Source: Sagittula stellata E-37 | GTDB taxonomy: Bacteria; Pseudomonadota; Alphaproteobacteria; Rhodobacterales; Rhodobacteraceae | Assembly (NCBI RefSeq): GCF_039724765.1 | Contig: NZ_CP155730.1 | Location: 310,001 to 374,000, forward strand | DNA: 64,000 bases | Direction: 5' to 3' | Shown here: positions 1 to 64,000 of the stretch, piece by piece | How the letters are laid out: every line of letters starts with the position of its first letter | Position numbering within the stretch: position 1 is the first letter of the stretch | Made by a program: the position numbers and the translations under genes | The notes under the pieces: generated by a model | Told to the model about the DNA's origin: nothing | The model's input: only the letters and a program-made list of their open reading frames with translations | The model's database searches: none

Positions 1-1
1 G

Positions 2-1699
2 ACCCGCTTCGGGACGACGCATTGGCAGACCCGCAGCGAGATGAAGCGGAACGGTTTCTTTGCCAAGTCTGGCGGCGGCTTCCTTCTGGGCAAGCTTGGC
101 TCCCCGAAATCCAGGCGCCCGTTCCTAGTCTCAAAAACCTTCCCCCACGCGCTGATCGTGGCGCCTACAGGCCGGGGCAAGGGCGTGGGGTTCGTGATCC
201 CGAACCTGCTGACCTACAAGGGCTCGGCCGTTGTGCTCGACGTGAAAGGCGAGAACTTCCGCGAGACCTCGCGCTTCCGCGCCAGCATGGGGGACAAGGT
301 TTTCCGCTTCGCGCCGACCGACTGGGACCGCCCAACCCACCGCTACAATCCGCTGGCGCGCATCGCGGCCATGACCAATCCCGACCGGCAGCAGATGGAG
401 CTGAAACTCACCGCGAAGCTCTTCCTGCAGACCGACAATGAAAAGCTGAGCGGGCTTTTGGCCGGGGGTATCGACCTCTTCGTGGCGGCCGGCCTTCTGG
501 CCTTCGAGCGCGGCGTGCCGACCATCGGCGAGATCTATCGCATCACAGCCTCGGGGGGCGACAAGCAGAAAGAATACCTGAAGCGTTCACAGGAGGTGAA
601 GAACAAGTCGGCCAAGCTGATCTTCGAGCGCATGGCCTCGACCAACAACGACACCCTGACCTCCTACCTCTCCCTCCTGATGACATCGGGTCTCGACACT
701 TGGGACAACCGCGCGATTGACGCGGCCACCGCGACCTCGGACTTCTCCTTCCGGGATATCCGGCGGCGCCCGCATGCGATCTATCTCGTGGTCGAGTCAG
801 AGATGATCCGCCCGCTGGCTCCGCTGATCCGTCTCTTCTTCTCGGACCTGATTGCCTCACTGCAAGCACAGGAACCCGGCGATGACGAGCCCTGGCCGGT
901 GATGATCATGCTCGACGAGTTTGACCGGCTCGGGAAAATGCCAATCGTCGCCGAGAGCATCAAGACGCTGCGTTCCTTCGGCGGCAACCTCGCCATCGTG
1001 ACCCAGACTATCCCCGCGCTGGACGAGATCTATGGTGAGAATACCCGCAGGTCGCTGCAGGGTGGTGCTGGCGTGAAGCTCTACCTCACCCCTTCCGAGC
1101 AGAAGACTATCGAGGAGTTGAGCCAGGCTGTCGGCAAGACCACCAAGCGCGTGGTGACCCGCTCCCGCGCGGTTGGGCGCAATCCGTTTGAGGGGCGCAG
1201 CGTTTCGGAGCGTACGGAAGATACGCCGCTTCTGACAGAGGATGAGGCCCGGCGCATGGACCTCGACGAGGTCATCCTCGTGATCGACGCGCAGATGCCG
1301 ATCCGGGCACGAAGGGTGAAGTATTTCCAGGATCCGGCGTTGAAAGTGCTGCATGCCGGTCAGGCGGGGAGTTTCCCGTATCCGGATAAAGACAGGCTGC
1401 GGCGGGATCGGCAGATGACGGAGACACGCGAGACGGTGGAGAAGTTGAAGCTGGAACTGCAGGAGGTGCGGGCGGCAAATGTCGGGCGGGATGTCGGCTC
1501 GAACGCGCCGAGCGCACAGACGACTAATCCATTGAGTTCAGGGAAGGCGCGCGGCCGAGCGGCTCGGGCTGCTGCGACAGGTGGTGGCCAGGGTCAGCTG
1601 TCACTTGATGTCGAGGGATTGGGGATCAGGGGTGCCAACCGGGCGGGGCTGGAAGCTGCCGTTCAAACGACTAGGACGATAATTGCGGAGCATGGATGA
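2..1699 (+). CDS. virD4: VirD4/TraG-type conjugative coupling ATPase (5' partial)
   Basis: Inner-membrane ATPase that delivers the relaxase-DNA complex to the VirB type IV secretion channel. The frame is open from base 2 (…FGTTHWQTRSEMKRNGFFA…), so the ATG at 41 is internal and the N-terminal membrane segments lie upstream of the window. Walker A is VAPTGRGKGVG, about 41-51 residues after that ATG. Walker B is VMIMLDEFDRLG, near residue 290. The AIVTQTIPALDEIYG stretch is typical of the family. The C-terminal tail of about 90 residues is polar and low in complexity. The gene lies on the plus strand while the virB operon starts 24 kb away on the minus strand, so the T4SS is split by inserted cargo. 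Confidence 0.93.
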   Translation, partial: TRFGTTHWQTRSEMKRNGFFAKSGGGFLLGKLGSPKSRRPFLVSKTFPHALIVAPTGRGKGVGFVIPNLLTYKGSAVVLDVKGENFRETSRFRASMGDKVFRFAPTDWDRPTHRYNPLARIAAMTNPDRQQMELKLTAKLFLQTDNEKLSGLLAGGIDLFVAAGLLAFERGVPTIGEIYRITASGGDKQKEYLKRSQEVKNKSAKLIFERMASTNNDTLTSYLSLLMTSGLDTWDNRAIDAATATSDFSFRDIRRRPHAIYLVVESEMIRPLAPLIRLFFSDLIASLQAQEPGDDEPWPVMIMLDEFDRLGKMPIVAESIKTLRSFGGNLAIVTQTIPALDEIYGENTRRSLQGGAGVKLYLTPSEQKTIEELSQAVGKTTKRVVTRSRAVGRNPFEGRSVSERTEDTPLLTEDEARRMDLDEVILVIDAQMPIRARRVKYFQDPALKVLHAGQAGSFPYPDKDRLRRDRQMTETRETVEKLKLELQEVRAANVGRDVGSNAPSAQTTNPLSSGKARGRAARAAATGGGQGQLSLDVEGLGIRGANRAGLEAAVQTTRTIIAEHG

Positions 1700-1877
1700 A
1701 TTTCTCAACTGCGGACCTTCGCGCAAGGCGCGGCGAATAACGGCTCCGAGCCCTTACTACCAGATGCTGCGGGGTGTTTGAACGACGGGTACGGCCGTTC
1801 TCGGTTGTCCCTGTCGACCAGTCCAGATTGCATTGGCTTTGCTTTACGGTCTATGAGGCGCGTTCTGGCAGGAACGC

Positions 1878-2174
1878 TTAAACGCCCAGCCATCCCAACC
1901 CTGCGAAGGCGGCCATACCGAGGGCCATGGTCGCAATAACTTGGTTCGTTCCAATCGCGGCACCAACCGCGATAGCGGCCGCGAGCCAGGTCGCCGGTGG
2001 TTGTCCGGCCAGCGACGAGGCGACCAGGCTGACCACGAGCAGCCCGGGCATTTCATCCAGCACCCAGGCGTGACGCGACGCCCGGATGCGCCCGCCCGCG
2101 ATAAGCCCGGTCACACGGATCGCGAACGCCGCGATGGCCAACAGCCCGATCACCGCCCAGTATTGCCCACTCAT
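1878..2174 (-). CDS. azlD: AzlD family branched-chain amino acid transport protein
   Basis: Small integral membrane partner of AzlC; the pair exports branched-chain amino acids. The protein has 98 residues in three or four hydrophobic stretches (YWAVIGLLAIAAFAIRVTGL, GLLVVSLVASSLAG, TWLAAAIAVGAAIG, VIATMALGMAAFAGLGWLG) and the short MPGLLVVSLVASSLAG block typical of AzlD. The start is the ATG at 2174, whose A, T, G overlap the TGA of the truncated azlC (ATGA), the usual coupling. Its partner has lost its 5' part, so the exporter is probably dead and this gene a stranded remnant. Confidence 0.85.
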   Translation of the reverse strand: MSGQYWAVIGLLAIAAFAIRVTGLIAGGRIRASRHAWVLDEMPGLLVVSLVASSLAGQPPATWLAAAIAVGAAIGTNQVIATMALGMAAFAGLGWLGV

Positions 2175-2387
2175 GCGACGGCTACGCTTTTGCGTCGCAT
2201 CAGAGCGCAGGCCGCCAGCCCGATAAGTGCCCCGACAACGATCCCGTATGCCTGCGGCACCCCGAGGGAGACCGTGGCCACCGTCGCCCCAGCGGCAGTG
2301 ACCCAAGGCAGAGCTTGCGACCGGCCCCGCCACAGGCCGCGCGCCATGGCAATGAAGGCGGCTGTGAACGCAAAGCCGAGGCCGAAG
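2171..2387 (-). pseudogene. azlC: azlC C-terminal remnant, truncated by an IS end
   Basis: The minus strand reads about 72 codons ending in TGA, beginning FGLGFAFTAAFIAMARGLW and passing through LPWVTAAGATVATVSLGVP to ALIGLAACALMRRKSVAVA. This matches the last helices of AzlC. The reading frame stops being AzlC exactly where an IS3 terminal repeat begins (2388). A full AzlC has about 230 residues, so two thirds is gone. Confidence 0.8.
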
Positions 2388-2601
2388 TGATCTGATCCCC
2401 GTATTCTGGGCCGTTTGAAGGTGGAGTTTTCCGCTATGATTTCCCGGCTGGGAGAGGAGCGGAATCAGATGAAGGCATCGAAGTTTTCGGACGCGCAGAA
2501 GGCGTTCATCATCAAGCAGGGCGAAGAGGGCACGCCAGTTGCGGAGATCTGCCGCAAGGCGGGCATCAGCCAGGCCACTTACTTCAACTGGAAGAAGAAG
2601 T
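2388..2601 (+). mobile_element. Left-end fragment of an IS3-family element (same IS as 19885-21171)
   Basis: It begins with the terminal sequence TGATCTGATCCCCG and continues through the first 44 codons of orfA (ATG at 2469: MKASKFSDAQKAFIIKQGEE …). The sequence follows the left end of the full copy at 21171-20950, which lies in the opposite orientation, with near identity. Similarity ends near 2601 inside the HTH of OrfA (…FNWKKKYTG), where unrelated sequence follows. It therefore lacks the catalytic ORF and cannot move by itself. Confidence 0.85.
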
Positions 2602-2736
2602 ACACGGGTCGCGACGCCGACTGCGAAGGGGAGTAATTCGCCCCGGGCGCCAGATCGGCAAAGTAGATCCCGATTATATCATGCGACAGAGGCAGCGGCT
2701 CGACATACTTCGCCCGGCGCAGAGCGCAAAATGCAC

Positions 2737-2883
2737 TCAGAACTTGTACCCCGCTGCCCTCGCCGGGATCGGTCGGAACACCTCGAAATCCACGGTCGCG
2801 TTCAACGTCTCCAACAGATCGCCCGCGTCTGAGATCTCCGCAAGCCGATCCTTTGCGTTCCAGAACCCCGCCTGCTTCGCCAT
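2737..2883 (-). pseudogene. IS5-family transposase N-terminal fragment
   Basis: The minus strand reads MAKQAGFWNAKDRLAEISDA, then GDLLETLNATVDFEVFRPIP, then a stop. The GD.LE.L..TVDFE.FRP pattern is the N-terminus of IS5-family (IS903/IS1031-like) transposases. Only 48 codons remain of about 330. The 135 bases between here and the IS3 fragment show no gene I recognise. Confidence 0.65.
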
Positions 2884-3054
2884 CGATCATACCCTGCCGC
2901 TTCAGTACCAGTGAATCATGACAGAAGGCTCAGAGCGATAGGTTTTCGGAGATTTTCAATTGATTGAGATCGAATTTTGAGTAACTGTCTAAAGAGGTTG
3001 GTTACTCGGCGGGCATTGATTTACCGACCGCACAGTTGGTTTCTAGGGGAAAAT

Positions 3055-4272
3055 ATGAGAAATCTCGGGTTTGCGATGATGTTCGGCCATATTTTTTTTG
3101 CGCCCGGCGCCTTAGCCCAATCACAAATCTCCGATGAGTGTCGCGCCATTGTTGACCGTTCAATTGGTTCTTTAGAGGGCGGAATTTATACGATTTCTGC
3201 CGCTGAGCTGTTGCGACAAGTAAACGAATGCGTTGCCTCAATGGCCTCACAGAGCGGCAATGGGGCATCGTCGAAATGCGAGGCGGACCTGCAGACTGCT
3301 TACAACGAAATCGCCCTACTAAAGGCAGACTTAAGTTTACTGGAAGAAGATGCCGGCATTTTTACGAGCGAATTGAAGCAACGGGAACAGCAGGTCACGC
3401 TATTGTCGATGGACCTCTCAAACACTGAAGAGCAAAACGACGTGCTGAAGGGAGAGTTGGACACGGCCGAAGCCGCGCTTGATACAGCGCGCACAGACCT
3501 TCAAGACGCTTTGAGCCAAGGACGCGAGAACCAGCGATCGATGTCGCGAATTCAGCGCACGGTAGCCGCCCGGCTTGAAGGTTTGGACATTGCAGTAAAC
3601 GAAGATGACGATACCGTCGAACTCTTGTCGCTCCTATTAAGCACATTGGAAGCCCAGCCCAAAAGCCCAAGAACGCCACTGCCCCCAGTCGACACAAGTG
3701 ACTTGAACTGTGAGGCATTCGGCTTTGCAGATTTCGTGGCCGTCCCACCAAAACTATATGACCTCTCTGTGGGCGACCTGTCCGAATATCTAAAGCAAGT
3801 CGACGCAAGCAATGTCGAGATCGACCAAGGATTTTGCGTTCAGCGCAAAGATGTCACCAACGCGGAATTCAAAGCTTTCTTCGACGACCTATCCAACGGT
3901 CACCGCGATGCTTTAGACCTAGGAGCTTGGACACCAATCGGCCGAGACTCCGATTCCGCAACATCTCTATCCTACACGCAGGCCGTCGCCTACGCTGATT
4001 GGCTATCAACAAGTCATGACGAAACGGTCTCGCTGCCGACCCGGGATCAGTGGTTCGCCGCTCTCGCCGTTTCTACCCGCTTGTCGAACGGCGACTTAGA
4101 GCGAAGCCTGAAATTCGAAACGATGGAATGGATTAACGCGTCGCCATGCGACGTGGGATACAACCAAGTACTCGGACTAGCGGAACGATCAACCCGTTGG
4201 GGCCCAGAGGCTTGTTTGGATGAGAACCTTCAATCCCCAACCCTTGGCTTCCGCGTTGTGGTACAGCCATGA
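3055..4272 (+). CDS. Exported coiled-coil protein with C-terminal FGE/sulfatase-modifying-factor fold (TagR-like)
   Basis: Predicted periplasmic protein of 405 residues. The ATG at 3055 has an AGGGGA ribosome site and starts a clean signal peptide (MRNLGFAMMFGHIFFAPGAL, cut near AQS). The upstream in-frame ATG at 2977 would bury it. A long heptad-like acidic region (about residues 75-190) follows. The C-terminal domain (about 260-405) has the FGE pattern VTNAEFKAFF … SYTQAVAYADWL … LPTRDQW … MEWINA … LGFRVV. I cannot match the copper-binding Cys pair of true formylglycine-generating enzyme, so a structural or sensor role is likely. TagR, an FGE-fold regulator of T6SS, is the closest known precedent. 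The stop overlaps the next start (ATGA). Confidence 0.75.
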   Translation: MRNLGFAMMFGHIFFAPGALAQSQISDECRAIVDRSIGSLEGGIYTISAAELLRQVNECVASMASQSGNGASSKCEADLQTAYNEIALLKADLSLLEEDAGIFTSELKQREQQVTLLSMDLSNTEEQNDVLKGELDTAEAALDTARTDLQDALSQGRENQRSMSRIQRTVAARLEGLDIAVNEDDDTVELLSLLLSTLEAQPKSPRTPLPPVDTSDLNCEAFGFADFVAVPPKLYDLSVGDLSEYLKQVDASNVEIDQGFCVQRKDVTNAEFKAFFDDLSNGHRDALDLGAWTPIGRDSDSATSLSYTQAVAYADWLSTSHDETVSLPTRDQWFAALAVSTRLSNGDLERSLKFETMEWINASPCDVGYNQVLGLAERSTRWGPEACLDENLQSPTLGFRVVVQP

Positions 4273-7200
4273 AGTTGAAGCTTACTACCCCCTGCGCGTA
4301 CCTGACAGCGTTGTTTTTCGGTGCCGCCGCGACACCTGGCCTTACGCAGGATGAGCCGCTCTATCGAGGCGTGAAAGACGGTGTTGTATCCGGTTACCCG
4401 ATCGACTTCAGCCATTGCGCCGGGCTTACCGAGTTCGGCCTGGCGAACAATTCGGTACTGAAAGAAGATCGCAATTTCACTCGTTACGCGCTGCGGTTGC
4501 ACTCAGGGCACGAACTGAGTGTTCGTAGAACGTATTGGTCTCAGATCAGCAATCGCGGCGATACCAGGGACGATGTCAGATCTGTCGTGGAAATGGTGGT
4601 CTATGAGGAAGGCTCGCTGCAACCTATTCCCCTTATCCAAGCGCGACGCGGTCGCGGCTTTTCTTACCTGCCAGTGTGTGCAGAGGAGCCAATGGTTCCA
4701 ACCCGACCCGACCAATATCCCTCGGCTGCATTCGGCCTGGGGATCAACGCGGATAAAAAAGACGAGCTTCGCAGCTTCTTGGGTGGCGGCAAACCGCTTT
4801 ACCTGGCAGGCCGGTTGCGCCTGCCGGAAGGCGAACAGTTAACCTTTAGCCAGTTGTGGCGAAACACACGCGCGGCCCTTGAAACTCAGCGGCTTGGATT
4901 GCCCTTTGATGTGACACTGACTGTTCTTGGCCAAAAGGCTGACTCGGAACCGGGCATTGGAATCGTCGAGTGGACGGTCCGGGATGAGCAATCTCGCTTT
5001 GCGACACCGGTTGATTTCAACCGGTGCCTCGGTGCCACCGGGCCAGAGCCGGTAACCACGGATAATATGTACAGCGTGATCGACCTCGGCTTTCGAATTG
5101 ATCCAGATACGATACAGTTCTGGGAAGACGACGGCGAGCCTACCGCTTTCATGCCGTTAAATCTTGTTTTACGAAGTGGAATGCCACCCTTTTTGGCGAC
5201 CGACGTTGTCCGCGTAAGTGATGACGCCGGCGGACAGCAAACCTATATGCCTATCTGCATAGGCGACAGGCCCTTACCCACAGAATCGCCAGAACTTGCC
5301 AAAAAAAGACCATTCAACATCGGGGCCGAGAAATTGGCAGCCTACCGAAAAGATAATCCGATTGTCACCTTGAAATCTGGGAACCTCGAAGCTCTTACGC
5401 CCGACGATATCGCTCCCTCGATTGTGACGGTCCGGAAAACCGACGACAAAACTGAAGACGCTATTCTCATCGAGGCATGGGCCGGTGGCAGTCTTGACAG
5501 TTGGATTGCCTTGATGCTGCGCCAGGCCCAGGAACCCGGGTTCGAGGCGAAAGTACCAAAGCCACTTTTCTTGGATTTTCCCACGTTTCCGGAATCCTTA
5601 GATATTGCGTTCGCAGAGACGTACAATATCGAGGTCGCGACCAACGCAGTAACGGAAGCCGCTGGCGGCGGGCAGATATCGCCCGAACCAACGGGCACAG
5701 CTCCAACGGAACGTGACACGGATGACACGCCCGGAAGATCCGAAACTGTGGTTGAAACCACTGTTGAGACGCTAACCGCAGGAACCGATACCGGCGTGAT
5801 GGATACTGCCGTTGCTGACACCGATGTGACAGACGCTGTCACAGGCGACACCCAACTTGGGGCCGAAACAGAAGAACCTGAACCGCCAACGCCAGCCGCG
5901 CCCGTGCGCGAAGACGAATACATCCTAATTGCGAACGATGAAGCGACCCGCACGTTATTAGCTGATTTGGGTGATCGTCTTGGGTTGGCCGGCGATGATT
6001 TTCAGCCCTGCCAGCGCAAGCCGGAAACAGAGGCGATCTATCCCGACGGTTTTTTCGTGTTCGATTGCACTAATGCCAAAAAACCGCCTTTCCTGCGCAT
6101 AAGCAGTCCGCAGGCTTCTTTCCAGAAGATAACCCTGACGCAGAATGCTCTACAAATCAGCGCTGAGGACCTCGTCTTTTCGCAGGGTAATCGTTTGCAA
6201 CTGCAGATTGCTCGTCCATCAGCGCCCAGTGCTTTGGCAGTAACCCCTGCCCCCTTCAGCTTTAGGGTGCTCGAAAATGCAACTTTAGCGGCTCCGGTTC
6301 TGCCGTTCCCCGTAGATCTCGTTGTCTCTTCAAGTTCGGCTGAGGCTTTGGACGAAATCACCGAAAAGTGCAGTGCAGGCCCGTCGGACGGTTTCAGGAC
6401 AGGCTGCATAATCTACCCAGTCCCTGATGCCATCAAGGACCCGAGGCGGATCAACGGATGCGGAGTCGTCATAGATTTAAAGCGGGTGCCAACTACACAC
6501 GGCTGCATTGTTCCACCTTCAGCGAATGCGCCGCGTGTGACCTACTTTTTGGATGGCCATCCAGATCAGCCGCTTAGCTTAACATCCGCGGAAATGGTGT
6601 ACTTGATCGAGCATTCGAGCGACGCCGAACGGCGCCCAGTGAAGTCTCCTGACATTATTATCTCGCAACTGACAATCGACCGCTCGCAGGTTCAATTGAC
6701 CGGACGCGGCATGACCGCCGACGTATACGAAGCGGCCAACTGTGGCGGAGCGCCGTCGCAACAGATTGCCGTACCCACCGAGACGGGCACGGTCGCTCTT
6801 AAAGGCGACATCTCCTTGCCTGTCGTGATGCAAATTCATTCGTCCGATGGTGCCCAGACAAGATGCTTGAAGGTCGAAGCAGCCAGCCGGGATACGGCAT
6901 TCATTCAACTCGAAGAGAAAGATCTACGCAAAGCTATGTCCGTTATTCTTCTGCGCCAAGACGAGTTCTTTGGGAACTCCGCGCAGCGCTTCAGAGCTAT
7001 GGAAGAACTGGTCACCGGGATCGCGTTGCGACGGGGCTTACATCGTTTGCTTGTGTATAAAATGACTAGCCAGGACGAGATTGGCGAACCACTTTTTGAT
7101 GGATCAAAATACGTAGCAGGCGATCAGCAGGCTGCCTTCGATTTGGCGGGCGTTCAGAGTGACCTCATTTTCCAGCAACGCTCGACTAACAATGTGGTGT

Positions 7201-7475
7201 CCGACCTTGCCCAGTTCCAGACCACGTATGAGGAACTTTCGCCCGAAAGCATCTACATTTTCGCCTCTTCCGAAGCAGCAGACTTCTTTACGGCGAATTC
7301 CCAGGTTCCTGGCCTTTGGGTCGCCCAAGGGACGGGCTTCTACATCTTTACCGATGGCAAGTGCGAAGCTTGGCGTGCGGAAGTGGGCGCAACGAGGTGC
7401 TTTGACCTTAAAAATGCCGGGAATGATCCGAATTTCGTAGACGCGTCATTGGCTGACATACCGAGGGGTGATTGA
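4269..7475 (+). CDS. Large exported protein of unknown function with internal duplication
   Basis: The protein has 1068 residues with an N-terminal signal peptide (hydrophobic 10-24, cleavage near GLTQ-DE). I recognise no full-length family. Two related blocks stand out: residues 44-140 begin PIDFSHC and end YLPVCAEEP, and residues 247-332 begin PVDFNRC and end YMPICIGD. This suggests a duplicated domain closed by a disulfide. Residues 476-546 form a Thr/Asp/Glu-rich linker. The last 160 residues alternate hydrophobic strands and helices (AMSVILLRQDEFFG … SIYIFASSEAADFF) and could be a degenerate vWA-like fold without MIDAS; that is inference. It is coupled by ATGA to the FGE gene and lies one base ahead of the vWA gene. 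Confidence 0.7.
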   Translation: MKLKLTTPCAYLTALFFGAAATPGLTQDEPLYRGVKDGVVSGYPIDFSHCAGLTEFGLANNSVLKEDRNFTRYALRLHSGHELSVRRTYWSQISNRGDTRDDVRSVVEMVVYEEGSLQPIPLIQARRGRGFSYLPVCAEEPMVPTRPDQYPSAAFGLGINADKKDELRSFLGGGKPLYLAGRLRLPEGEQLTFSQLWRNTRAALETQRLGLPFDVTLTVLGQKADSEPGIGIVEWTVRDEQSRFATPVDFNRCLGATGPEPVTTDNMYSVIDLGFRIDPDTIQFWEDDGEPTAFMPLNLVLRSGMPPFLATDVVRVSDDAGGQQTYMPICIGDRPLPTESPELAKKRPFNIGAEKLAAYRKDNPIVTLKSGNLEALTPDDIAPSIVTVRKTDDKTEDAILIEAWAGGSLDSWIALMLRQAQEPGFEAKVPKPLFLDFPTFPESLDIAFAETYNIEVATNAVTEAAGGGQISPEPTGTAPTERDTDDTPGRSETVVETTVETLTAGTDTGVMDTAVADTDVTDAVTGDTQLGAETEEPEPPTPAAPVREDEYILIANDEATRTLLADLGDRLGLAGDDFQPCQRKPETEAIYPDGFFVFDCTNAKKPPFLRISSPQASFQKITLTQNALQISAEDLVFSQGNRLQLQIARPSAPSALAVTPAPFSFRVLENATLAAPVLPFPVDLVVSSSSAEALDEITEKCSAGPSDGFRTGCIIYPVPDAIKDPRRINGCGVVIDLKRVPTTHGCIVPPSANAPRVTYFLDGHPDQPLSLTSAEMVYLIEHSSDAERRPVKSPDIIISQLTIDRSQVQLTGRGMTADVYEAANCGGAPSQQIAVPTETGTVALKGDISLPVVMQIHSSDGAQTRCLKVEAASRDTAFIQLEEKDLRKAMSVILLRQDEFFGNSAQRFRAMEELVTGIALRRGLHRLLVYKMTSQDEIGEPLFDGSKYVAGDQQAAFDLAGVQSDLIFQQRSTNNVVSDLAQFQTTYEELSPESIYIFASSEAADFFTANSQVPGLWVAQGTGFYIFTDGKCEAWRAEVGATRCFDLKNAGNDPNFVDASLADIPRGD

Positions 7476-7476
7476 T

Positions 7477-10098
7477 ATGCAATTTCACCAAACTTTAGGC
7501 GCAGCGTTGCTTCTCTCATTGTTCTTCGCTCAGCACGCACATGCGCGATCGCAAGACTGTGTCAATAGCCCGGAGTACAAAAACATATTGGAGCAAAGCG
7601 AGGGTAGCACGTTGTTCCGGCCATTTTCAGCCATTGTGGCTTTGGACGACGTTCCGACTTTCGTAGCGGACAACTCCGCACAGGAAAGCGGGGTGCGGCT
7701 TTCCTTCAATCAAACTGTGCAAATTCTCGAGCAGGGCAGAAACAGAGTACTGATCCGAGCAAAGACGAAAACCGGGACGGAAGAAGTTTGGGCCTTGCCC
7801 AACCAATTGCATTGCGGCAACCGCACGATTCGCAAGCCGGGCAGTGTGGAATTTAAGGCGTTCGTAAAGGGGCGCTTTGAAATCAATGCCGAGGTGCCGC
7901 CACGTTATGCGCAAACCCGCCAAGGCATCTCTTGCGAAGCGGCAGGACCGGGATGTGTCGCAATTCGCCCCTTCGATATATTCTTTGTTGCGGACCGTGA
8001 CGGGAACGAGGGCGCACATGATGAACGTTTTCTACTTTCGCGCAAGGCCAATCTATTTGAAGGTGAGGACGCATTGCTCGGCTGGGTCGAAAGCACACAG
8101 ATCGAGTTGTGGGATACAGCAGTTGGTCTTCGCGCGGTGCAAGAACCACAACATAACAAACCGCTCTGCGCATACGAAAGTGTCGAGGACGCCGTTAGCG
8201 GCGAAAATTGCATTGAAGGTGCCTACGGCCCAAGCTGGTTAACCGACGCATCCCGTATGATGGTGCTAGATTCCGACACTGGACAAGAAGGGGACGGGTT
8301 CCCCGTCGTCGAGGTGCTTGCCGAAGTTGGATCCGTCATCGACGTCACGCCAAGTCAGACGGTGACCGTTGAAACTCCGGTGGCCTCACAAGACCAACCA
8401 GAGGACGGCACGATTACGCGTGCTGAGTTGACACAACGGGTGACGCACCATGACTACGTTGACGTCCAATTCATCATTGATGGTACCAGAAGCATGGAAG
8501 CCGCATTTGACGCCATCAAAGGCAGCGGCGGACGTGCCGGGGTCGTTCAGACACTGAAGGAACAAATTGCGTCCGAACTATCCGGTTCCAAGGTCAGGTT
8601 CGGGTTTACGATCTATGGCGACCGCAGCCGCAACAAAGACAACCCGTATGGCGATTCCGGTCTTGGAGCTAGCTATTTCATTAACCAACGAAGTGGATGC
8701 GGGAGTGCCATCGATGACCGGGAAATTGCGCGAAACGCGCGCGATTTCCAACAACGCTTCAACAGACTGGAGATCAAAAAAGTTGTACAATCTCCAGATT
8801 CTGAAATCGCGAAAAAGACTGGCTCTGACGACTGGGAAGAAAATGTAGCAGGCGGGTTAGAGGCAGGATTCGCTGCGATCGAGGCGTGCCCTTGGCATCG
8901 AAAAATTGTCATATTGATCGGTGACAGCGGCTACTCGCGGGATAACCAAGTCGCGCATGGATTTCGCGACGCGCCGAGTTTCAGCACCATATTGTCGGAC
9001 ATCCAAGAGAGCAGAACAGATCCCCTTGCGCCGCCTGTCATGGTGCTTGGTGTGCAAATGCCACCCAGCGCACAGTCCGCGAACTTTGACAGGGCCTACG
9101 CACTGTTCCCTGATCAGGTGGCAGATCTGATTGCCGCTGTGTCCCCGGAGACAGGCGACTTTTATAAGGTACCATCGACAGGGGGCGCCGCTGGTTCGAT
9201 CAGCGACAGGATCGGAGCTATGCTAAAAGGGCAGGCGTCAACCTTGGCCTTTAAGTGCGCTCTGGAGAACAATACCGGTATTTCCTTCTCTGTGGAATGC
9301 GGTGGAGGAGAACCCCCGGCACCAGCCCCAACCACCGTTGTGACAACCACGAGCGCCGCGGCAAAGGTTGAGACAGTCTCTGGAGAAGATGTGAAAAGCC
9401 AGGCAGGCGGTGTACCATTTAACATGGCAACCTTGCAAAACCGGCTTGCAGCGCTTCGTTGTTCGGATTGCTCTGGCATTCAGGGTGAGGTGGAAGGATT
9501 GATCCTCTATGTCCGACTTGATCCTGACGTATTTCAACCGGAAGTATTGATGACAGACGAGGATTTGAGCTCTTGGAAGCACATCGCAAACCGGCTTGCG
9601 CAAGAGGAAAAGCTATCGGATCAGCGCCGGAACGTGCAGCTTATCCTGCTTGGCAGCGCAGAAGGACAGCTTGGCATCAGATGGCGGAACTCTAACGCAA
9701 AATTGCACGAATTCTTGGGTGCGGCCACTGGTTTACCGGACCTCTTTCAAACACCCATCCTCAGCTACAAGTACCGCGACTTCCAAAGCGAGGCGCTTGT
9801 TGGGAATTGCGAACTGAGACTGTTGCAGGAATTCGCGGAACAATCGAGTGAAATGCTAGAGATCATACAAAATGGCAGGCGCCCGGTGCCAGTCGTTTCG
9901 GGCATTACCGGGGGATGCGATTTCATGTCTGCGGCCGGCGAAGCGATACCCCGGTATGCCAAAGTGGCGGAGGAACCGTTCGGCACCTGGGTCAACCCAA
10001 AGACCGGCGCACCTCAGAAGACAGGTTACCGATACGAGGGTTTGCGGGACGGCGACACCGAGAACATTTATTGGATTCCGAACTGGGCCCTTCCATGA
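7477..10098 (+). CDS. Exported von Willebrand factor A domain protein (PpkA C-terminal-like)
   Basis: The protein has 873 residues and a signal peptide ending HAHA-RS. The ATG at 7477 sits about 8 bases after GAGGGG, which makes it a better start than the GTG at 7468. Two N-terminal SH3-like beta blocks (about 50-225, ending LLGWVESTQIELWDTAVGLR) precede a vWA domain at about 328-590. The MIDAS reads D-G-T-R-S (FIIDGTRSM) and a later strand reads IVILIGDSGYS, so metal binding looks plausible. The block order SH3-like 'GW…' then 'FIIDxTxSM' resembles the periplasmic part of PpkA, the T6SS threonine kinase, but no kinase domain is present. The stop overlaps the ATPase start. Confidence 0.8.
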   Translation: MQFHQTLGAALLLSLFFAQHAHARSQDCVNSPEYKNILEQSEGSTLFRPFSAIVALDDVPTFVADNSAQESGVRLSFNQTVQILEQGRNRVLIRAKTKTGTEEVWALPNQLHCGNRTIRKPGSVEFKAFVKGRFEINAEVPPRYAQTRQGISCEAAGPGCVAIRPFDIFFVADRDGNEGAHDERFLLSRKANLFEGEDALLGWVESTQIELWDTAVGLRAVQEPQHNKPLCAYESVEDAVSGENCIEGAYGPSWLTDASRMMVLDSDTGQEGDGFPVVEVLAEVGSVIDVTPSQTVTVETPVASQDQPEDGTITRAELTQRVTHHDYVDVQFIIDGTRSMEAAFDAIKGSGGRAGVVQTLKEQIASELSGSKVRFGFTIYGDRSRNKDNPYGDSGLGASYFINQRSGCGSAIDDREIARNARDFQQRFNRLEIKKVVQSPDSEIAKKTGSDDWEENVAGGLEAGFAAIEACPWHRKIVILIGDSGYSRDNQVAHGFRDAPSFSTILSDIQESRTDPLAPPVMVLGVQMPPSAQSANFDRAYALFPDQVADLIAAVSPETGDFYKVPSTGGAAGSISDRIGAMLKGQASTLAFKCALENNTGISFSVECGGGEPPAPAPTTVVTTTSAAAKVETVSGEDVKSQAGGVPFNMATLQNRLAALRCSDCSGIQGEVEGLILYVRLDPDVFQPEVLMTDEDLSSWKHIANRLAQEEKLSDQRRNVQLILLGSAEGQLGIRWRNSNAKLHEFLGAATGLPDLFQTPILSYKYRDFQSEALVGNCELRLLQEFAEQSSEMLEIIQNGRRPVPVVSGITGGCDFMSAAGEAIPRYAKVAEEPFGTWVNPKTGAPQKTGYRYEGLRDGDTENIYWIPNWALP

Positions 10099-10979
10099 CT
10101 CAAATCAAAGATTGGGGCTTCGTTCTGAGGGATGTAAAATTCGGATGGTCTAAAGCCAACCCTGTCGCCGAGTTCACAGATTTCCAAGCCGTGTTCAGCG
10201 ATCACAATTCCGGGATGCAAATCATCGGCCCGTCGGGAGTCGGAAAAACCACATTTTTATTTACGCTGTCCGGACTGCTTTGGCCATTTTCTGGTGCTGT
10301 CGCTTTCGTTGCCCCGAACGGCGAGCGGTTTGGCTGGGGTCCCGAAGCTGAAACCTACCTTCCAGCCGATATGATCATGGATTTGAGGGGGTTAGAAAGA
10401 CTGCGGAAAAAGCACTTTGGCTTCATGTTCCAGAATGCGGACCTGCTGCCGTTTGTAACTGTTGGGCAAGGTATACAAATGCTCTTGGACTCTCATCCGC
10501 CGGAGCAGCGTCAACGCACGCTGTGCGAAGTGCTGAATGTGGCCGCTTCAATCCTTGATGCGGAGAAGGAGGCTCCAGATTTTGACGCGAGCGCCCAAGA
10601 CGTACTTCCGAAGCAGGGGGTTTTTGGAAAGTATCCCTACCAGTTGTCTGGCGGGCAACGTCAACGAGCAAGCCTGCTCCGCGCAATTGCAAGCGGCCCG
10701 ACTGTGATCTTTGCTGACGAACCAGTGTCCAGCCTCGACCCGGCCTTACGCTCGAAGGTTCTCGTCGCTTTGCGTAGGTGGCGCGACAAGGGACTTGGCA
10801 CGCGGGCACTGATCTGGGTCACGCATGCGCCGGAAGACGCCTACGATTTGATGCCGGACCACAGGTTGGACTTTAATCACCCGAACGGCGTGTGCGGTCC
10901 AATTAGCGCCTGGGACCAGCTGACAGAAGGCGAGAACTGGCGCCTCGATATTAGTAAGCGCGCAGGGGCCGATGCTTAA
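10095..10979 (+). CDS. ABC transporter ATPase (LolD/TagT-type)
   Basis: Cytosolic ATPase of 294 residues. Walker A is GPSGVGKTT (45-53), the Q-loop FQN is at 112-114, the signature LSGGQRQR is at 184-191, Walker B FADEP follows with SSLDP, and the H-loop is WVTHAP. The start ATG at 10095 overlaps the stop of the vWA gene (ATGA); the frame is open further upstream but that part is a shadow. It is somewhat longer than LolD, with an insert around 140-178. With the next gene it forms a MacB/LolCDE-type transporter. The same partners (ATPase, FtsX-type permease, FGE protein) occur as TagT/TagS/TagR in T6SS loci. Confidence 0.93.
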   Translation: MTQIKDWGFVLRDVKFGWSKANPVAEFTDFQAVFSDHNSGMQIIGPSGVGKTTFLFTLSGLLWPFSGAVAFVAPNGERFGWGPEAETYLPADMIMDLRGLERLRKKHFGFMFQNADLLPFVTVGQGIQMLLDSHPPEQRQRTLCEVLNVAASILDAEKEAPDFDASAQDVLPKQGVFGKYPYQLSGGQRQRASLLRAIASGPTVIFADEPVSSLDPALRSKVLVALRRWRDKGLGTRALIWVTHAPEDAYDLMPDHRLDFNHPNGVCGPISAWDQLTEGENWRLDISKRAGADA

Positions 10980-12972
10980 GCTGGCCGCGATTTCTTTGTT
11001 GTCGACCTTTCGTTGGTCTATGCGCCCGGGCCAATTCGACCTGTTGGCCCTTTGGATTGTTTTGAGCCTGCTTCTAAGCGGAAGCCTGTTTTTTACAAAC
11101 GTGTTCCTAGGCGTAGAAGAAAATTTGCGTCGCACTCTTTTGGATGGTGTCCCAGAGTCAGGCCGGGCTTTACGGGTCCAATTGAGGAGCGACCCAGAGC
11201 TCAATGCATTTCCGCCAGACGTTGCCCACAACTTTCAGGTGTCAGGGCTGGAGGGCGCCTCGATCAGCCTGATAAAGCAGATTGATGGCGAATCCGGGCA
11301 AGTCGGGCTTCCCTTCTTCAACCCATCCACGCGAACACTCCCTATGCGGGCCAGAAGTGCTGACATGAGTGGAATCAGCGCGGCATCAACCGACGCATGC
11401 ATAAACCTGCAAGAGGTGCTGGCCGATGGCACGACTGAAGTTGATCCTGTCCCGTCAGGCGGTCGGCAAAACCTAGCCCGTTTTGACGGTTTGGCCTTGG
11501 CGCCGGATGACCCGCTTTGGCGCGAAGCGGTCCGACAATCCGGAGCGGTAGCCCCAACCGATGCGACGCTTCCCTTCTTCGTAATCCTATCACGCGAAGC
11601 GATAAGTGCCTTAGACGTTCCGAAATATATGTCCGCAATGTTGCCAACGCTAACCGCGCCTGAGGCCCGCGCTTTCGGGCAGACCGTGTGCTTGGCAGAT
11701 TTAATTGACGCACCGGCGTTTCATATGCGGGTCTCTGGGGTCGGGCGCGACGGTGAACAGATGATGATCGTCGAGGTTCCCGCTTTTTGGGTCGACAGCT
11801 TGCCAGGCCCTGATCAGGTTGGGTTTTTCTTCCCAATTGCGACTGAAGCCGCATTGCGGCGGCTTCCGTTTGGGTGCTTCGCCCCAGGGTTCGATCCCGG
11901 GACAGAAGGCATAGACGAAGGCGTGTATTTTCCCAAGGCTCAAGGACAATCAAGCACCCGTATTGCCGAAATTGAGCTCTTAGGCGTCGCGCAGTCTCTC
12001 GGCCAAGAAGAAACTGACACTTACGCCAAGGCCTTGTCGGCTTGCCTTGGGCCAATGCCCATGCCTGGCGCGAGTGAGGGCATCGGGGCTAAAGGGGACG
12101 GTTGGCTCACGCACCTGCGCAGCGAAGACCAACTGGCACAGTGCGAAGCAATAAGTGGTGTCATCCCTGAAATCAGGCGACACCAATTCGTCACGAAGAG
12201 AGATAGTTTGGCGTGGCACGTTACAGCCGAGGGCAAGGTTGAGCCTTTGGACAAAACGGTGCCGCTGCCATCTTGTATGCGTTCTGGCAGCGACTCTATT
12301 CCTGTTTTCGCTGATCTGCGCCATGCGATGATTTACCTACCGGAAGGTATCGACATTATCTCTGCTCGGGATATAATTCTGGGTTACAAATGGCCCTTTG
12401 AGTTCAGTCGACCGACGGCTACAGACCCAAACGCCGCCGTCTTAAGTGAAAAAAACATTTTCGATTTCGCCCCATCATACGAGCGGGCAATTGCGCGCTT
12501 TGCATATCTTGAAGAATTGGCGTCGCACCTGCGATTACCGTTGGGTTTGGCGTTAGGTGTGCTGGCCATGCTGTTGGTTGTTATACTGCTATTTGGTACG
12601 ATCAACAACCGCAGAACAGAGTTCGGCTGGCTTATGGCTGAGGGCCGCAGCATGCGTTTTGTCAGGGGGTTCTTTATGGCCCAACTCTGCGTTGTGCTTG
12701 CCCTTGTTGTGCCCACGGGTTTGGCGTTTTACTGGTTTGCAGCGGATGTGCTCAACGTCCATTTCGAGCGCTCTCAAGCAGTGGATTTAGCCGAGAAACA
12801 GCTCGGCCAGGTTGACCTATTTGTCATCGATCCCTCCAGTTCAACCATGATTTGGCCTGTTGTCATGACTTTTGTTTTGACGGTTATAGCGCTGCCAATG
12901 ATTTTTGGTCCTCTACGACTGATTTTTCAATCGAAGCATCGCCAAAGCCCCATTAGGTTGATATCGTCTTAA
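10972..12972 (+). CDS. FtsX/LolE-type ABC permease with large periplasmic domain (TagS-like)
   Basis: Inner-membrane subunit of 666 residues that overlaps the ATPase gene by 8 bases. It has one TM near 22-44 (FDLLALWIVLSLLLSGSLF), about 470 periplasmic residues, then three TMs (about 523-545, 565-592, 625-650). This 1+3 topology is that of MacB/LolC/FtsX permeases, which transmit mechanical signals or extract lipoproteins rather than form solute pores. The periplasmic part is longer than in LolE. I infer that it couples ATP hydrolysis to the exported FGE and vWA proteins encoded just upstream. Confidence 0.85.
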   Translation: MLKLAAISLLSTFRWSMRPGQFDLLALWIVLSLLLSGSLFFTNVFLGVEENLRRTLLDGVPESGRALRVQLRSDPELNAFPPDVAHNFQVSGLEGASISLIKQIDGESGQVGLPFFNPSTRTLPMRARSADMSGISAASTDACINLQEVLADGTTEVDPVPSGGRQNLARFDGLALAPDDPLWREAVRQSGAVAPTDATLPFFVILSREAISALDVPKYMSAMLPTLTAPEARAFGQTVCLADLIDAPAFHMRVSGVGRDGEQMMIVEVPAFWVDSLPGPDQVGFFFPIATEAALRRLPFGCFAPGFDPGTEGIDEGVYFPKAQGQSSTRIAEIELLGVAQSLGQEETDTYAKALSACLGPMPMPGASEGIGAKGDGWLTHLRSEDQLAQCEAISGVIPEIRRHQFVTKRDSLAWHVTAEGKVEPLDKTVPLPSCMRSGSDSIPVFADLRHAMIYLPEGIDIISARDIILGYKWPFEFSRPTATDPNAAVLSEKNIFDFAPSYERAIARFAYLEELASHLRLPLGLALGVLAMLLVVILLFGTINNRRTEFGWLMAEGRSMRFVRGFFMAQLCVVLALVVPTGLAFYWFAADVLNVHFERSQAVDLAEKQLGQVDLFVIDPSSSTMIWPVVMTFVLTVIALPMIFGPLRLIFQSKHRQSPIRLISS

Positions 12973-13051
12973 GAGGGCGTGATTCGTGCGAATTTGTTAG
13001 AGCATTGAATTTACACTAGTGGATTGAGGTTCATATGAAAAAGGAAGCGCT

Positions 13052-13831
13052 GTGAGGCTATTAATTCTTTTCCTTTTCGTAACTTCGGCTGCTGCGGGCC
13101 GTGCTGAAGAAAACAAGCGGCCGTGCTCAGATTTTGCCGATGATCCGGCGCTCATGCAGCAGTACAAAAATATTGGCGTTTGTGTGGGAAACGAGGATAT
13201 CACTGTCGGTCCTTCCGATGTCGCGGATCCCGAAACGACCGCCCTGAAAGAAAAGCTGGGCGATCTAGCGTCTTGTGCACCGTATTTGCGACCTCAAGCG
13301 CGGGCACAACTTCTGGATGACACTTTGGTCTGGTCGGACCTGACTCAGAACAACCTTGCTTTCCGAAGCTGCGCACCCATCGAGGGCGTGGAAGAACCGG
13401 TGACACCGCGCACCATCGAAGCCGCCTTCAACGATATGGAGGCGGAAATCACTGAGATCAGCAATCGCGTCTTGGAAGCACGCAAGTTGTCATTGGAATT
13501 CGCAGATTGCAACAAAGTGGATGAACTACAGCAACGCTATCAAGACGCGCTAAGCGTCTTGGACGAAGATATTGACCAGGCGTTTGTCGACAAGCTGATC
13601 GGGGTCGAAGCTTGCCTTGCAGATCGTCGCGCGTTGGCTCTGTGCATGCAGCGCACTGCGGATTCCGGCGCGTTGTATGACAACTTCCGGCAGCGAGTCA
13701 GAAACCTGAACGGGCTGATCAACAAGTTTTCGGAACTGCAGCCAAACGAGTTCGCGGATGAAGCAATCATTCAAGATACTCGCAGCGACTTAGAGGCGTG
13801 GTACGTCAGCTTCCAATTCGCATGCCTGTAA
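13052..13831 (+). CDS. Exported Cys-rich helical protein, unknown
   Basis: The protein has 259 residues and starts with GTG (13052) after AAGGAAG. The signal peptide is MRLLILFLFVTSAAAGRAEE. The mature part holds about nine Cys, several spaced to allow disulfides, and is mostly helical after residue 120 (ALSVLDEDIDQAFVDKLIG). A six-codon ATG frame (13035-13055) ends on the GTG start and might couple translation, but this is weak. No family recognised. It heads a run of four small exported helical proteins between the ABC genes and the ExbB-like gene. Confidence 0.65.
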   Translation: MRLLILFLFVTSAAAGRAEENKRPCSDFADDPALMQQYKNIGVCVGNEDITVGPSDVADPETTALKEKLGDLASCAPYLRPQARAQLLDDTLVWSDLTQNNLAFRSCAPIEGVEEPVTPRTIEAAFNDMEAEITEISNRVLEARKLSLEFADCNKVDELQQRYQDALSVLDEDIDQAFVDKLIGVEACLADRRALALCMQRTADSGALYDNFRQRVRNLNGLINKFSELQPNEFADEAIIQDTRSDLEAWYVSFQFACL

Positions 13832-13882
13832 CGAACACAATGCGGACGAAGCTTCTTATAAACAACACGAAGGTCACTTGAT

Positions 13883-14545
13883 ATGAGGCATTTCCTATCA
13901 ACCGCAGCCCTTTGCGTGTCGCTTTTGGTGGTACCCACGGTCACCTTTGCGCAAGGGGAGGCAGTCGAAGTTGAAGAAACAAGTCCAGAGAATGACCGCC
14001 TCGCAGAAATCCAAGACAGCCTTGACCAGTCTGGGGTCGCGCTAGCGGCGGCCTTGGACCAGCTTCGGCGGGTGAATAACAACGAAATTGAGCCTGGTGT
14101 GAACAGCAACGAATCTGTCCAGACGCGGCTTGATGCGCTGTCGCGGGCGCTTGCCAAGGCAATCAACGCGATTGGGCCATCGGGCGACCTGCAACGGGAA
14201 ATCGCGATTGGTATAGAGACGTTGGCCAAGCTGAAGACAGACATCACGAACTCGACCTTGTCGCCAGGGGACAAGGCTGCTCGTCTCTCAGACGCGGACG
14301 CCGTGATTCAAGGGTTCGACGACAAGCAGGCTGAATTAAAAACGCTGTTCAACGACCTGCAGACGGTGCGCAACCGATTCATTGACCTTGAAGAGAACCT
14401 GTATTTCAGAGAACGCATCGCACAGGGCCAAGACGCGATCAAGCTGATCAATGCTTTTGTAGAGACTGCCCGAGCGTCGACATCCAAGCTCAACGAGTAT
14501 TTCGACGAGCTCGATTCAACGAACGCCGAAGAAGCATCGGAATAG
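13883..14545 (+). CDS. Exported all-helical coiled-coil protein, unknown
   Basis: The protein has 220 residues with a clear signal peptide (MRHFLSTAALCVSLLVVPTV, cleavage TFA-QG). The mature chain is acidic and almost wholly helical with heptad-like spacing (LAEIQDSLDQSGVALAAALD, FNDLQTVRNRFIDLEENLYF) and ends NAEEASE. It has no Cys in the mature part. It shares composition, size and a similar acidic tail with the next gene (EDASE), so the two may be distant paralogues. Function unknown; a periplasmic fibre, spacer or scaffold is the simplest guess. Confidence 0.65.
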   Translation: MRHFLSTAALCVSLLVVPTVTFAQGEAVEVEETSPENDRLAEIQDSLDQSGVALAAALDQLRRVNNNEIEPGVNSNESVQTRLDALSRALAKAINAIGPSGDLQREIAIGIETLAKLKTDITNSTLSPGDKAARLSDADAVIQGFDDKQAELKTLFNDLQTVRNRFIDLEENLYFRERIAQGQDAIKLINAFVETARASTSKLNEYFDELDSTNAEEASE

Positions 14546-14596
14546 GCCTATGACTCTTAGGCGACTCAACAGGGTGAGATAAGAAAGGAAGTCTCA

Positions 14597-15226
14597 ATGA
14601 AACATAAATTTATGGGCGGGGTTCTTGCCGCCGCAATGCTCGCGGCTCTTCCAGCCGTTGCGGAAAATCACAGCCCGGAACCTGAAGACAACCTCACAGA
14701 GTTCGTCGATCGCACAACAGCCCTCGCGTTGGATAACACAGATCGGGTGAAAGCGCTGCGGACCACCCTAGCAGACAGCATGAACGACATCGAAATGGCC
14801 GGCGCGCGTGTCCAAGAGATGCGGGATGCGGTCGACGCCGTGATCGAAGAGCTTGAGCGCGGGGGCGAGATCGACTCACTGCTGACTGAATACCTTGATT
14901 TCGCAGTCGCCGAAGAGCAGCGCCTTAGAACGTCAAGTAACCCCCTGCTTCGCGAAGAGGCCGATGCTTGGGTCCCGCTGATCGCCCGGACCGAAGTACT
15001 GATCGATGACCTGTCTTCAGTGCGGATCAAGTTGAATGAGCAGGTTGTCGATCTTGGCAACCGTGCAGAGCTGATCGAGGCCCGCATCCGCCGTAATGCC
15101 TTCGAATCGGCCTTGAACGCGGCAGAGGAAGCGGTGGATGGCTTAGAAGCGTTGTCAGCTTCCATTGATGAATTGGCCCAGAAGGCGGATAAGGAAATCG
15201 AAAGAACCGAGGATGCTTCGGAGTAA
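14597..15226 (+). CDS. Exported all-helical coiled-coil protein, unknown
   Basis: The protein has 209 residues and a start preceded by AAGGAAG. The signal peptide is MKHKFMGGVLAAAMLAALPA, cleavage VA-EN. Helical, acidic, Ala/Leu/Glu-rich segments run through it (MNDIEMAGARVQEMRDAVDA, FESALNAAEEAVDGLEALSA). The end overlaps the next gene by 14 bases, so the two are probably co-translated. No enzyme motif is visible. Confidence 0.65.
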   Translation: MKHKFMGGVLAAAMLAALPAVAENHSPEPEDNLTEFVDRTTALALDNTDRVKALRTTLADSMNDIEMAGARVQEMRDAVDAVIEELERGGEIDSLLTEYLDFAVAEEQRLRTSSNPLLREEADAWVPLIARTEVLIDDLSSVRIKLNEQVVDLGNRAELIEARIRRNAFESALNAAEEAVDGLEALSASIDELAQKADKEIERTEDASE

Positions 15227-15584
15227 TCCTCTTTTAGCCTCCATAACGGCTCTTGCGCTGTGGCTGTACCCCGGGATGGGCATGGCCGACGATCCAAGCC
15301 CTGAAGAGTTGCGTCAGAAGCAACTGCAAGGCCTCCTTGAGGTCCGGCAGAATGTTGAGGCGATGATTGTCTCACTGGAGGCCGACCTAGAGGCAGTTAT
15401 CGCTTTGGCTAACGACCCCGACGTGTCTGAGGAAGCGAGGGATAAGGCGTTCAACAAATTGGCAGAGATAGATCACAACCTATCGCAGGCGCAGGCCCTG
15501 CAAGTCCAGATCGAAGACTTAATAGCGGAGAATCAAGCAATGAGCTCTTCGCAACAGGAAAGCGCTACCAGTGGCAGCGATTGA
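15213..15584 (+). CDS. Small exported helical protein, unknown
   Basis: The protein has 123 residues. The ATG at 15213 lies inside the end of the previous gene and gives a signal peptide (MLRSNPLLASITALALWLYP, cleavage GMA-DD). A longer frame from 15165 would destroy the signal peptide. The mature part is one long helical hairpin-like stretch (LQGLLEVRQNVEAMIVSLEA … NLSQAQALQVQIEDLIAEN). It is the fourth of four consecutive helical exported proteins and overlaps the ExbB-like gene by 14 bases. Confidence 0.6.
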   Translation: MLRSNPLLASITALALWLYPGMGMADDPSPEELRQKQLQGLLEVRQNVEAMIVSLEADLEAVIALANDPDVSEEARDKAFNKLAEIDHNLSQAQALQVQIEDLIAENQAMSSSQQESATSGSD

Positions 15585-16425
15585 TGCGACAGACCCGTTG
15601 GGGTACACCAAATTAGCGAACGGCCGGCTGCATCCGATTGCAGTGCGCCCATTGGCCAGTTTCTTTTGGTCCGTCCTTCTTCTTGTAGTGCTGGTGACAG
15701 CCTACGCATTCTTTTGGCTCGATGGGGGACTGTCCGCGCTTTTCGAGGCAGCGGATGTGCCTGCCGTAGAGACCGAAGACAGCCTGTCTACCGACGGTGC
15801 GGCGCAAAGTGCTCCAGGCTCTATATTTGGGCGCATACTGGCTAGCTCTTATTGTTGGGGTATGATGGCTTTTGCTGGCGCGACGTTGATATACACGCTT
15901 ATACAAGGGGTAGCCGTTCGCGAGGATTCACGCGTTGCCCTCTCAGTGGCGTGCCAATCCAACCTACCCCGGCAATCCATACTGCGTGTAGTGTCTGGTC
16001 GACCACGGCCGCCCCAGGATATGCTCGGCTCACCACCGCGCGCGGAGCAGGACAGGGCGGAAGCGACATTTGAGCATTTAACGCTGGCGCGCTCTGCTTT
16101 CATGGTTCCGATCAAACTGAGCATCTGGGCGCTTCCGCTGTTCGGGTTCCTTGGCACGGTATACGGGATCTCGGTCGCAATCACAGCGCTGGAACCGATC
16201 GTCTTGCAAGGCACAGAGGCCATGCAATCCGCGATGGGGAATGTGATCGCTGGGCTTCGGACCGCTTTTGACACCACGTTGCTTGGGATCGTATTGGCGC
16301 TTGTCGTTGCGCTGGCACAATCCTTGTACTTGGTTGTAGCGCTTAGATCTCAGCACATGACGACAACCCTATCGCACATAATGACCGACGCTTCAGGGCA
16401 GCGCGATGCGCCTCGTCCAAACTGA
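15571..16425 (+). CDS. MotA/TolQ/ExbB-type proton-channel protein
   Basis: Inner-membrane protein of 284 residues with a GTG start at 15571. Predicted TMs are near 30-50, 88-112, 182-205 and 230-258. The family core is clear: LPLFGFLGTVYGISVAI in the third TM (compare TolQ PFIGLFGTVWGI) and GLRTAFDTTLLGIVLALVVA in the fourth. Such proteins form pentamers that use proton flow to drive a paired ExbD/TolR/MotB protein. The two next genes have the topology expected of that partner. A non-conserved acidic loop (about 60-80) sits between TM1 and TM2. Confidence 0.88.
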   Translation: MAAIDATDPLGYTKLANGRLHPIAVRPLASFFWSVLLLVVLVTAYAFFWLDGGLSALFEAADVPAVETEDSLSTDGAAQSAPGSIFGRILASSYCWGMMAFAGATLIYTLIQGVAVREDSRVALSVACQSNLPRQSILRVVSGRPRPPQDMLGSPPRAEQDRAEATFEHLTLARSAFMVPIKLSIWALPLFGFLGTVYGISVAITALEPIVLQGTEAMQSAMGNVIAGLRTAFDTTLLGIVLALVVALAQSLYLVVALRSQHMTTTLSHIMTDASGQRDAPRPN

Positions 16426-16876
16426 AAATAGCGACAGTGGGTTGCCCCCTGCATGGAGCGGGATGATGGACGCGATGTTCTGTGCTATGGGTGCCTTCAT
16501 TGTCCTACTGGCCCTGAGTCTAATACGAGAGTCCAGTGCGGAGCACAAACCAACGCTTCCAGACCTGATGATTACCTGCCAACCCCAGCCCGGACCAGAC
16601 ATCCGCCTGACCAGCAGACTCACCAAGGAAAGCAACTTGATATCTTTTGATGCTTTGCCAGAAGCGCTTGGCGCTGTAGAGCAAGACGCGCAGGGATTAC
16701 TTCAGATTGCAGTTCTCTTGGGTGACGATGCATTCCGCTGCAACAGTGCTGTTGAGCGGGAACTACGCGACACACCCAGCATAGTGGCACGGAGTGTCTT
16801 CTACCTTCCTTTTACTGCTGACAGTCCGCAGGCAGACGACCTTCGGTCCGCGCTGACAGTCGACGAGGCCGAATGA
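16406..16876 (+). CDS. Single-TM ExbD/TolR-like partner, short
   Basis: The protein has 156 residues and overlaps the ExbB-like gene by 20 bases. A short cytosolic N-terminus is followed by one TM (MMDAMFCAMGAFIVLLALSL) with an Asp at the membrane entry (GMMDAMF), as in the ExbD/TolR motor helix. The periplasmic part is about 115 residues and acidic at the end. Sequence support for the ExbD family is topology and context only. Confidence 0.6.
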   Translation: MRLVQTENSDSGLPPAWSGMMDAMFCAMGAFIVLLALSLIRESSAEHKPTLPDLMITCQPQPGPDIRLTSRLTKESNLISFDALPEALGAVEQDAQGLLQIAVLLGDDAFRCNSAVERELRDTPSIVARSVFYLPFTADSPQADDLRSALTVDEAE

Positions 16877-16877
16877 G

Positions 16878-17549
16878 ATGGCTAAGCGAGGCCCTATAGT
16901 TTACGACGAAGATGAACAGAGCGATGAAGCCGCCGAGGCGTTGGTGGACGCGGTAACCAACGGCTTTGCGATCATAATCGTCCTCACGACGCTTAGCCTT
17001 TTGACATTCAGTACCAATCCACCGGTCAAGGGAAGCGTCTTGTCCGCAACGACAAAGGCCTTCGCACAGACGCCGAGGGCATTCGAGCACTTTCGACCTC
17101 TGACCGAGTTTTTCGTTTTCCGCACAGACGGTTTGTATAGACTCGGCTTCGAAGAATTAGCGGCGGCCCATATTGCAGATCCAGAAGCCTCTACGCTTAT
17201 GGTAGGAGGGCGTCGCAACTTCCTGACGGGGCCTGACGGCAACACGCGCGACTTAAACTCATTCCGTGTGCAAGTTTTGGTTCAGTACCTGGACCATCTC
17301 GTTGCGGCTAGCGTGCCCGCTGAGAGCGAACTGGATGAAAAAATTGCATTTATTGAGGCTATACCCGCAGGGTCCTCACCGTGGATCCACGTCATCCCCG
17401 ACGCTGTGCCGCTTTTTGCTGAGATGTATGTGGCCATGAAAGAGCGAGACATTTCGTTCCGTTGGGCTGTTGTGCGCGGTTCGGGCGGCATTCGGATCAG
17501 TGTTTCGCGCCGATCTGCAAACTTTGACAATGACACCTTTTTCCGATGA
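16878..17549 (+). CDS. Single-TM ExbD/TolR-like protein, long
   Basis: The protein has 223 residues and lies one base after the previous gene. The acidic N-terminus (EDEQSDEAAEALVDAVTNG) leads into one TM (FAIIIVLTTLSLLTFSTN), with an Asp shortly before it as in ExbD/TolR. The C-terminal periplasmic part includes PWIHVIPDAVPLFAEMYVAM then ISFRWAVVRGSGGIRISVS, which resembles the ExbD/TolR beta-alpha-beta pattern (strand, 'D..vP…v…m…gi', strand). No OmpA/MotB peptidoglycan-binding motif is visible. Two ExbD-like partners for one ExbB-like channel suggest a hetero-pair. Confidence 0.65.
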   Translation: MAKRGPIVYDEDEQSDEAAEALVDAVTNGFAIIIVLTTLSLLTFSTNPPVKGSVLSATTKAFAQTPRAFEHFRPLTEFFVFRTDGLYRLGFEELAAAHIADPEASTLMVGGRRNFLTGPDGNTRDLNSFRVQVLVQYLDHLVAASVPAESELDEKIAFIEAIPAGSSPWIHVIPDAVPLFAEMYVAMKERDISFRWAVVRGSGGIRISVSRRSANFDNDTFFR

Positions 17550-18697
17550 TGTTTCGTTTGATAACCCATGCGCTGATTGCGTCCTGTTTTGTACACCCTG
17601 CGCTGGCGAATTGTCATTCTGGGGCTGTCGGGGATCCCGGCCAGCCTATGGTTGAAGTCCCCGCAGGCACAGGACAGGCCAAGGCGACTAAAAACGGTTC
17701 GGACAACCAACCGCGGCTACGACTTTGGCCGGCGCCGCCAGAATCATCCGCGGCTGTTCGGATCTCGACATTAGACCTAGAAGACGAGATTGAGCAGTTT
17801 CGAACAGAAACAATAGCTGCCTTAATGGCCGTGTCGGCGCCAGAACGTGATCGGCAAGAAGAAATAGCAAACGAAAGTCCTTCAGAAGATACAGGATGTG
17901 CAGAGGTTCTCGCGTCAGGTGATACTGCGCTTATGCGGTATCCGAACCTTGCGGTAGGCGTTGCCCCGGAAATTCGCGCGCGCTTCAGAGCCGCTGCCAT
18001 GGTTGCCGGGGTACCAGCAAAGTTAGATGTACTCGGCCAGATTTTATCCGTGAGCGATGATCCTATGGTTCGCCACCGCGCGCTTTATGAAATGGCACGC
18101 ACGCATCTTCGGGCGGGCGAACCACTGGACTCGCCCCGGCTACGCGCTTGGATCCAGAATTTGCAGGCACTTAGCGAGCAGTTGGGCCATGAGTTGGACC
18201 CCAGGCTTCAAGCCGATACCGACTATCTCACGGCATTTGTCTTGCTAAGAAGAGGGCAAACAGAGCCCGCGCTGCGTTACATTGACCGCGCCAATCAACG
18301 CGACCCGAACTTCTTGCGCGCGCTCTATCTCTCGGTTGAAGCGAGGATGCAAAGTCTGTCTTTGGCCAACATACCGGGAGCGAAAGTATCGCGTTGCGAT
18401 GAAAATAGTGCTCATCTTTTGCGAAGTCTTCGGCGAATAGAAGCCCTGACCAAAGACCGTAAACAGTTGATCTATTTGGCCGAGTTCATGGCAGAATTGC
18501 CTGGAACGGCCCAAGCCCGCGATTATGTATTAACTGCGCTCCTCCTGCGCATAGGCCGCGAAGAAAGTGCTCGCGCGATTGGCAACAAGATTTTGATTTC
18601 ACCAGATAACGGTGACCGTTGCATAGCGCTTTTTCAACAAGCAACCGCAGAGCTTTTTGAGACCTATCAGGAGGCCGGCCTATCGGCCAAACAGTGA
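17546..18697 (+). CDS. Exported helical-repeat (TPR-like) protein
   Basis: The protein has 383 residues. The ATG at 17546 overlaps the previous stop. The signal peptide is MMFRLITHALIASCFVHPAL, cut near ANC. A Pro-rich linker (about 25-75) is followed by a helical repeat domain from about 150 on (RHRALYEMARTHLRAGEPLD, YLTAFVLLRRGQTEPALRYI, YVLTALLLRIGREESARAIG), which fits TPR-like pairs of helices. It is probably a periplasmic docking protein; no enzyme motif seen. Confidence 0.65.
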   Translation: MMFRLITHALIASCFVHPALANCHSGAVGDPGQPMVEVPAGTGQAKATKNGSDNQPRLRLWPAPPESSAAVRISTLDLEDEIEQFRTETIAALMAVSAPERDRQEEIANESPSEDTGCAEVLASGDTALMRYPNLAVGVAPEIRARFRAAAMVAGVPAKLDVLGQILSVSDDPMVRHRALYEMARTHLRAGEPLDSPRLRAWIQNLQALSEQLGHELDPRLQADTDYLTAFVLLRRGQTEPALRYIDRANQRDPNFLRALYLSVEARMQSLSLANIPGAKVSRCDENSAHLLRSLRRIEALTKDRKQLIYLAEFMAELPGTAQARDYVLTALLLRIGREESARAIGNKILISPDNGDRCIALFQQATAELFETYQEAGLSAKQ

Positions 18698-18698
18698 A

Positions 18699-19319
18699 AT
18701 GACATCTGCCAATTTGTCCCAAGTTTTCTCGGTTTTGCTGACGCTAATACCGCTAACAGCCTTCGCGACGTGTTCGTCAAGAGATCACAGTTGGAAGCGC
18801 CTGGCCGTTTGGTGCTTGGCTGCGCTCGTGCTGTTGATTCTTAATGACCTTGGGGATGTACTACGCGCGGAGAGGGATAGGGTTCGGTCGCCGGTTGACT
18901 TTGGGCGACTCAGCATAGCCCTATTCCCGGGCGTATCGGTTCTTACCGGTTCATTGCTTCAACGCGAATTCAAGCAAATGGGTATATTCTTTGGCCTAGT
19001 GTCTGGGTGTGTTGCAGCCACTCTTGGTCTAGTAATGGTACACACGGTTAACTCAGCCCTGTCGGATTTTTCAGTAACGCCACTTCCACAACAACTTTTG
19101 GGAATTCTTAGCCTTGGTATGGGTGTTGTCATTTCGCTCGCCGTAGGGCGAACTATGAATGCGTCTTCAGTTGGCATTTCTCTATTTGCACTCGCGGTAC
19201 CTTCGGGTTTGGTTTGGCTCGATTACGGCACAACGCTCGTAAATACGGTGGCATTCTGCTTGTCTTTAACTGCGTCCGCGACCTTGTTCGGTCAGCTTTC
19301 GTACAAGCCTCTGCATTAA
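18699..19319 (+). CDS. Polytopic inner-membrane protein, unknown
   Basis: The protein has 206 residues with about six TM segments (VFSVLLTLIPLTAFA, LAVWCLAALVLLILN, LSIALFPGVSVLTG, IFFGLVSGCVAATLGLVMV, LLGILSLGMGVVISLAVG, then GISLFALAVPSGLVWL with a further hydrophobic stretch). The start ATG at 18699 follows the previous stop by one base. The stop overlaps the stop of the convergent minus-strand gene by 4 bases (19316-19319). It is the last gene of the plus-strand operon. No family recognised. Confidence 0.65.
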   Translation: MTSANLSQVFSVLLTLIPLTAFATCSSRDHSWKRLAVWCLAALVLLILNDLGDVLRAERDRVRSPVDFGRLSIALFPGVSVLTGSLLQREFKQMGIFFGLVSGCVAATLGLVMVHTVNSALSDFSVTPLPQQLLGILSLGMGVVISLAVGRTMNASSVGISLFALAVPSGLVWLDYGTTLVNTVAFCLSLTASATLFGQLSYKPLH

Positions 19320-19765
19320 ATGCGAGTAAGCTGCAGGCTTTTCACATGCGAGTGGTCTAGCGTTTCAATGGACAGCCTGAGTTCTTTGACAAAGGCTTTG
19401 TTGCATTCGTCCTTGTTTCGCGAATCCGAACAAACGAGGGAAAATACATCTCGAGCCGCGAGACCATCCGTGTCACTGTTGGTGGGCAAGTATGGTAAAC
19501 TAACCCAATTTCCCTCGATATCTGGTTGTGATCCAGAGAAGATTGGTTGTATTTGAACCTGTCTGACTAAGCGGGTCGGATCTAATTGAACGATAAAGAG
19601 CGAACGCCCCTTTAACGTTATCTCAACACCGGCAACTACGACAGTTGGGTAGGTCGTTTCTACCGAGGCCATTTCTTGGTCGCGAAGATCTAGATTGCCA
19701 ACTTGATACGACACTGCTGTCACTGCGGCGCCGAGCGCCAAGAACCAAAAAAATAGTGAGCGCAT
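19316..19765 (-). CDS. Small membrane-anchored or exported protein, unknown
   Basis: The protein has 149 residues. The ATG at 19765 is preceded by AGGAG at good spacing, so it is preferred to the ATGs at 19792 and 19780. The hydrophobic N-terminus (MRSLFFWFLALGAAVTAVSY) is a signal or anchor. The rest looks beta-rich (TYPTVVVAGVEITLKGRSLF) with two Cys late in the chain. It lies in the same orientation as the caspase-like gene cluster beyond the IS block and may be the tail of that minus-strand operon, cut off by IS insertion. Confidence 0.55.
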   Translation of the reverse strand: MRSLFFWFLALGAAVTAVSYQVGNLDLRDQEMASVETTYPTVVVAGVEITLKGRSLFIVQLDPTRLVRQVQIQPIFSGSQPDIEGNWVSLPYLPTNSDTDGLAARDVFSLVCSDSRNKDECNKAFVKELRLSIETLDHSHVKSLQLTRI

Positions 19766-19987
19766 GGCCTGCTCCTGCATTGTCTGTTTCACTTAAATCG
19801 AAAAAGCAAGGCAAGAATAGGGCAAAACACTTAATGCGAGGTAAGCGGTGCGCTGTTGATTTCCACCCAGAACTGAATAGCCCCTGACCTGCCCCCCGCG
19901 AAATCCCTCACCGTGATGTAGAGTTTGCGCCAGCTTGGTCCGACCCCGAACCTTCTACCGCCCTTGGCGAGAGTTTTCCGGCTTTGA

Positions 19988-20812
19988 TCAGGGTAACAGG
20001 CTGGTGATGTCCCCTGATTTCGTCAGCGTGATCGGGGTCTTGTTGCCGATCGCGCCATGTGGCCGTTCCTCGTTTTAGTATCTACGCCAAGCCTCCAACT
20101 TTTCGGCCGCATCTGCAAGCGTCAGGAACCAAGGGGCGTTCAGGCACTCGGCACGGAACCGGCCATTGAACGCTTCAATGAAAGCATTGTCTGTTGGCTT
20201 TCCCGGCCGTGAGAAGTCGAGCGTGACACCGCGCTGATAGGCCCAGAGGTCCATGTCGCGGGAGATGAACTCGCTGCCCTGATCGACCCGGATCGTCTTG
20301 GGATAGCCCGATCTGCGGCACACCCGGTCCAGTGTCGCCACGACATCCTCGCCGCGATAGCTGAACCGCGCGTCGAGCACCGGAACGTATCGCGAGAACG
20401 TGTCCACGACCGTCAAGACCCGAAGCTTCCTGCCCGTCGCCAGCTGGTCATGGACAAAATCCATCGCCCAGACATCGTTCGGCCCGACGGCTTCGGCACG
20501 GTCATCGCGCAGCTTGGCCTTCACCCGCCGCTTCGGCGTCTTGTTCCTGAGCTGCATGCCCAACTCCCTGTAAATGCGATAGACTTTCTTGATGTTGATA
20601 CCCCAGCCCTCGCGGTCCAAGAGCACATGAACCCGGCGATAGCCGTAGCGCACACGTGTCTCGCAGATCTCCTTGATCCGCTTTTCCACGGCAGCCTGAT
20701 CGACGCGGCGGGATTTGTAGTGGAACGTCGAGCGATCAAATCCGATGGCGCCACACGCCGTCCGGATCGAGACCGCCCAATCGCTGCACATCCCGCGCAC
20801 CAGTTCGCGCAT
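19988..20812 (-). pseudogene. IS3 element A transposase OrfB with premature stop
   Basis: DDE integrase-type transposase. The catalytic residues are present in WAMDFVHDQ, IRVDQGSEF and DNAFIEAFNGRFR. At 20075-20077 the frame hits TAA within …AWRRY-stop-NEERPHGAIG; related proteins read YYNEERPH, so a single TAC-to-TAA change is likely. The frame then continues to a normal TGA at 19988. About 28 C-terminal residues, including the RPH..G motif, are lost, so activity is doubtful. Confidence 0.8.
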
Positions 20813-20823
20813 CCGACCAGGCT

Positions 20824-21090
20824 TCAGATCTTTCGCCGGATGACATCCTGCAACATCTCACGGTCCAGCGTCAGATCGGCCACGATCTTCTTCAGCCGGC
20901 CGTTCTCATCCTCGAGCTGCTTCAACCGCTTCATCTCCGTCGGCAACAGACCCGCATACTTCTTCTTCCAGTTGAAGTAGGTGGCCTGGCTGATGCCCGC
21001 CTTGCGGCAGATCTCCGCAACCGGCGTGCCCTCTTCGCCCTGCTTGATGATGAACGCCTTCTGCGCGTCCGAAAACTTCGATGCCTTCAT
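20824..21090 (-). CDS. IS3 element A OrfA (HTH DNA-binding)
   Basis: The protein has 88 residues from the ATG at 21090 (MKASKFSDAQKAFIIKQGEE). An HTH (PVAEICRKAGISQATYFNWK) is followed by a leucine-zipper-like C-terminus (MKRLKQLEDENGRLKKIVAD) and ends DVIRRKI. This is the standard OrfA of the IS407-like branch of IS3. OrfB is normally made by frameshifting from it. Confidence 0.85.
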   Translation of the reverse strand: MKASKFSDAQKAFIIKQGEEGTPVAEICRKAGISQATYFNWKKKYAGLLPTEMKRLKQLEDENGRLKKIVADLTLDREMLQDVIRRKI

Positions 21091-21187
21091 CTGATTCCGC
21101 TCCTCTCCCAGCCGGGAAATCATAGCGGAAAACTCCACCTTCAAACGGCCCAGAATACGGGGATCAGATCAAACGAGGAGACGGATT

Positions 21188-21454
21188 ATGAAGCGATCGA
21201 GGTTCAGCGAGGAGCAGATCATCGCGATGCTGAAGGAGCAGGAGGCCGGCATGGCGACGGCCGATGTCTGCCGCAAGCACGGGGTGAGTTCTGCGACCTT
21301 CTACAAATACAAGGCGAAGTATGGCGGGCTCGAGGTGTCGGATGCGCGACGGCTGAGGGCGCTCGAGGACGAGAACGGCAAGCCCAAGAAGCTGCTGGCC
21401 GAGGCCATGCTGGACAACGCGATCCTGAAGGATGTCGCGGCAAAAAAATGGTAG
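21188..21454 (+). CDS. IS3 element B OrfA
   Basis: The protein has 88 residues (MKRSRFSEEQIIAMLKEQEA …). It has an HTH (ATADVCRKHGVSSATFYKYK) and a zipper region (ARRLRALEDENGKPKKLLAE). It is followed by AAAAAAATGG at the orfA/orfB junction, the kind of A-run used for programmed frameshifting in IS3 elements. Confidence 0.85.
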   Translation: MKRSRFSEEQIIAMLKEQEAGMATADVCRKHGVSSATFYKYKAKYGGLEVSDARRLRALEDENGKPKKLLAEAMLDNAILKDVAAKKW

Positions 21455-22344
21455 CGCCCGGTGTCAAGCGGGAAGCGGTGGCCCACGTCGTTGCGACACA
21501 CGGGGTGAGCCAGCGCCGGGCGTGCCAGGCCCTGGCCGTGGATCGGTCGAGCGTGCGCTATCGCAGCGTCCGCCCTGACGATGCCGGGGCAAGGACAGCG
21601 ATGAAGGCCGTGGCGGCAGAGCGACGGCGCTTCGGCTACCGCCGCATCCACATCTGCTTGAGCGGCAGTGGATCGTGATGAACCTCAAGAAGCTGCGGCG
21701 GCTCTATCGGGAGGAGAAGCTCCAGGTGCGTCGCAGGGGCGGCCGGAAGCGGGCCCTCGGCACGCGTCGGCCGATGCTGCTGCCAGATGCGCCGAACATC
21801 CGCTGGAGCCTCGACTTCGTCAGCGACGCGCTGACGGACGGACGCCGGTTCCGGGTGCTGGCCGTGGTCGACGACTACAGCCGCGAGTGCCTGGCGCTGG
21901 TGGCGGACACGTCGCTGTCGGGACATCGCGTCGCCCGGGAGCTCGACGCCGTGATCGCCCGGCGGGGGCGCCCTGCCATGGTGGTCAGCGACAACGACAC
22001 GGAGCTGACCTCGATGGCGATCCTGTCGTGGTGCCAGCGCACCGGCGTCGAATGGCACTACATCGCGCCGGGCAAGCCGATGCAAAACGGCTTCGTCGAG
22101 AGCTTCAACGGGCGCTTCCGGGACGAGCTGTTGAAAGAGACACTGTTCTCGACCCTCGGCGAGGCCCGGCAGCAAATCCGTGCCTGGCAGGACGACTACA
22201 CCCACCACCGCCCGCATTCCGGCCTCGGGAACATGACCCCGGCTGAGTTCATGGCAATGAGGGGCTGGAAATGCGCGCCGCGTAGTCCCAGAAATCAACC
22301 CGCGGATTCTCCGATTGGCCGGAGGAGAGGCGGGTGTCAGGTCA
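21448..22344 (+). pseudogene. IS3 element B transposase OrfB, frameshifted
   Basis: The N-terminal part reads in one frame to [11 protein letters not shown] (stop 21676-21678). The rest reads in another frame from [16 protein letters not shown] onward. A one-base loss near 21654 explains it (expected RRIHILLERQGIVMNL). The catalytic blocks remain: [32 protein letters not shown]. The frame has no stop before the element ends and runs into the IS110 fragment, giving a chimeric ORF to 22631. Confidence 0.75.
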
Positions 22345-22631
22345 GTGAGCAGGCCGCCGCGCTGGCGGGTCTGGCTCCGATCGCACATGACAGTGGCGCC
22401 ATGCGCGGCAAGCGCGCCATCGGAGGCGGCCGCCGACTGTTACGACACGTGATGTTCCAGGCGGCGCTCGTCGCCAGCCATCACAACCCGCTCCTGAAAA
22501 TCTTCGCCGACCGTCTTCGTGCCGCCGGAAAACCACACAAGGTTGTCATCACAGCAGTCGCCCGCAAACTCGTCACAATCGCAAACGCGATTGGCAAATC
22601 TCGTCTCAAATGGTCCCATCAGGCCGCATGA
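22345..22631 (+). pseudogene. IS110-family transposase C-terminal fragment
   Basis: The translation [40 protein letters not shown] and [20 protein letters not shown] matches the IS116/IS110/IS902 C-terminal domain (LAGLAP…DSG…RGKR.I.GGR; ALVA..HNP). About 95 codons remain, with the natural stop at 22629-22631. The N-terminal RuvC-like half is absent. Confidence 0.8.
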
Positions 22632-22709
22632 GAAATACATTTGCTAGGCACGGCAGATTACGCAATTCGGGCTAGGCGGCTACCGTTGGCTGAGGCAGGA
22701 TTGGCTCCC

Positions 22710-23873
22710 TTAACGTCGGTCGAACTCTCCAATGCCAGCCTTTTCTGGGAGCAATTGGACTGCAGCAACGTCTCCCGAAATGGTGGAAGATCGGGAGTAA
22801 GGCTTCCATGGGGCTTCCCAATCGGGCTGGAAACCTTCCTCCATCGCCGACCTGAGCTGTGCGAAACTGGGTGCAGAGTTTTCCCTCAGGGCCTTGATTA
22901 GCAAAGCTCCTAGCCTGCCCATGCTTTGTCCCTCCTGTGTGGGCGACAGGAACTTTGGTATCGGAATGTCTGTTGTAAGAGTGCCGGGTTTGGCAGCATA
23001 AAAAACTAAGCCATCAGACACGATGTCGTCCCACATACCGCGCACGATGCCGCTAAAGAATGCGGCATCGACTACGATGTCCTGTTCAATAGTGGCGTAA
23101 CAATTGTCGAATAAAATAACAAAAGGCACCGGAGGGTTGCCCTCTGGCGGGAAGCCTATTTGCTCGCGCGATTGCTCCTCTCTCTGCATCAACTCCTGCG
23201 CACGCATCGCGGTTTCTAACCCGGATAGTGGTCGCGTTAGATCGGGCATGATCTGCGAGGGTAGGAAATCGTCCATATACCGCATACTATCATGAGTCCG
23301 GTAATTCACCGCTGCCGAAAGGATGTCTCCGTTCCAGATTGTTTTTTGCACCAAAGCACTTACGCCCAACTGGCTGCGTTCTCTAGGGTTGACCACGGCA
23401 TCGCCGGGCTGGACAAACAGTATATCGAATTGGGGGTCGCCGTAGGCGTGGCCCATAATATATACCAGCAAACGGGGGGATTGAGCGTTATCGGCACGCA
23501 TACGTTTTTTGATATCGATAAGTGCATTTATGATATCTTCGCGTGTCACGACGTGGCCAGATTTGCCTTCCGAAAGCCGAGAAGTCAGCACGATCCCATA
23601 AGACGCACCGCTGGCGATCAACTCTTCCGCAACCATTTGGGCTGAAATTTCCGCCGAACGCAACTCTATAAGATCATCGTTACCCTTGACATACTCGCCG
23701 ATACCGATCGACAGGAAGTACAATCCGCTTGCCTCAATCTCGGGAGAGGGGCGGTTTTGCGCCAGCGAAGGCCCAGCAAGAAGGGCGACACAGACGGCGA
23801 GACCACGGATCAGTCGGGCAGTAATGCAAAACAATGCGAAACCTCCATCGCGAAAGACTTTTTGACTAACCAC
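22710..23873 (-). CDS. Exported caspase-like (peptidase C14 fold) protein
   Basis: The protein has 387 residues. A hydrophobic segment (IRGLAVCVALLAGPSLAQ, residues 22-39) is a signal peptide, so this caspase fold should act in the periplasm. The core runs from GLYFLSIGIGEYV through a strand ending YIMGHAYGD (candidate catalytic His142) to VPFVILFDNCYAT (candidate Cys258), which is the caspase His/Cys dyad order. The ATG at 23873 overlaps the upstream gene by 64 bases; a later TTG start near the hydrophobic segment is possible. It is the last gene of the minus-strand operon before the IS block, and shares compartment and composition with the plus-strand envelope operon. Confidence 0.78.
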   Translation of the reverse strand: MVSQKVFRDGGFALFCITARLIRGLAVCVALLAGPSLAQNRPSPEIEASGLYFLSIGIGEYVKGNDDLIELRSAEISAQMVAEELIASGASYGIVLTSRLSEGKSGHVVTREDIINALIDIKKRMRADNAQSPRLLVYIMGHAYGDPQFDILFVQPGDAVVNPRERSQLGVSALVQKTIWNGDILSAAVNYRTHDSMRYMDDFLPSQIMPDLTRPLSGLETAMRAQELMQREEQSREQIGFPPEGNPPVPFVILFDNCYATIEQDIVVDAAFFSGIVRGMWDDIVSDGLVFYAAKPGTLTTDIPIPKFLSPTQEGQSMGRLGALLIKALRENSAPSFAQLRSAMEEGFQPDWEAPWKPYSRSSTISGDVAAVQLLPEKAGIGEFDRR

Positions 23874-24424
23874 GCCCTAAAACCAATTCTCTGGTCGACA
23901 TGGTGTTTGATCTGAGCTTCCAGCGCAGCCAAGTCCTGTATAATGGCTGCAAAGGGTGTTAGCATAAGAGGCACGCCTTCATCCAGTATTCGGCGCGGAG
24001 GCTTCGCTCCGACTGCAAAATCCTTTAGATCCCTTTCGACTTGGTCTAGGCATGGATCGAAATCAACCAACTGATTTGGCACCATGTAGCGCAACTCTTC
24101 ATAGATCTCGTATTGTCTTCTCTGATCCGAGCTAGGTCGTTCTCTCAGCGGCGTTTGAGAAGCGCTCTGTGAAACTTCAATTTTGTACACGGAATCTCGG
24201 GCTTTCTTCAGCAAAACCAGCGTGCCACTCATTTCGTAGCGAACCTGTGCACGATGATCGAGATAGAAGGTGAACAATGTAAGCAGAAGCCCGCCAATGC
24301 TGACCAGCAAACCGGCGTCACGCAAGAGTCCAAGAATCCAAGTCGGTCTTTTGCGCCAAATCTGTCTACACAGACCGAGCACCGTTTCGCCTTCGAATCC
24401 CGTATCTGGCTCATTCTCCGCCAT
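23810..24424 (-). CDS. Single-TM membrane protein, unknown
   Basis: The protein has 204 residues from the ATG at 24424, which overlaps the upstream stop by 14 bases; an upstream ATG at 24478 would lie deep in that gene. One TM (AGLLVSIGGLLLTLFTFYL, about 45-65) follows a positively charged cytosolic stretch (RQIWRKRPTW), placing the bulk in the periplasm. The rest is helical with two Cys. No family recognised. It sits between an exported protein and the caspase-like gene in one operon. Confidence 0.6.
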   Translation of the reverse strand: MAENEPDTGFEGETVLGLCRQIWRKRPTWILGLLRDAGLLVSIGGLLLTLFTFYLDHRAQVRYEMSGTLVLLKKARDSVYKIEVSQSASQTPLRERPSSDQRRQYEIYEELRYMVPNQLVDFDPCLDQVERDLKDFAVGAKPPRRILDEGVPLMLTPFAAIIQDLAALEAQIKHHVDQRIGFRAWLVKKSFAMEVSHCFALLPD

Positions 24425-24947
24425 CGGGAACCCATCTGTGAATGGTTCGGTACCGCCCCGTTGAAAGGTTCGGCACATCCGTCATTAGTATCATAACGCA
24501 TGCACTGATGACATTCGGGTCTTTCACGAAACGGGCCGAGTACACCCGACTCTGGTTTCCAGCACTGATATGAAGTTCCGGCAAGTTTTCTGCCAGTGAC
24601 CAGGATAGAACAGCCGTCTTTCCCAGATGGGCTCTGCATCTGGCAAGGTTAGTCGCGGCCAGGGTCATGTCATGACCAACCAACACCTGTTCGACCACAC
24701 CACCATCGAGGAAACGAATGTTAGTTGCAAGACATTCCGTCGGAACCGGCTGCGACGGAGTTGGGGCCAAGATGGTTTGGGCATATTGAAGACTCCAATA
24801 ACCCCTTTCCCCACAGGGTGGTGATACGTAACAAACTTTCGAATCTCCAAAACAAATGTCTTCTTGGGCGAAAGCCGCACCATAGAGCAATAGTGTGCAG
24901 CTAAAGAGGATGAAATAGATCACCTTTTTTTCGGTCCAGCAAGCCAT
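24411..24947 (-). CDS. Small exported Cys-containing protein, unknown
   Basis: The protein has 178 residues. The ATG at 24947 follows AAGGAGAC and gives a signal peptide (EKKVIYFILFSCTLLLYGAA, cleavage AFA-QE). Six Cys occur in the mature chain, four of them within the first 45 residues (DICFGDSKVCYVSPPCGERG). It is the first gene of the minus-strand operon leading to the caspase-like gene. No family recognised. Confidence 0.58.
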   Translation of the reverse strand: MACWTEKKVIYFILFSCTLLLYGAAFAQEDICFGDSKVCYVSPPCGERGYWSLQYAQTILAPTPSQPVPTECLATNIRFLDGGVVEQVLVGHDMTLAATNLARCRAHLGKTAVLSWSLAENLPELHISAGNQSRVYSARFVKDPNVISACVMILMTDVPNLSTGRYRTIHRWVPDGGE

Positions 24948-25061
24948 ACTACCTAGTCTCCTTAAAATTGGGACTGTCCGCATCGAGCATATCTGATTGA
25001 TCATTAGTATATTTTAAGCCATTGGTCCATTGGAACGGTGCTTCCTGGCGTGGACGTTAGG

Positions 25062-25891
25062 TCATTTTGACAAATGACGCATCCAAAGACGGATCGATGT
25101 GATGTCGATGAAGCCGAGGTAGCTTTCCGCAGTTTCATCGTATCGGGTAGCGACCCTGCGAGCGTTCTTTAGCTTGTTGAAGCAGCGCTCGACAAGGTTG
25201 CGCCGCCGGTAGAGTAATCGGTCCACGCCGACGCGCTTTTTGCGGGACTTGCGCATCGGAATGACCGGCAGGACATCCCGTTTTTCCATGGTTTCCCGAA
25301 TGCTGTCAGCATCATTGCCCCGATCAGCGAGCCGGACGCTCGGTTTGGGCAGGTTATCGGCCATGACCAAATCAAAGCCGAGGTAGTTGGACGTCTGACC
25401 GGGAGTGATCTCGGTCCTCATGGGCAGCCCTGCAGCATTGACGAGGAGGTGGATCTTGGTCTTGAAACCACCGCGAGAACGGCCGAAACCATGTTGTGGT
25501 GTCCCCCTTTAGCGCCCGCAGCCTCCCGCTCGGCACATTGCTGACGCAATGCCCTGCCGGGCCGTGGATGATTGGCGCGAATAACCGTGCTGTCGATCAT
25601 TTGCAGGGCGTCTGGCACGGCCTCACTCTGGTTCAGGGCTTCCATGATCTACTCCCAGAGCCCAGCCAGCGTCTAGCGCCGGAACTCGCGGTAAACGCTC
25701 GACCACTTGCCGAACTCCTCGGGCAGGTCACGCCACGGCGCGCCTGTACGAGCGATCCAGAAAACCCCATCCAGAACAAGGCGGTGATTAGTAGGTTTGC
25801 GCCCGTTAGGCGCGCGGACGGCCGGGATGTATCGCTCAAAGAACGCCCATTCCTCATCCGACATCAGGTCTCGTGCCAAGCTGGTCTCCAT
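25062..25891 (-). pseudogene. IS5-family transposase (IS427-like), decayed
   Basis: It reads METSLARDLMSDEEWAFFER to REFRR, then TAG (25673) where relatives have Trp, TLAGLWE, another TAG (25649) where relatives have Gln, then IMEALNQSEAVPDALQMIDS. A frame change follows near 25495 into GFGRSRGGFKTKIHL … MRTEITPGQTSNYLGFDLVM to the end. Two nonsense changes leave it inactive; the frame change could be the programmed shift of this IS group. It separates the envelope cluster from the virB operon. Confidence 0.85.
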
Positions 25892-26077
25892 CGCAGATAC
25901 CAGCTTGAATCACGCCCAAAAGCGACTGTGAATCCCTTTTGTCAACACGGCCTAGGAGCCTTCAACGCGTTGCCGAGCGGCTCGGGCGCGCCGCTTCTCG
26001 GCCGGGCCGCGCAGATAGGCTCAGGTCTGCTTTGTGAGCATTGCCGAAGGCTGTGGCGAAAGTCAGCTCATCGACGT

Positions 26078-27103
26078 CTATCCTCTCAGCCGTTTAGCCC
26101 GCTCCGCAATCCTGACTACCTGCGCGCTGGCGATCAGTGCAGCGGTCCGTACGACTGCAGGTGCCTGCACCGCACCTCGCCCGATCGCTTCGCCTGTCGT
26201 GAGCGCACCGATCCGTGATCTGCCCTTGACGCCGTTCGTATTGAAGATCCCCCGCATGATACCGGCCGAGCCAGAGACCACAGCGGGTGCCGCAGCCACC
26301 ATCAGGTTTCCGGAGATCCCCCGCACGATCAGGGGCGTTGCCGCGACGAAGCCCTTGGCGAGGAACACCATGACGAAGAACGGCACCAGCGATCCGATGT
26401 TGGTTGCCGAGTTCGGATCACCGAGTTGGGCGAGCAGAGAATTCGCCATGCCGACGACGGTCGAGAACATGGCTGCGATGACGATGGGGTAGAAGGCATA
26501 GCTGACCGTCGTCGAGACCCACCTATGGAAGAAGTCCTTGGTTGCATCGAAGAGCGACAGTGCGATCATGATCGGAGCGAGACCAAGCATGAGGGTCAGC
26601 ATCATCTTGGCGAATATGAGCACGATGCCGGTCATGAAGCCAAGAAGGCTCAACAGAACGAGCCCTATGCCGCCCAAGATCGCACCTGTCATCCAGTTCA
26701 GGTTGCTGCCGATGGCGTTCAAGTATTGGCTGAACTCTGAAATGAGATCATCGAACTCGGCCGCGAAGTATGTGGCCCCCGCCCCTCCGCCGCCGACCGA
26801 GGAAATCAGGGCTCCAGCGACATAGTCGAGCCCGCCGATGATGGCATTCGCGACCGCGTTGAAGTTGGCCCAGTTGAAGGCGAAGAGCCCTATCAACATC
26901 AGCTTTATCAGGTACCAGAAGAAGCTGGCCCCATCCATGCTGCGGAACTGGAATGCCATGTTGATGCAGACGCCGATCAGCGAAAGCGTGACCATCAGCA
27001 GGACGATCGTGCCGACATTGCCTGCCACAGCCCCGAACTGGGATTCGGCCGCATCGACAAGGAACGCGTCTGCGGTTCCGACCATCCAACTGACGACACC
27101 CAC
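26078..27103 (-). CDS. virB6: VirB6/TrbL-type T4SS inner-membrane protein
   Basis: The protein has 341 residues with at least five TM segments (NVGTIVLLMVTLSLIGVCIN, FFWYLIKLMLIGLFAFNW, GAILGGIGLVLLSLLGFMTG, MMLTLMLGLAPIMIALSLF, LVPFFVMVFLAKGFVAATPL). The LMLGLAPIMIALSLFDATKD block is typical of VirB6/TrbL. It forms part of the inner-membrane pore for substrate DNA. It is the last gene of the minus-strand virB operon here. Confidence 0.9.
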   Translation of the reverse strand: MGVVSWMVGTADAFLVDAAESQFGAVAGNVGTIVLLMVTLSLIGVCINMAFQFRSMDGASFFWYLIKLMLIGLFAFNWANFNAVANAIIGGLDYVAGALISSVGGGGAGATYFAAEFDDLISEFSQYLNAIGSNLNWMTGAILGGIGLVLLSLLGFMTGIVLIFAKMMLTLMLGLAPIMIALSLFDATKDFFHRWVSTTVSYAFYPIVIAAMFSTVVGMANSLLAQLGDPNSATNIGSLVPFFVMVFLAKGFVAATPLIVRGISGNLMVAAAPAVVSGSAGIMRGIFNTNGVKGRSRIGALTTGEAIGRGAVQAPAVVRTAALIASAQVVRIAERAKRLRG

Positions 27104-27520
27104 TACCAGGACCCTTGCGCTTCGCAGATATCCTGCACTTCACGGGCGATCTGGTTTTGTTGGTCCCTGAGGGCTAACCGAGCTTGAGTATGTTCCACCT
27201 GAGTACTTGTCGCAAAACGTGCTTCATATTCCGCTGAGGCAGCATCCCATGGTGGGAAGCGGATTTCACAGCCACAATCGCCTGATGACTTGATCCTGCC
27301 AAGAACGCAATTCATAGAGCCGCATCATGGTTCGAGCCTTGTAGGCGTCCCGCGGATTGATTTCGTCCATCCAAGTCGGTCGCGCCGGACGATCGTTGCA
27401 GATCCGGTATTGTTGAGGCGACATATCGACTGTGAGATCGTTTGAAACCTGAGGCGAAGTCTGCGCCACAAGGGGGCCCGCCAAGGCGGCAAGCATGAGT
27501 GCGAGAATTGGTTTTCGCAT
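27103..27520 (-). pseudogene. Small exported T4SS-associated gene, apparently frameshifted
   Basis: The first frame starts at the ATG 27520 with a signal peptide (MRKPILALMLAALAGPLVAQ) and runs to …RLYELRSWQDQVIRRLWL (stop 27266). The second frame (27103-27315) continues with SGDCGCEIRFPPWDAASAEY and ends CEAQGSW exactly at the virB6 start. A GDCGC.IRFPPWD block following a YELRSW-type helix looks like one protein, so a single-base indel near 27270-27290 is likely. It may be a true mutation or a sequence error. It lies between virB11 and virB6. Confidence 0.55.
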
Positions 27521-27536
27521 CTGGGGGGTTCCTTTT

Positions 27537-28532
27537 TTACTCAGCGGCAACGGAGGGGCTCTTGTTGCCTCTGCCGTCGACCGTGTCGAGGTTCAAATCT
27601 GTGGTTTGACCCGGGAGGAAGAACTCGGTGATTCCGCGCGCGCCTTCATGGCGGCCTGCCTGAATGATCACGTCGATCGAGCCTTCGATGTAATCGATCA
27701 TGTCGGCGTAGTTCATCGGCACATCCGTTTTCAGGGCGGCGATGGCGAGGCGGCGAACAGCAAGTTGTGGGGTCTCGGCATGCAGCGTGGTCAGCGATCC
27801 ACCGTGGCCGGTGTTGATTGCCTCGAGAAACGTCATCGCCTCGCGCCCGCGGACTTCGCCTAGGACGATCCGGTCAGGTCGCATGCGAAGCGTTGAGGCC
27901 AAGAGCACATCGGCACTGCGGGCATCGGTGTCCCGGTCCGCGATCAACGTCACAACATTGGGCTGCTCGGGGCGCAGCTCGGCCGCCTCCTCGATGGTGA
28001 TGATCCGCTCTTCGGGTGGGATCAGCGAAAGGATCTTGCGCGCCGCGACCGTATTGCCGGTCGAGGTGCCGCCGGAGACGATCATGTTGAGCTTGTTCTC
28101 GACGCAAAACCGCAGCGCGGCGTTCCGTTCCCGGCGCAGACCCTCAAGGCTGCATTCCTCGCCGAAAAGGAATCCGAGTTTGATCTTCTCAAGCGGCAGG
28201 GAGGAAAAGAACCTAAGAGAAATCGAGAAACCGCCCTCGACTGCCGGCGGCTGGATCACCTGCGCGCGGATCGGGCGATCACGATATAGGATCGAGACCG
28301 AGACGATGGGCTTCTTGATGCTGAGCGTGGTCGAGGCGGCGGAGGCGATCTGGTTGCCGAGGTCCTTGATCTCAGTCGGGCTCAGCGGGCTGCCGAGACC
28401 TCGCATGAAGTGATCGCCCTGGAATTCGCCCCAGACTTGTCCGTCGGGATTGATGCAGATCTCGATCGTGTCTTCGCGCAGGACCTCGGCGCCGAAACGG
28501 TCGAGCGACGCTTCCAGATAACTTGCAGCCAT
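27537..28532 (-). CDS. virB11: VirB11-type T4SS ATPase with altered Walker A
   Basis: Hexameric cytosolic ATPase, 331 residues from the ATG at 28532. Family blocks are present: IPPEERIITIEEAAELRPEQ (Asp box), MRPDRIVLGEVRGREAMTFL (Walker B), and NTGHGGSLTTLHAETPQLAV (His box). The P-loop, however, reads SGGTSTGNTVAARKIL: the invariant Lys of GKT is Asn160 (AAT at 28055-28053). That Lys is needed for nucleotide binding in characterised VirB11 proteins, so activity is doubtful unless it is a sequence error. Confidence 0.92.
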   Translation of the reverse strand: MAASYLEASLDRFGAEVLREDTIEICINPDGQVWGEFQGDHFMRGLGSPLSPTEIKDLGNQIASAASTTLSIKKPIVSVSILYRDRPIRAQVIQPPAVEGGFSISLRFFSSLPLEKIKLGFLFGEECSLEGLRRERNAALRFCVENKLNMIVSGGTSTGNTVAARKILSLIPPEERIITIEEAAELRPEQPNVVTLIADRDTDARSADVLLASTLRMRPDRIVLGEVRGREAMTFLEAINTGHGGSLTTLHAETPQLAVRRLAIAALKTDVPMNYADMIDYIEGSIDVIIQAGRHEGARGITEFFLPGQTTDLNLDTVDGRGNKSPSVAAE

Positions 28533-28533
28533 G

Positions 28534-29859
28534 TCAGAAAATCTCGAGGTCACGATCAACCATGACGGTGATCCGCGTACCCTGATCGACATGTATCACC
28601 GGCCGGATCGCCAGATAGTCCTGCATCACGCTTTGCGTACTATCGCGCAGGTCCGTGCCGACATCGCTCGCAACATCGGCCGCCGCTTCGCTGTCGATTT
28701 GGCCCGCTGCAGCCGCAGGCAGGGCGCCGATCAAGGAGATCAGCGCGGCCGAGCCGAAGCGCTGCGCGAAACGCGTGTCGACAAAGCCGGTTGTGCCGGT
28801 GCGGCCCAACTCATCCCCGCCGAAGGCACTGATTTCCACGGTCTGGTTGTCGGGCAGGATGATCCGGTCCCATGCCACCATGACGCGCGATTGGGCAAGT
28901 GCGACATCGGAGCGGTAGCGCCCGATCAGCTGCGCGCCGCGCGGGATCAGGATACGCGCTCCATCGATAGAATGGACGTCTTCCGAGACGATGGCGCGGA
29001 TCGCGCCGGGCAGTGTGCTCTCGAGGGCCGTCTCTGTCACAGCCTGAATCATGGTGCCCTGAACAACCGTGTTCGATGGGTTCGCGATCACTTCGGCACG
29101 TGTCACCTGCACAGGTTGTGCGCCCGAACGAACAAAGGCTTCATCTACATTCAAACGTGCAGCTTCCAGCGCATTTTCCCCATCCGCACCCGCGCCCATC
29201 CCGGAGAACGCGATCATAGGGGACGCGATACGCTCTGCGCGGGCCTCAGCTTCTGCAGCGCGCCGCCTTTCGAGTTTGGCCAGCCGCAATTCTTCTTCAC
29301 TTGGCCCCAATGAGGTCGGCTCTTCTGGTGCAAGCCGTGCAAGTTCCAAGTCCATTCGGAGCTGATCCAATTCGCGATCCCGCTCTGTCAGCTGCCGCTC
29401 GAGGGCACGCTGAGCCTCGGCGGATGCTTCCTGTAAGGTGGCAATTTGCGCCGTCAGGTCCGCAATAGCTTGCTCCGCCCCGCTGTCCGCGGCCTCGGCC
29501 GGTCTTGCGCGCAGGTCCTCGAGTTCCGCTCTCAATGTCGCAAGACTTTCCATCAGCGCGAGTTCCGACTCGCTCGGACCTGTGTCCGCAGGCGGGGCTT
29601 GGCTGGGCTGCGGGGCAGAAATCGGCGACAGATCTCCGAATCCGGGGCCGCTGCTCTGGAACTCCTCCGGCGCGGCGGTTGCCATGGGTGCTTCTGCTGA
29701 CGGCTGCAGGGCAGCCCATGCCAGACCGCCTGCTGCCGCGATGCCGACGACCCCAAGGATCGCGGCAAGCGGCGCAGGCCGCTTGCTTGCCTTCGCTTTG
29801 CCTGTCGAGCCTTCGAGAGCCGCGAGGCGCGCGGCGAGGTCTTCCGTACCTTCGGTCAT
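28534..29859 (-). CDS. virB10: VirB10-type T4SS scaffold protein
   Basis: The protein has 441 residues; the start ATG at 29859 overlaps virB9 (ATGA). It has a cytosolic N-terminus, one TM (PLAAILGVVGIAAAGGLAWA, about 30-50), a Pro-rich and coiled-coil periplasmic region (about 60-215) and the conserved C-terminal VirB10/TraB beta-barrel domain (IQAVTETALESTLPGAIRAI, GARILIPRGAQLIGRYRSDV, SRVMVAWDRIILPDNQTVEI). It spans both membranes and senses ATP use by VirB4/VirB11. Confidence 0.93.
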   Translation of the reverse strand: MTEGTEDLAARLAALEGSTGKAKASKRPAPLAAILGVVGIAAAGGLAWAALQPSAEAPMATAAPEEFQSSGPGFGDLSPISAPQPSQAPPADTGPSESELALMESLATLRAELEDLRARPAEAADSGAEQAIADLTAQIATLQEASAEAQRALERQLTERDRELDQLRMDLELARLAPEEPTSLGPSEEELRLAKLERRRAAEAEARAERIASPMIAFSGMGAGADGENALEAARLNVDEAFVRSGAQPVQVTRAEVIANPSNTVVQGTMIQAVTETALESTLPGAIRAIVSEDVHSIDGARILIPRGAQLIGRYRSDVALAQSRVMVAWDRIILPDNQTVEISAFGGDELGRTGTTGFVDTRFAQRFGSAALISLIGALPAAAAGQIDSEAAADVASDVGTDLRDSTQSVMQDYLAIRPVIHVDQGTRITVMVDRDLEIF

Positions 29860-30557
29860 GATGTGGCCTGTCCTGCGTCCTGGACGCAAACCACCACTTC
29901 GCCAAGGCGAAGGACCCATTGTCGGTTGACGCCGGACACGCGGATGACGCCGTCACTTGAGGTGTGGCTGTTCACCGCGCGTTCCCTGCCGTTCGTATAT
30001 CGGAAGATGGCCGGCACTGGGGCATTCCGTGCAAACCGGAAATACGTGAAGGTACCATCATCCCAGATGGCCGTCGGCGTGAACTCTTCTCGGGCACTGA
30101 CCGCATAGTTCGCGTTCGGCGCATCGGCCGCAACCGCCCCGGCGAGTTGCACGCGGTTTTCAGGATAACGGAACTGCACGACATAATGCGGCGTCTCCCG
30201 GGCTTCGACGACATGGAAGTAGTAGGAGCGGCGGTTGGTGTAGACGGTGATGTTGGTGGCGACGCCAGATGCTGTCGGCTTGATGGCGAAGGCACGGCCA
30301 CCAGGGACACCGTCGAATTGAAAACCGACCGTATCGCCGGCGATGATCGAGCGGATGGTTTCACCATCACCGAATTCGACTGTGGTCACGCGGGTCAGAG
30401 TCGTGACGACACGGTAAACCTGGCCTTCGGTCCAGGTCGCCACGCGCACGCGATTGTCGTGAGAACCCGGGCGGGGCGTGGTCTCGGCCAGGGCGGTCGT
30501 TCCAGCAAGCGCGAGAATGCCGGCGGCCAGAAGCGCAGAGATTGGAGTCCGAGTCAT
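29856..30557 (-). CDS. virB9: VirB9-type T4SS outer-membrane complex protein
   Basis: The protein has 233 residues from the ATG at 30557. The signal peptide is MTRTPISALLAAGILALAGT, cleavage ALA-ET. N-terminal beta domain: RVRVATWTEGQVYRVVTTLT. C-terminal domain: TAIWDDGTFTYFRFARNAPV and WVLRLGEVVVCV. It forms the outer-membrane core with VirB7 and VirB10. The start overlaps the end of virB8. Confidence 0.93.
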   Translation of the reverse strand: MTRTPISALLAAGILALAGTTALAETTPRPGSHDNRVRVATWTEGQVYRVVTTLTRVTTVEFGDGETIRSIIAGDTVGFQFDGVPGGRAFAIKPTASGVATNITVYTNRRSYYFHVVEARETPHYVVQFRYPENRVQLAGAVAADAPNANYAVSAREEFTPTAIWDDGTFTYFRFARNAPVPAIFRYTNGRERAVNSHTSSDGVIRVSGVNRQWVLRLGEVVVCVQDAGQATS

Positions 30558-31231
30558 TCGGAACGGTCCGATCGGATGGCATATTGGGTGACGGTGAAAC
30601 CGAAAGGGTTCTGCCAGACATCGTCGATCAAGCGGGTCCGTTCGGGCTGAAAAGCGAACATCAATGTTGCGGTGAAGGATCCGTCCTGTGCCCCTTGCGG
30701 GTTGGTCAGGCGCTTTCTGAGACGCACCTGCGCGCGGTTCTCGCCGATCAGCGTGATCGAGGCGATCTCGACGGCCATCTCGGCCGCGGGGCCATATCGC
30801 GTCGGCGGATAGCTCTCCTGCCCCGAGGTCCACATGGCACGCATGCTGGCCTCGGCCGCACCGGTGGATTGCGCCAGCACCCGGCGCACGCGCAGATCGT
30901 TGTCGAGCTGGTTATAGGTCTCGCGGTCGAGGATGTAGCGATAGATCTGCGCCTCGATGATCGCAGGCCGCTCGGTAAGCCGCACCGTCTCGACCGTGGC
31001 ATTGGCCAGGGCGAGACCGGTCGCGGGATCATAGGGCACAACGACTGGCGGGGGCGTCTCGATCATCAGGACGACAGCCGCAGCGGCAAGGCAGCCGAAG
31101 ATCCCGAAGCCAGCCCCGCCAAGGCCGATCATCCGCCAGAGCTGCTCCCGGCGCAGCGCGCCATGGATCAGTTCCTCCTCAACGAGTTCCCGCGCACTCA
31201 TGCCTGCCGTCATGTCCGGTGCCTTGGCCAT
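30554..31231 (-). CDS. virB8: VirB8-type T4SS assembly protein
   Basis: The protein has 225 residues: a cytosolic N-terminus, one TM (IGLGGAGFGIFGCLAAAAVVLM, about 35-57) and a periplasmic NTF2-like domain (YDPATGLALANATVETVRLT, LDNDLRVRRVLAQSTGAAEA, NPFGFTVTQYAIRSD). It nucleates assembly of the channel. It overlaps virB5 by 22 bases at its start. Confidence 0.92.
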   Translation of the reverse strand: MAKAPDMTAGMSARELVEEELIHGALRREQLWRMIGLGGAGFGIFGCLAAAAVVLMIETPPPVVVPYDPATGLALANATVETVRLTERPAIIEAQIYRYILDRETYNQLDNDLRVRRVLAQSTGAAEASMRAMWTSGQESYPPTRYGPAAEMAVEIASITLIGENRAQVRLRKRLTNPQGAQDGSFTATLMFAFQPERTRLIDDVWQNPFGFTVTQYAIRSDRSE

Positions 31232-32025
31232 GGCCGCAGGCTCGGCAGGGTGAAGTCCATGTAGCGGCGCTCTTCGGCGACGGTGGCGGCATCCACCACG
31301 CCCGCGTTGCCCGCGCCGAGTGTCTGGATCGCTTCAAGCTCCCACATCCGGGTCATCGCGATGGCCAGTTCCGCCGTGACGCGGGTGTTGTGATCCATCG
31401 ACTCCTTGAGGTCCTCGATGTCGGGGATCATCGCGACGAGCTGTTCAACACGTTCGAGCGACTGAGCGGCCTCGGCATGGCTGTTCTGGGCCGCCGCCGA
31501 CATCACGGCGCCGGTTGTGGCGCGGGTGGCGACACCTTCTGCGCCGGGATTGCCGCTGGTGGCAATCTCGCGGAGTGAGTCCTCGTCAAACCCGGCACTT
31601 GCCAGCGCCTGTTCCATCTGCGTGCGCATGGGCCCGGCATTGGGCCCGATGAGAGCGCTCCAATCGCCCGCCTGGATGCCTCGGATCAGGCCGGGTATGT
31701 CTTCGAAGTTGGCCTCAATCAAGGTGTCGAGGTCCCCGCCCATGGCAAGCCCGAGGATGCTGCGCGGCCCGGTGATCGAGGCATGCATCTCGTTCAGCTG
31801 ATCGAGCTGGCTTTGCAGCATGTCCAGTTGCTCCAACGCATTGTCCAGAAGATCGGTCTGGATCCCGAAATCCTGCAGCATCTGCTGAAGCTGGCGGATT
31901 TCCTGGGCAATGTTCTGGGTGTCCACCGTGGGCACACCCTGTGCCGCGGCAGGTCCGGTGACATTGAGGGCAAGCGCGAGAGCGATGCTACCGGCGAAAA
32001 GGGAACGGGGCAGGCGCAGGTTCAA
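31210..32025 (-). CDS. virB5: VirB5-type exported T4SS protein
   Basis: The protein has 271 residues with a signal peptide (MNLRLPRSLFAGSIALALAL, cleavage near AAA-QG). The mature N-terminus QGVPTVDTQNIAQEIRQLQQ is helical and coiled-coil, typical of VirB5/TrbJ minor pilus proteins. It ends …AEERRYMDFTLPSLR. The N- and C-terminal signatures recur in the lytic transglycosylase gene directly upstream. Confidence 0.85.
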   Translation of the reverse strand: MNLRLPRSLFAGSIALALALNVTGPAAAQGVPTVDTQNIAQEIRQLQQMLQDFGIQTDLLDNALEQLDMLQSQLDQLNEMHASITGPRSILGLAMGGDLDTLIEANFEDIPGLIRGIQAGDWSALIGPNAGPMRTQMEQALASAGFDEDSLREIATSGNPGAEGVATRATTGAVMSAAAQNSHAEAAQSLERVEQLVAMIPDIEDLKESMDHNTRVTAELAIAMTRMWELEAIQTLGAGNAGVVDAATVAEERRYMDFTLPSLRPWPRHRT

Positions 32026-33188
32026 CGCAAATCCTCCTGACTGTAATCCATGTATTGCCGCTCGGCAGCCTGGGCGGCCGCCCAGGCGATCTGCTCGGCG
32101 CTGAGTGGCTCGGTTCGGGCGGCCTTGATCCGGGTCCGGATTGCGACCAGCCGGGCCAGTTCGGCCCGGGCATAGGTGTTGAGTGCGATGGCCTCGTGGA
32201 GATCTTCGGTCTCACCGAGGCGGGTGATGATGTCCTGAACCCGCAGGGCGGCGGCACGGACCGAGACCAGCGAATAATCGCCATAGACCCCGGCGCCATG
32301 GGCCGAGAGGCTGAAACTCGCGTTGGCGAGGAGCACAGGGTCGATGGTGCCGAGCGCATCGATGCCGCCCACGGCGGCGAGGTAGCTGTTGTACTGCTGC
32401 GGGATCACCACGACATAGTGCTGGGTTTCCGCGAAGGGCGGCACACCGCCATAATCCTGCACGTTGCCCGGACCGGCGTTATAGGCGGCGAGCGCATGGA
32501 TAATGCTGCCATCGAACATGTTAAGCATGTGGACGAGGTATCGCGCACCGCCCGTGACCTGCAGATAGGGATCGTCGTAATAGGCTGGGTAGATCCCGAG
32601 ATCGCCCGCTGTGCCGGGCATGATCTGGGTAAGTCCGAAGGCCCCCACGGGTGAGCGTGCCCCGATCTGGAAACGGCTTTCCTGCCAGATCAGCGCCTGC
32701 AAGAGAAAGCGCCATTGCACGAGTGAAAGACCCGCGCGGCCGACCCCGGACAGACTATGGGTGTCGCGTGCTGCGCGGATGATCAGCTCCTCAATCCCCT
32801 CCCGGGCATCGCCGAACATCCGCGCAGCCGCTGGATTGGTATCCTCGGGCGCATAGAGACTGGCGGCCGCGCTTTCGATGCCGTCCACAGTCCCCTGCCC
32901 CGCCTCGAGCCCGGCCACGGTGCCTGCGACATCGCCGGAGCCGAGGGACATGGCATCCATCAGCCCTTCGAGGGAGGCGAGTTGCTGACGCTCGATCTCG
33001 GCCAGTTCCTCCTCGCGGCTTAGCCGGTCCTGCTGCAGTGCCAGGTCCCGATCGGTCTGCTCAAGGATGGTCTGCCGCTCTGCGAAGAGGCGCAGGTCGA
33101 AGGTCGGCACGCCCTGGGCGACCGCTGGCCCCGCCGTGGGAGCTGCCAGTGCAAAGCCGATCATCGAGAGAGGAAGCCAGGTCCGCAT
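32022..33188 (-). CDS. Lytic transglycosylase with VirB5-like ends
   Basis: The protein has 388 residues from the ATG at 33188 (signal MRTWLPLSMIGFALAAPTAG, cleavage AVA-QG). The mature start QGVPTFDLRLFAERQTILEQ and end AAERQYMDYSQEDLR mirror VirB5. The middle (about 135-265) is an SLT domain: WQESRFQIGARSPVGAFGLT (catalytic Glu in QES), QIMPGTAGDLGI, ALAAYNAGPGNV. It cuts peptidoglycan to let the channel through. A second SLT gene lies at 36342. Confidence 0.9.
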   Translation of the reverse strand: MRTWLPLSMIGFALAAPTAGPAVAQGVPTFDLRLFAERQTILEQTDRDLALQQDRLSREEELAEIERQQLASLEGLMDAMSLGSGDVAGTVAGLEAGQGTVDGIESAAASLYAPEDTNPAAARMFGDAREGIEELIIRAARDTHSLSGVGRAGLSLVQWRFLLQALIWQESRFQIGARSPVGAFGLTQIMPGTAGDLGIYPAYYDDPYLQVTGGARYLVHMLNMFDGSIIHALAAYNAGPGNVQDYGGVPPFAETQHYVVVIPQQYNSYLAAVGGIDALGTIDPVLLANASFSLSAHGAGVYGDYSLVSVRAAALRVQDIITRLGETEDLHEAIALNTYARAELARLVAIRTRIKAARTEPLSAEQIAWAAAQAAERQYMDYSQEDLR

Positions 33189-33192
33189 TGGT

Positions 33193-33396
33193 TCAGCCGC
33201 CCGCCCCCAAGAGGACGAAATCGCAGGCCGTGTCGCGCGCCCCCATGGTCGAGATCGTGGCGGTGGCGGTTCCTGCCTGCGCAGGAGCCTCGCGAAAATT
33301 GAAGCAGTTGGCTTGCGGGGGGGTGTGCTGTGCACAGGCTGTCAGGGTCAGGCCGAGCCCGAGCAGCACGACGCTGCGAATGATGGTACGGGTCAT
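33193..33396 (-). CDS. Small T4SS lipoprotein (VirB7 position)
   Basis: The protein has 67 residues. The lipoprotein signal MTRTIIRSVVLLGLGLTLTA ends in an LTAC lipobox (Cys21). The mature part is short, with two more Cys. The start overlaps the virB4 stop by 4 bases. Size, lipobox and place in the operon fit the VirB7/TrwH role of anchoring VirB9 in the outer membrane, although sequence alone does not prove it. Confidence 0.7.
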   Translation of the reverse strand: MTRTIIRSVVLLGLGLTLTACAQHTPPQANCFNFREAPAQAGTATATISTMGARDTACDFVLLGAGG

Positions 33397-35777
33397 GTCA
33401 CTCTCCAGAAATCAGGACGGTCGCGATAATCGGCGCCCGCAAGCGCTTCGCCTTTCTCCATTCCGCCAAGGATGGTCACGAGCGGGCCGAGCGCGCTGAG
33501 ATCGGCATCGATCACGACCGACCCGCGGTCGTCGCGGACAAGCGCGAGCCGCGAGGCGGAACCGACGCCCAGGAGCACGTCGAGTTCTTTCTCGGTCAGG
33601 CCGAGCATCGCGTAGTCAGCGGCCGAGGCGCGGATGTTGGGCAGAAGCACTTGCGTTGGCACGGCTTCCACAATGGTCTTGCCGGTCCGCGTGCGCTCAA
33701 GCTGGCTGGCATATTGCGTCATCATCACGACGACGGCGTTCTGCTTGCGGGCGGTCACCAGCCAGTTTGAGAGGCGCTCTGCGAAGTAGGCGTTGTCGAG
33801 GGCTTTCCATGCTTCGTCGATGACGATGATGGTGGGCTTGCGGTCCTCGATCACCCGCTCGACCCGGCGGAAGAGGTACGACAGGACCGCCATACGTTCC
33901 CGCTCACTCTCGGAATCGAGAATGCCGGTGAGGTCAAAGCCCGCGACGTCGCCGTCGATGCTGAAGCTGTCCTCGGCATTGGCCCCGAAGATCCAGCCGT
34001 AGCGACCCTCGGCCGTCCATTCCTGCATACGCTCGAAGAGATCGCCCTCGTCATCGGTCGAGACCAGCAGCGAGGCGAAATCCGACCAGTTCCTGAGCCC
34101 TGCATGTCCTGCGCTCGCGTTCTGACGCACGACCTCCTGCAATCGGTTGGTTTGAACCGGGGTCAGCGGTCGATCGCGCCGCTCCAAGAGGCTCGCGAGC
34201 CAATCAGCAAGCCATGCCTGGCCCCGCATGTCGATCTCGGTCTGGAGCGGATTGAGCCCCGTGGGCCGTCCGGCACGCACCGTCGAATAGCTGCCCCCTA
34301 GCGCGCGGACGGCCATTTCCATGCCGGCGCGATAGTCGAAGACGACGACCCGCGCGCCAGCGCGCCGGGCCATGGTCATCAGGAAAGCCGCCAGCACGGA
34401 TTTGCCCGAGCCGGGACGGCCGAGGATCAGCGTGTGGCCTCCCGTGGGTTCGCGGTCCGGTGCGCCCTGTTCGTGGAAGTTGAAGCGAAAACCGCTGCGC
34501 TCGGGCGTCGGGAAAAGCGTGATCGGCACGCCCCAAGGGACTTCTCGACCTGTCTTGCCAAGGGGCGTGCGGTGGAAGGTGGCGAGATCGGCGAAGTTGT
34601 GGTTCGTGATCGCGGCCTTGCGGCTTCGCGCCCCTGTGTTCCCTGGATGCTGCGCCATGAAATGCGCCCTCGCCCCGAAGGCTTCCGAGATCAGGTTGAT
34701 GCCGGAGGTGGCGGAGATGTTGCGGATCTCGGCCGCGATATCGTCAAGCGCCGTCTGGGTGCGGGCATAGACCGCCACGGTCATGTGGTGGTCGCCGAAG
34801 ATCAGGCGTTTGGATTCCAGATCGTCCTGCGCGAGTTCCAGTTCCTGCGCGAGGCTGACGGCTCCGTCATTAGCGGCCTGCATAAGCCGCAGCTGCCGCT
34901 TGATCCGGCCCGCCATGATGTTGGCGTTGATCGGCACAAAGGAGTGGGTGACCACCATGTCGACGGGCAGATTCAACTCGTCGAGCATCAGGCCATCGGT
35001 CTTGGCGGGGTAGTTCTTCACCGCAAAGATCGCCCCGAGCTTGTCGCCCACGGCGCCGTCCGAGAGCGCGATGGTCGTGCCGCGGAAGGTGACGCGGGTA
35101 TTGGCAACATCTTCGGCGATTACGCCGAGGCGCGACCGGGGGAAGAGCGGATGCTCTTCGCCTGTGTTGAGCGACCCGAGGAAGCCCAGAAGCTCGCCGG
35201 TGCTTGCGGCCAGCAGGCGGGGCTTCAGCTCATCGAAGGACGACAGGAGGAACCCGACGACCTCGTCGAGCTTACGCAAGCGGCGGGTCGTGTCCGCTGC
35301 ATGTCGCGCGCGAGACGCCCCGAGACCGAAGGGCAGACGGCTGCTCGCCTCGGGACGCTTCAGCACCGTCAGGGTCAGGGTCTTGTCGCGCAGGCCAGAT
35401 TGACCGAGATGCGCGCGCCAGCGCTGGTCGATGGCCGCTGCGAACCCTTCGCCGGGGATGGGCGGCAGGGTCACATCGACCGCTTTCGACACCTTGTGCA
35501 GGTAGAAGGAGAACTCGGTCCCCACCTGCGCGACGATGCCTGCCAGGAGCCCGCCGATCCGGTCGAGATGCCCGTCCTCGCTGGTGGTGCTGTTGACCCC
35601 TTCCAGCCTGATGCATTGCATCAGCTCGTTGCCGCGTGTCCGGATCGTTCGGTCGTTTACGAGGCTCACATAAGGCAGCATCATTGAGAGCCGCTTCTCG
35701 CCCTTGACCCATGAGGGTAGCGCAGTCAGCGGATCGAGCGCCTCCGCCACGTCATCGGCAAGTCCATCACGGGGCAT
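33393..35777 (-). CDS. virB4: VirB4-type T4SS ATPase
   Basis: The protein has 794 residues, normal for VirB4/TrbE. Walker A is GRPGSGKSV (453-461), Walker B is PTIIVIDEAWKALD, and the downstream VVMMTQYASQLERTRTGKTI block is typical. The N-terminal CagE/TrbE domain covers about 30-400. It powers pilus and channel assembly at the inner membrane. The start overlaps virB3 by 11 bases. Confidence 0.95.
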   Translation of the reverse strand: MPRDGLADDVAEALDPLTALPSWVKGEKRLSMMLPYVSLVNDRTIRTRGNELMQCIRLEGVNSTTSEDGHLDRIGGLLAGIVAQVGTEFSFYLHKVSKAVDVTLPPIPGEGFAAAIDQRWRAHLGQSGLRDKTLTLTVLKRPEASSRLPFGLGASRARHAADTTRRLRKLDEVVGFLLSSFDELKPRLLAASTGELLGFLGSLNTGEEHPLFPRSRLGVIAEDVANTRVTFRGTTIALSDGAVGDKLGAIFAVKNYPAKTDGLMLDELNLPVDMVVTHSFVPINANIMAGRIKRQLRLMQAANDGAVSLAQELELAQDDLESKRLIFGDHHMTVAVYARTQTALDDIAAEIRNISATSGINLISEAFGARAHFMAQHPGNTGARSRKAAITNHNFADLATFHRTPLGKTGREVPWGVPITLFPTPERSGFRFNFHEQGAPDREPTGGHTLILGRPGSGKSVLAAFLMTMARRAGARVVVFDYRAGMEMAVRALGGSYSTVRAGRPTGLNPLQTEIDMRGQAWLADWLASLLERRDRPLTPVQTNRLQEVVRQNASAGHAGLRNWSDFASLLVSTDDEGDLFERMQEWTAEGRYGWIFGANAEDSFSIDGDVAGFDLTGILDSESERERMAVLSYLFRRVERVIEDRKPTIIVIDEAWKALDNAYFAERLSNWLVTARKQNAVVVMMTQYASQLERTRTGKTIVEAVPTQVLLPNIRASAADYAMLGLTEKELDVLLGVGSASRLALVRDDRGSVVIDADLSALGPLVTILGGMEKGEALAGADYRDRPDFWRVT

Positions 35778-36045
35778 AGCTGTCGCCTCCGTCGAGCTTG
35801 CGGTTCGTGGTCGGCGGGGTTTCCTGCAGGGTGATCACCAGGACATCGAGGAAGTTCGGATCCCAGTCCGCGGCCTTCCAGAGTGCCGGCCAGGCCAGCC
35901 CCGCGAACACAGCCACCACCCAGCTCTGTACCCAGAGGAACAGGAGCGTCGAGCCGAAGAGCCAGACCATAGCGTACATGATCGGCAAGCCCATCAGCTT
36001 GGGTGGCCTGAGAAGACCGATGAACACGCGGGACTGGTCAGCCAT
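35767..36045 (-). CDS. virB3: VirB3-type T4SS membrane protein
   Basis: The protein has 92 residues with the VirB3 pattern: RPPKLMGLPIMYAMVWLFGS near the N-terminus, a two-part hydrophobic hairpin (about 20-55) and a cytosolic C-terminus beginning WDPNFLDVLVITLQETPPT. It works beside VirB4 and overlaps its start. Confidence 0.9.
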   Translation of the reverse strand: MADQSRVFIGLLRPPKLMGLPIMYAMVWLFGSTLLFLWVQSWVVAVFAGLAWPALWKAADWDPNFLDVLVITLQETPPTTNRKLDGGDSYAP

Positions 36046-36054
36046 GGATGGAGC

Positions 36055-36345
36055 TCAGGTGGTCCAGATGGCGGCGACGATGGTGGGTGCTGCGGCGATG
36101 CCCGCGATTGCAACCACGACCCAGAGCGCCTGAAGGAAATCGAGGATGCCGAAGAGCCAGGAAAGGAACACGCCGATCAGCGCAAGCGTTCCGATCACGA
36201 TTCCCAAGGGACCGGTGATCGCATCGACAATGCCTTGAAGCAGGGTCTGCACTGGCGAAAGGTCGATGCTCTGCGCAAGCGCTGGACCCGCCAGCACGAT
36301 AAGGGCCATCGCGCCGAGCGCAACGGTCGAAGGTCTCGGTGTCAT
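36055..36345 (-). CDS. virB2: VirB2-type pilin
   Basis: The protein has 96 residues. The signal peptide (STVALGAMALIVLAGPALAQ) is followed by two TM helices (IVDAITGPLGIVIGTLALIG, LQALWVVVAIAGIAAAPTIV) separated by a short loop, the layout of VirB2/TrbC pilins. The start overlaps the stop of the upstream SLT gene. Confidence 0.88.
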   Translation of the reverse strand: MTPRPSTVALGAMALIVLAGPALAQSIDLSPVQTLLQGIVDAITGPLGIVIGTLALIGVFLSWLFGILDFLQALWVVVAIAGIAAAPTIVAAIWTT

Positions 36346-37025
36346 GAAAGATCTCCTCTGAGCCGCTCATACACGGCAGTCACACGGGCCACATGCCCTT
36401 GGGTTTCGCGAAAAGGGGGAATGCCGCCGTGGCGCGTGACCGCCTCCGGACCAGCGTTGTAGGCAGCAAGGGCCAGAGAGCCCTCGCCGAACTGGTCGAG
36501 CATCATCAGCAGGTAGCGGGCTGATCCGTCGAGGTTCTGCACAATGTCATGTGGGTCCACGCCGAGATCGCGGGCGGTGTCTGGCATAAGCTGCCCCAGG
36601 CCTATGGCACCGACAGGGCTACGTGCAGCCGGATTGTATGCGCTCTCGACTTCGATATTGGCCCGGTAAAGGAGCGCCCAATCAGTGACTGAAAGCCCTG
36701 CGCGACGCAGCGCACCATGCCCGGCATAGCGTAGAGCCGTGGTCTCGATGGCTTGGAGGATTTCTGGGGTGGCGCGGGCGGCAGATCGAGCCGGGATCGC
36801 TATCTCGCTCGTTGCGTCAGGAACGCGAGGTTCTGCAAAGAGAAAAAGACGCCCGTTTGCCTCTTGAGACGAGGAAATCAATTGGCCGTCGGGGCGGACC
36901 TGGAAGATGAAACCGTCGGCCAGGGCCGGGGGCGCGGAACAAACGCCTGTACCCAAAGCAACGACGAGCGCAGTTGCGCGGTCAGCTGCCTTTGACCGGA
37001 GGCGCTGCGTGGCGCTCGCGGCCAC
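36342..37025 (-). CDS. virB1: VirB1-type lytic transglycosylase
   Basis: The SLT domain includes NIEVESAYNPAARSPVGAIG (catalytic Glu in VES), QLMPDTARDLGV and LALAAYNAGPEAV. I chose the GTG at 37025 because it yields 227 residues with a signal-like segment (ATALVVALGTGVCSAPPALA). The longer frame to 37289 overlaps another gene and reads as non-coding. It opens the wall for the T4SS. The start is uncertain by a few codons. Confidence 0.82.
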   Translation of the reverse strand: MAASATQRLRSKAADRATALVVALGTGVCSAPPALADGFIFQVRPDGQLISSSQEANGRLFLFAEPRVPDATSEIAIPARSAARATPEILQAIETTALRYAGHGALRRAGLSVTDWALLYRANIEVESAYNPAARSPVGAIGLGQLMPDTARDLGVDPHDIVQNLDGSARYLLMMLDQFGEGSLALAAYNAGPEAVTRHGGIPPFRETQGHVARVTAVYERLRGDLS

Positions 37026-37356
37026 CTTCTTCAAGTGGGATGCTAGCGGTCGTACAGCCCATGTCGGCCAGGAAACTGACAAGACCAACGATGGTTTTGA
37101 AGTCGCGGAGTTTGAGGACGCTTCGGCTGGTGACGAGCATTTTATCGTCACGCCCATCAGTGGCGACGGCGCGGATGACCCACGAGCCGTACCAGCTGTT
37201 GTGGCGCTTCTCCGCTCTCTCCTTGCAGACCACCTCAATGAGGTAGCCCTCGGCGAGTAAGCCGCGCAGTCCGTCTTCGGTGACCACATTCGGTGCTTCT
37301 TCTATCATGACCTCCCCTGGGCCCTCCTCATCATGAGTATCGGTCCGCGGGGACAT
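36982..37356 (-). CDS. Conserved hypothetical upstream of virB operon
   Basis: The protein has 124 residues from the ATG at 37356, soluble, with no signal peptide. It includes LLAEGYLIEVVCKERAEKRH, SWVIRAVATDGRDDKMLVTS and KLRDFKTIVGLVSFLADMGC. It overlaps the start of virB1 by 44 bases and is probably the first gene of the operon. Its layout suggests a small regulator, but I see no HTH and cannot assign a function. Confidence 0.6.
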   Translation of the reverse strand: MSPRTDTHDEEGPGEVMIEEAPNVVTEDGLRGLLAEGYLIEVVCKERAEKRHNSWYGSWVIRAVATDGRDDKMLVTSRSVLKLRDFKTIVGLVSFLADMGCTTASIPLEEGGRERHAAPPVKGS

Positions 37357-37492
37357 TTTCACACGGGCGATACAAGACAACATAATTGACTGCAAGACGA
37401 TTTATTTGAGTTGACGAACCGTCTTTGGCTGCAATAGGTAGCTACCGCACGAAACCATAAATTTGAAGTGGCAAAGGAGTTTTGCCCTGCGC

Positions 37493-37771
37493 ATGTTTTG
37501 TGCATTTCGATACGGTTTGCTTGGTCTTGTTGTGCCTCTCGCGTCGATTGGCCAAATCGCCAATGCATGTACCGCGCCGGAACGGCCCTTCCTGCCTGAG
37601 CGGCCCGAAGACATTCGAGAATATGCCGATCTGCTCCGTTCTGATTTCGAGGGCTACATCGCCGACATTCAGGAATACTTCCGCTGTCTTGATGCCGAGC
37701 GCGCCCGCGCGTTTCAGGAGGCGCGCGAGGTCAGTGAAGACTATGGAAGGCTGGTCGAGATATTGGAATGA
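37493..37771 (+). CDS. Small exported protein, unknown
   Basis: The protein has 92 residues from the ATG at 37493 with a signal peptide (YGLLGLVVPLASIGQIANAC). The mature part is acidic and helical (RPEDIREYADLLRSDFEGYI, YFRCLDAERARAFQEAREVS) with two Cys. It is divergent from the virB operon. Function unknown, possibly a conjugation-associated periplasmic protein given its place. Confidence 0.6.
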   Translation: MFCAFRYGLLGLVVPLASIGQIANACTAPERPFLPERPEDIREYADLLRSDFEGYIADIQEYFRCLDAERARAFQEAREVSEDYGRLVEILE

Positions 37772-37819
37772 CTCTTCATCGTCTCCATGTTGGAGACTTT
37801 GAAAGCAGACACTATATAA

Positions 37820-37849
37820 CTTTAATGTCCGCATAAGCGGACATTAAAG
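37820..37849. promoter_or_regulatory. Perfect inverted repeat with HipB-operator layout, over the hipA stop
   Basis: Arms of 13 bases (CTTTAATGTCCGC / GCGGACATTAAAG) around ATAA. Its core TGTCC-N8-GGACA (37826-37843) has the spacing of the known HipB operator TATCC-N8-GGATA. A similar 18-mer covers the hipB start. It could instead act as a stem-loop terminator for hipBA, but no strong U-tract follows. Confidence 0.5.
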
Positions 37850-39100
37850 CGTCAAAGCCTTCTCCAGATCGTCGTGCTCGAAAGCACTTTCCAGATAGTC
37901 GAGCTCGCGTGCCAGAGCCCCGACCTGATGCGCAACTTCGCGCCACGTCGCTGTCGCTCTTGCGACTTCAGTGACGATTCCCCGGGCGAATTGGGTGCGG
38001 AGGCCGAATTCAGGTGCCACGGCCAACACCAGGTCAATGTCACAGGTCCCGTCGTCGAAATCGATCCGTGTCTGCAGGACACGCGGTTTTTCCAACTGGG
38101 ACGTCGGGTTGATGTCGAACGCCGGCGACAGCCGCCATCCAGCTGGCCCATCCCATAGAAACCCGTGATTGCGCAGATGGTCGTCCGTATTCGAAACCAG
38201 AACAGTGAAGACAAGGCGGCGATAGAGTTCTTCACGATCCCTGGCAGCCTGGCTGCCAGTCCTGGTGATCGCGTCTACGATCTCGAGATAGCTGCCAGAT
38301 ACGCCATCCCGGTTCTGGGTCATGGTCATGGCTGACATATACGGGATGCGTTCGCCTGCGGCGCTTCGGTCAAACCGGGCGCTCAGGTAGACCGGCCGAT
38401 CGCCGATTTTTGCCAGAGAGTGGTCAGCCATGTTCAGGCCGGCCCGATCTGCCAATCGCGCGGCGACTTCCTCCCAGCGTTCCTTGCTGTAATCGTCGTC
38501 AGCCTTGGGAAACTTGGCGATCGAGAGCTTGCCCTGCACATCATAGACCGAGCATTTTGGGCGTGCACCGCCAAGCGATGCCCCGGGCGCAAAAATGAGA
38601 TCGAGGTCCTCGTCTCGTTCCTCGCCAGCTTCGAAACGCCCGACTGCGTCGAGAAGACGCTGGAGCGCGATGTACCCTGGAACGCCATCTTGGATGGGTG
38701 CTGCACAGCTGGCATCGCCACGCCATCGCAGCCGTAAGGCTCCGATACGGCTGACATCGGAGACACCCATAAGATAATCCGTCTCGAACAGGGTTCGAAC
38801 CGGACGTTCCTCCCGCGCAGCGCGGCGCCGTTCCCGACGCCGCATCAAGGCACGACCCCAGTTGTCTGGGGCACTGTCGCCAAGGGCCGGAAACATCTCT
38901 CCGTTGCCTGAAGGCACAAACGGCCCGGGCGAGAGAGGCACGCCCTGATCAATAGCAAACCGCTCTGGCCGGTTCAGCCAGTCGTCCGAGTATTCGAAAA
39001 CGACGGTTTCGCGCGCCCGGGATGGCACACAACGCATGGTGCCGACAGGCACCATCTCTCCATCGAGCTCAATGTCGATTTCGACGACCCGTTCTGCCAT
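37844..39100 (-). CDS. hipA: HipA-type toxin kinase
   Basis: The protein has 418 residues, normal length. HipA phosphorylates a translation factor (glutamyl-tRNA synthetase in E. coli) and causes dormancy. It shows the N-terminal HipA domain (GVPLSPGPFVPSGNGEMFPA), the Gly-rich ejection loop GASLGGARPKCSV, the catalytic block VLVSNTDDHLRNHGFLW and the metal-binding AFDINP. All key residues look intact. The start follows the hipB stop by 3 bases, so it is co-transcribed with its antitoxin. It probably acts as plasmid addiction. Confidence 0.93.
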   Translation of the reverse strand: MAERVVEIDIELDGEMVPVGTMRCVPSRARETVVFEYSDDWLNRPERFAIDQGVPLSPGPFVPSGNGEMFPALGDSAPDNWGRALMRRRERRRAAREERPVRTLFETDYLMGVSDVSRIGALRLRWRGDASCAAPIQDGVPGYIALQRLLDAVGRFEAGEERDEDLDLIFAPGASLGGARPKCSVYDVQGKLSIAKFPKADDDYSKERWEEVAARLADRAGLNMADHSLAKIGDRPVYLSARFDRSAAGERIPYMSAMTMTQNRDGVSGSYLEIVDAITRTGSQAARDREELYRRLVFTVLVSNTDDHLRNHGFLWDGPAGWRLSPAFDINPTSQLEKPRVLQTRIDFDDGTCDIDLVLAVAPEFGLRTQFARGIVTEVARATATWREVAHQVGALARELDYLESAFEHDDLEKALTL

Positions 39101-39103
39101 GGC

Positions 39104-39493
39104 CTAGCTGCTCTCCTTGGAGCCAGGCTTCTTGCGCGCAAGAACCGCGCGTTTCGGCAAGCGCTCAAGAGCTGCATGTGCACCTTGGGGATCGTTCCTG
39201 GCATCAGCGAGATCTGCAAATCCATCCATCAGGTTCAATGCTTGCAGCACAGCCGCATAGATGCCGATGGACACGCCAGCATCACCTTTTTCGATCTTGT
39301 GGTAGGTTGAGCGCGCAATACCCGCCCGCTCGGCGACAACAGACGCCGGCAAGCCGCGGCGCAAACGTGCGTCACGGATATCGGACCCGAGCTTGCGGAT
39401 CGCTCGCTTGGCTGCGGGGGGAGGTAGGTATGACGCAGGCAATGCTTCTATCCTCGGTCTTATTGCGACCTTTATGTATGCATAAGTAGACAT
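39104..39493 (-). CDS. hipB: HipB-type antitoxin, XRE-family HTH
   Basis: It has up to 129 residues from the ATG at 39493. The HTH reads IRDARLRRGLPASVVAERAG then IARSTYHKIEKGDAGVSIGI, a classic XRE/Cro fold. The C-terminal tail is basic (LPKRAVLARKKPGSKESS). The candidate operator overlaps this ATG, so the real start may be a later codon, such as the TTG about 17 codons in. It neutralises HipA and represses its own operon. Confidence 0.85.
   Translation of the reverse strand: MSTYAYIKVAIRPRIEALPASYLPPPAAKRAIRKLGSDIRDARLRRGLPASVVAERAGIARSTYHKIEKGDAGVSIGIYAAVLQALNLMDGFADLADARNDPQGAHAALERLPKRAVLARKKPGSKESS
39475..39492. promoter_or_regulatory. Candidate HipB operator at the hipB start
   Basis: The sequence TGTATGCATAAGTAGACA matches the palindrome downstream of hipA (TGTCCGCATAAGCGGACA) at 14 of 18 positions, with the same 5-N8-5 spacing. 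It is an imperfect repeat here. Position at the 5' end of the operon fits autorepression. Confidence 0.45.
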
Positions 39494-39655
39494 ACGGCAA
39501 GTGATTGAGTCTCGCTGACTGGCTTCTCCGAGCAATTGCCGCATCCAAACCATAGATCCTGGGCCTTCGAGCCGGATATCCCAATCAAAGAAATCAGATT
39601 GCTTTCAATCGTGTTGCATTGTATTCGTGCGAATGGTTTTGTGGGGAGTCGATAC

Positions 39656-40312
39656 ATGAGACACCATATCGTGCGGCTGGCGATGGCCGCGACATTGGCA
39701 CTTTCGGGCCAAGTTCCTCTTGCGACGCCCACAAGTGCCTACCAAGTGGATTGCGCCATCCTGCTTTGTCTTGCTGGTGGCTGGCCAGCATCGGCACCTT
39801 GTGCGCATGCTCGAGCCGTCTTCATCCGCCGGATTACCCCCTGGCCCATCGAGCCGCCGCTCCAGATATGGCGCTGCCCTATGGGGGTGTCGTTTTCTCC
39901 TGTGGAAAGCCCCGGACCGGCCGAGCGCCTGTTCGACGCCGCATTCCAAGCCACCCTGTCCCAGCAGTCCTTCCCCGGCGACGGACAGGTGATCAAGGTT
40001 CAATCCACGGATGGCGCCGACATCGATATCTCGGGCGACGCCTTCGATTTCGTGCGCAGCATTCGCGTCTATCACATTCAGTACCGCCAGCACGAAAACC
40101 GAGACGGCGACTGCAATCGCAGCGACTCGACGCGATTGGGGTCCTACGGCGTGCAAGGCGATTACCGATGGACAAGATCCAACGTGGGCCAAGTGCCGGC
40201 CGCATCTGGCCTGAGCATCCCGAATGGATGCGGCAGCTACTTCTACCGCTCCGTCTTCGTCGACTGGCGTGATCACGCCGGGACCTATGGTTCTGAAGAA
40301 GTTCGCTACTGA
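39656..40312 (+). CDS. Exported protein, unknown, plasmid-associated
   Basis: The protein has 218 residues from the ATG at 39656, with a signal peptide (MRHHIVRLAMAATLALSGQV). A Cys-rich stretch (VDCAILLCLAGGWPASAPCA) follows, then VESPGPAERLFDAAF and a beta-like C-terminal half (DISGDAFDFVRSIRVYHIQY). It is divergent from hipBA. No function assigned. Confidence 0.6.
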   Translation: MRHHIVRLAMAATLALSGQVPLATPTSAYQVDCAILLCLAGGWPASAPCAHARAVFIRRITPWPIEPPLQIWRCPMGVSFSPVESPGPAERLFDAAFQATLSQQSFPGDGQVIKVQSTDGADIDISGDAFDFVRSIRVYHIQYRQHENRDGDCNRSDSTRLGSYGVQGDYRWTRSNVGQVPAASGLSIPNGCGSYFYRSVFVDWRDHAGTYGSEEVRY

Positions 40313-40548
40313 CAAAATCTGCGCGCGGTTCCGCCGCGCGCGTCCTCACAACCCCGCACGAAAGGCTGTGCAAAGCCCGCAAAAAGGAGACGACGCCAGA
40401 CCGTGAAGCCTGACGCCGTGCTAGAAAACTCCGTGAACAAGAGTTTCCTAGTGCACCGCCAAAACACCTGCAGCCAGAAAAGTTGTTTTGCTGGCAAGAA
40501 TGTTGTTGTCTCACGACATGACGTCGGATCTCCAAGGAGACCTCGACC

Positions 40549-41391
40549 ATGGAACCTACGACCGGCCTGATCCTGCGACGGATCACGCAAACAAATCTCT
40601 CTGTTGCAGCGCACAAGCTGGCCACCCTTATCCTCGATGCCATCGCCTGGAAGGATGGCTACAACGGTTTGTCGCGCGGAACGGCAGCCTTCACCCTCTC
40701 GGCCCTTGCGGAGAAGATGGGTGTCTCACGGCAGTATCTTGCGGTCCTTCTGAGCGAACTTGACACGTCGGCGTTGCAGCTCGAGCGGGCAAAGCCGAAT
40801 GGCAAATTCGCGCCCTGGATCTTTCGGTTTTCAGCCTTCGACGAGGAGAGTGAAACCCATGATCTCGCGTCAGGTGAAAGCGACACATCACTATCTAGAG
40901 ATAATAATAGCAAAACTATCTTCTCAGGGCAGATCGAAATCACCGAGAGTTCGAACGTTTTTCAGACCAGTTGGGCGGAGCTCATCAAGGCAGCGAAGGC
41001 CACGCTCCCCTGCTGGAACGTCGACGCCCAGGTCATCTGGGATCGCTTCCTCGCCTTCAATCGGTCCCGAGGCAACGGCAGGGTGCCGGCTGGCTTCCTG
41101 CTTGGCTTCATGCGCCGATGGCGGAATTCGTCGGGGACTCCGCCTCGTCCCGCGGCCAAGCCGCCCGCGAGATCAATAACCGGCTCCAAAGAGCGCGAAT
41201 TGCTGAGACAGATGCAAGCCGCGCCAACTGCGAACCGCCAGTTCCACGCGTCCGACTTGTGTCGCTTGATCGGACACGCTGCCTACGAAGCGCGGGTGCT
41301 CGATGTGATCCGCAAGTTTGGGTGTCAGAGGTTTTCAGCAACCTTGGCGGTGCACGGACGAGCGGTGTTGGCAGGGCAAATTCCCAGGTAG
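40549..41391 (+). CDS. Winged-helix plasmid protein, possible replication or regulatory factor
   Basis: The protein has 280 residues with AAGGAGA before the ATG at 40549. The N-terminal part reads as a winged helix (TAAFTLSALAEKMGVSRQYL, AVLLSELDTSALQLERAKPN), resembling plasmid replication-initiator or regulatory wings. A polar linker and a basic C-terminal domain (FLLGFMRRWRNSSGTPPRPA) follow. No single catalytic motif is visible. The 236-base gap before it holds an imperfect stem-loop (40421-40451) and no gene. Confidence 0.55.
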   Translation: MEPTTGLILRRITQTNLSVAAHKLATLILDAIAWKDGYNGLSRGTAAFTLSALAEKMGVSRQYLAVLLSELDTSALQLERAKPNGKFAPWIFRFSAFDEESETHDLASGESDTSLSRDNNSKTIFSGQIEITESSNVFQTSWAELIKAAKATLPCWNVDAQVIWDRFLAFNRSRGNGRVPAGFLLGFMRRWRNSSGTPPRPAAKPPARSITGSKERELLRQMQAAPTANRQFHASDLCRLIGHAAYEARVLDVIRKFGCQRFSATLAVHGRAVLAGQIPR

Positions 41392-41460
41392 GTTCGCTTG
41401 GCAGGCGTTGTAGGCGGGAAACCCCGCTACAGGCGTCAAGATCCGATAGTGAAGTTTATG

Positions 41461-43098
41461 TTAAAAAACTGAATGCTCCGAAGCTGAGAGGGCTTCGAAC
41501 AGCCGTGCGACGGCTTCGGCGCCTGGGTCATTGTTGCCGCGCAATTGATCGCTGCGGACGTAACTGGAACGCCCGGCACCTGCGACGGTCAGGAATGACG
41601 TGCTTTCGGCGCCGGAACGCGCCGCTTCGGCAGCGGCGACGAGGCCATCTTCGAGGCGTTCGAGCGCGGGCGCAAAAGCGTCGATCATTGTCCGGTCTCC
41701 CGGCTTGGCCCCGCCGATGTCCTGAAGGCTGTGCAGCCCCCACCTCAGGGCCTCCGTCACGGGTAGGCCTTCTGCACAGGCCTCGGCTGCAGCTGAAAAG
41801 AGAATTGCCAGCAATATACCCGACGATCCGCCCATGGTTTGCGTCAGCTCCTGACTGATCGCCCGGAAAAGCTGGGTCAGATCGGACAGAGGCAAATGCT
41901 GAAGCCGCTCGAGCAGGGCCCGCGCGGCGATAGCGACGGTGGTGCCGGTGTCGCCATCACCGGTCCTGGCATCCAGATAGTTCAGGTCTTCTTCGGCCTC
42001 GATCAGGGCTCTGCAACAGGTCTTGAGCATCCGGGCATTGCCGGCATGCCAGGAGGCCGGGCCGGTCGGGGCTTTCGCAAGATCGGGAAGAGCGACGACG
42101 CCGGGCGCCCCGAGTGTCTTCATGGACATCCAGCCAGGCGCTTCGGTCGGTGCCTCAAGGTGCGGCGTATCCTCGGTGGAAAGCGGATAGAGCGAGATCG
42201 AAAACCCGTGCATGTCGAGCGCGGTCATCATCGCGGCCGGGCCGATCACCTGGGTGATTTTCGATCCGATCGCCGAGGTGCGCAGTGCATCGAGGAGGAT
42301 CAACATCTCAAGGGTCGTCGTTCCGCCCAGATTGTTGACCAGAGCGACATAGGTGCCGGCCCCCAGGCGTGGTTCCATTTTGGCCAGCACATCGGCCATG
42401 GCCTTGCGGGCATCCAGGAACGGGATCTGTTCCGCCCCCGGTTCGCCATGGATCCCGAGGCCCAGTTCGATGTCTCCGTCTGCGATTCGATTATCCCGCC
42501 GGGCGCCCGGCACAGTGCAGCTGCTGAGAGCCATGCCGATGCTAATTGCCTGGGCCGAGGCGCATTCCGCAGCCTGTGTGGCCTCGGCCAGGTCGCCGTC
42601 GGCTTCGGCCACTGCGCCCGCAATCTTGTGAACGAACAACGTTCCAGCGATGCCGCGCGGACTTGAGATGTCCGGCAACGCGAAATCGTCACCCACGACA
42701 ACCATGCTGACGCGCAGACCCATTTCGCGGGCCCGGGCGGCGGCAAGCCCAAAATTCAGCCGGTCACCCGTGTAGCTTTTTACGATCAACAGACAACCCG
42801 CCGGGCCGGTCACGGCCACGATACCCGCGAGGATCGCATCGACAGAGGGAGAGGCGAAGACATCGCCGCAGACCGCGGCTGTCAACATGCCCTTGCCCAC
42901 GAACCCGGCGTGTGCCGGTTCGTGACCCGATCCGCCGCCAGACACGATCGCGACCTTTCGCCTGTCCCAGTCCGACCGGAGCACGACACGAACAAAGGGG
43001 TACCCGTCCAGACGGACCAGCCTGCCATTCGAGGCCGCGACGAGCCCGTTGATGGCATCCTGAACGATATCCTGCTTGCGATTGATGAATTGAGCCAT
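41461..43098 (-). CDS. dhaK: ATP-dependent dihydroxyacetone kinase, DhaK-DhaL fusion
   Basis: The protein has 545 residues from the ATG at 43098. It phosphorylates dihydroxyacetone or related trioses with ATP. The DhaK domain (1-330) has VSGGGSGHEPAHAGFVGKGM and the substrate-binding His in LGIHGEPGAEQ. The DhaL domain (about 350-545) has the Mg-binding LDARTGDGDTGTTVAIAARA and QTMGGSSGILLAILF. It is last in the minus-strand block after the ABC importer, with a 161-base gap, so co-transcription is possible. A glycerol-kinase fragment nearby hints at triose use. Confidence 0.92.
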   Translation of the reverse strand: MAQFINRKQDIVQDAINGLVAASNGRLVRLDGYPFVRVVLRSDWDRRKVAIVSGGGSGHEPAHAGFVGKGMLTAAVCGDVFASPSVDAILAGIVAVTGPAGCLLIVKSYTGDRLNFGLAAARAREMGLRVSMVVVGDDFALPDISSPRGIAGTLFVHKIAGAVAEADGDLAEATQAAECASAQAISIGMALSSCTVPGARRDNRIADGDIELGLGIHGEPGAEQIPFLDARKAMADVLAKMEPRLGAGTYVALVNNLGGTTTLEMLILLDALRTSAIGSKITQVIGPAAMMTALDMHGFSISLYPLSTEDTPHLEAPTEAPGWMSMKTLGAPGVVALPDLAKAPTGPASWHAGNARMLKTCCRALIEAEEDLNYLDARTGDGDTGTTVAIAARALLERLQHLPLSDLTQLFRAISQELTQTMGGSSGILLAILFSAAAEACAEGLPVTEALRWGLHSLQDIGGAKPGDRTMIDAFAPALERLEDGLVAAAEAARSGAESTSFLTVAGAGRSSYVRSDQLRGNNDPGAEAVARLFEALSASEHSVF

Positions 43099-43259
43099 TC
43101 CGCTTCGCTCTCCTAACGCGTTTTGCTGACGTCCCGCCGAGCGCCCCTGGAGGTGGGCACCCGGCGAGCGCAAGTTTTCAGGTATGGGCCCGGCGAGGGC
43201 GCCCGGGAGGCCTGTTGATTGGATCGGAGGGCCGGGTGCGAACCCGGCCCCCACTGGGT

Positions 43260-44435
43260 TCAGTTGATGGCGCTGCTGTAGAAATTCGCCTCCAGCTCAG
43301 CCATGTCGACGGCGGCAAGGTCGTCCGGCAAAGCATAGGCATAGGCATCGGCCCTGACCTGATCGCGATCGAAGGCATTTCCTTCCGCGATGAAGTCATT
43401 GAGCACGTAGTCGGCGGCGTTGATCTCGGTCGACAGGAGGCCAATTTCCCGCTGCACGTCGAAGAACCGCTGGAAGCCCGCGATGTCATGTTCGCCCCAG
43501 CCGGCGCGCTGCGACAGGTCGCCCTTGAAGGTGCGGTGGATCTGCATGAGGCTTTCGGTTCCGGCGCGTGCGCCAAAGCCTTCGCGGGTCGCCGGAAGCG
43601 CCTTGAAGACGATATCGGCGGCCGCACGCGGGTTGTGTTCCGCGAATTCGTGCCCCATCGCCATGCCCTTCACATAGGCCTGCAGGAAAGCGCGGCGGTC
43701 AGGGTCTTCGACATCGGCGCGGCGCACCACCTGGCTGTTGGACGGCAGCGGCGAGCCGCGCATGCCCATCCAGTAGTCGAAGGACTGGCCATTCTTTTCC
43801 AGAAGCGCCCGCAGGCCTTCCCAGGCAAGGCAGGCGTCGCCTTCGCCCGCGGCTAGGGCGGCCGTCCAGTTCGGGAAACCGGCCTCGATATAGCGCACCT
43901 TGGTCACGTCGACGCCGACCGCCTTCAGCATCGGATCGGCGATGGATTGCCACGCGGCCGAACCGAGCAGGACGGTCTTGCCTTCAAGACCGCGCAAATC
44001 GGTCATACCTTCGCCCTTGCGGAAGGCGATGTTGAAAAGGTCAAGGTAGCCGGTGCCGAAGATGGACACGAGGCCCATGTCGTTCTCGATCGAATTGCCA
44101 AGAATACCGGGCGCTGGGAAGCCCATGTCCGCCTGCCCGACCGAGACGAACTGCACCACCGCGGTGCCGCCCGGGGGCCCCGGTTGCAGCTCCAACTCCA
44201 CGCCCAGGTCGCCGAAGTAGCCCATCGCCTGCGCGACCCAGATGGCGTAGTCGTCCATGACCTCGATCGTGCCGCGGGGCGAAATCCACGTATGTTTACC
44301 CGAATAGGGTTCGGCGGATGCGGCGCCGGGCAGCCAGAGCCCGCTACCGATGGTGCTGGCCATGACGACGCCTGCCCCGCTGACTTTCAGAAACTTCCTC
44401 CGGGACAGGCCCGAAATGTTGACAGGGTTCTGCAT
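43260..44435 (-). CDS. NMT1/SsuA-type ABC substrate-binding protein (Tat signal)
   Basis: The protein has 391 residues from the ATG at 44435. The N-terminus SRRKFLKVSGAGVV is a twin-arginine-like signal. The mature chain matches the NMT1/ThiY/SsuA class (ISPRGTIEVMDDYAIWVAQA, MGYFGDLGVELELQPGPPGG, LRGLEGKTVLLGSAAWQSIA). It binds a small organic ligand in the periplasm for the permease and ATPase encoded upstream. Ligand unknown; nitrate, taurine, sulfonate and pyrimidine binders all share this fold. Confidence 0.88.
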   Translation of the reverse strand: MQNPVNISGLSRRKFLKVSGAGVVMASTIGSGLWLPGAASAEPYSGKHTWISPRGTIEVMDDYAIWVAQAMGYFGDLGVELELQPGPPGGTAVVQFVSVGQADMGFPAPGILGNSIENDMGLVSIFGTGYLDLFNIAFRKGEGMTDLRGLEGKTVLLGSAAWQSIADPMLKAVGVDVTKVRYIEAGFPNWTAALAAGEGDACLAWEGLRALLEKNGQSFDYWMGMRGSPLPSNSQVVRRADVEDPDRRAFLQAYVKGMAMGHEFAEHNPRAAADIVFKALPATREGFGARAGTESLMQIHRTFKGDLSQRAGWGEHDIAGFQRFFDVQREIGLLSTEINAADYVLNDFIAEGNAFDRDQVRADAYAYALPDDLAAVDMAELEANFYSSAIN

Positions 44436-44509
44436 GACCCACTCCTCCACTGTATCCGCTCTGTTGGATGGAACCGGCCCGCCGAGCGGCTGGGCAAGGC
44501 CGCTCCGCT

Positions 44510-45319
44510 TCAGCTTTCCCAGCCGGCCAGTTTCTTGCCGAGCCAGGAGAAGAAGACGTAGATGCAGATCCCCATGATCGCGAGGATCAGGATCACGGCA
44601 AAGAATTCGGCGGTGCGGAGCGTCGACGAAAAGGTCGTCAGCTTGCTGCCGAGGCCAAAGCCGCCGCCGGACATTTCCGCGCCGATGGCGGTGATAACCG
44701 AAAAGATAGCGCCCATCATCAGGCCAACGATGATCATTGGCATCGCCATGGGCACACGGATCTTCGTGAAGATCTGGAAGGTCGTCGCGCCGTAGGACCG
44801 CGCCAACGCGATCTTGTCTTGGTCGACGCGGCGAAATCCGGTGGCCGAATTGATCATCACCATCGGCCCCGCCGCGAGGGCAACCGCGATGATGCGCGGG
44901 GCATATCCAAAGCCGAAATTCAGGATCAGAAGCGGCACCAGCGCCAGCATGGGCGTCGTGACAAGAAGCAGGATGTAGGGCGTGATGATCTTTTCCACGA
45001 AGGGAAACTGGGTAATCACCGCCGCCAGGATCATGCCGATCGACGCGCCGATGGTGTAGCCGACGGCCAGTTCGACCAGTGTGTAGCCAAGATGCGGCGC
45101 GATCTCTCCTGAATGCTCGAACAGCGCCGTCACGATGGCCGAGGGCGTCGGCATGACGAATTCCTTGACCTCGAAGAAGCGCAGCAGGAACTCGGCGCCG
45201 CCGATGATGACGATTGCGACGGCGAGGATGGCCGCGACCTCTGTCATGTTCTGGATCTTCGGCCCGCTGGTCAGGCCGCCCGCCATGTTCACGCCGGTGG
45301 TCTTGTTGCTCTCGCTCAT
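44510..45319 (-). CDS. SsuC/TauC-type ABC permease
   Basis: The protein has about 269 residues from the ATG at 45319, which has GGAG 8 bases upstream; a GTG at 45328 is the alternative. It has six TM segments and the inner-membrane EAA-type loop (FRRVDQDKIALARSYGATTF QIF) that contacts the ATPase. It belongs to the nitrate/sulfonate/taurine importer class. Confidence 0.9.
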   Translation of the reverse strand: MSESNKTTGVNMAGGLTSGPKIQNMTEVAAILAVAIVIIGGAEFLLRFFEVKEFVMPTPSAIVTALFEHSGEIAPHLGYTLVELAVGYTIGASIGMILAAVITQFPFVEKIITPYILLLVTTPMLALVPLLILNFGFGYAPRIIAVALAAGPMVMINSATGFRRVDQDKIALARSYGATTFQIFTKIRVPMAMPMIIVGLMMGAIFSVITAIGAEMSGGGFGLGSKLTTFSSTLRTAEFFAVILILAIMGICIYVFFSWLGKKLAGWES

Positions 45320-45324
45320 GTGGC

Positions 45325-46119
45325 TCACTCCGCTGCGACGGCCGCGGAGGCCGAGGAAGGTTGATGTTGGATTTCGGCCTTGATCTCGTTCACGAGGTCG
45401 AAGAAGGCCTTGGTTTCCATGAGCTTGAGGTTGCGCGGCCGCTCGAACGGCACCTCGAAGACGCGGTGCATGCGGCCCGGACGGGCGCTCATGACGTAGA
45501 CCTTGTTGGACAGGAACACCGCCTCTTGAATGGAGTGGGTGATCAGCATGATGGTCTTGCGGGTCTCTTCCCAGATTTCCTCCATCAGCAGGTTCATCTC
45601 GTCCCGCGTGAAGGCGTCGAGGGCGCCGAAGGGTTCGTCCATCAGCAGGACTTCGGGGTCGGAAGCCAGCGCCCGGACGATCGAGGCCCGCTGCTGCATG
45701 CCGCCTGAAAGCTCCTTGGGCATCTTCGCGCCAAAGCCGCCGAGGCCAACGCGCTCCAGAAGTGCGGCGATCTTCTTGCGGTCGGGCGTCTTGCGCCGGA
45801 TCTCGAAGGGAAACTCGATATTCTGCTGAATCGTGCGCCAGGGCAGAAGGTTTGCCAACTGGAACATCATACCGATGGCGTGGTGCGGTTTCCTGATCTT
45901 GTCAGGGCCGAGGGAGATTTCCCCGGAGCTGAGCTGGTGAAGTCCGGCGATGGACCATAGCAGGGTCGTCTTCCCGCATCCGGACGGACCGACGACCGAG
46001 ATGAACTCCCCCTGCTCTACCGTCAGGTCCACATCCTGAAGCGCGTGAACCTGGCCGGACCCGGTTTCATAGGCCTTGGTGGCCCCTTGAACACGCAATG
46101 CCTTGCGATCTTGTGTCAT
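45325..46119 (-). CDS. SsuB/TauB-type ABC ATPase
   Basis: The protein has 264 residues with Walker A GPSGCGKTT, Q-loop FQLANLLPW, signature LSGGMQQRASIVRALA and Walker B LLMDEPFGALD with the H-loop ITHSIQEA. All ATPase motifs are intact. Together with the next two genes it forms a complete importer. Confidence 0.94.
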   Translation of the reverse strand: MTQDRKALRVQGATKAYETGSGQVHALQDVDLTVEQGEFISVVGPSGCGKTTLLWSIAGLHQLSSGEISLGPDKIRKPHHAIGMMFQLANLLPWRTIQQNIEFPFEIRRKTPDRKKIAALLERVGLGGFGAKMPKELSGGMQQRASIVRALASDPEVLLMDEPFGALDAFTRDEMNLLMEEIWEETRKTIMLITHSIQEAVFLSNKVYVMSARPGRMHRVFEVPFERPRNLKLMETKAFFDLVNEIKAEIQHQPSSASAAVAAE

Positions 46120-46216
46120 GTCTTAGCGTCCTTCTCCTCGCGCGCCGACAAACGTCGGGCGCCGGGCCGCGCGACGGGTCTCGCGCAGGCCAATCTGTGT
46201 TGCCTTGTCGGGTGGG

Positions 46217-47266
46217 TCAGTCCGTTAGCAAGTCCGCGAGCGTGGCATCGACCTGGGCCATGTAGCCCGGCTCGAACCCGTTCAGGCCCATGTGGCCCTC
46301 CTTCGATCCGATCACGGCCAGCGTCGCCCCCGGGATCATGGCCCGGTCCAGTTCGCATTCGTCGGGCGGAAAGAAGAGATCGTGGTCAATGGGCATGATG
46401 CAGGTCTTCGCCGTGATCCGGCCGAGGGCGGCGGCAAGATCGCCCCCGGCATGGCGGCCGACATCCGCGCGGCGCCACTTGTGCATTTCGCAAAGCAGCA
46501 CGTTTGGGTCCATCGGTTCGAAATAGGCCTTCATCACCCCATTGATGAAGTCATCGAGTGACGACATGCCCAGCACGCTGCGCCAGCGTTCTTCCTGGTA
46601 GAATGCGCGCGACCAGCCCAGCGTCGCGACGATCCGCGCCATCCGGTCCATGCCATTGCGGACATCTAGGCCAGAGGCATACCAGCCCCCGTTCCAGGCC
46701 GGGTCGGACATGATCGCCTCTTCCAGCGCCTGCACGAATACTTGCTGATGTAAGGAAATTTGCGCGGTGGCCGCGATCGGCGCGGCGCGCTCCACCATGT
46801 CGGAATGCTCCACGGCCCATTCATACACCTGCTGCCCGCCCATGGAGCCGCCGACCACAAGGGCAAGCCTGTCGATGCCGAAGTGCTCGGTCACCAACTT
46901 GTGCTGGGCGGCAACGTCATCGCCGATACTCAGCTTGGGAAACTTGCCCATGGTTTGCGGTGCAGGATTGTTCTGCGGCGAGGTCGAAACCCCATCGCCC
47001 AGCTGATCGGCGATGATGATGAAATACTTGCCCGGATCAAGCGCGTGATCCGGCCCGACATAGACATCCTCCATCACCTTTGCGGTCCCGGAAAACCAGG
47101 TGGTGACGAGGATGGCGTTGGATTTGTCGGCGTTGAGCGTCCCGAGGGTGCGGTAGGCCAGCCTGGCTCTGCGCAGGGTCTCCCCTGGCTCGAGCACAAG
47201 GTTGCCCAGGTCGAAAAGTTCGAACGCGCCTTGGGTTGCTGCCGAATAATGGCCGTTCTCGATCAT
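46217..47266 (-). CDS. MetX-like alpha/beta-hydrolase or acyltransferase
   Basis: The protein has 349 residues. The fold is that of homoserine O-acetyltransferase: LARLAYRTLGTLNA-type N-terminus (RRARLAYRTLGTLNADKSNA), nucleophile elbow VVGGSMGGQQVYEWAV (Ser in GGSMGG), late Asp (MPIDHDLFFPPDECELD) and His (GSKEGHMGLNGFE). It sits first in an operon with an ABC importer rather than with methionine genes, so a hydrolase or transferase acting on the imported ligand is more likely. Substrate unknown. Confidence 0.85.
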   Translation of the reverse strand: MIENGHYSAATQGAFELFDLGNLVLEPGETLRRARLAYRTLGTLNADKSNAILVTTWFSGTAKVMEDVYVGPDHALDPGKYFIIIADQLGDGVSTSPQNNPAPQTMGKFPKLSIGDDVAAQHKLVTEHFGIDRLALVVGGSMGGQQVYEWAVEHSDMVERAAPIAATAQISLHQQVFVQALEEAIMSDPAWNGGWYASGLDVRNGMDRMARIVATLGWSRAFYQEERWRSVLGMSSLDDFINGVMKAYFEPMDPNVLLCEMHKWRRADVGRHAGGDLAAALGRITAKTCIMPIDHDLFFPPDECELDRAMIPGATLAVIGSKEGHMGLNGFEPGYMAQVDATLADLLTD

Positions 47267-47367
47267 CGTTTTCTCCTCCCCTGATGCGCCTCTCCCCGGG
47301 CGCAGCCGGACCGCCGGAGCGGCCCTGTCTTGGGATGGGAAGGTAGAAAACGGGGCGGCCGCGATCT

Positions 47368-47385
47368 ATCGCGAATATTCGCGAT
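47368..47385. promoter_or_regulatory. Perfect 18-bp palindrome, candidate LuxR-regulator operator
   Basis: ATCGCGAATATTCGCGAT is fully self-complementary. It lies about 110 bases before the MetX-like start and 12 bases before the stop-side end of the LuxR-type gene, in the only gap between regulator and operon. LuxR-type dimers bind palindromes of this length. Confidence 0.55.
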
Positions 47386-47396
47386 GCGCGGTGGTG

Positions 47397-48347
47397 CTAG
47401 TGCCGGAGGCTTGTCAGCCCGGCCAGCAGGCTGACAAGCCCCGCGGTGCTCTGGACGCCCAGCTTGGCGCGAATGCTGCGCAGCTGGTGGTCGATGGTCG
47501 ACAGGGAGCGTTCCCTTATGCGGGCGATTTCCTTGTAGCTCAGCCCTTGCGCGACAAGTCTGGCGATCTCGATCTCGGACTGCGTCAGGGCATCCAACGT
47601 CCCATCGGCTTGCCGGCCATAGTGAAACACGCTGGTTACGTCCTGGCGGTGGACCGGTTTCGCCGCCACGGTCTCGGAGATATGCCGGGCCACGTCGATG
47701 ATCGGGCTGAGAACGTCGGCGACCGTCTGCTCGAAGCAGTCGAAGAGGCCGGACTCGCTCGGGACCTCATGCTCGGTCCAGTCGGCGCAGATCAGGCCGA
47801 AGCTGTTGCCCCGCACCCGCAGCGCCGCCCCGAGTTTTGACTTGGTGCGCGCGCCGGACAGCCTTTGCCGCATTCCCGGCGTGACCCGCCTGTCCTGCTT
47901 GAGATCGGCGAAGATCACGGGCCGTTCGCCCGACCACATCGCCTGCATGATCGGGTCGCGGTTGTCGACCGCCCCGCTGCCGAATGACGGGATGTCGTAA
48001 TCCGCGTTGCGGGCTTCCGAATAACCAGGGTGGTATTGCACGGCGACCGCCTGACCAAACCCGGTGTCGACGCGGTGACAGCCCAGCTCAGCGCGGACCC
48101 AGGTGGTGCCGAGGCTCCAGCATTGCTGCAAATCGCCAAGATGCAAGAGCATGTGCGCGGCTAGGTCCCGCGCGGGTTTGTGCCGAATCACCGGTTGATC
48201 GAGAAGCCGGGCACGAAGCTGACGCTGCGCGTCAAGCACATCCGCGGCCTCGATCGCGCCGCCTGTGATCGTGGCGTCTGTCTTGCCCGGCACTTCGGGT
48301 CCACCTCCCTTTTCGCCGACTCCGCGCCGTCTGGTCCGGAGAGGCAA
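47397..48347 (-). CDS. LuxR-type transcriptional regulator
   Basis: It has up to 316 residues. The C-terminal LuxR HTH is clear: LTQSEIEIARLVAQGLSYKE, IARIRERSLSTIDHQLRSIR, AKLGVQSTAGLVSLL. The N-terminal part (about 60-220) resembles a GAF-like sensor domain (SGERPVIFADLKQDRRVTPG). The start is unsure: the first 30 residues are low in quality, and a later start such as the Met at about residue 66 is possible. It lies just upstream of, and in the same direction as, the MetX/ABC operon, and is its likely regulator. Confidence 0.8.
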   Translation of the reverse strand: MPLRTRRRGVGEKGGGPEVPGKTDATITGGAIEAADVLDAQRQLRARLLDQPVIRHKPARDLAAHMLLHLGDLQQCWSLGTTWVRAELGCHRVDTGFGQAVAVQYHPGYSEARNADYDIPSFGSGAVDNRDPIMQAMWSGERPVIFADLKQDRRVTPGMRQRLSGARTKSKLGAALRVRGNSFGLICADWTEHEVPSESGLFDCFEQTVADVLSPIIDVARHISETVAAKPVHRQDVTSVFHYGRQADGTLDALTQSEIEIARLVAQGLSYKEIARIRERSLSTIDHQLRSIRAKLGVQSTAGLVSLLAGLTSLRH

Positions 48348-48511
48348 AGACCCGAAACCGCGACGGACAGGGGTCTGCGATCGCGCATTTATAGACCAAC
48401 GCGGCGGGAAATTCCACTTCGATCACGCATCCTGACGCGCCGTCGTTCCATGCTGGCGCCCAAAATGTGCCATAAGTGGATTGCGACGACACCCCATGTG
48501 CTAGAAAGCCT

Positions 48512-48781
48512 TCACATGGCGGCGCTGGCGGGCCTCGACTGGGCGATGGTCGCGGCGACCGACGCTTGCCAGGCGGCATAGCAGGCAGACCGCGTTTCAG
48601 GGTCCATGGCGGGCACGAACCGCCGATCACGCTGCCAGGCGTTCGAGAACCCCTCGATCCCTGGCCAGAGACCGGACGTGTACCCCGCCAGCCAGGCGAC
48701 ACCGAAGGCCGTCGTCTCGGTTATCCTCGGACGGTCGATCGGACAATCGAGCATGTCGTCCAGGAATTGCATCGTCCATTC
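48512..48781 (-). pseudogene. glpK: Glycerol kinase C-terminal fragment
   Basis: The minus strand reads PEWT then MQFLDDMLDCPIDRPRITET, TAFGVAWLAGYTSGLWPGIE and AWQRDRRFVPAMDPETR, ending at a natural stop. This is the GlpK C-terminus (MQFLADIL…V.RP…ETTALGAAYLAG…W…D..F.P.M). About 90 of 500 residues remain. The cut is exactly at the IS6 terminal repeat (48782); the rest of glpK is not found on the other side. Confidence 0.85.
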
Positions 48782-49602
48782 GGGACTGTTGCACTAGTTG
48801 GGGCGGGCTGAATCGGGCCGGCCACGTGGCCGTTTGTCAGGCCGCTGTCTCGAATAGGCCGGCGATGAACGCGATTTCGCCGTGGACGCCCGGTTGTTTG
48901 TCATAGACATGGCCGCGCTTGATGGTGCGGATTGTTTCGATGCCGCTCAGAGTCGCTTTGGCAGTTCGCAAGGACCGGAAGCTCTGCCGATATCCCAGGA
49001 GACGCTTCATCGCGGCGTGATCGCTTTCGATCATGTTGTTTCGCCACTTTCGGTCGATGTGCCGAATGCTGTCGAAGTGCGGATCATACCGGTGATTGAT
49101 CTCGCGGATCACACGCCGGTAGGCGTGGGCTTTGTCTGTGCAGATCGTCACTGGCCGGTGGAGCCGCACACGCTCAATCGCCTTTATTAGAAAGGCGTTG
49201 GCAGCCTTGGCATCCCGCCGGGCCGTCAGACGAAAGTCGACCATTTGACCGTTCGCATCTATCGCTCGCCAGAGGTAGCGCCACTTGCCGCCGACGCGGA
49301 TGTAGGTCTCGTCCACGTGCCAATCGACGCTGGCCCGGCGCAGATGCCGCTCGGTGCGCTTCGTCAGTTCCGGGCCGAACTTCTGGACCCAGCGATAGAC
49401 CGTCGATCGATCTACCTTCACGCAGCGCTCGGCCAGAAGATCAACGACATCCTGGTAAGACAGCGGATAGAGCAGGTACCAGCGGACCGCGCAAAGGATG
49501 ATGTTTCTCGGGAAGCGGTGGTGCTTGAACGGGGTTCGACGCGGCATGCTCAACCTCAAAACCCTAAAGCTGGCGAAAGCCTGAGATTAACGCAACAGTC
49601 CC
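48782..49602 (-). mobile_element. IS6-family element
   Basis: 821 bp with terminal repeats GGGACTGTTGC (48782-48792, and inverted at 49592-49602), typical of IS6/IS26 relatives. The flanks are GTCCATTC (left) and GTCCATAC (right), a 7-of-8 match where IS6 elements leave an 8-bp duplication. One mismatch, and the missing half of glpK, suggest later change or replicon fusion by this IS. Confidence 0.88.
48837..49559 (-). CDS. IS6-family DDE transposase
   Basis: The protein has 240 residues (or 236 from the ATG at 49547, MPRRTPFKHHRFP). An HTH (VVDLLAERCVKVDRSTVYRW) is followed by the DDE triad in ASVDWHVDETYIRV, TICTDKAHAYR and NNMIESDHAAMKR. Appears intact and so possibly active. Confidence 0.93.
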   Translation of the reverse strand: MRLSMPRRTPFKHHRFPRNIILCAVRWYLLYPLSYQDVVDLLAERCVKVDRSTVYRWVQKFGPELTKRTERHLRRASVDWHVDETYIRVGGKWRYLWRAIDANGQMVDFRLTARRDAKAANAFLIKAIERVRLHRPVTICTDKAHAYRRVIREINHRYDPHFDSIRHIDRKWRNNMIESDHAAMKRLLGYRQSFRSLRTAKATLSGIETIRTIKRGHVYDKQPGVHGEIAFIAGLFETAA

Positions 49603-49656
49603 GTCCATACTGACGACCGGCCCGGAGGCTCCTTGCACGCCCGGCCAAGGGCCGTC

Positions 49657-50517
49657 TCAGCCGAGCCAGAGCTCTGCCAGTGCTGTTTCCGGCGTTTCGG
49701 TGCCACCGTTTTCAACGCCCGCTGCCCAAAGGCTGTTGCCAGCGGCATAGGTGCCAGGTGCGAGGCCGCCGGTCATGCACTGGCTGACCGCACGAAGGCG
49801 CGTCCCGGCGCGGATCGCACGGTCGATCACGCGGTGGAGCGCCGGATCGGTTGGCGCGGTGCCCGCCCCGAAGAGCCGCAGGACCGCACTGTCCAGCGGG
49901 GCGAGCTGGGCCTCCAGCGCCTCGGCGGACAGGCCCGGAGAGAGCGTCAGAACCGCCAGCCGACGATTGTCGAAGCGCCGCCTCGCGGGCGCTTGGGCAG
50001 GCGCCTGCGGTATGTTGCTGAAGGCGTCCGTGGCATTGCTGTGCTGTTTCACCAGTCCGGCGGCCGGCAGGCTGCGCCCGTCGAAAACCAGCCGCACGCC
50101 GCTTTCCGGCGCGCGTGATAGCGTCAGGGCAAGCTCCAGACTGCGCTCGGCCACCCCGTCCACCCCGAGAGGTGTCATCGCGCCGCACAGGATGACCGAG
50201 CGACCCGATCCCGCCAGGGCGCGGTCCAGTGCCGCGCCCGTGTAGGCCATCGTGTCCGTGCCGTGGGTCAGCAGGACGGGTTGTCCCGGGTGGGAATCGA
50301 TGAGGTCGAGGATGCAGTTCCAGTGCTCCGGCCCGACATCCGCACTGTCGAGAAGCGGCGCAAAGCTATGGCAGTCCAGCCTGTCGGCTGCACCCAGCCG
50401 AGTGCGGACGGCGGCTTCCAGAAGGCCGGGGCAGGGTTCCAACCCCCGGGCACCGGGGGCCATGGCGATGGTCCCGCCGGTATGGATCAGCAGCAGCCCC
50501 AGGGGGTCAGCGACCAT
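49657..50517 (-). CDS. L-asparaginase (amidohydrolase)
   Basis: The protein has 286 residues from the ATG at 50517, with no signal peptide. It hydrolyses asparagine, or a related amide, to the acid and ammonia. The family's two Thr motifs are present: LLIHTGGTIAMAP and LLTHGTDTMAYTGAA, plus a MTPLGVDGVAERSLELALTL block. It overlaps the CapA-like gene by 11 bases and probably shares its transcript. A somewhat shorter length than type II enzymes fits a cytosolic form. Confidence 0.88.
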   Translation of the reverse strand: MVADPLGLLLIHTGGTIAMAPGARGLEPCPGLLEAAVRTRLGAADRLDCHSFAPLLDSADVGPEHWNCILDLIDSHPGQPVLLTHGTDTMAYTGAALDRALAGSGRSVILCGAMTPLGVDGVAERSLELALTLSRAPESGVRLVFDGRSLPAAGLVKQHSNATDAFSNIPQAPAQAPARRRFDNRRLAVLTLSPGLSAEALEAQLAPLDSAVLRLFGAGTAPTDPALHRVIDRAIRAGTRLRAVSQCMTGGLAPGTYAAGNSLWAAGVENGGTETPETALAELWLG

Positions 50518-51598
50518 GGCGCGGCGGATCGAAGGCAACGCGTGCGCTGGCGCTCTCCACCGTGATCTCCGTGCCGAAACCTCGCGACAGCTCTTGCAGG
50601 CGGTGAAGGACGGCCCCGGCCTTAGCGCTGTCGTCAATGAGGATGGGCATCCCGTCGCGACCGCATTCCGTGGCGCGGAACTCGATACCCTCGATGCCGG
50701 ATTTCGACATCTCGATCCGGCAAATGGTGGACCAGGGGTCGATGGCGCGGAAGATCTCGGCCTGCACCGGTGTCGCGTTGTCCCAGTCCTGCTGCGCGAT
50801 GTGATTGCCAAGGCTGTAGAGGATCGGTTTACCCAGATGGGTCTCCAGACCGGCGGGGCTGTGGGCGTGGTTCCCAAGGACCATGTCCGCGCCCGCCTCG
50901 ATGATACGGTGTCCGAAGGGACGTTGATACTCCGCCAGCGGCGATCCGGTGCCATAGCCCCAGTGTACGCTGACGATCAGCACGTCCACTTGCGGCCGCA
51001 ATGCGGCGATCCTGTCCATCAGCGCGTCGGCATCCGCCGGGTCGACCCGGCTGCGCATCGGGATCGGGGCGCCGGGTTCGGTTGCCTGAAGGATCGGGTG
51101 AAGTTCCTGCCATTGATCGACCCGCACGGGCGCGATGCCGGGGCGGTCGTCGCGGGCGGCGTAATAGGGGGGCAGCAGGCATGACACGGCCAGGACTCCC
51201 AGTGTCAGCCCGTCGAGATCGCGGATCACCGGGGTGTTCGCCGACGCAATATCCGGGCCGCCGCCGACCGTTGTGACACCGGCCTCTTGCAGATGTCCGA
51301 GGCTTTCGAGAAAGGCGTCGGGGCCATAATCCCAGGTGTGGTTGGTAGCCACGGTCATCAGGTCGAACCCGGCCACACCAAGGTCCCCGGCCACTTCGGG
51401 CGCGACGAGATAGGCGATCGGGGCGTCGGTCCGAAAGCCGGAGCGCGCAAACTGCACCTCGCAGGAGGCCCACCGCACGTCGCCTTCACGCAGAAAGTCC
51501 AGCGTGCGTTCGTAGTCGGGCTGCACCGGCACGCCGTCCTGATAAAGCCGCTGTCGAATCACGATATCCCCGGCGGCTGTCATTACCCTAGTCTTCAC
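50507..51598 (-). CDS. CapA-family (PgsA) metallophosphatase-fold protein
   Basis: The protein has 363 residues with no obvious signal peptide. The fold is calcineurin-like: AAGDIVIRQRL at the start, VATNHTWDYG, HWGYGTGSPLAEYQRPFGHR and GNHAHSPAGLETHLGKPILY, which are the CapA metal-site His/Asp blocks. Known members make or handle poly-gamma-glutamate or other amide-linked polymers. In this setting, with an asparaginase, it may act in breakdown. Exact substrate unknown. Confidence 0.88.
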   Translation of the reverse strand: MKTRVMTAAGDIVIRQRLYQDGVPVQPDYERTLDFLREGDVRWASCEVQFARSGFRTDAPIAYLVAPEVAGDLGVAGFDLMTVATNHTWDYGPDAFLESLGHLQEAGVTTVGGGPDIASANTPVIRDLDGLTLGVLAVSCLLPPYYAARDDRPGIAPVRVDQWQELHPILQATEPGAPIPMRSRVDPADADALMDRIAALRPQVDVLIVSVHWGYGTGSPLAEYQRPFGHRIIEAGADMVLGNHAHSPAGLETHLGKPILYSLGNHIAQQDWDNATPVQAEIFRAIDPWSTICRIEMSKSGIEGIEFRATECGRDGMPILIDDSAKAGAVLHRLQELSRGFGTEITVESASARVAFDPPRHGR

Positions 51599-51783
51599 GG
51601 CTTTTCCCTTCTCAATATTTTTGTAGTACGGCTTACCAAGCGAAAATCCTGAATCGCTCCGCCGGTCCTAGTCGCTTGCCGATATTTTAGTCTATCAATT
51701 ATGGTCATTAATCAATATATTAAAAAAGCTTTACCTGCGCCGATGAGGCCACTACGCTGAAGGCATAATACAGGAGGCGACAG

Positions 51784-52686
51784 ATGGAACGTGACCTTGC
51801 CGGCTATGGGCGGACACCGCCGGCGCCCAACTGGCCTCATGGCGCGGCACTGGCGGTGCAGGTCGTTCTGAACGTCGAAGAGGGCGGCGAACGCAGCCCG
51901 CTTTACGGCGACGCCGAAGCCGAGAGTTTTCTGAGCGAGACCGTCGGTGCGGAGCCTTGGCAGGGCCAACGTAATCCGAACATGGAGTCGATGTATGAAT
52001 ACGGCAGCCGCGTGGGCTTCTGGCGGTTGCATCGCATCCTGACGCAGGCAGAGGTGCCGGTGACGGTCTTCGCCGTGGCCCGGGCGCTGGCGCAGCAGCC
52101 CGAGGCCGTGAGCGCCATGCGCGAGGCGGGCTGGGAGATCGCCAGCCACGGATTGCGCTGGATTGACTACCGAGACATGCCGCGCGACGAAGAGCGGCGA
52201 CACATGCACGACGCAATCCGCCTGCACACCGAGCTGACCGGCAGCCGCCCGCTGGGCTGGTACACCGGACGGGTTTCGCAAAACACGCTGTCGCTGGTGA
52301 TGGAGGAGGGAGGCTTCGCCTACACCGCCGATTCCTATGCGGACGAATTGCCCTACTGGGTCCGCGATGGCCAGCGGCGGCGACTGGTTGTGCCCTACAC
52401 GCTGGACGCGAATGACATGCGTTTTGCCACGCCACAGGGCTTCAACGAGGGGACGCAATTCTTCACGTATCTGCGCGACAGTTTCGACCAGATGTACGAG
52501 GAAGGTCTGGCCGGTCGTCCCGCGATCCTTTCTGTCGGGTTGCACAGCAGGCTGGCCGGGCGCCCCGGTCGGGCCCGCGCGCTGGCACGGTTCCTGAGCC
52601 ATGTCCGCCGTCATGACCGGGTCTGGCTTCCGACCCGGCTCGATATCGCCCGCCATTGGGCGAAAGAGGCCGGGCCGGGCCACTGA
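51784..52686 (+). CDS. PuuE-like polysaccharide-deacetylase-fold amidohydrolase
   Basis: The protein has 300 residues with an AGGAGG site. It matches PuuE (metal-independent allantoinase) more than true polysaccharide deacetylases: RDLAGYGRTPPAPNWPHGAA, LNVEEGGERSPLYGDAEAE, WEIASHGLRWIDYRDM, MEEGGFAYTADSYADELPYW. It probably opens a cyclic or linear amide bond. It is divergent from the asparaginase/CapA pair and starts the TRAP operon. The 185-base gap upstream is very A/T-rich and probably holds both promoters. Confidence 0.85.
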   Translation: MERDLAGYGRTPPAPNWPHGAALAVQVVLNVEEGGERSPLYGDAEAESFLSETVGAEPWQGQRNPNMESMYEYGSRVGFWRLHRILTQAEVPVTVFAVARALAQQPEAVSAMREAGWEIASHGLRWIDYRDMPRDEERRHMHDAIRLHTELTGSRPLGWYTGRVSQNTLSLVMEEGGFAYTADSYADELPYWVRDGQRRRLVVPYTLDANDMRFATPQGFNEGTQFFTYLRDSFDQMYEEGLAGRPAILSVGLHSRLAGRPGRARALARFLSHVRRHDRVWLPTRLDIARHWAKEAGPGH

Positions 52687-52733
52687 CACGGCACACCGAA
52701 AAACAAGAACGACACAGAACAGGGAACACCGAT

Positions 52734-53786
52734 ATGACACTCAATACATACAGCCGAAGCCTTCCGGCCGCGATCCTGGCGGGCGCCCTGACAGTGACCG
52801 CGGGACTGGCCGGGGCGCAGGACGCCACGCTGAACCTGAACGTGCAGGGCGGCTGGTCCAGCGCGGGGTATTACAAGGATTTCGAGGTGCCCTTCTGGAC
52901 AGAACGCCTGCCCGAGGTCAGCGGCGGGCGCATCGGGGCCAGCATCACCAGCCTCGATGCCTCCAGCCTGAAGGGCTCTGAAGTGTTCCGGCTGATGCGG
53001 ATGGGCGTGATCGACTTCGGGACATCCGCGCTCGGCTATGTCGCCGGGGACGATCCGGTGAACGAGGGGCCCGACCTTGCCGGTGTTGCGCTGGACATCG
53101 AGACCGAGCGCAAGGTGCTCGAGGCCTACCGCCCCGAGCTTGTAAGGCTCTACACCGAGAAATACGGCATTCGCCCGCTGTTCTTCTACCCCGCCGAAGC
53201 GCAGGTCTTCTGGTGCAACGCGCCGGTGACCGGACTGGCCGATCTGGAGGGGCTGAAGGTGCGCACCGGCAATCGCACCGTGGCGGACTTCGTCTCGGCG
53301 GCGGGGGCGACCACCGTCACCATGCCCTTCGGCGAAGTGGTGACCTCGTTGCAGCGCGGAGTGATCGACTGTGCAGTCACTGGGACCTTCTCTGGCAATG
53401 CCGCGGGATGGGCCGAAACCGCAACGCATCTCTACCCGCTTGTCATGGGCTGGAGCCCCTTCATGTACGGCGCGAACCAGCGCGTCTGGGACGCGTTGCC
53501 CGAGGACGTCCGGGCCCTGCTCACCGAGGAATTCGACCGTTTCGAGGATGAGCTTTGGGTCGCCGCCGCTCGGCGCAACGAAGAAGGACTGAACTGTTCG
53601 ACCGGCGGGTCCTGCACCTTCGGCAAGCCCTTCGACATGACGCTGGTCCCGGTGACGCCCGAAGACGACGCGCGCCGGGGCGAGATCGTGCGCGAGGTGG
53701 TGTTGCCGGCGTTCAGGGATCGCTGCGGCGCGGCCTGCTTTGACGAATGGCAGGCCCGGGTCGGGGCCTTTGTCGATCCGTCCTGA
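52734..53786 (+). CDS. TRAP transporter substrate-binding protein (DctP), set 1
   Basis: The protein has 350 residues from the ATG at 52734; the longer frame from 52656 loses the signal peptide (SRSLPAAILAGALTVTAGLA). DctP blocks: LKGSEVFRLMRMGVIDFGTS, LEGLKVRTGNRTVADFVSAA, VVTSLQRGVIDCAVTGTFSG. An Arg in the KVRTGN block is the usual carboxylate anchor. Binds an organic acid in the periplasm. Confidence 0.92.
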   Translation: MTLNTYSRSLPAAILAGALTVTAGLAGAQDATLNLNVQGGWSSAGYYKDFEVPFWTERLPEVSGGRIGASITSLDASSLKGSEVFRLMRMGVIDFGTSALGYVAGDDPVNEGPDLAGVALDIETERKVLEAYRPELVRLYTEKYGIRPLFFYPAEAQVFWCNAPVTGLADLEGLKVRTGNRTVADFVSAAGATTVTMPFGEVVTSLQRGVIDCAVTGTFSGNAAGWAETATHLYPLVMGWSPFMYGANQRVWDALPEDVRALLTEEFDRFEDELWVAAARRNEEGLNCSTGGSCTFGKPFDMTLVPVTPEDDARRGEIVREVVLPAFRDRCGAACFDEWQARVGAFVDPS

Positions 53787-53862
53787 GCCGAGAGGACCTT
53801 GGCGCCGCGCCGGGATCGGTGAAACACCGACCCGTAAAACTCGAAAGCAGAGGATCGGTCCA

Positions 53863-54432
53863 ATGATTTTTTTGAGGAAGCTGTCCCGGCTGTCGGTCAG
53901 GATCGCGGGGGGCTGCGTTCTGCTCTGCGCGGCAGCCATCGGGATCGAGGTCGTCATGCGCAGGCTTTTCGGCCTCTCGCTTGGCGGGGTGGACGAGATC
54001 TCGTCCTATGTCTTCGCCACCGGCGTGGCCTGGTCCCTGGCGTTCACGCTGCTGGAGCGCGCCCATATCCGCATTGACCTGCTGTATGAGCAAATGCCTG
54101 CACGGGCCCGCTTCGCGGCGGATCTTCTTGGATTGCTGTCTCTGCTCGTCGTGTCGGTGGTCCTGCTGCAACAGGCGGCCCAGGTCGCATGCACGTCGTG
54201 GATTTTCGGCACCCGGTCCAACACGCCGCTGGGTGTGGCCCTGTGGGTGCCACAGCTGATCTGGGTGGCGGGGCTTTTGTTTTTCACCCTGTGCCAGCTG
54301 GCGCTTCTTATCGCCCTTCTTCGACTGGCACGGGCCGGGCGCATCGCGCACAGCGGCCACCTGACCGGGATCCGCACCCATTCCGAGGAAACCGAGGACT
54401 ACATGTCGCAAAGGAATACAGAATGCCAGTAG
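53863..54432 (+). CDS. TRAP transporter small permease (DctQ), set 1
   Basis: The protein has 189 residues with four TMs (GGCVLLCAAAIGIEVVMRRL; FATGVAWSLAFTLLE; LLGLLSLLVVSVVLL; QLIWVAGLLFFTLCQLALLI). The HIRIDLLYEQMPARAR block after TM2 is typical of DctQ. Overlaps the large permease by 10 bases. Confidence 0.9.
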   Translation: MIFLRKLSRLSVRIAGGCVLLCAAAIGIEVVMRRLFGLSLGGVDEISSYVFATGVAWSLAFTLLERAHIRIDLLYEQMPARARFAADLLGLLSLLVVSVVLLQQAAQVACTSWIFGTRSNTPLGVALWVPQLIWVAGLLFFTLCQLALLIALLRLARAGRIAHSGHLTGIRTHSEETEDYMSQRNTECQ

Positions 54433-55697
54433 TCGCCATCGGATTGCTTCTTCTGCTGATCCTGCTGGCGGTGCCAGTGGGCGCGGTGCTGGGCCTGCTG
54501 GGGCTGGTCCTGGACCAGGTCTTTACGCCCATGCCGATGTGGCGCGCGATCGGAGAGATCTCTTGGGGCGCCTCGACCGAGTTCACGCTCATGGCGATCC
54601 CGCTCTACATCCTTCTGGGCGAGATCTTCCTGCGTTCGGGCATCGCCAGCGATATGTATGAGGCCCTGCGCAAGTGGCTGGTCTGGCTGCCGGGTGGTCT
54701 GATGCACGCCAATATCGCCGCCAGCACGCTGTTCGCCGCCACCTCGGGGTCAAGCGTTGCGACTGCGGCCACCATCGGCACTGTCGCACTGCCGCAACAG
54801 AAGAAATACGGTTATGGCGAACGCATGTTTCTTGGCTCGATTGCTGCGGGCGGTACGCTTGGTATCTTGATCCCGCCCTCGATCAACATGATCATCTACG
54901 GAGTGCTGACCAACACATCTATTCCGCAGCTTTATCTTGCGGCGCTGTTGCCCGGGCTGGTCCTGGCCACGATTTTCATGATGACCATCATAGCCGGAGC
55001 CGGCCTGACCCGGTCGGGCCGCGTGGCCGAACGCTTCAGCTGGACCGAGAAACGGGCGGCGCTGAGACACCTGCTGCCGCCTGGGGCGATCTTTGTGGTC
55101 ATCATGGGGTCAATCTACGCGGGCATCGCCACCCCGACAGAGGCCGCGGGGCTCGGGGTGCTGGCCGCCCTGGTGCTGGCATGGTCGCGGCGAAGGCTGA
55201 ATGCCGTGCTGCTGATGGCCGCCTTCGAGAACACGATGCGTACCACGGGCATGATCATGCTGATCGTGATGCTGGCCTACTTCCTCAATTTCGTGCTGAC
55301 CGGGCTGGGTTTGTCGCAGGTGATTGCCGACCTGTTGAACGGGGCCGATCTGTCGCCCCTGCAAACCATCCTTCTCGTGATCGCCTTCTACCTCGTGCTG
55401 GGCTGTGTCATGGAAACCCTGTCGATGATGATCGCGACCCTGCCGATCGTTGCGCCGATCGTCTTTGCAGCGGGCTATGATCCGGTGTGGTTCGGTGTCG
55501 TGATGATGATGCTGGTCGAACTGGCGATGATCACACCGCCCATCGGGGTGAACCTTTACGTTGTGCAGGGGGTGCGGACATCGGGCAGCATCCGTGATGT
55601 CATCCTCGGTTCAATGCCGTTTGTGCTGGCGATCCTTGCGATGATCCTGTTTCTGGTCGCCATGCCCGATGTCGTGACAATGTTCGCGGGGGGATAG
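54423..55697 (+). CDS. TRAP transporter large permease (DctM), set 1
   Basis: The protein has 424 residues from the ATG at 54423; the longer frame from 54189 overlaps dctQ and is a shadow. About 12 TMs and the DctM hallmarks GGTLGILIPPSINMIIYG, YAGIATPTEAAGLGVL and LAMITPPIGVNLYVVQG. It is the sodium-driven transport subunit. Confidence 0.93.
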   Translation: MPVVAIGLLLLLILLAVPVGAVLGLLGLVLDQVFTPMPMWRAIGEISWGASTEFTLMAIPLYILLGEIFLRSGIASDMYEALRKWLVWLPGGLMHANIAASTLFAATSGSSVATAATIGTVALPQQKKYGYGERMFLGSIAAGGTLGILIPPSINMIIYGVLTNTSIPQLYLAALLPGLVLATIFMMTIIAGAGLTRSGRVAERFSWTEKRAALRHLLPPGAIFVVIMGSIYAGIATPTEAAGLGVLAALVLAWSRRRLNAVLLMAAFENTMRTTGMIMLIVMLAYFLNFVLTGLGLSQVIADLLNGADLSPLQTILLVIAFYLVLGCVMETLSMMIATLPIVAPIVFAAGYDPVWFGVVMMMLVELAMITPPIGVNLYVVQGVRTSGSIRDVILGSMPFVLAILAMILFLVAMPDVVTMFAGG

Positions 55698-55698
55698 A

Positions 55699-56469
55699 AT
55701 GATGATTGTGGAAGGCAAGGCAGGAAAAGGCGTTAAGGCGATGGCAAAGATCTCGGCAGCCGGGGCGGGGGCAGAGGACACCGGCGGCCCGATGTCTCTT
55801 GGAGAGAAGGTCTATGCCGAGATGAAGGCCGCCATCATAGTGGGCGACTTCCGGCAGGGCGCCATCTTCAACGAGGCGGATCTCGCCGCGCGGTTTTCCG
55901 TCAGCACCTCGCCTGTGAAAGAAGCGCTGTCACGGCTGCGGCAGGACGGGCTTGTCCGGGTGATCGGCCGACGCGGTTATGCGGTCACGGAACTGACGCT
56001 TCAGGACTTCCACGACCTGATCGAGATCCGCATCGTGCTGGAATGTGCCGCCTGCGAGCTGGCGGCGCCCCGGGTCACCGACGAGCATGTTGCGCAGATG
56101 AGCGCGCTGTCCTCGGTCGAGATCGATCTATCGGACAGCCAGAGCCGCCGCGCTTTCACCCGGGCCAATCAGGACTTTCACGAGCTGATCCCCGCGATCG
56201 CGGGGAATGTTCGCATACTGAGAGCGATTCAGCAGAATTTCGTCGATATGCAGCGGGCGCTTTTCGTGGACATCGCCCGTGGTGATGAGGTCGGGCTTGT
56301 CCACGACCATGATGAGATCATCGGATCGCTCGCGCGCCGCGATCCCCGTGGGGCGAGAGACGCGATGTATCGCCATATCATTCAGGCCCGGGACCGGGTG
56401 ATTGACCGGATGATGCGGCGGCACAGCAGTTTACAGCATATGTCCCTGACGCCCAAAGAGCAGGGCTGA
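55699..56469 (+). CDS. GntR-family (FCD/FadR-type) regulator
   Basis: It has up to 256 residues. The GntR winged helix (FNEADLAARFSVSTSPVKEA, LSRLRQDGLVRVIGRRGYAV) is followed by an all-helical FCD ligand domain with metal-type His residues (DFHELIPAIAGN, HDHDEIIGSLARRD). It lies one base after dctM, between the two TRAP sets, and probably controls both. The first 30 residues are loose; a start at 55741 or 55792 is possible. Confidence 0.9.
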   Translation: MMIVEGKAGKGVKAMAKISAAGAGAEDTGGPMSLGEKVYAEMKAAIIVGDFRQGAIFNEADLAARFSVSTSPVKEALSRLRQDGLVRVIGRRGYAVTELTLQDFHDLIEIRIVLECAACELAAPRVTDEHVAQMSALSSVEIDLSDSQSRRAFTRANQDFHELIPAIAGNVRILRAIQQNFVDMQRALFVDIARGDEVGLVHDHDEIIGSLARRDPRGARDAMYRHIIQARDRVIDRMMRRHSSLQHMSLTPKEQG

Positions 56470-56700
56470 CCCCGCGCGGACCGGTTCGCGGAAATCTGGA
56501 CGCACCAAAGACACCAGAAACCCACCCTGAAAGGGGCTGGGTCCGGTCCCATTTATACAATTGATAATAAAAAAATAATTGCGCACTGCCAGCATAAGAG
56601 ACTTGCTCTCAATCCCAGTGCCTGACTAATATTTCTTATAAACATTAATTGAACGACTCGCGTAAAGCACGCGGCCGTTACAAACCGACAGGAGGTCTCC

Positions 56701-57696
56701 ATGACATTCGTATCTTCTCTGACCCGCCGCCGTTTGCTGGCCGGCCTTACCCTGGCCGCAGGTCTTTCAACCGTGGCGCCCGCTGCCGCCGATACCCGGA
56801 TGCTGATGGCCTCTGGCTATCCGGAAGACAACTTCATGACAGTCAATATCCGCATGTTCCTCGACGAGATCACCGAAACCGCGGAGATCGCCATCGATTT
56901 GAAGCCGAATGGCGCGCTCATTCCGCTCAACTCGATCAAGGGCGCGGTACAGAAGGGGCAAGTCCAGCTGGGCGAGGTGCGCCTTGGTGTCCATGCGAAC
57001 GAGGAACCGATGCTGGACCTTGCAGGCGTGCCCTTTGTGGCGCCTGACTATCCGACGGTCTGGCTGCTGAAAGACATGCAGAAGGATTACGTTTCGGACT
57101 GGTTCGACAGTCAGGGGCTGGTGCTGCTCTACCAGGCACCTTGGCCGGGGGCGGGGTTCTATACCAAAGGGCCTATGGACTCGTTAGAGGCCATTCAGGG
57201 AAAACGCCTGCGTATCCCCAACACGCCGATCCAATCCATGGGCAACCTGATGGGCTACAACGCCGTGTTGCTGCCATTTGCCGAGGTGCCACAGGCGTTT
57301 TCAACCGGGCTGATCGACGCGATGTTTACCAGCCCGCAGACCGGTATCGATATTCAGGCCTGGGATCATACCGATCATTTCACCTATGTCGGCGCCTCGC
57401 TGGCCACCAATGCCGTCTTCATGAACCGCCGGGCCTTCGACGCGCTGACGCCCGATCAGCAGACCACTGTCCGCACCGCCGCCGCCCGTGCTGAACTGCG
57501 GGGATGGGAGATGAGCGCCGCGGCCACCGAGGCGCAGATCGTGACCCTGCGCGAACAGGGCATGACCATCGGCACGTTGCCCGAGGACATCGCCGCAAAG
57601 CTGGACGAGATTGCGCCGCAGCTTGTGCAGGACTGGCTGAAGATCGCCTCGCCAGAGGCGGCAGAGGTCTACCAGCGCTATCAGGCGCTGCGCTGA
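56701..57696 (+). CDS. TRAP transporter substrate-binding protein (DctP), set 2
   Basis: The protein has 331 residues with AGGAGG just before the ATG. The signal SLTRRRLLAGLTLAAGLSTV has a twin-arginine look. DctP blocks: SIKGAVQKGQVQLGEVRLGV, IQGKRLRIPNTPIQSMGNLM, EVPQAFSTGLIDAMFTSPQT. Its sequence differs widely from set 1, so the two importers probably take different ligands. The 231-base A/T-rich gap upstream is a likely promoter. Confidence 0.92.
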   Translation: MTFVSSLTRRRLLAGLTLAAGLSTVAPAAADTRMLMASGYPEDNFMTVNIRMFLDEITETAEIAIDLKPNGALIPLNSIKGAVQKGQVQLGEVRLGVHANEEPMLDLAGVPFVAPDYPTVWLLKDMQKDYVSDWFDSQGLVLLYQAPWPGAGFYTKGPMDSLEAIQGKRLRIPNTPIQSMGNLMGYNAVLLPFAEVPQAFSTGLIDAMFTSPQTGIDIQAWDHTDHFTYVGASLATNAVFMNRRAFDALTPDQQTTVRTAAARAELRGWEMSAAATEAQIVTLREQGMTIGTLPEDIAAKLDEIAPQLVQDWLKIASPEAAEVYQRYQALR

Positions 57697-57699
57697 CCC

Positions 57700-58242
57700 A
57701 TGCATCCGGAAGCAGACCCAAACCTCGCAGGGCCGGAACGGCCGGGCCTGCGCAGAACGCTCGACCGGCTGTACGAGGCGGGCGGAATGCTCGCGGCGCT
57801 TGCCATTCTTGGGATGCTGGTGGCGATCCTGGCCCAGATGGGGTTGCGGCTGATCGCGGTGCCTTTCGATGCCACAGCGCTGTCGGGCTACCTGCTTGCC
57901 GCCGCGACCTTCCTTGGTCTGGCACATACGCAAAGGGCAGGTGCGCACATCCGCGTGCGCATGCTGATCGACCGGCTGCCCCAGGCTGCGCGCCCCCCGG
58001 CGGACCGGCTGGCGCTGGCGCTGTTCCTCGGCCTTGCATTGTATGCGACATGCTGGGCGGTAGAGCTGGTGCGCTTCGCATGGATCTACAACGAGGTGAG
58101 CGAGGGGCTGCTCGCGATCCCGCTCTGGGTTCCGAAGACGGCGCTGGCGCTGGGGCTGGCGCTGCTGTCGGTATCGCTTGCGGATGCGCTGTTCACCGGG
58201 GCACCGGACACTCAGGACAACACGGAGAGCCACGATGGCTGA
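57700..58242 (+). CDS. TRAP transporter small permease (DctQ), set 2
   Basis: The protein has 180 residues with four TMs (GGMLAALAILGMLVAILAQM; LLAAATFLGLAHTQ; LALALFLGLALYATCWAVEL; LLAIPLWVPKTALALGLALL). The AGAHIRVRMLIDRLPQAAR block is the DctQ signature. Starts 3 bases after dctP. Confidence 0.9.
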   Translation: MHPEADPNLAGPERPGLRRTLDRLYEAGGMLAALAILGMLVAILAQMGLRLIAVPFDATALSGYLLAAATFLGLAHTQRAGAHIRVRMLIDRLPQAARPPADRLALALFLGLALYATCWAVELVRFAWIYNEVSEGLLAIPLWVPKTALALGLALLSVSLADALFTGAPDTQDNTESHDG

Positions 58243-59536
58243 AACGCTGATTTACGGTCTGTCGGTCTTTTCCGTCATCGTTGCCCTGCTGGCCGGGGGC
58301 CTGTGGGTCGCGCCGGCCCTGATCGCCGGAGGCTGTCTGGCGCTTTACGCGCTGACCGGCGTGCCGGTCGGCTCGCTGCTGGCGTCCAGCATCTGGGACG
58401 CCAGTCACCATTGGCCGCTGACTGCCCTGCCGCTGTTCGTCTGGATGGGCGAGATCCTGTTCCGAAGCCGACTGTCCTCGGATCTCTACCAAGGGCTTGC
58501 GCCGATGCTGGGACGGCTGCCGGGCGGATTGCTGCATGTCAATGTCGTGGGCTGCGGCGTGATGGCGTCGATCACGGGCTCGAGTGCCGTCACCGCCGCG
58601 ACCATCGGCCGGATGAGCCTGCCAGAGCTCGATCGGCAGGGTTACGATCAACGGCTGGCCATCGGGTCGCTGGCGGGATCGGGTACGCTGGGCCTGCTCA
58701 TCCCGCCATCGATCATGATGATCGTCTATGGCGTTCTGACCCAGCAGAGCATCGCGCGCCTGTTCATCGCCGGTCTGCTGCCGGGCCTGATGCTGATGCT
58801 GCTGTTTGCCGGATACATCGCGGCGCGGGCGATCCTGTCCCCCGAAGCCGCGCCGCGCCTTCCGGAAAGGATCTCCCTCTGGGCGAAACTCTGGACGATG
58901 CGCAGGCTGGGGCCGGTCTTCGCCCTGATGGGGCTGGTGATCGGCGCGATCTACGGCGGCGTCGCCACCCCCACAGAGGCGGCAACGCTGGGCGTTCTGG
59001 GCGCACTCGCCATATCGGCGGCCTATCGCACCCTGAACTGGCACTCCTTCCGCGACGCGCTCGGCGCGGCGGTGCGGACCTCGTGCATGATTACCTTTAT
59101 CCTGTGCAGCGCCGCTTTCCTCTCGGTCGCGCTCGGCTTTGCCGGGGTACCCTCGGCCCTGTCCGGCGCCATCGCCGGTTGGGACCTCTCTCCCTACGCG
59201 CTGCTGCTGGTTCTGACCGGGTTGTACTTGTTTCTCGGCTGCTTCCTTGAAGGCGCCTCGATGATGGTGCTGACCCTGCCCATCGTGCAGCCTCTGGTCG
59301 AGGCAGCGGGCTTCGACATGATCTGGTTCGGAATCTTCCTCATCATCTGCATCGAGATGGCCCAGATCACGCCGCCGGTCGGCATGAATCTCTTTGTTCT
59401 GCAGGGGATGACGGGACGCAGCCTGCCACTGATCTTCCGGTCGAGCCTGCCCTTCTTTGTCCTGATGCTGGTGGCGCTGATACTTATTAGTCTTGTGCCG
59501 GGCATCGTGCTCTGGCCGGTCGGAGGGCTGACATGA
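58235..59536 (+). CDS. TRAP transporter large permease (DctM), set 2
   Basis: The protein has 433 residues from the ATG at 58235, overlapping dctQ by 8 bases. Hallmarks: GSGTLGLLIPPSIMMIVYGV, YGGVATPTEAATLGVLGALA and EMAQITPPVGMNLFVLQGMT. About 12 TMs. The stop overlaps the deacylase start by 4 bases. Confidence 0.93.
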   Translation: MAETLIYGLSVFSVIVALLAGGLWVAPALIAGGCLALYALTGVPVGSLLASSIWDASHHWPLTALPLFVWMGEILFRSRLSSDLYQGLAPMLGRLPGGLLHVNVVGCGVMASITGSSAVTAATIGRMSLPELDRQGYDQRLAIGSLAGSGTLGLLIPPSIMMIVYGVLTQQSIARLFIAGLLPGLMLMLLFAGYIAARAILSPEAAPRLPERISLWAKLWTMRRLGPVFALMGLVIGAIYGGVATPTEAATLGVLGALAISAAYRTLNWHSFRDALGAAVRTSCMITFILCSAAFLSVALGFAGVPSALSGAIAGWDLSPYALLLVLTGLYLFLGCFLEGASMMVLTLPIVQPLVEAAGFDMIWFGIFLIICIEMAQITPPVGMNLFVLQGMTGRSLPLIFRSSLPFFVLMLVALILISLVPGIVLWPVGGLT

Positions 59537-60801
59537 CGCTCGCAAAGTCCACACTCAGCGACGCGGCTGCGCTGCGACATCTGAAGGCGTTGGTCGCGCA
59601 GCCCTCTGTTTTCACCGCGTCCGACTACACCCGCATCACAGATTACTGCGAAACCGTGCTCCGGCGGACCGGGGCGAGATGCCACCGGATCGCCAGTGCC
59701 CGGCCCGGGCGCGCCGGACTCTTCGTCAGCCTCGGGCCCGAGGGTCCTGGCGGGGTTATGCTCTCCGGGCATCTCGATGTCGTGCCGGTCGATGGGCAGC
59801 CGTGGGCCGGCGACCCCTTCAGCCTGTCGCTTCGGGACGGGCGCGCCTATGGCCGCGGCGCGGCCGACATGAAGGGGTTTGTCGCCTGTGCGCTGGCGGC
59901 CTTCGAGGCGGCAGCCGGAACCACGCTGGCGGCGCCGCTGAAGCTGGTCCTGTCTTTCGACGAGGAAGCGGGCTGCCTTGGAATCGCGGAGATGCTGCCG
60001 CATCTGGTTCCGTCCATCGGGCTTGCCGACCTGTGCATCGTCGGGGAACCGACGGAGATGAAGCTGGTAACAGGGCACAAGGGCAAGGCCTCCTACCGTG
60101 TCGACTGCCATGGCGGCTCGGGTCATTCCGCTCTGTCCCCGACCCTGCCGAGCGCCCTGCACATGGCGGCGGATATCATTGGGATCCTGCGGCGGATCCA
60201 AACGGAACTGACGTCGGCAGAGAGCCCCGCACCCGGCTATGCGGTGCCCTGCTCGACACTGCATGCGGGGGTGCTCTCTGGTGGTGTGGCGCTGAACATG
60301 GTGCCCGAACGCGCAACGCTGGAATGTGAGATTCGGTATCTTCCGCAAAGCGGGTTGGACGACACGGAAGGGCGGCTGCTGGGCGGGATCGCGGCACTGG
60401 CAGACCGCAACCGCGAAGACTTCGCCCGCGACGACATCGGGATCGAGGTGACCCGGACAAGCCATTATCCCGGGCTCGATACCGCCCTATCCGTTGCGCT
60501 GCGGGATTATCTGTTGCGTCTGGGCGGGGAGAGCGTGGCCGGTGCTGTCGATTTCGGGACGGAAGCCGGATATCTGGCCGAACTCGGGATGCCGGTGGTG
60601 ATCTGTGGGCCGGGCCGCATTGCACAGGCGCATCAGCCGGACGAATTCGTGGCGCTGGACCAGCTCTCGAAGTGCTCGGCCATGCTGGACCGGCTGGTCG
60701 ACAGCCTGGCCGCCGGTCCCCCCCGACATCCGCGGAGCGCCGTGACCCCGCGCGGCGCCCCGGGCGGCCGTTGGTGGCCCGGCGCCGCGCGCATTCTCTG
60801 A
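59533..60801 (+). CDS. ArgE-like M20 metallopeptidase/deacylase
   Basis: The protein has 422 residues. It is a zinc-dependent N-deacylase of the acetylornithine deacetylase class: GHLDVVPVDGQPWAGDPFSL and GRGAADMKGFVACALAAFEA (metal ligands and catalytic Asp), FDEEAGCLGI (catalytic Glu), IVGEPTEMKLVTGHKGKA, late His in AQAHQPDEFVAL. The last 30 residues after SLAAGPP are Pro/Arg-rich and may be spurious. It is coupled to the TRAP genes and precedes aspartase, so N-acyl-aspartate or a related compound is a plausible substrate (inference). Confidence 0.9.
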   Translation: MTLAKSTLSDAAALRHLKALVAQPSVFTASDYTRITDYCETVLRRTGARCHRIASARPGRAGLFVSLGPEGPGGVMLSGHLDVVPVDGQPWAGDPFSLSLRDGRAYGRGAADMKGFVACALAAFEAAAGTTLAAPLKLVLSFDEEAGCLGIAEMLPHLVPSIGLADLCIVGEPTEMKLVTGHKGKASYRVDCHGGSGHSALSPTLPSALHMAADIIGILRRIQTELTSAESPAPGYAVPCSTLHAGVLSGGVALNMVPERATLECEIRYLPQSGLDDTEGRLLGGIAALADRNREDFARDDIGIEVTRTSHYPGLDTALSVALRDYLLRLGGESVAGAVDFGTEAGYLAELGMPVVICGPGRIAQAHQPDEFVALDQLSKCSAMLDRLVDSLAAGPPRHPRSAVTPRGAPGGRWWPGAARIL

Positions 60802-60920
60802 ATATTGCCAACACAGGCGGCCTGCCGGTGACGCGCATGGCCTGCGAAACACGCCCCAGCCTGACCCGGCGTTTTGCGCGATCCAAACCAGGCCGCCCCC
60901 ACCCAACGGAGACCGCCCTC

Positions 60921-62336
60921 ATGGTACACAACCACCGCGACGAGATGGATAGTATCGGCACATGGGCCGTGCCCGTCGATGCGCTTTACGGTATTCAGAC
61001 AGCCCGGGCGCTGGACAATTTCAACCTGTCCGACGTCCGTCTGAAGGACTTTCCCGAGATCGTCGTTGCGCTGGTCATGGTCAAGAAGGCTGCGGCCCTT
61101 GCCAATGCCGAGCTGGGGGCGATTTCCGTCCGGGCTTCGGCGGCAATCGTCGCCGCCTGCAACGAGATCATCGCGGGCCGCCATCACGACGCCTTCGCGG
61201 TGGACATGATTCAGGGCGGCGCTGGCACCTCGACCAACATGAATGCCAACGAGGTGATCGCCAATCTTGCGGCGCTGACGCTGGGCCGACGCCCAGGGGA
61301 TTACCGCGACATTCACCCCAACGACACCGTGAACCGCTCACAGTCCACCAATGACGTCTATCCCACGGCCATGCGGCTTGCGGTGCTCAGCCAATGCGCG
61401 CCTCTTGTGACCGCACTAGAGGGGCTGTGCCGGTCCTTTGATCGCAAGGCCGTGGTGTTTTCCGGAATACGGAAGGTGGGGCGTACGCAGCTACAGGACG
61501 CGGTCCCGATCACGCTGGGCGAAGAGTTCGCGGCTTTTTCGGCGGCGATCCGGAACGACATCCGGCGGCTGACCCAGATTTCCGAGGTCCTGCGCGAGGT
61601 GAACCTTGGGGGCACGGCTGTCGGCACCGGCGTGAATGCGCCCCGGGGTTATCAGGCGCTGGCGGTGTCCAAGCTTTCCGCGATCTTCGGCACGCCGCTG
61701 ACTGCCCACGCAGACCTGCTGGCGGCCTCTTACGATCAAGGCGCCTTTGTCACCTATTCGGGCATACTGAAGCGGGTTGCGGTCAAGCTTTCGAAGATCA
61801 GCAACGACCTCCGGCTGCTCAGCAGCGGCCCGCTTGCGGGGATCGGCGAGATCCGCCTGCCGCCAGTCCAGGCCGGATCGTCTATCATGCCGGGCAAGGT
61901 CAACCCGGTCATTCCCGAGGCGGTGAATCAGGTCGCATACGAGGTGATCGGCCGGGATGTCACCGTGACCATGGCGGCGGAAGCCGGGCAGTTGCAGCTG
62001 AACGCGATGGAGCCGGTGATGGTCTACAGCATCCTGCAATCCACGCGGCTGCTGACGCGCGCTGTAAGGATGCTGGACGAGAAATGCGTGGCAGGCATCG
62101 AGGCGGATCGGGGGCGCTGCGCCGAGTTGCTGGACAAGAGCATGGCCATGGCCGCATCGCTGGTTCCGGTCATCGGGTACGACAAGGCCGCCCGAGCCGC
62201 CAAGCTTGCGCTGGCACAGGGCATCTCGTTGCGTGAGGCAGTCCTGCGCGAGGGGTTTCCGCAAACGTCAGAGCTTGAGGAACTCTTGCCCGCGCCGATC
62301 GGCAAGCCGGTTCTGCAACCGCTGGATCAGTCTTAA
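60921..62336 (+). CDS. aspA: Aspartate ammonia-lyase
   Basis: The protein has 471 residues from the ATG at 60921; the longer frame reads into the previous gene. It splits aspartate into fumarate and ammonia. It has the fumarase/aspartase signature GSSIMPGKVNPVIPEA, the QGGAGTSTNMNANEVIANLA block and NDTVNRSQSTNDVYPTAMRL, with DAVPITLGEEFAAF as in aspartases. Argininosuccinate lyase and fumarase share the superfamily, but length and blocks favour AspA. It is the terminal step of the operon. Confidence 0.9.
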   Translation: MVHNHRDEMDSIGTWAVPVDALYGIQTARALDNFNLSDVRLKDFPEIVVALVMVKKAAALANAELGAISVRASAAIVAACNEIIAGRHHDAFAVDMIQGGAGTSTNMNANEVIANLAALTLGRRPGDYRDIHPNDTVNRSQSTNDVYPTAMRLAVLSQCAPLVTALEGLCRSFDRKAVVFSGIRKVGRTQLQDAVPITLGEEFAAFSAAIRNDIRRLTQISEVLREVNLGGTAVGTGVNAPRGYQALAVSKLSAIFGTPLTAHADLLAASYDQGAFVTYSGILKRVAVKLSKISNDLRLLSSGPLAGIGEIRLPPVQAGSSIMPGKVNPVIPEAVNQVAYEVIGRDVTVTMAAEAGQLQLNAMEPVMVYSILQSTRLLTRAVRMLDEKCVAGIEADRGRCAELLDKSMAMAASLVPVIGYDKAARAAKLALAQGISLREAVLREGFPQTSELEELLPAPIGKPVLQPLDQS

Positions 62337-62424
62337 CGTGACTGGCGCCGAATCTGTGCTGGCAAAAACCATCTCCCGCGACGGGAGTGCACTGCAATGA
62401 CTTACGAGCAAACCGTTCCTTAGG

Positions 62425-63435
62425 TGTTTGATCCCACGGTTTGATGGTGTGATCCTTTCGAAGGAATGGAAGGATGCCCTATGGGACAAGTTCGTCACGG
62501 AAGCGCCACGACCACGCACGCCGTCAGAGCAGCAATACAGCGATCGCAAGCTTCGCTCGCGACGTTGAGCCGGGAGCTCGGGATCAATCCCAAGACGGTT
62601 GCGAAGTGGCGTAAACGGCAGACGGTCGATGATCGTAAGACCGGGCCAACGGAGCCTCGTTCGACGGTCCTCACCGAGGCTGAGGAGGCGGCCATCGTCG
62701 CGTTTCGACGCCACACGCTGCTGCCGCTTGATGACTGCCTCTATGCCCTTCAGCCGTCCATCCCGCACCTGACGCGCTCAGCGCTGCACCGGTGTCTACA
62801 GCGGCATGGCATCTCGCGCCTGCCTGACGTCAAGGGCGACAAGCCGAAGCGGTCGAAGTTCAAACGCTACCCGATCGGCTTCTTCCACGTCGACATCGCC
62901 GAAGTGCAGACTGCCGAAGGAAAGCTCTTCCTGTTCGTTGGCATCGACCGCACGAGCAAGTTTGCCGTGACCCAGCTCGTCGAGAAGGCGGACACAAGGA
63001 CGCCCTGGGAGTTCCTGCAACACATGCTCGAAGCCGTGCCATATCAGGTCCACACCGTCCTCACTGACAACGGCATTCAGTTCGCCGAGCAGCCTCGGAA
63101 CCGGAATACCGCGTATTCACGGCCGATGCGCTTTGACATGATCTGCGAGGCAAACGGGATCGAGCACCGGCTAACCAAGCCCAACCATCCTTGGACCAAC
63201 GGACAGGTCGAACGGATGAACCGCACGATCAAGGAGGCGACCGTCAAACGGTACCATTACGACAGCCACGACCAGCTGCGCACGCACCTCGCAGACTTCA
63301 TGGCAGCTTACAACTTCGCGCCCCGCCTCAAGACCATCAACGGGCTCACACCATACGAATACATCTGCAAGATATGGACATCAGAGCCAGACAGATTCAT
63401 CCTCGATCCGATCCACCAGATGCCGGGACTGAACA
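62425..63435 (+). mobile_element. IS481-family element with 6-bp target duplication
   Basis: 1011 bp. Ends are TGTTTGATCCC (62425) and GGGACTGAACA (to 63435), imperfect inverted repeats in TGT…ACA form. Both sides carry CTTAGG (62419-62424 and 63436-63441), a target duplication. The right copy abuts the end of an IS5-family element. Clean ends suggest recent insertion. Confidence 0.8.
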
Positions 63436-63440
63436 CTTAG
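62481..63440 (+). CDS. IS481-family DDE transposase
   Basis: The protein has 319 residues from MGQVRHGSATTTHAVRAAIQ (62481). An HTH (ASLATLSRELGINPKTVAKW) precedes the rve core: FFHVDIAEVQT, HTVLTDNGIQFA, NGQVERMNRTIKEATVKRY. All DDE positions appear intact. The stop TAG lies in the target duplication, outside the terminal repeat. Confidence 0.92.
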   Translation: MGQVRHGSATTTHAVRAAIQRSQASLATLSRELGINPKTVAKWRKRQTVDDRKTGPTEPRSTVLTEAEEAAIVAFRRHTLLPLDDCLYALQPSIPHLTRSALHRCLQRHGISRLPDVKGDKPKRSKFKRYPIGFFHVDIAEVQTAEGKLFLFVGIDRTSKFAVTQLVEKADTRTPWEFLQHMLEAVPYQVHTVLTDNGIQFAEQPRNRNTAYSRPMRFDMICEANGIEHRLTKPNHPWTNGQVERMNRTIKEATVKRYHYDSHDQLRTHLADFMAAYNFAPRLKTINGLTPYEYICKIWTSEPDRFILDPIHQMPGLNT

Positions 63441-64000
63441 GGTCAGGACCCATTGATTTACGCTTGGCGGCGTGATTCACGGCTCAAGAACCGGGCGGTG
63501 AACATGTCTGATCTTTTCTGGCTGACGGATGCGCAGATGGCGCGCCTTGAGCCCTTCTTTCCAAAGCCACACGGCAAGCCACGCGTCGATGATCGGCGCG
63601 TGTTGAGCGGGATTATCTTCATCAACCTCAATGGGTTACGGTGGCGCGACGCCCCTTCGGCCTATGGCCCACACAAAACGCTCAATAACCGTTGGAAGCG
63701 GTGGAGCAACAGGGACGTCTTCGCCAGGATGATGGCGGGTCTGGCTGCCGAGCATGGCGAACGGAAGACCGTGATGATCGATGCAACCTATCTCAAGGCC
63801 CACCGAACGGCGACCAGCATGGGCGTGAAAAAAGGGGGGCGTGGCCGCCTGATCGGACGCACCAAGGGCGGAATGAACACCAAGCTGCATGCCATCTGCG
63901 ACAGCCTGGGCCGACCGCTCAATCTGTTCGTCACGGCAGGTCAGGTCAGCGACTACATCGGCGCATGGGCATTGCTGAGCAGCCTGCCGGACGTGGACTG
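63441..64000 (+). mobile_element. IS5-family element (3' end beyond window)
   Basis: It begins with GGTCAGGACCC at 63441, an IS5-group terminal sequence, followed 60 bases later by a transposase start. The right end is not in the window. Confidence 0.75.
63504..64000 (+). CDS. IS5-family transposase (3' partial)
   Basis: The frame from the ATG at 63504 is open to the window end (165 codons): MSDLFWLTDAQMARLEPFFP, VLSGIIFINLNGLRWRDAPS, MIDATYLKAHRTAT (first catalytic Asp), GGMNTKLHAICDSLGRPLNL. An A6G6 run at about 63828-63839 sits where many IS5-group elements shift frame, but here the frame is unbroken. Confidence 0.9.
   Translation, partial: MSDLFWLTDAQMARLEPFFPKPHGKPRVDDRRVLSGIIFINLNGLRWRDAPSAYGPHKTLNNRWKRWSNRDVFARMMAGLAAEHGERKTVMIDATYLKAHRTATSMGVKKGGRGRLIGRTKGGMNTKLHAICDSLGRPLNLFVTAGQVSDYIGAWALLSSLPDVD

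Follow-up and report, generated by a model that had tools for sequence, protein, structure and literature searches.

A mobile 14-gene operon in Sagittula stellata joins a Tag-like FGE–vWA–ABC–FtsX module to a putative ExbB/ExbD proton motor

The window, a 64,000-nucleotide stretch of the Sagittula stellata E-37 genome, carries a single operon of 14 closely spaced plus-strand open reading frames (ORFs), free of inner stops, at positions 3055–19319 (Table 1). Adjoining ORFs overlap or lie one base apart, save for gaps of 79, 51 and 51 bases. The order is pseudo-FGE, P2, exported vWA protein, ABC ATPase and FtsX-type permease, followed by four exported helical proteins (P6–P9), ExbB, ExbD1, ExbD2, a TPR protein and the membrane protein P14. 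The operon sits inside a conjugation locus, with a T4SS coupling protein gene on one side and VirB6/B11/B10/B9/B4-type genes on the other, and its G+C content is 54% compared with 63% in the flanks, in agreement with a preliminary description of this DNA that had called the cluster mobile cargo. Rfam gave no match across window positions 1–27000.

Table 1. Positions of the operon and neighbouring features in the window.
Feature	Position	Strand	Basis
T4SS coupling protein gene	41–1699		
Pseudo-FGE, exported coiled-coil protein with C-terminal FGE (SUMF1-like) domain, sensor module	3055–4272	+	PF03781
P2, 1,068-aa exported protein without known domain, sensor module	4269–7475	+	no Pfam match
Large exported vWA protein with MIDAS-like motif, sensor module	7477–10098	+	motif and G422 alignment
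ABC ATPase, sensor module	10095–10979	+	PF00005, G422 alignment, tree
FtsX-like permease, sensor module	10972–12972	+	PF02687 below cut-off, TM scan, HMM
P6, exported, mainly helical, motor module	13052–13831	+	z to same-place G410 protein
P7, exported, mainly helical, motor module	13883–14545	+	place only
P8, exported, mainly helical, motor module	14597–15226	+	z to G410 P8
P9, small exported helical, motor module	15213–15584	+	place
ExbB/MotA-type channel, motor module	15571–16425	+	PF01618, channel motifs
ExbD1-like, single TM with Asp, motor module	16406–16876	+	place, TM, Asp
ExbD2-like, single TM with Asp, motor module	16878–17549	+	place, TM, Asp, G410 similarity
Exported TPR protein, motor module	17546–18697	+	TPR_14 weak, hhalign
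P14, polytopic membrane protein 3′ of TPR, motor module	18699–19319	+	TM scan, place
158-aa ORF	19316–19792	−	ORF
Caspase-like operon, three genes	22710–25004	−	between IS3-type and IS5-like elements
Caspase-like protein gene	22710–23873	−	GHAYG, DNCY
VirB6/B11/B10/B9/B4-type genes	26078–35777		

The protein families listed in the preliminary description are recovered with unequal strength: FGE, ABC and ExbB are confirmed, FtsX, vWA and TPR are weaker, and the caspase is without HMM support. In the first module (pseudo-FGE to permease), the FGE domain reaches 29.1 bits (cut-off 23.3). The catalytic Cys motif of formylglycine-generating enzyme, GG[ST][WYF], is missing in all 12 FGEs checked, hence pseudo-FGE. 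The domain was found in only three of the nine motor-type loci (the window, G410 and G099); G346 and G007 encode a coiled-coil protein that gives no FGE match. P2 weakly matches a G422 neighbour (E = 6e-5); a large exported gene occupies its place 5′ of vWA in G007, G346, G409, G266, G356 and G125, and none was seen in G028, G410 or G099. A C-terminal FGE domain in a 1,045-aa G422 protein, motif-like by eye, was rejected (no Pfam match; hhalign 0.1%). The sole domain match of the window vWA protein is TssR_VWA at E = 0.042, and two relatives match Pfam VWA under its cut-off (E = 8e-5 and 3e-3). The protein carries a MIDAS-like stretch (DGTRS) at residue 338 and aligns with its G422 counterpart over 759 columns (24% identity, E = 8e-30); its structure, predicted with one homologue, was too poor for use (pLDDT 27). 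The ABC ATPase (ABC_tran, 65.4 bits) has Walker A, LSGG, Walker B and H-loop, and is 38% identical to that of G422 (E = 2e-36). The permease, at 21.1 bits (cut-off 25.5), shows 1 + 3 TM segments with a long loop between, the type VII layout, and an HMM from the window and G422 permeases matches all 17 four-gene loci described below at E = 1e-25 or better.

Type VII pairs are described as including LolCDE and MacB, and the NCBIfam families matched by the ABC protein include LolD and DevA. An envelope transport machine for lipid, lipoprotein or polymer could therefore be imagined, in which a LolCDE-like ABC/FtsX pair would perform extraction from the inner membrane and ExbB/ExbD would drive outward transfer. 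However, the ABC matches are generic, spanning 178 families, and Pfam recognised no outer-membrane protein or adaptor in the operon; we regard this reading as very unlikely.

In the second module, ExbB matches MotA_ExbB (29.9 bits; cut-off 22.9) and carries GFLGTVYGIS and AFDTT; AFxTT and GT[VI]xG are found in 9/9 ExbB. The two ExbD-like partners proposed earlier are identified by place, one TM segment and an Asp, with no Pfam match at all; by eye, the Asp lies at the TM start in 9/9 ExbD1 and 8/8 ExbD2 rows. ExbD2 resembles its G410 counterpart over almost the whole length (E = 7e-8; z = 16.6), whereas the ExbD1 value (z = 3.6) is not above the highest off-diagonal value of 4.4. The TPR protein matches TPR_14 under its cut-off (E = 0.0011), with z of 11.0 to G410 and 13.3 to G409; the G028 TPR piece, taken in the wrong frame, was left out. 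When window profiles were compared with the first three relatives by hhalign, vWA (96%) and TPR (93%) alone stood out; FtsX, P2, P6–P9, ExbD1 and ExbD2 were all at 7% or less. P6 and P8 resemble the G410 proteins in the equivalent places (z = 6.8 and 5.7). Relatives of P7, P9 and P14 are matched by place only: P7 gives z = 1.0 to G410 P7, and P9 gives z = 2.0 to G410 P9, below two off-diagonal values, and E = 0.009 to a helical exported protein of G007. P14 has about five TM segments; a hydrophobic protein follows TPR (by eye) in G409, G266, G356, G028 and G410, with no sequence similarity to P14 detected.

The preliminary description had joined about 18 genes in two operons, a caspase-like protein included, into one system. 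The 14-gene operon stands; the caspase-like operon is separate, because it lies among IS elements and the HMM of its caspase-like protein matches none of 45 other loci (0/25, then 0/20 further), and the protein was dropped as a core part. A search of 198 genomes found it in its own genome only. It has a candidate His/Cys dyad in GHAYG (141) and DNCY (256), nothing in Pfam or PADLOC, and nothing meaningful in NCBIfam. Predicted alone, it yielded a poor model (pLDDT 33.7), with which Foldseek placed 22 caspase chains in the best 50 of 483 matches, none at E ≤ 1e-3, the top three being dihydropteroate synthases.

Most of the gene set recurs elsewhere, partly in order and more than expected by chance; homologues are clustered, and the scattering that the preliminary description had named as refuting its reading was not seen. 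First vWA searches yielded few relatives and widened profiles yielded more. Among 22 inspected Rhodobacteraceae vWA loci, nine carry an ExbB-type gene inside the retrieved stretch; G099 counts only in part, its ExbB lying apart and neither ExbD2 nor TPR being found. The order P6-P7-ExbB-ExbD1-ExbD2-TPR-P14-ABC/FtsX-CC-P2-vWA is common to G266 and G356; in G410, four helical proteins precede ExbB, ExbD1, ExbD2, TPR and P14, and vWA-ABC-FtsX-FGE comes after. By our reading, several motor loci sit amid housekeeping-type genes. That the two modules belong together is well supported. The sensor half also lives without the motor in many genomes, so that the self-contained machine first supposed is not supported. 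Outside the family, vWA-ABC-FtsX stands alone in 17 of the 20 loci retrieved from other families, with FGE as the upstream protein in all five tested; these hosts are probably Magnetococcia. FGE-vWA-ABC-FtsX occurs as four genes alone in other families of the phylum, and also with SrfB/SrfC or with a Ser/Thr kinase.

Searches of 5.8 billion sequences with FtsX, vWA and a four-row vWA profile returned only the window's own protein (nearly 8,000 top word-sharing candidates scored). Plasmid searches were null for FtsX (E 1e-5), vWA (0.01), ABC (1e-20), caspase (0.01) and the G346 vWA (1e-4), and yielded just two cyanobacterial relatives for ExbB.

The ABC tree places the window with G422 and the four-gene type (100/97) and puts six other motor-type ABCs into a separate clade (97/92); G410 and G099 fall inside the Srf/FGE clade (100/99). 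Motor-bearing loci comprise three sensor lineages; the motor label requires four changes, and 0% of 200 bootstrap trees show it just once. The tree samples 11 of the 17 four-gene loci and 8 of 15 earlier Srf-type rows plus three new ones, omits G125, G198 and G078 (no Walker A by the pattern used), and includes 8 of 20 host ABCs, taken for their Pfam scores, which were the highest, and not picked as LolD or FtsE; a quick earlier tree with all 20 separated cluster from host at only 92 (SH-aLRT, not starred). Host locus L096 yielded no usable ExbB row. The ExbB tree groups the motor ExbBs with the two cyanobacterial ExbBs, apart from four TolQ/ExbB rows (97/98) and nearer to defence-linked motors. 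The data neither establish nor reject a single origin for the motor ExbBs (p-AU 0.259); long branches lead to the window ABC and to several ExbBs.

The preliminary description had seen a relation to the T6SS Tag/Ppk arm, which holds for FGE, ABC and FtsX-type permease, TagR having the FGE fold and TagT/TagS forming the ABC/FtsX pair. The operon could simply be such an arm that serves, in trans, the genome's own T6SS: VipB lies on another contig (C4; E = 2e-116), and the surrounding 40 kb hold one ABC match and no vWA, FtsX or FGE HMM match. However, neither a Ser/Thr kinase (PpkA) nor FHA was matched by Pfam in the 18 cluster proteins scanned, no T6SS link was seen within the cluster, five of nine motor-type genomes (G346, G409, G028, G410 and G099) lack a VipB match that the other four have, and Tag arms, to our knowledge, carry no ExbB/ExbD. 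We consider this reading highly improbable and dropped the cluster as a T6SS annex.

We propose, at about even confidence, that the operon encodes an envelope-surveillance machine with two energy sources, built from two exchangeable modules: a variant of the Tag-type sensor to which a motor is coupled. The earlier claim of one multi-gene envelope system is supported, and from the gene families use of ATP and protons and a periplasmic place are predicted. Module 1 (here with P2) would be the Tag-type sensor/actuator, its periplasmic proteins binding something exposed upon envelope disturbance and the type VII-like ABC/FtsX pair relaying conformational signals across the inner membrane, powered by ATP. 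Module 2 (ExbB, the ExbD1/ExbD2 pair, the exported helical proteins, TPR and P14) would be a motor powered by protons, pulling on or turning a periplasmic assembly. By analogy with Tag arms, the trigger may be damage; because the motor occupies the place of kinase/FHA/T6SS or SrfB/SrfC in other module-1 clusters, the response could be mechanical, local and reversible, such as tethering, re-sealing or remodelling the envelope. A bolder and more doubtful possibility is an undescribed machine class, in which a portable sensing module became connected to a Zorya-like proton motor on at least three occasions, as a mobile, motor-driven envelope immune system against attack by phage entry, contact weapons or membrane damage.

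Zorya itself suggests a related reading, an anti-phage or anti-competitor device whose motor detects envelope disturbance by invaders and triggers effectors, with caspase-like and TIR proteins as changeable ones. ZorA is the named channel family nearest to the window ExbB: in PADLOC, a library of defence proteins only, the match (E = 4e-6) covers residues 191–251, the channel motif, only, and in NCBIfam it is far under the cut-off (E = 0.004), beside a holin model and with no TolQ/ExbB model. The cyanobacterial ExbBs neighbour a type III-B CRISPR/viperin set in one case and an N-6 methylase/helicase set in the other, a TIR protein lies close to vWA in G099, a role in conflict would be in keeping with such TIR and caspase-like neighbours, and the location is mobile and low in G+C. 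Yet the motor, for which we assume 5:2 stoichiometry as in ZorAB, differs from Zorya: the two ExbD-like proteins lack the peptidoglycan-binding OmpA-like domain of ZorB (Pfam), ExbB is short and without a ZorA-type tail, and PADLOC, run on 10 of the 18 proteins, matched none of them to ZorC, ZorD or ZorE. With the caspase unlinked at other loci and several motor loci amid what we read as housekeeping-type genes, the anti-invader device appears unlikely.

The combination of a single ExbB, a pair of unlike ExbD (assigned by place, TM and Asp), TPR and vWA also recalls the PVC-group set of tolQ, two unlike tolR, TPR and vWA in an excerpt of PMC12204202. A surface motility or adhesion force transducer (AglRQS/Glt-like, or of the vWA kind proposed there in 2025), with vWA extending to the surface and being pulled by the motor, is nevertheless improbable: the SHLS motif (N-terminal helix tether) is missing in 10/10 vWA proteins, the window's among them, the window vWA has no internal TM above threshold (TM scan), and its companions FGE and ABC/FtsX are unmentioned for the PVC set in that excerpt.

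The surveillance machine that we favour is best placed beside the other carriers of its first module. The SrfB/SrfC cluster described from Deltaproteobacteria (PMC3608642), which includes tag genes, likewise has vWA-ABC-FtsX-FGE in a row, and Srf-type and window-type vWA align over 332 columns (hhalign 99.2%); the operon differs in having a motor and no SrfB or SrfC. HMMs from one SrfB and one SrfC match other loci and not the window, and a SrfB search of the own genome gave no match, though 0/14 controls matched either. No description of the sensor module paired with an ExbB/ExbD motor was found in the literature searched, as the preliminary description had supposed for this gene set. The stand-alone FGE-vWA-ABC-FtsX operon has no motor in the fetched stretches and no P2 counterpart by the HMMs used, but contains the same genes in the same order, with the ABC group (with G422) and FtsX nearest to the window. 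TagQRST–PpkA of the H1-T6SS, which senses outer-membrane damage according to an excerpt of PMC11881912, shares an FGE-fold protein, vWA, ABC ATPase and FtsX-type permease at the envelope; our operon, without adjoining kinase, FHA or T6SS, has an ExbB/ExbD motor instead. What the Tag arm is known for is triggering a single weapon, the T6SS. The loci show its core to be an envelope module of general use, joined to several kinds of partner, among them a proton motor resembling those linked to phage defence. Should the pairing be functional, what the Tag module senses becomes testable in the four-gene operon, its smallest version, and the joined machine would be a third answer, beside Tol/Ton and Zorya, to coupling inner-membrane energy with outer-membrane events.

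The operon comprises 14 open genes whose neighbours overlap or lie one base apart, except at gaps of 79, 51 and 51 bases. Its first five genes constitute a sensor module and the remaining nine a motor module, in which P6–P9 are exported helical proteins and P14 is a polytopic membrane protein (P numbers give the place in the operon). Pfam recognizes the FGE domain (29.1 bits against a cut-off of 23.3), the ABC domain (65.4 bits) and MotA_ExbB in ExbB (29.9 bits against 22.9); the permease matches FtsX (21.1 bits, cut-off 25.5), the TPR protein matches TPR_14 (E = 0.0011) and P6–P9 give weak matches, all below cut-off, and P2, ExbD1, ExbD2 and P14 give no Pfam domain match. The vWA protein, which carries DGTRS at residue 338, is itself matched only weakly, by TssR_VWA (E = 0.042), and two relatives match VWA, both under cut-off. 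Convergent with the operon end is a 158-aa single-transmembrane ORF, for which BLAST found no relative in the loci of three related genomes (G007, G346 and G409).

Features of the operon and its surroundings (window coordinates)
Feature	Position	Strand	Remarks
T4SS coupling protein	41-1699		left of operon
Operon	3055-19319	+	pseudo-FGE, P2, vWA, ABC, FtsX, P6, P7, P8, P9, ExbB, ExbD1, ExbD2, TPR, P14
158-aa ORF	19316-19792	-	single TM
IS3-type transposase set	20075-21144	-	rve domain tested in this set
IS3-type transposase set	21188-22631	+	between operon and VirB genes
Caspase-like operon	22710-25004	-	G+C 51.5%; exported caspase-like gene and two unknown partners, between IS elements
IS5-like remnant	25062-25891		from reading of ORFs by eye
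VirB6-, VirB11-, VirB10-, VirB9- and VirB4-type genes	26078-35777		right of operon; Pfam TrbL, T2SSE, TrbI, CagX, CagE_TrbE_VirB

The preliminary description had regarded the system as mobile cargo that included the caspase-like protein. The first proposal holds: T4SS genes lie on both sides of the operon, which has a G+C content of 54% compared with 63% in both flanks and thus sits as cargo inside a conjugation locus, whose coupling protein shares 88–93% identity with genes on several Rhodobacterales plasmids. The second had to be abandoned, as the caspase HMM, like those of P17 and P18, matched the window only among 26 loci and nothing in 20 further loci, and a protein search with the caspase matched 1 of 198 genomes, the window's own. 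The caspase-like operon is a separate piece.

Protein searches of 5.8 billion sequences returned, among the candidates scored, the window's own protein as sole match. Whole-genome searches with the vWA protein reached further, from one relative among 60 other genomes (window sequence) to three among 393 (two-row profile) and to matches in 45 of 394 genomes, the own one included (five-row profile). We inspected the neighbourhoods in 22 of these 45 genomes (the window, G007, G346, G409 and 18 more) using self-built HMMs and gene lists. Nine loci, here termed motor-type, contain an ExbB-type gene in the stretch (the window, G007, G346, G409, G266, G028, G356, G410 and G099). Homologues are grouped rather than scattered, so the preliminary description is not refuted on that count. 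Eight others carry SrfB and SrfC (Srf-type), two have vWA-ABC-FtsX-FGE with neither ExbB nor SrfB/SrfC (G289 and G017) and two have a kinase gene beside vWA (G198, Pkinase 147 bits; G078, by eye); in G125 the locus is interrupted by a contig end. The two kinase loci (L073 and L088) read ABC-FtsX-FGE-Ser/Thr kinase-vWA, a split PpkA-like arrangement. FGE was found by HMM in three of the nine motor-type loci (the window, G410 and G099); in G099, roughly 7 kb separates FGE from ExbB and ExbD1, which are on the opposite strand, and neither ExbD2 nor TPR was found in that locus.

The sensor genes also occur alone. Among other Alphaproteobacteria, a four-row vWA profile matched 14 of 289 genomes, the own one included, and 10 of the 13 others were fetched. 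In nine, an ABC gene adjoins vWA, followed by an ORF in the FtsX place, and SrfB/SrfC were confirmed in the three of these that were checked (G508, with SrfB at 1041 bits, Virul_Fac at 838 and FGE at 96 in Pfam; G434; and G542). The tenth, G422, has P2-vWA-ABC-FtsX, near to the window type; adjoining it (L034/L035) is what appears by eye to be a Tad-like pilus locus, which includes an FHA-like protein and a large one of kinase-like appearance that gives no Pfam match. A widened profile matched 57 of 299 genomes across the phylum, from which 20 loci in 19 genomes were fetched: 17 are of the window's vWA-ABC-FtsX kind (FtsX HMM built from the window and G422, E = 1e-25 to 7e-37) and 3 of the Srf/FGE type. 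No motor gene was detected by HMM around these 17 loci, for some of which the stretch is short or stops at a contig end; the proposal of a self-contained machine is therefore not supported. The one ExbB match, in G709 and 13 kb away, reads as TolQ. In the five of the 17 that were tested, vWA is preceded by an FGE gene (26.6–49.3 bits). Window-type and Srf-type vWA proteins can be aligned across 332 columns (hhalign 99.2%).

A tree of 42 ABC domains separates all 34 cluster ABCs from the 8 host ones (100/98); in a quick tree with 20 host ABCs the split scored 92, not starred. The window ABC, flagged as a long branch as were several ExbBs, groups with G422 and the stand-alone FGE-vWA-ABC-FtsX type (100/97). 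The other motor-type ABCs divide into a clade of six (97/92) and those of G410 and G099, which fall inside the Srf/FGE clade (100/99). On this tree the motor label requires four changes, with a single change in 0% of 200 bootstrap trees, and the FtsX HMMs split to match, indicating that the motor occurs with three sensor lineages. The nine motor ExbBs lie opposite three host ExbBs (SH-aLRT 96; the own genome has five MotA_ExbB matches). That the two modules are joined again and again, whether by swapping or by repeated recruitment, speaks most strongly for their working together.

G266 and G356, whose proteins share 25–58% identity over aligned parts, have one gene order in common, P6-P7-ExbB-ExbD1-ExbD2-TPR-P14-ABC/FtsX-CC-P2-vWA (CC, a coiled-coil protein); G346 and G409 have the corresponding genes in three blocks, plus one 383–392-aa gene, and G007 in two divergent blocks. 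G410 reads P6-P7-P8-P9-ExbB-ExbD1-ExbD2-TPR-P14-vWA-ABC-FtsX-FGE; like the window, it has four exported helical proteins. Against shuffled controls, window–G410 pairs scored z = 6.8 (P6), 5.7 (P8), 16.6 (ExbD2), 11.0 (TPR), 3.6 (ExbD1), 2.0 (P9), 1.0 (P7) and −0.2 (P14); off-diagonal values go up to 3.9 and 4.4, so that only the first four are distinct from background. With G409 this holds for TPR alone (z = 13.3), and with G356 for no protein. When profiles were compared with those of the three relatives found first, vWA scored 96%, TPR 93% and FtsX, P2, P6–P9, ExbD1 and ExbD2 at most 7%; window ExbB matches eight relatives by BLAST (E = 8e-14 to 0.006). On these scores, the orthology of P7, P9, P14 and ExbD1 rests on place, and for ExbD1 also on its Asp.

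The catalytic motif is missing from all 12 FGE domains checked, so that they more probably bind than catalyse. In the FtsX protein, a first transmembrane helix is followed by about 480 residues and then by three more helices, a type VII layout; type VII pairs (FtsEX, LolCDE and MacB) are described as using ATP to drive movement outside the membrane, and the ABC/FtsX pair may do likewise. In Pseudomonas, the response to outer-membrane damage is reported to require tagQ and ppkA (PMC11881912). From the pseudo-FGE, the type VII layout and these Tag data, we infer an envelope sensor with, in the window system, a proton motor as its output. That the operon is instead an annex of a T6SS is unlikely: VipB of the own genome lies on another contig, the 40 kb around it contain one ABC match and no vWA, FtsX or FGE match, and VipB, although matched in four of the nine motor-type genomes, is unmatched in five.

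GT[VI]xG and AFxTT occur in 9/9 motor ExbBs, and an Asp at the transmembrane start in 9/9 ExbD1 and 8/8 ExbD2 proteins, the pattern to be expected of proton motors; two of three host ExbB rows read GIM and ALLATG or ALLATA, and the third GMI and ALTTTA. Window ExbB gives matches far under cut-off to three ZorA models and one holin model in NCBIfam, and matches to ten ZorA models in PADLOC, whose library holds defence proteins only; ZorA is the sole named channel family in the two match lists. In an ExbB tree with one more TolQ, two cyanobacterial ExbBs join the motor side (97/98), and a single clade of the nine motor ExbBs is neither supported nor rejected (p-AU 0.259). The genes of these two, on cyanobacterial plasmids (L182, 6566-9166; L183, 6518-9097), are followed by a 153-aa and a 231–236-aa gene; the neighbours of these three-gene sets, perhaps motors in a defence setting, are either type III-B CRISPR and viperin genes or those of an N-6 methylase and a helicase; kinship of their small proteins with ExbD1/ExbD2 is unsupported (hhalign 13% and 1%). 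The motor's kinship and the mobile setting would also suit a system directed against invaders, as would a TIR protein near vWA in the FGE-vWA-ABC-FtsX cluster of G099 (46 bits; L078, 2916-4796), but the caspase, unlinked elsewhere, lends no support, and we consider such a role possible but less likely.

Parts of this picture are already in print: the Tag arm; the pairing of tag genes with srfB/srfC, mostly without a T6SS, reported in 2013 (PMC3608642); and the occurrence of tolQ, two tolR and TPR genes next to vWA proteins (PMC12204202). Our searches of the open-licence literature turned up no description of an ExbB/ExbD motor combined with FGE-vWA-ABC-FtsX. Zorya motors are reported to be 5:2 complexes requiring ion flow (PMC11890865); Zorya differs from the window system in its OmpA-type ZorB, which has no recognisable counterpart here, and in having known effectors, none of which we recognised among the 10 of 18 proteins scanned with PADLOC.
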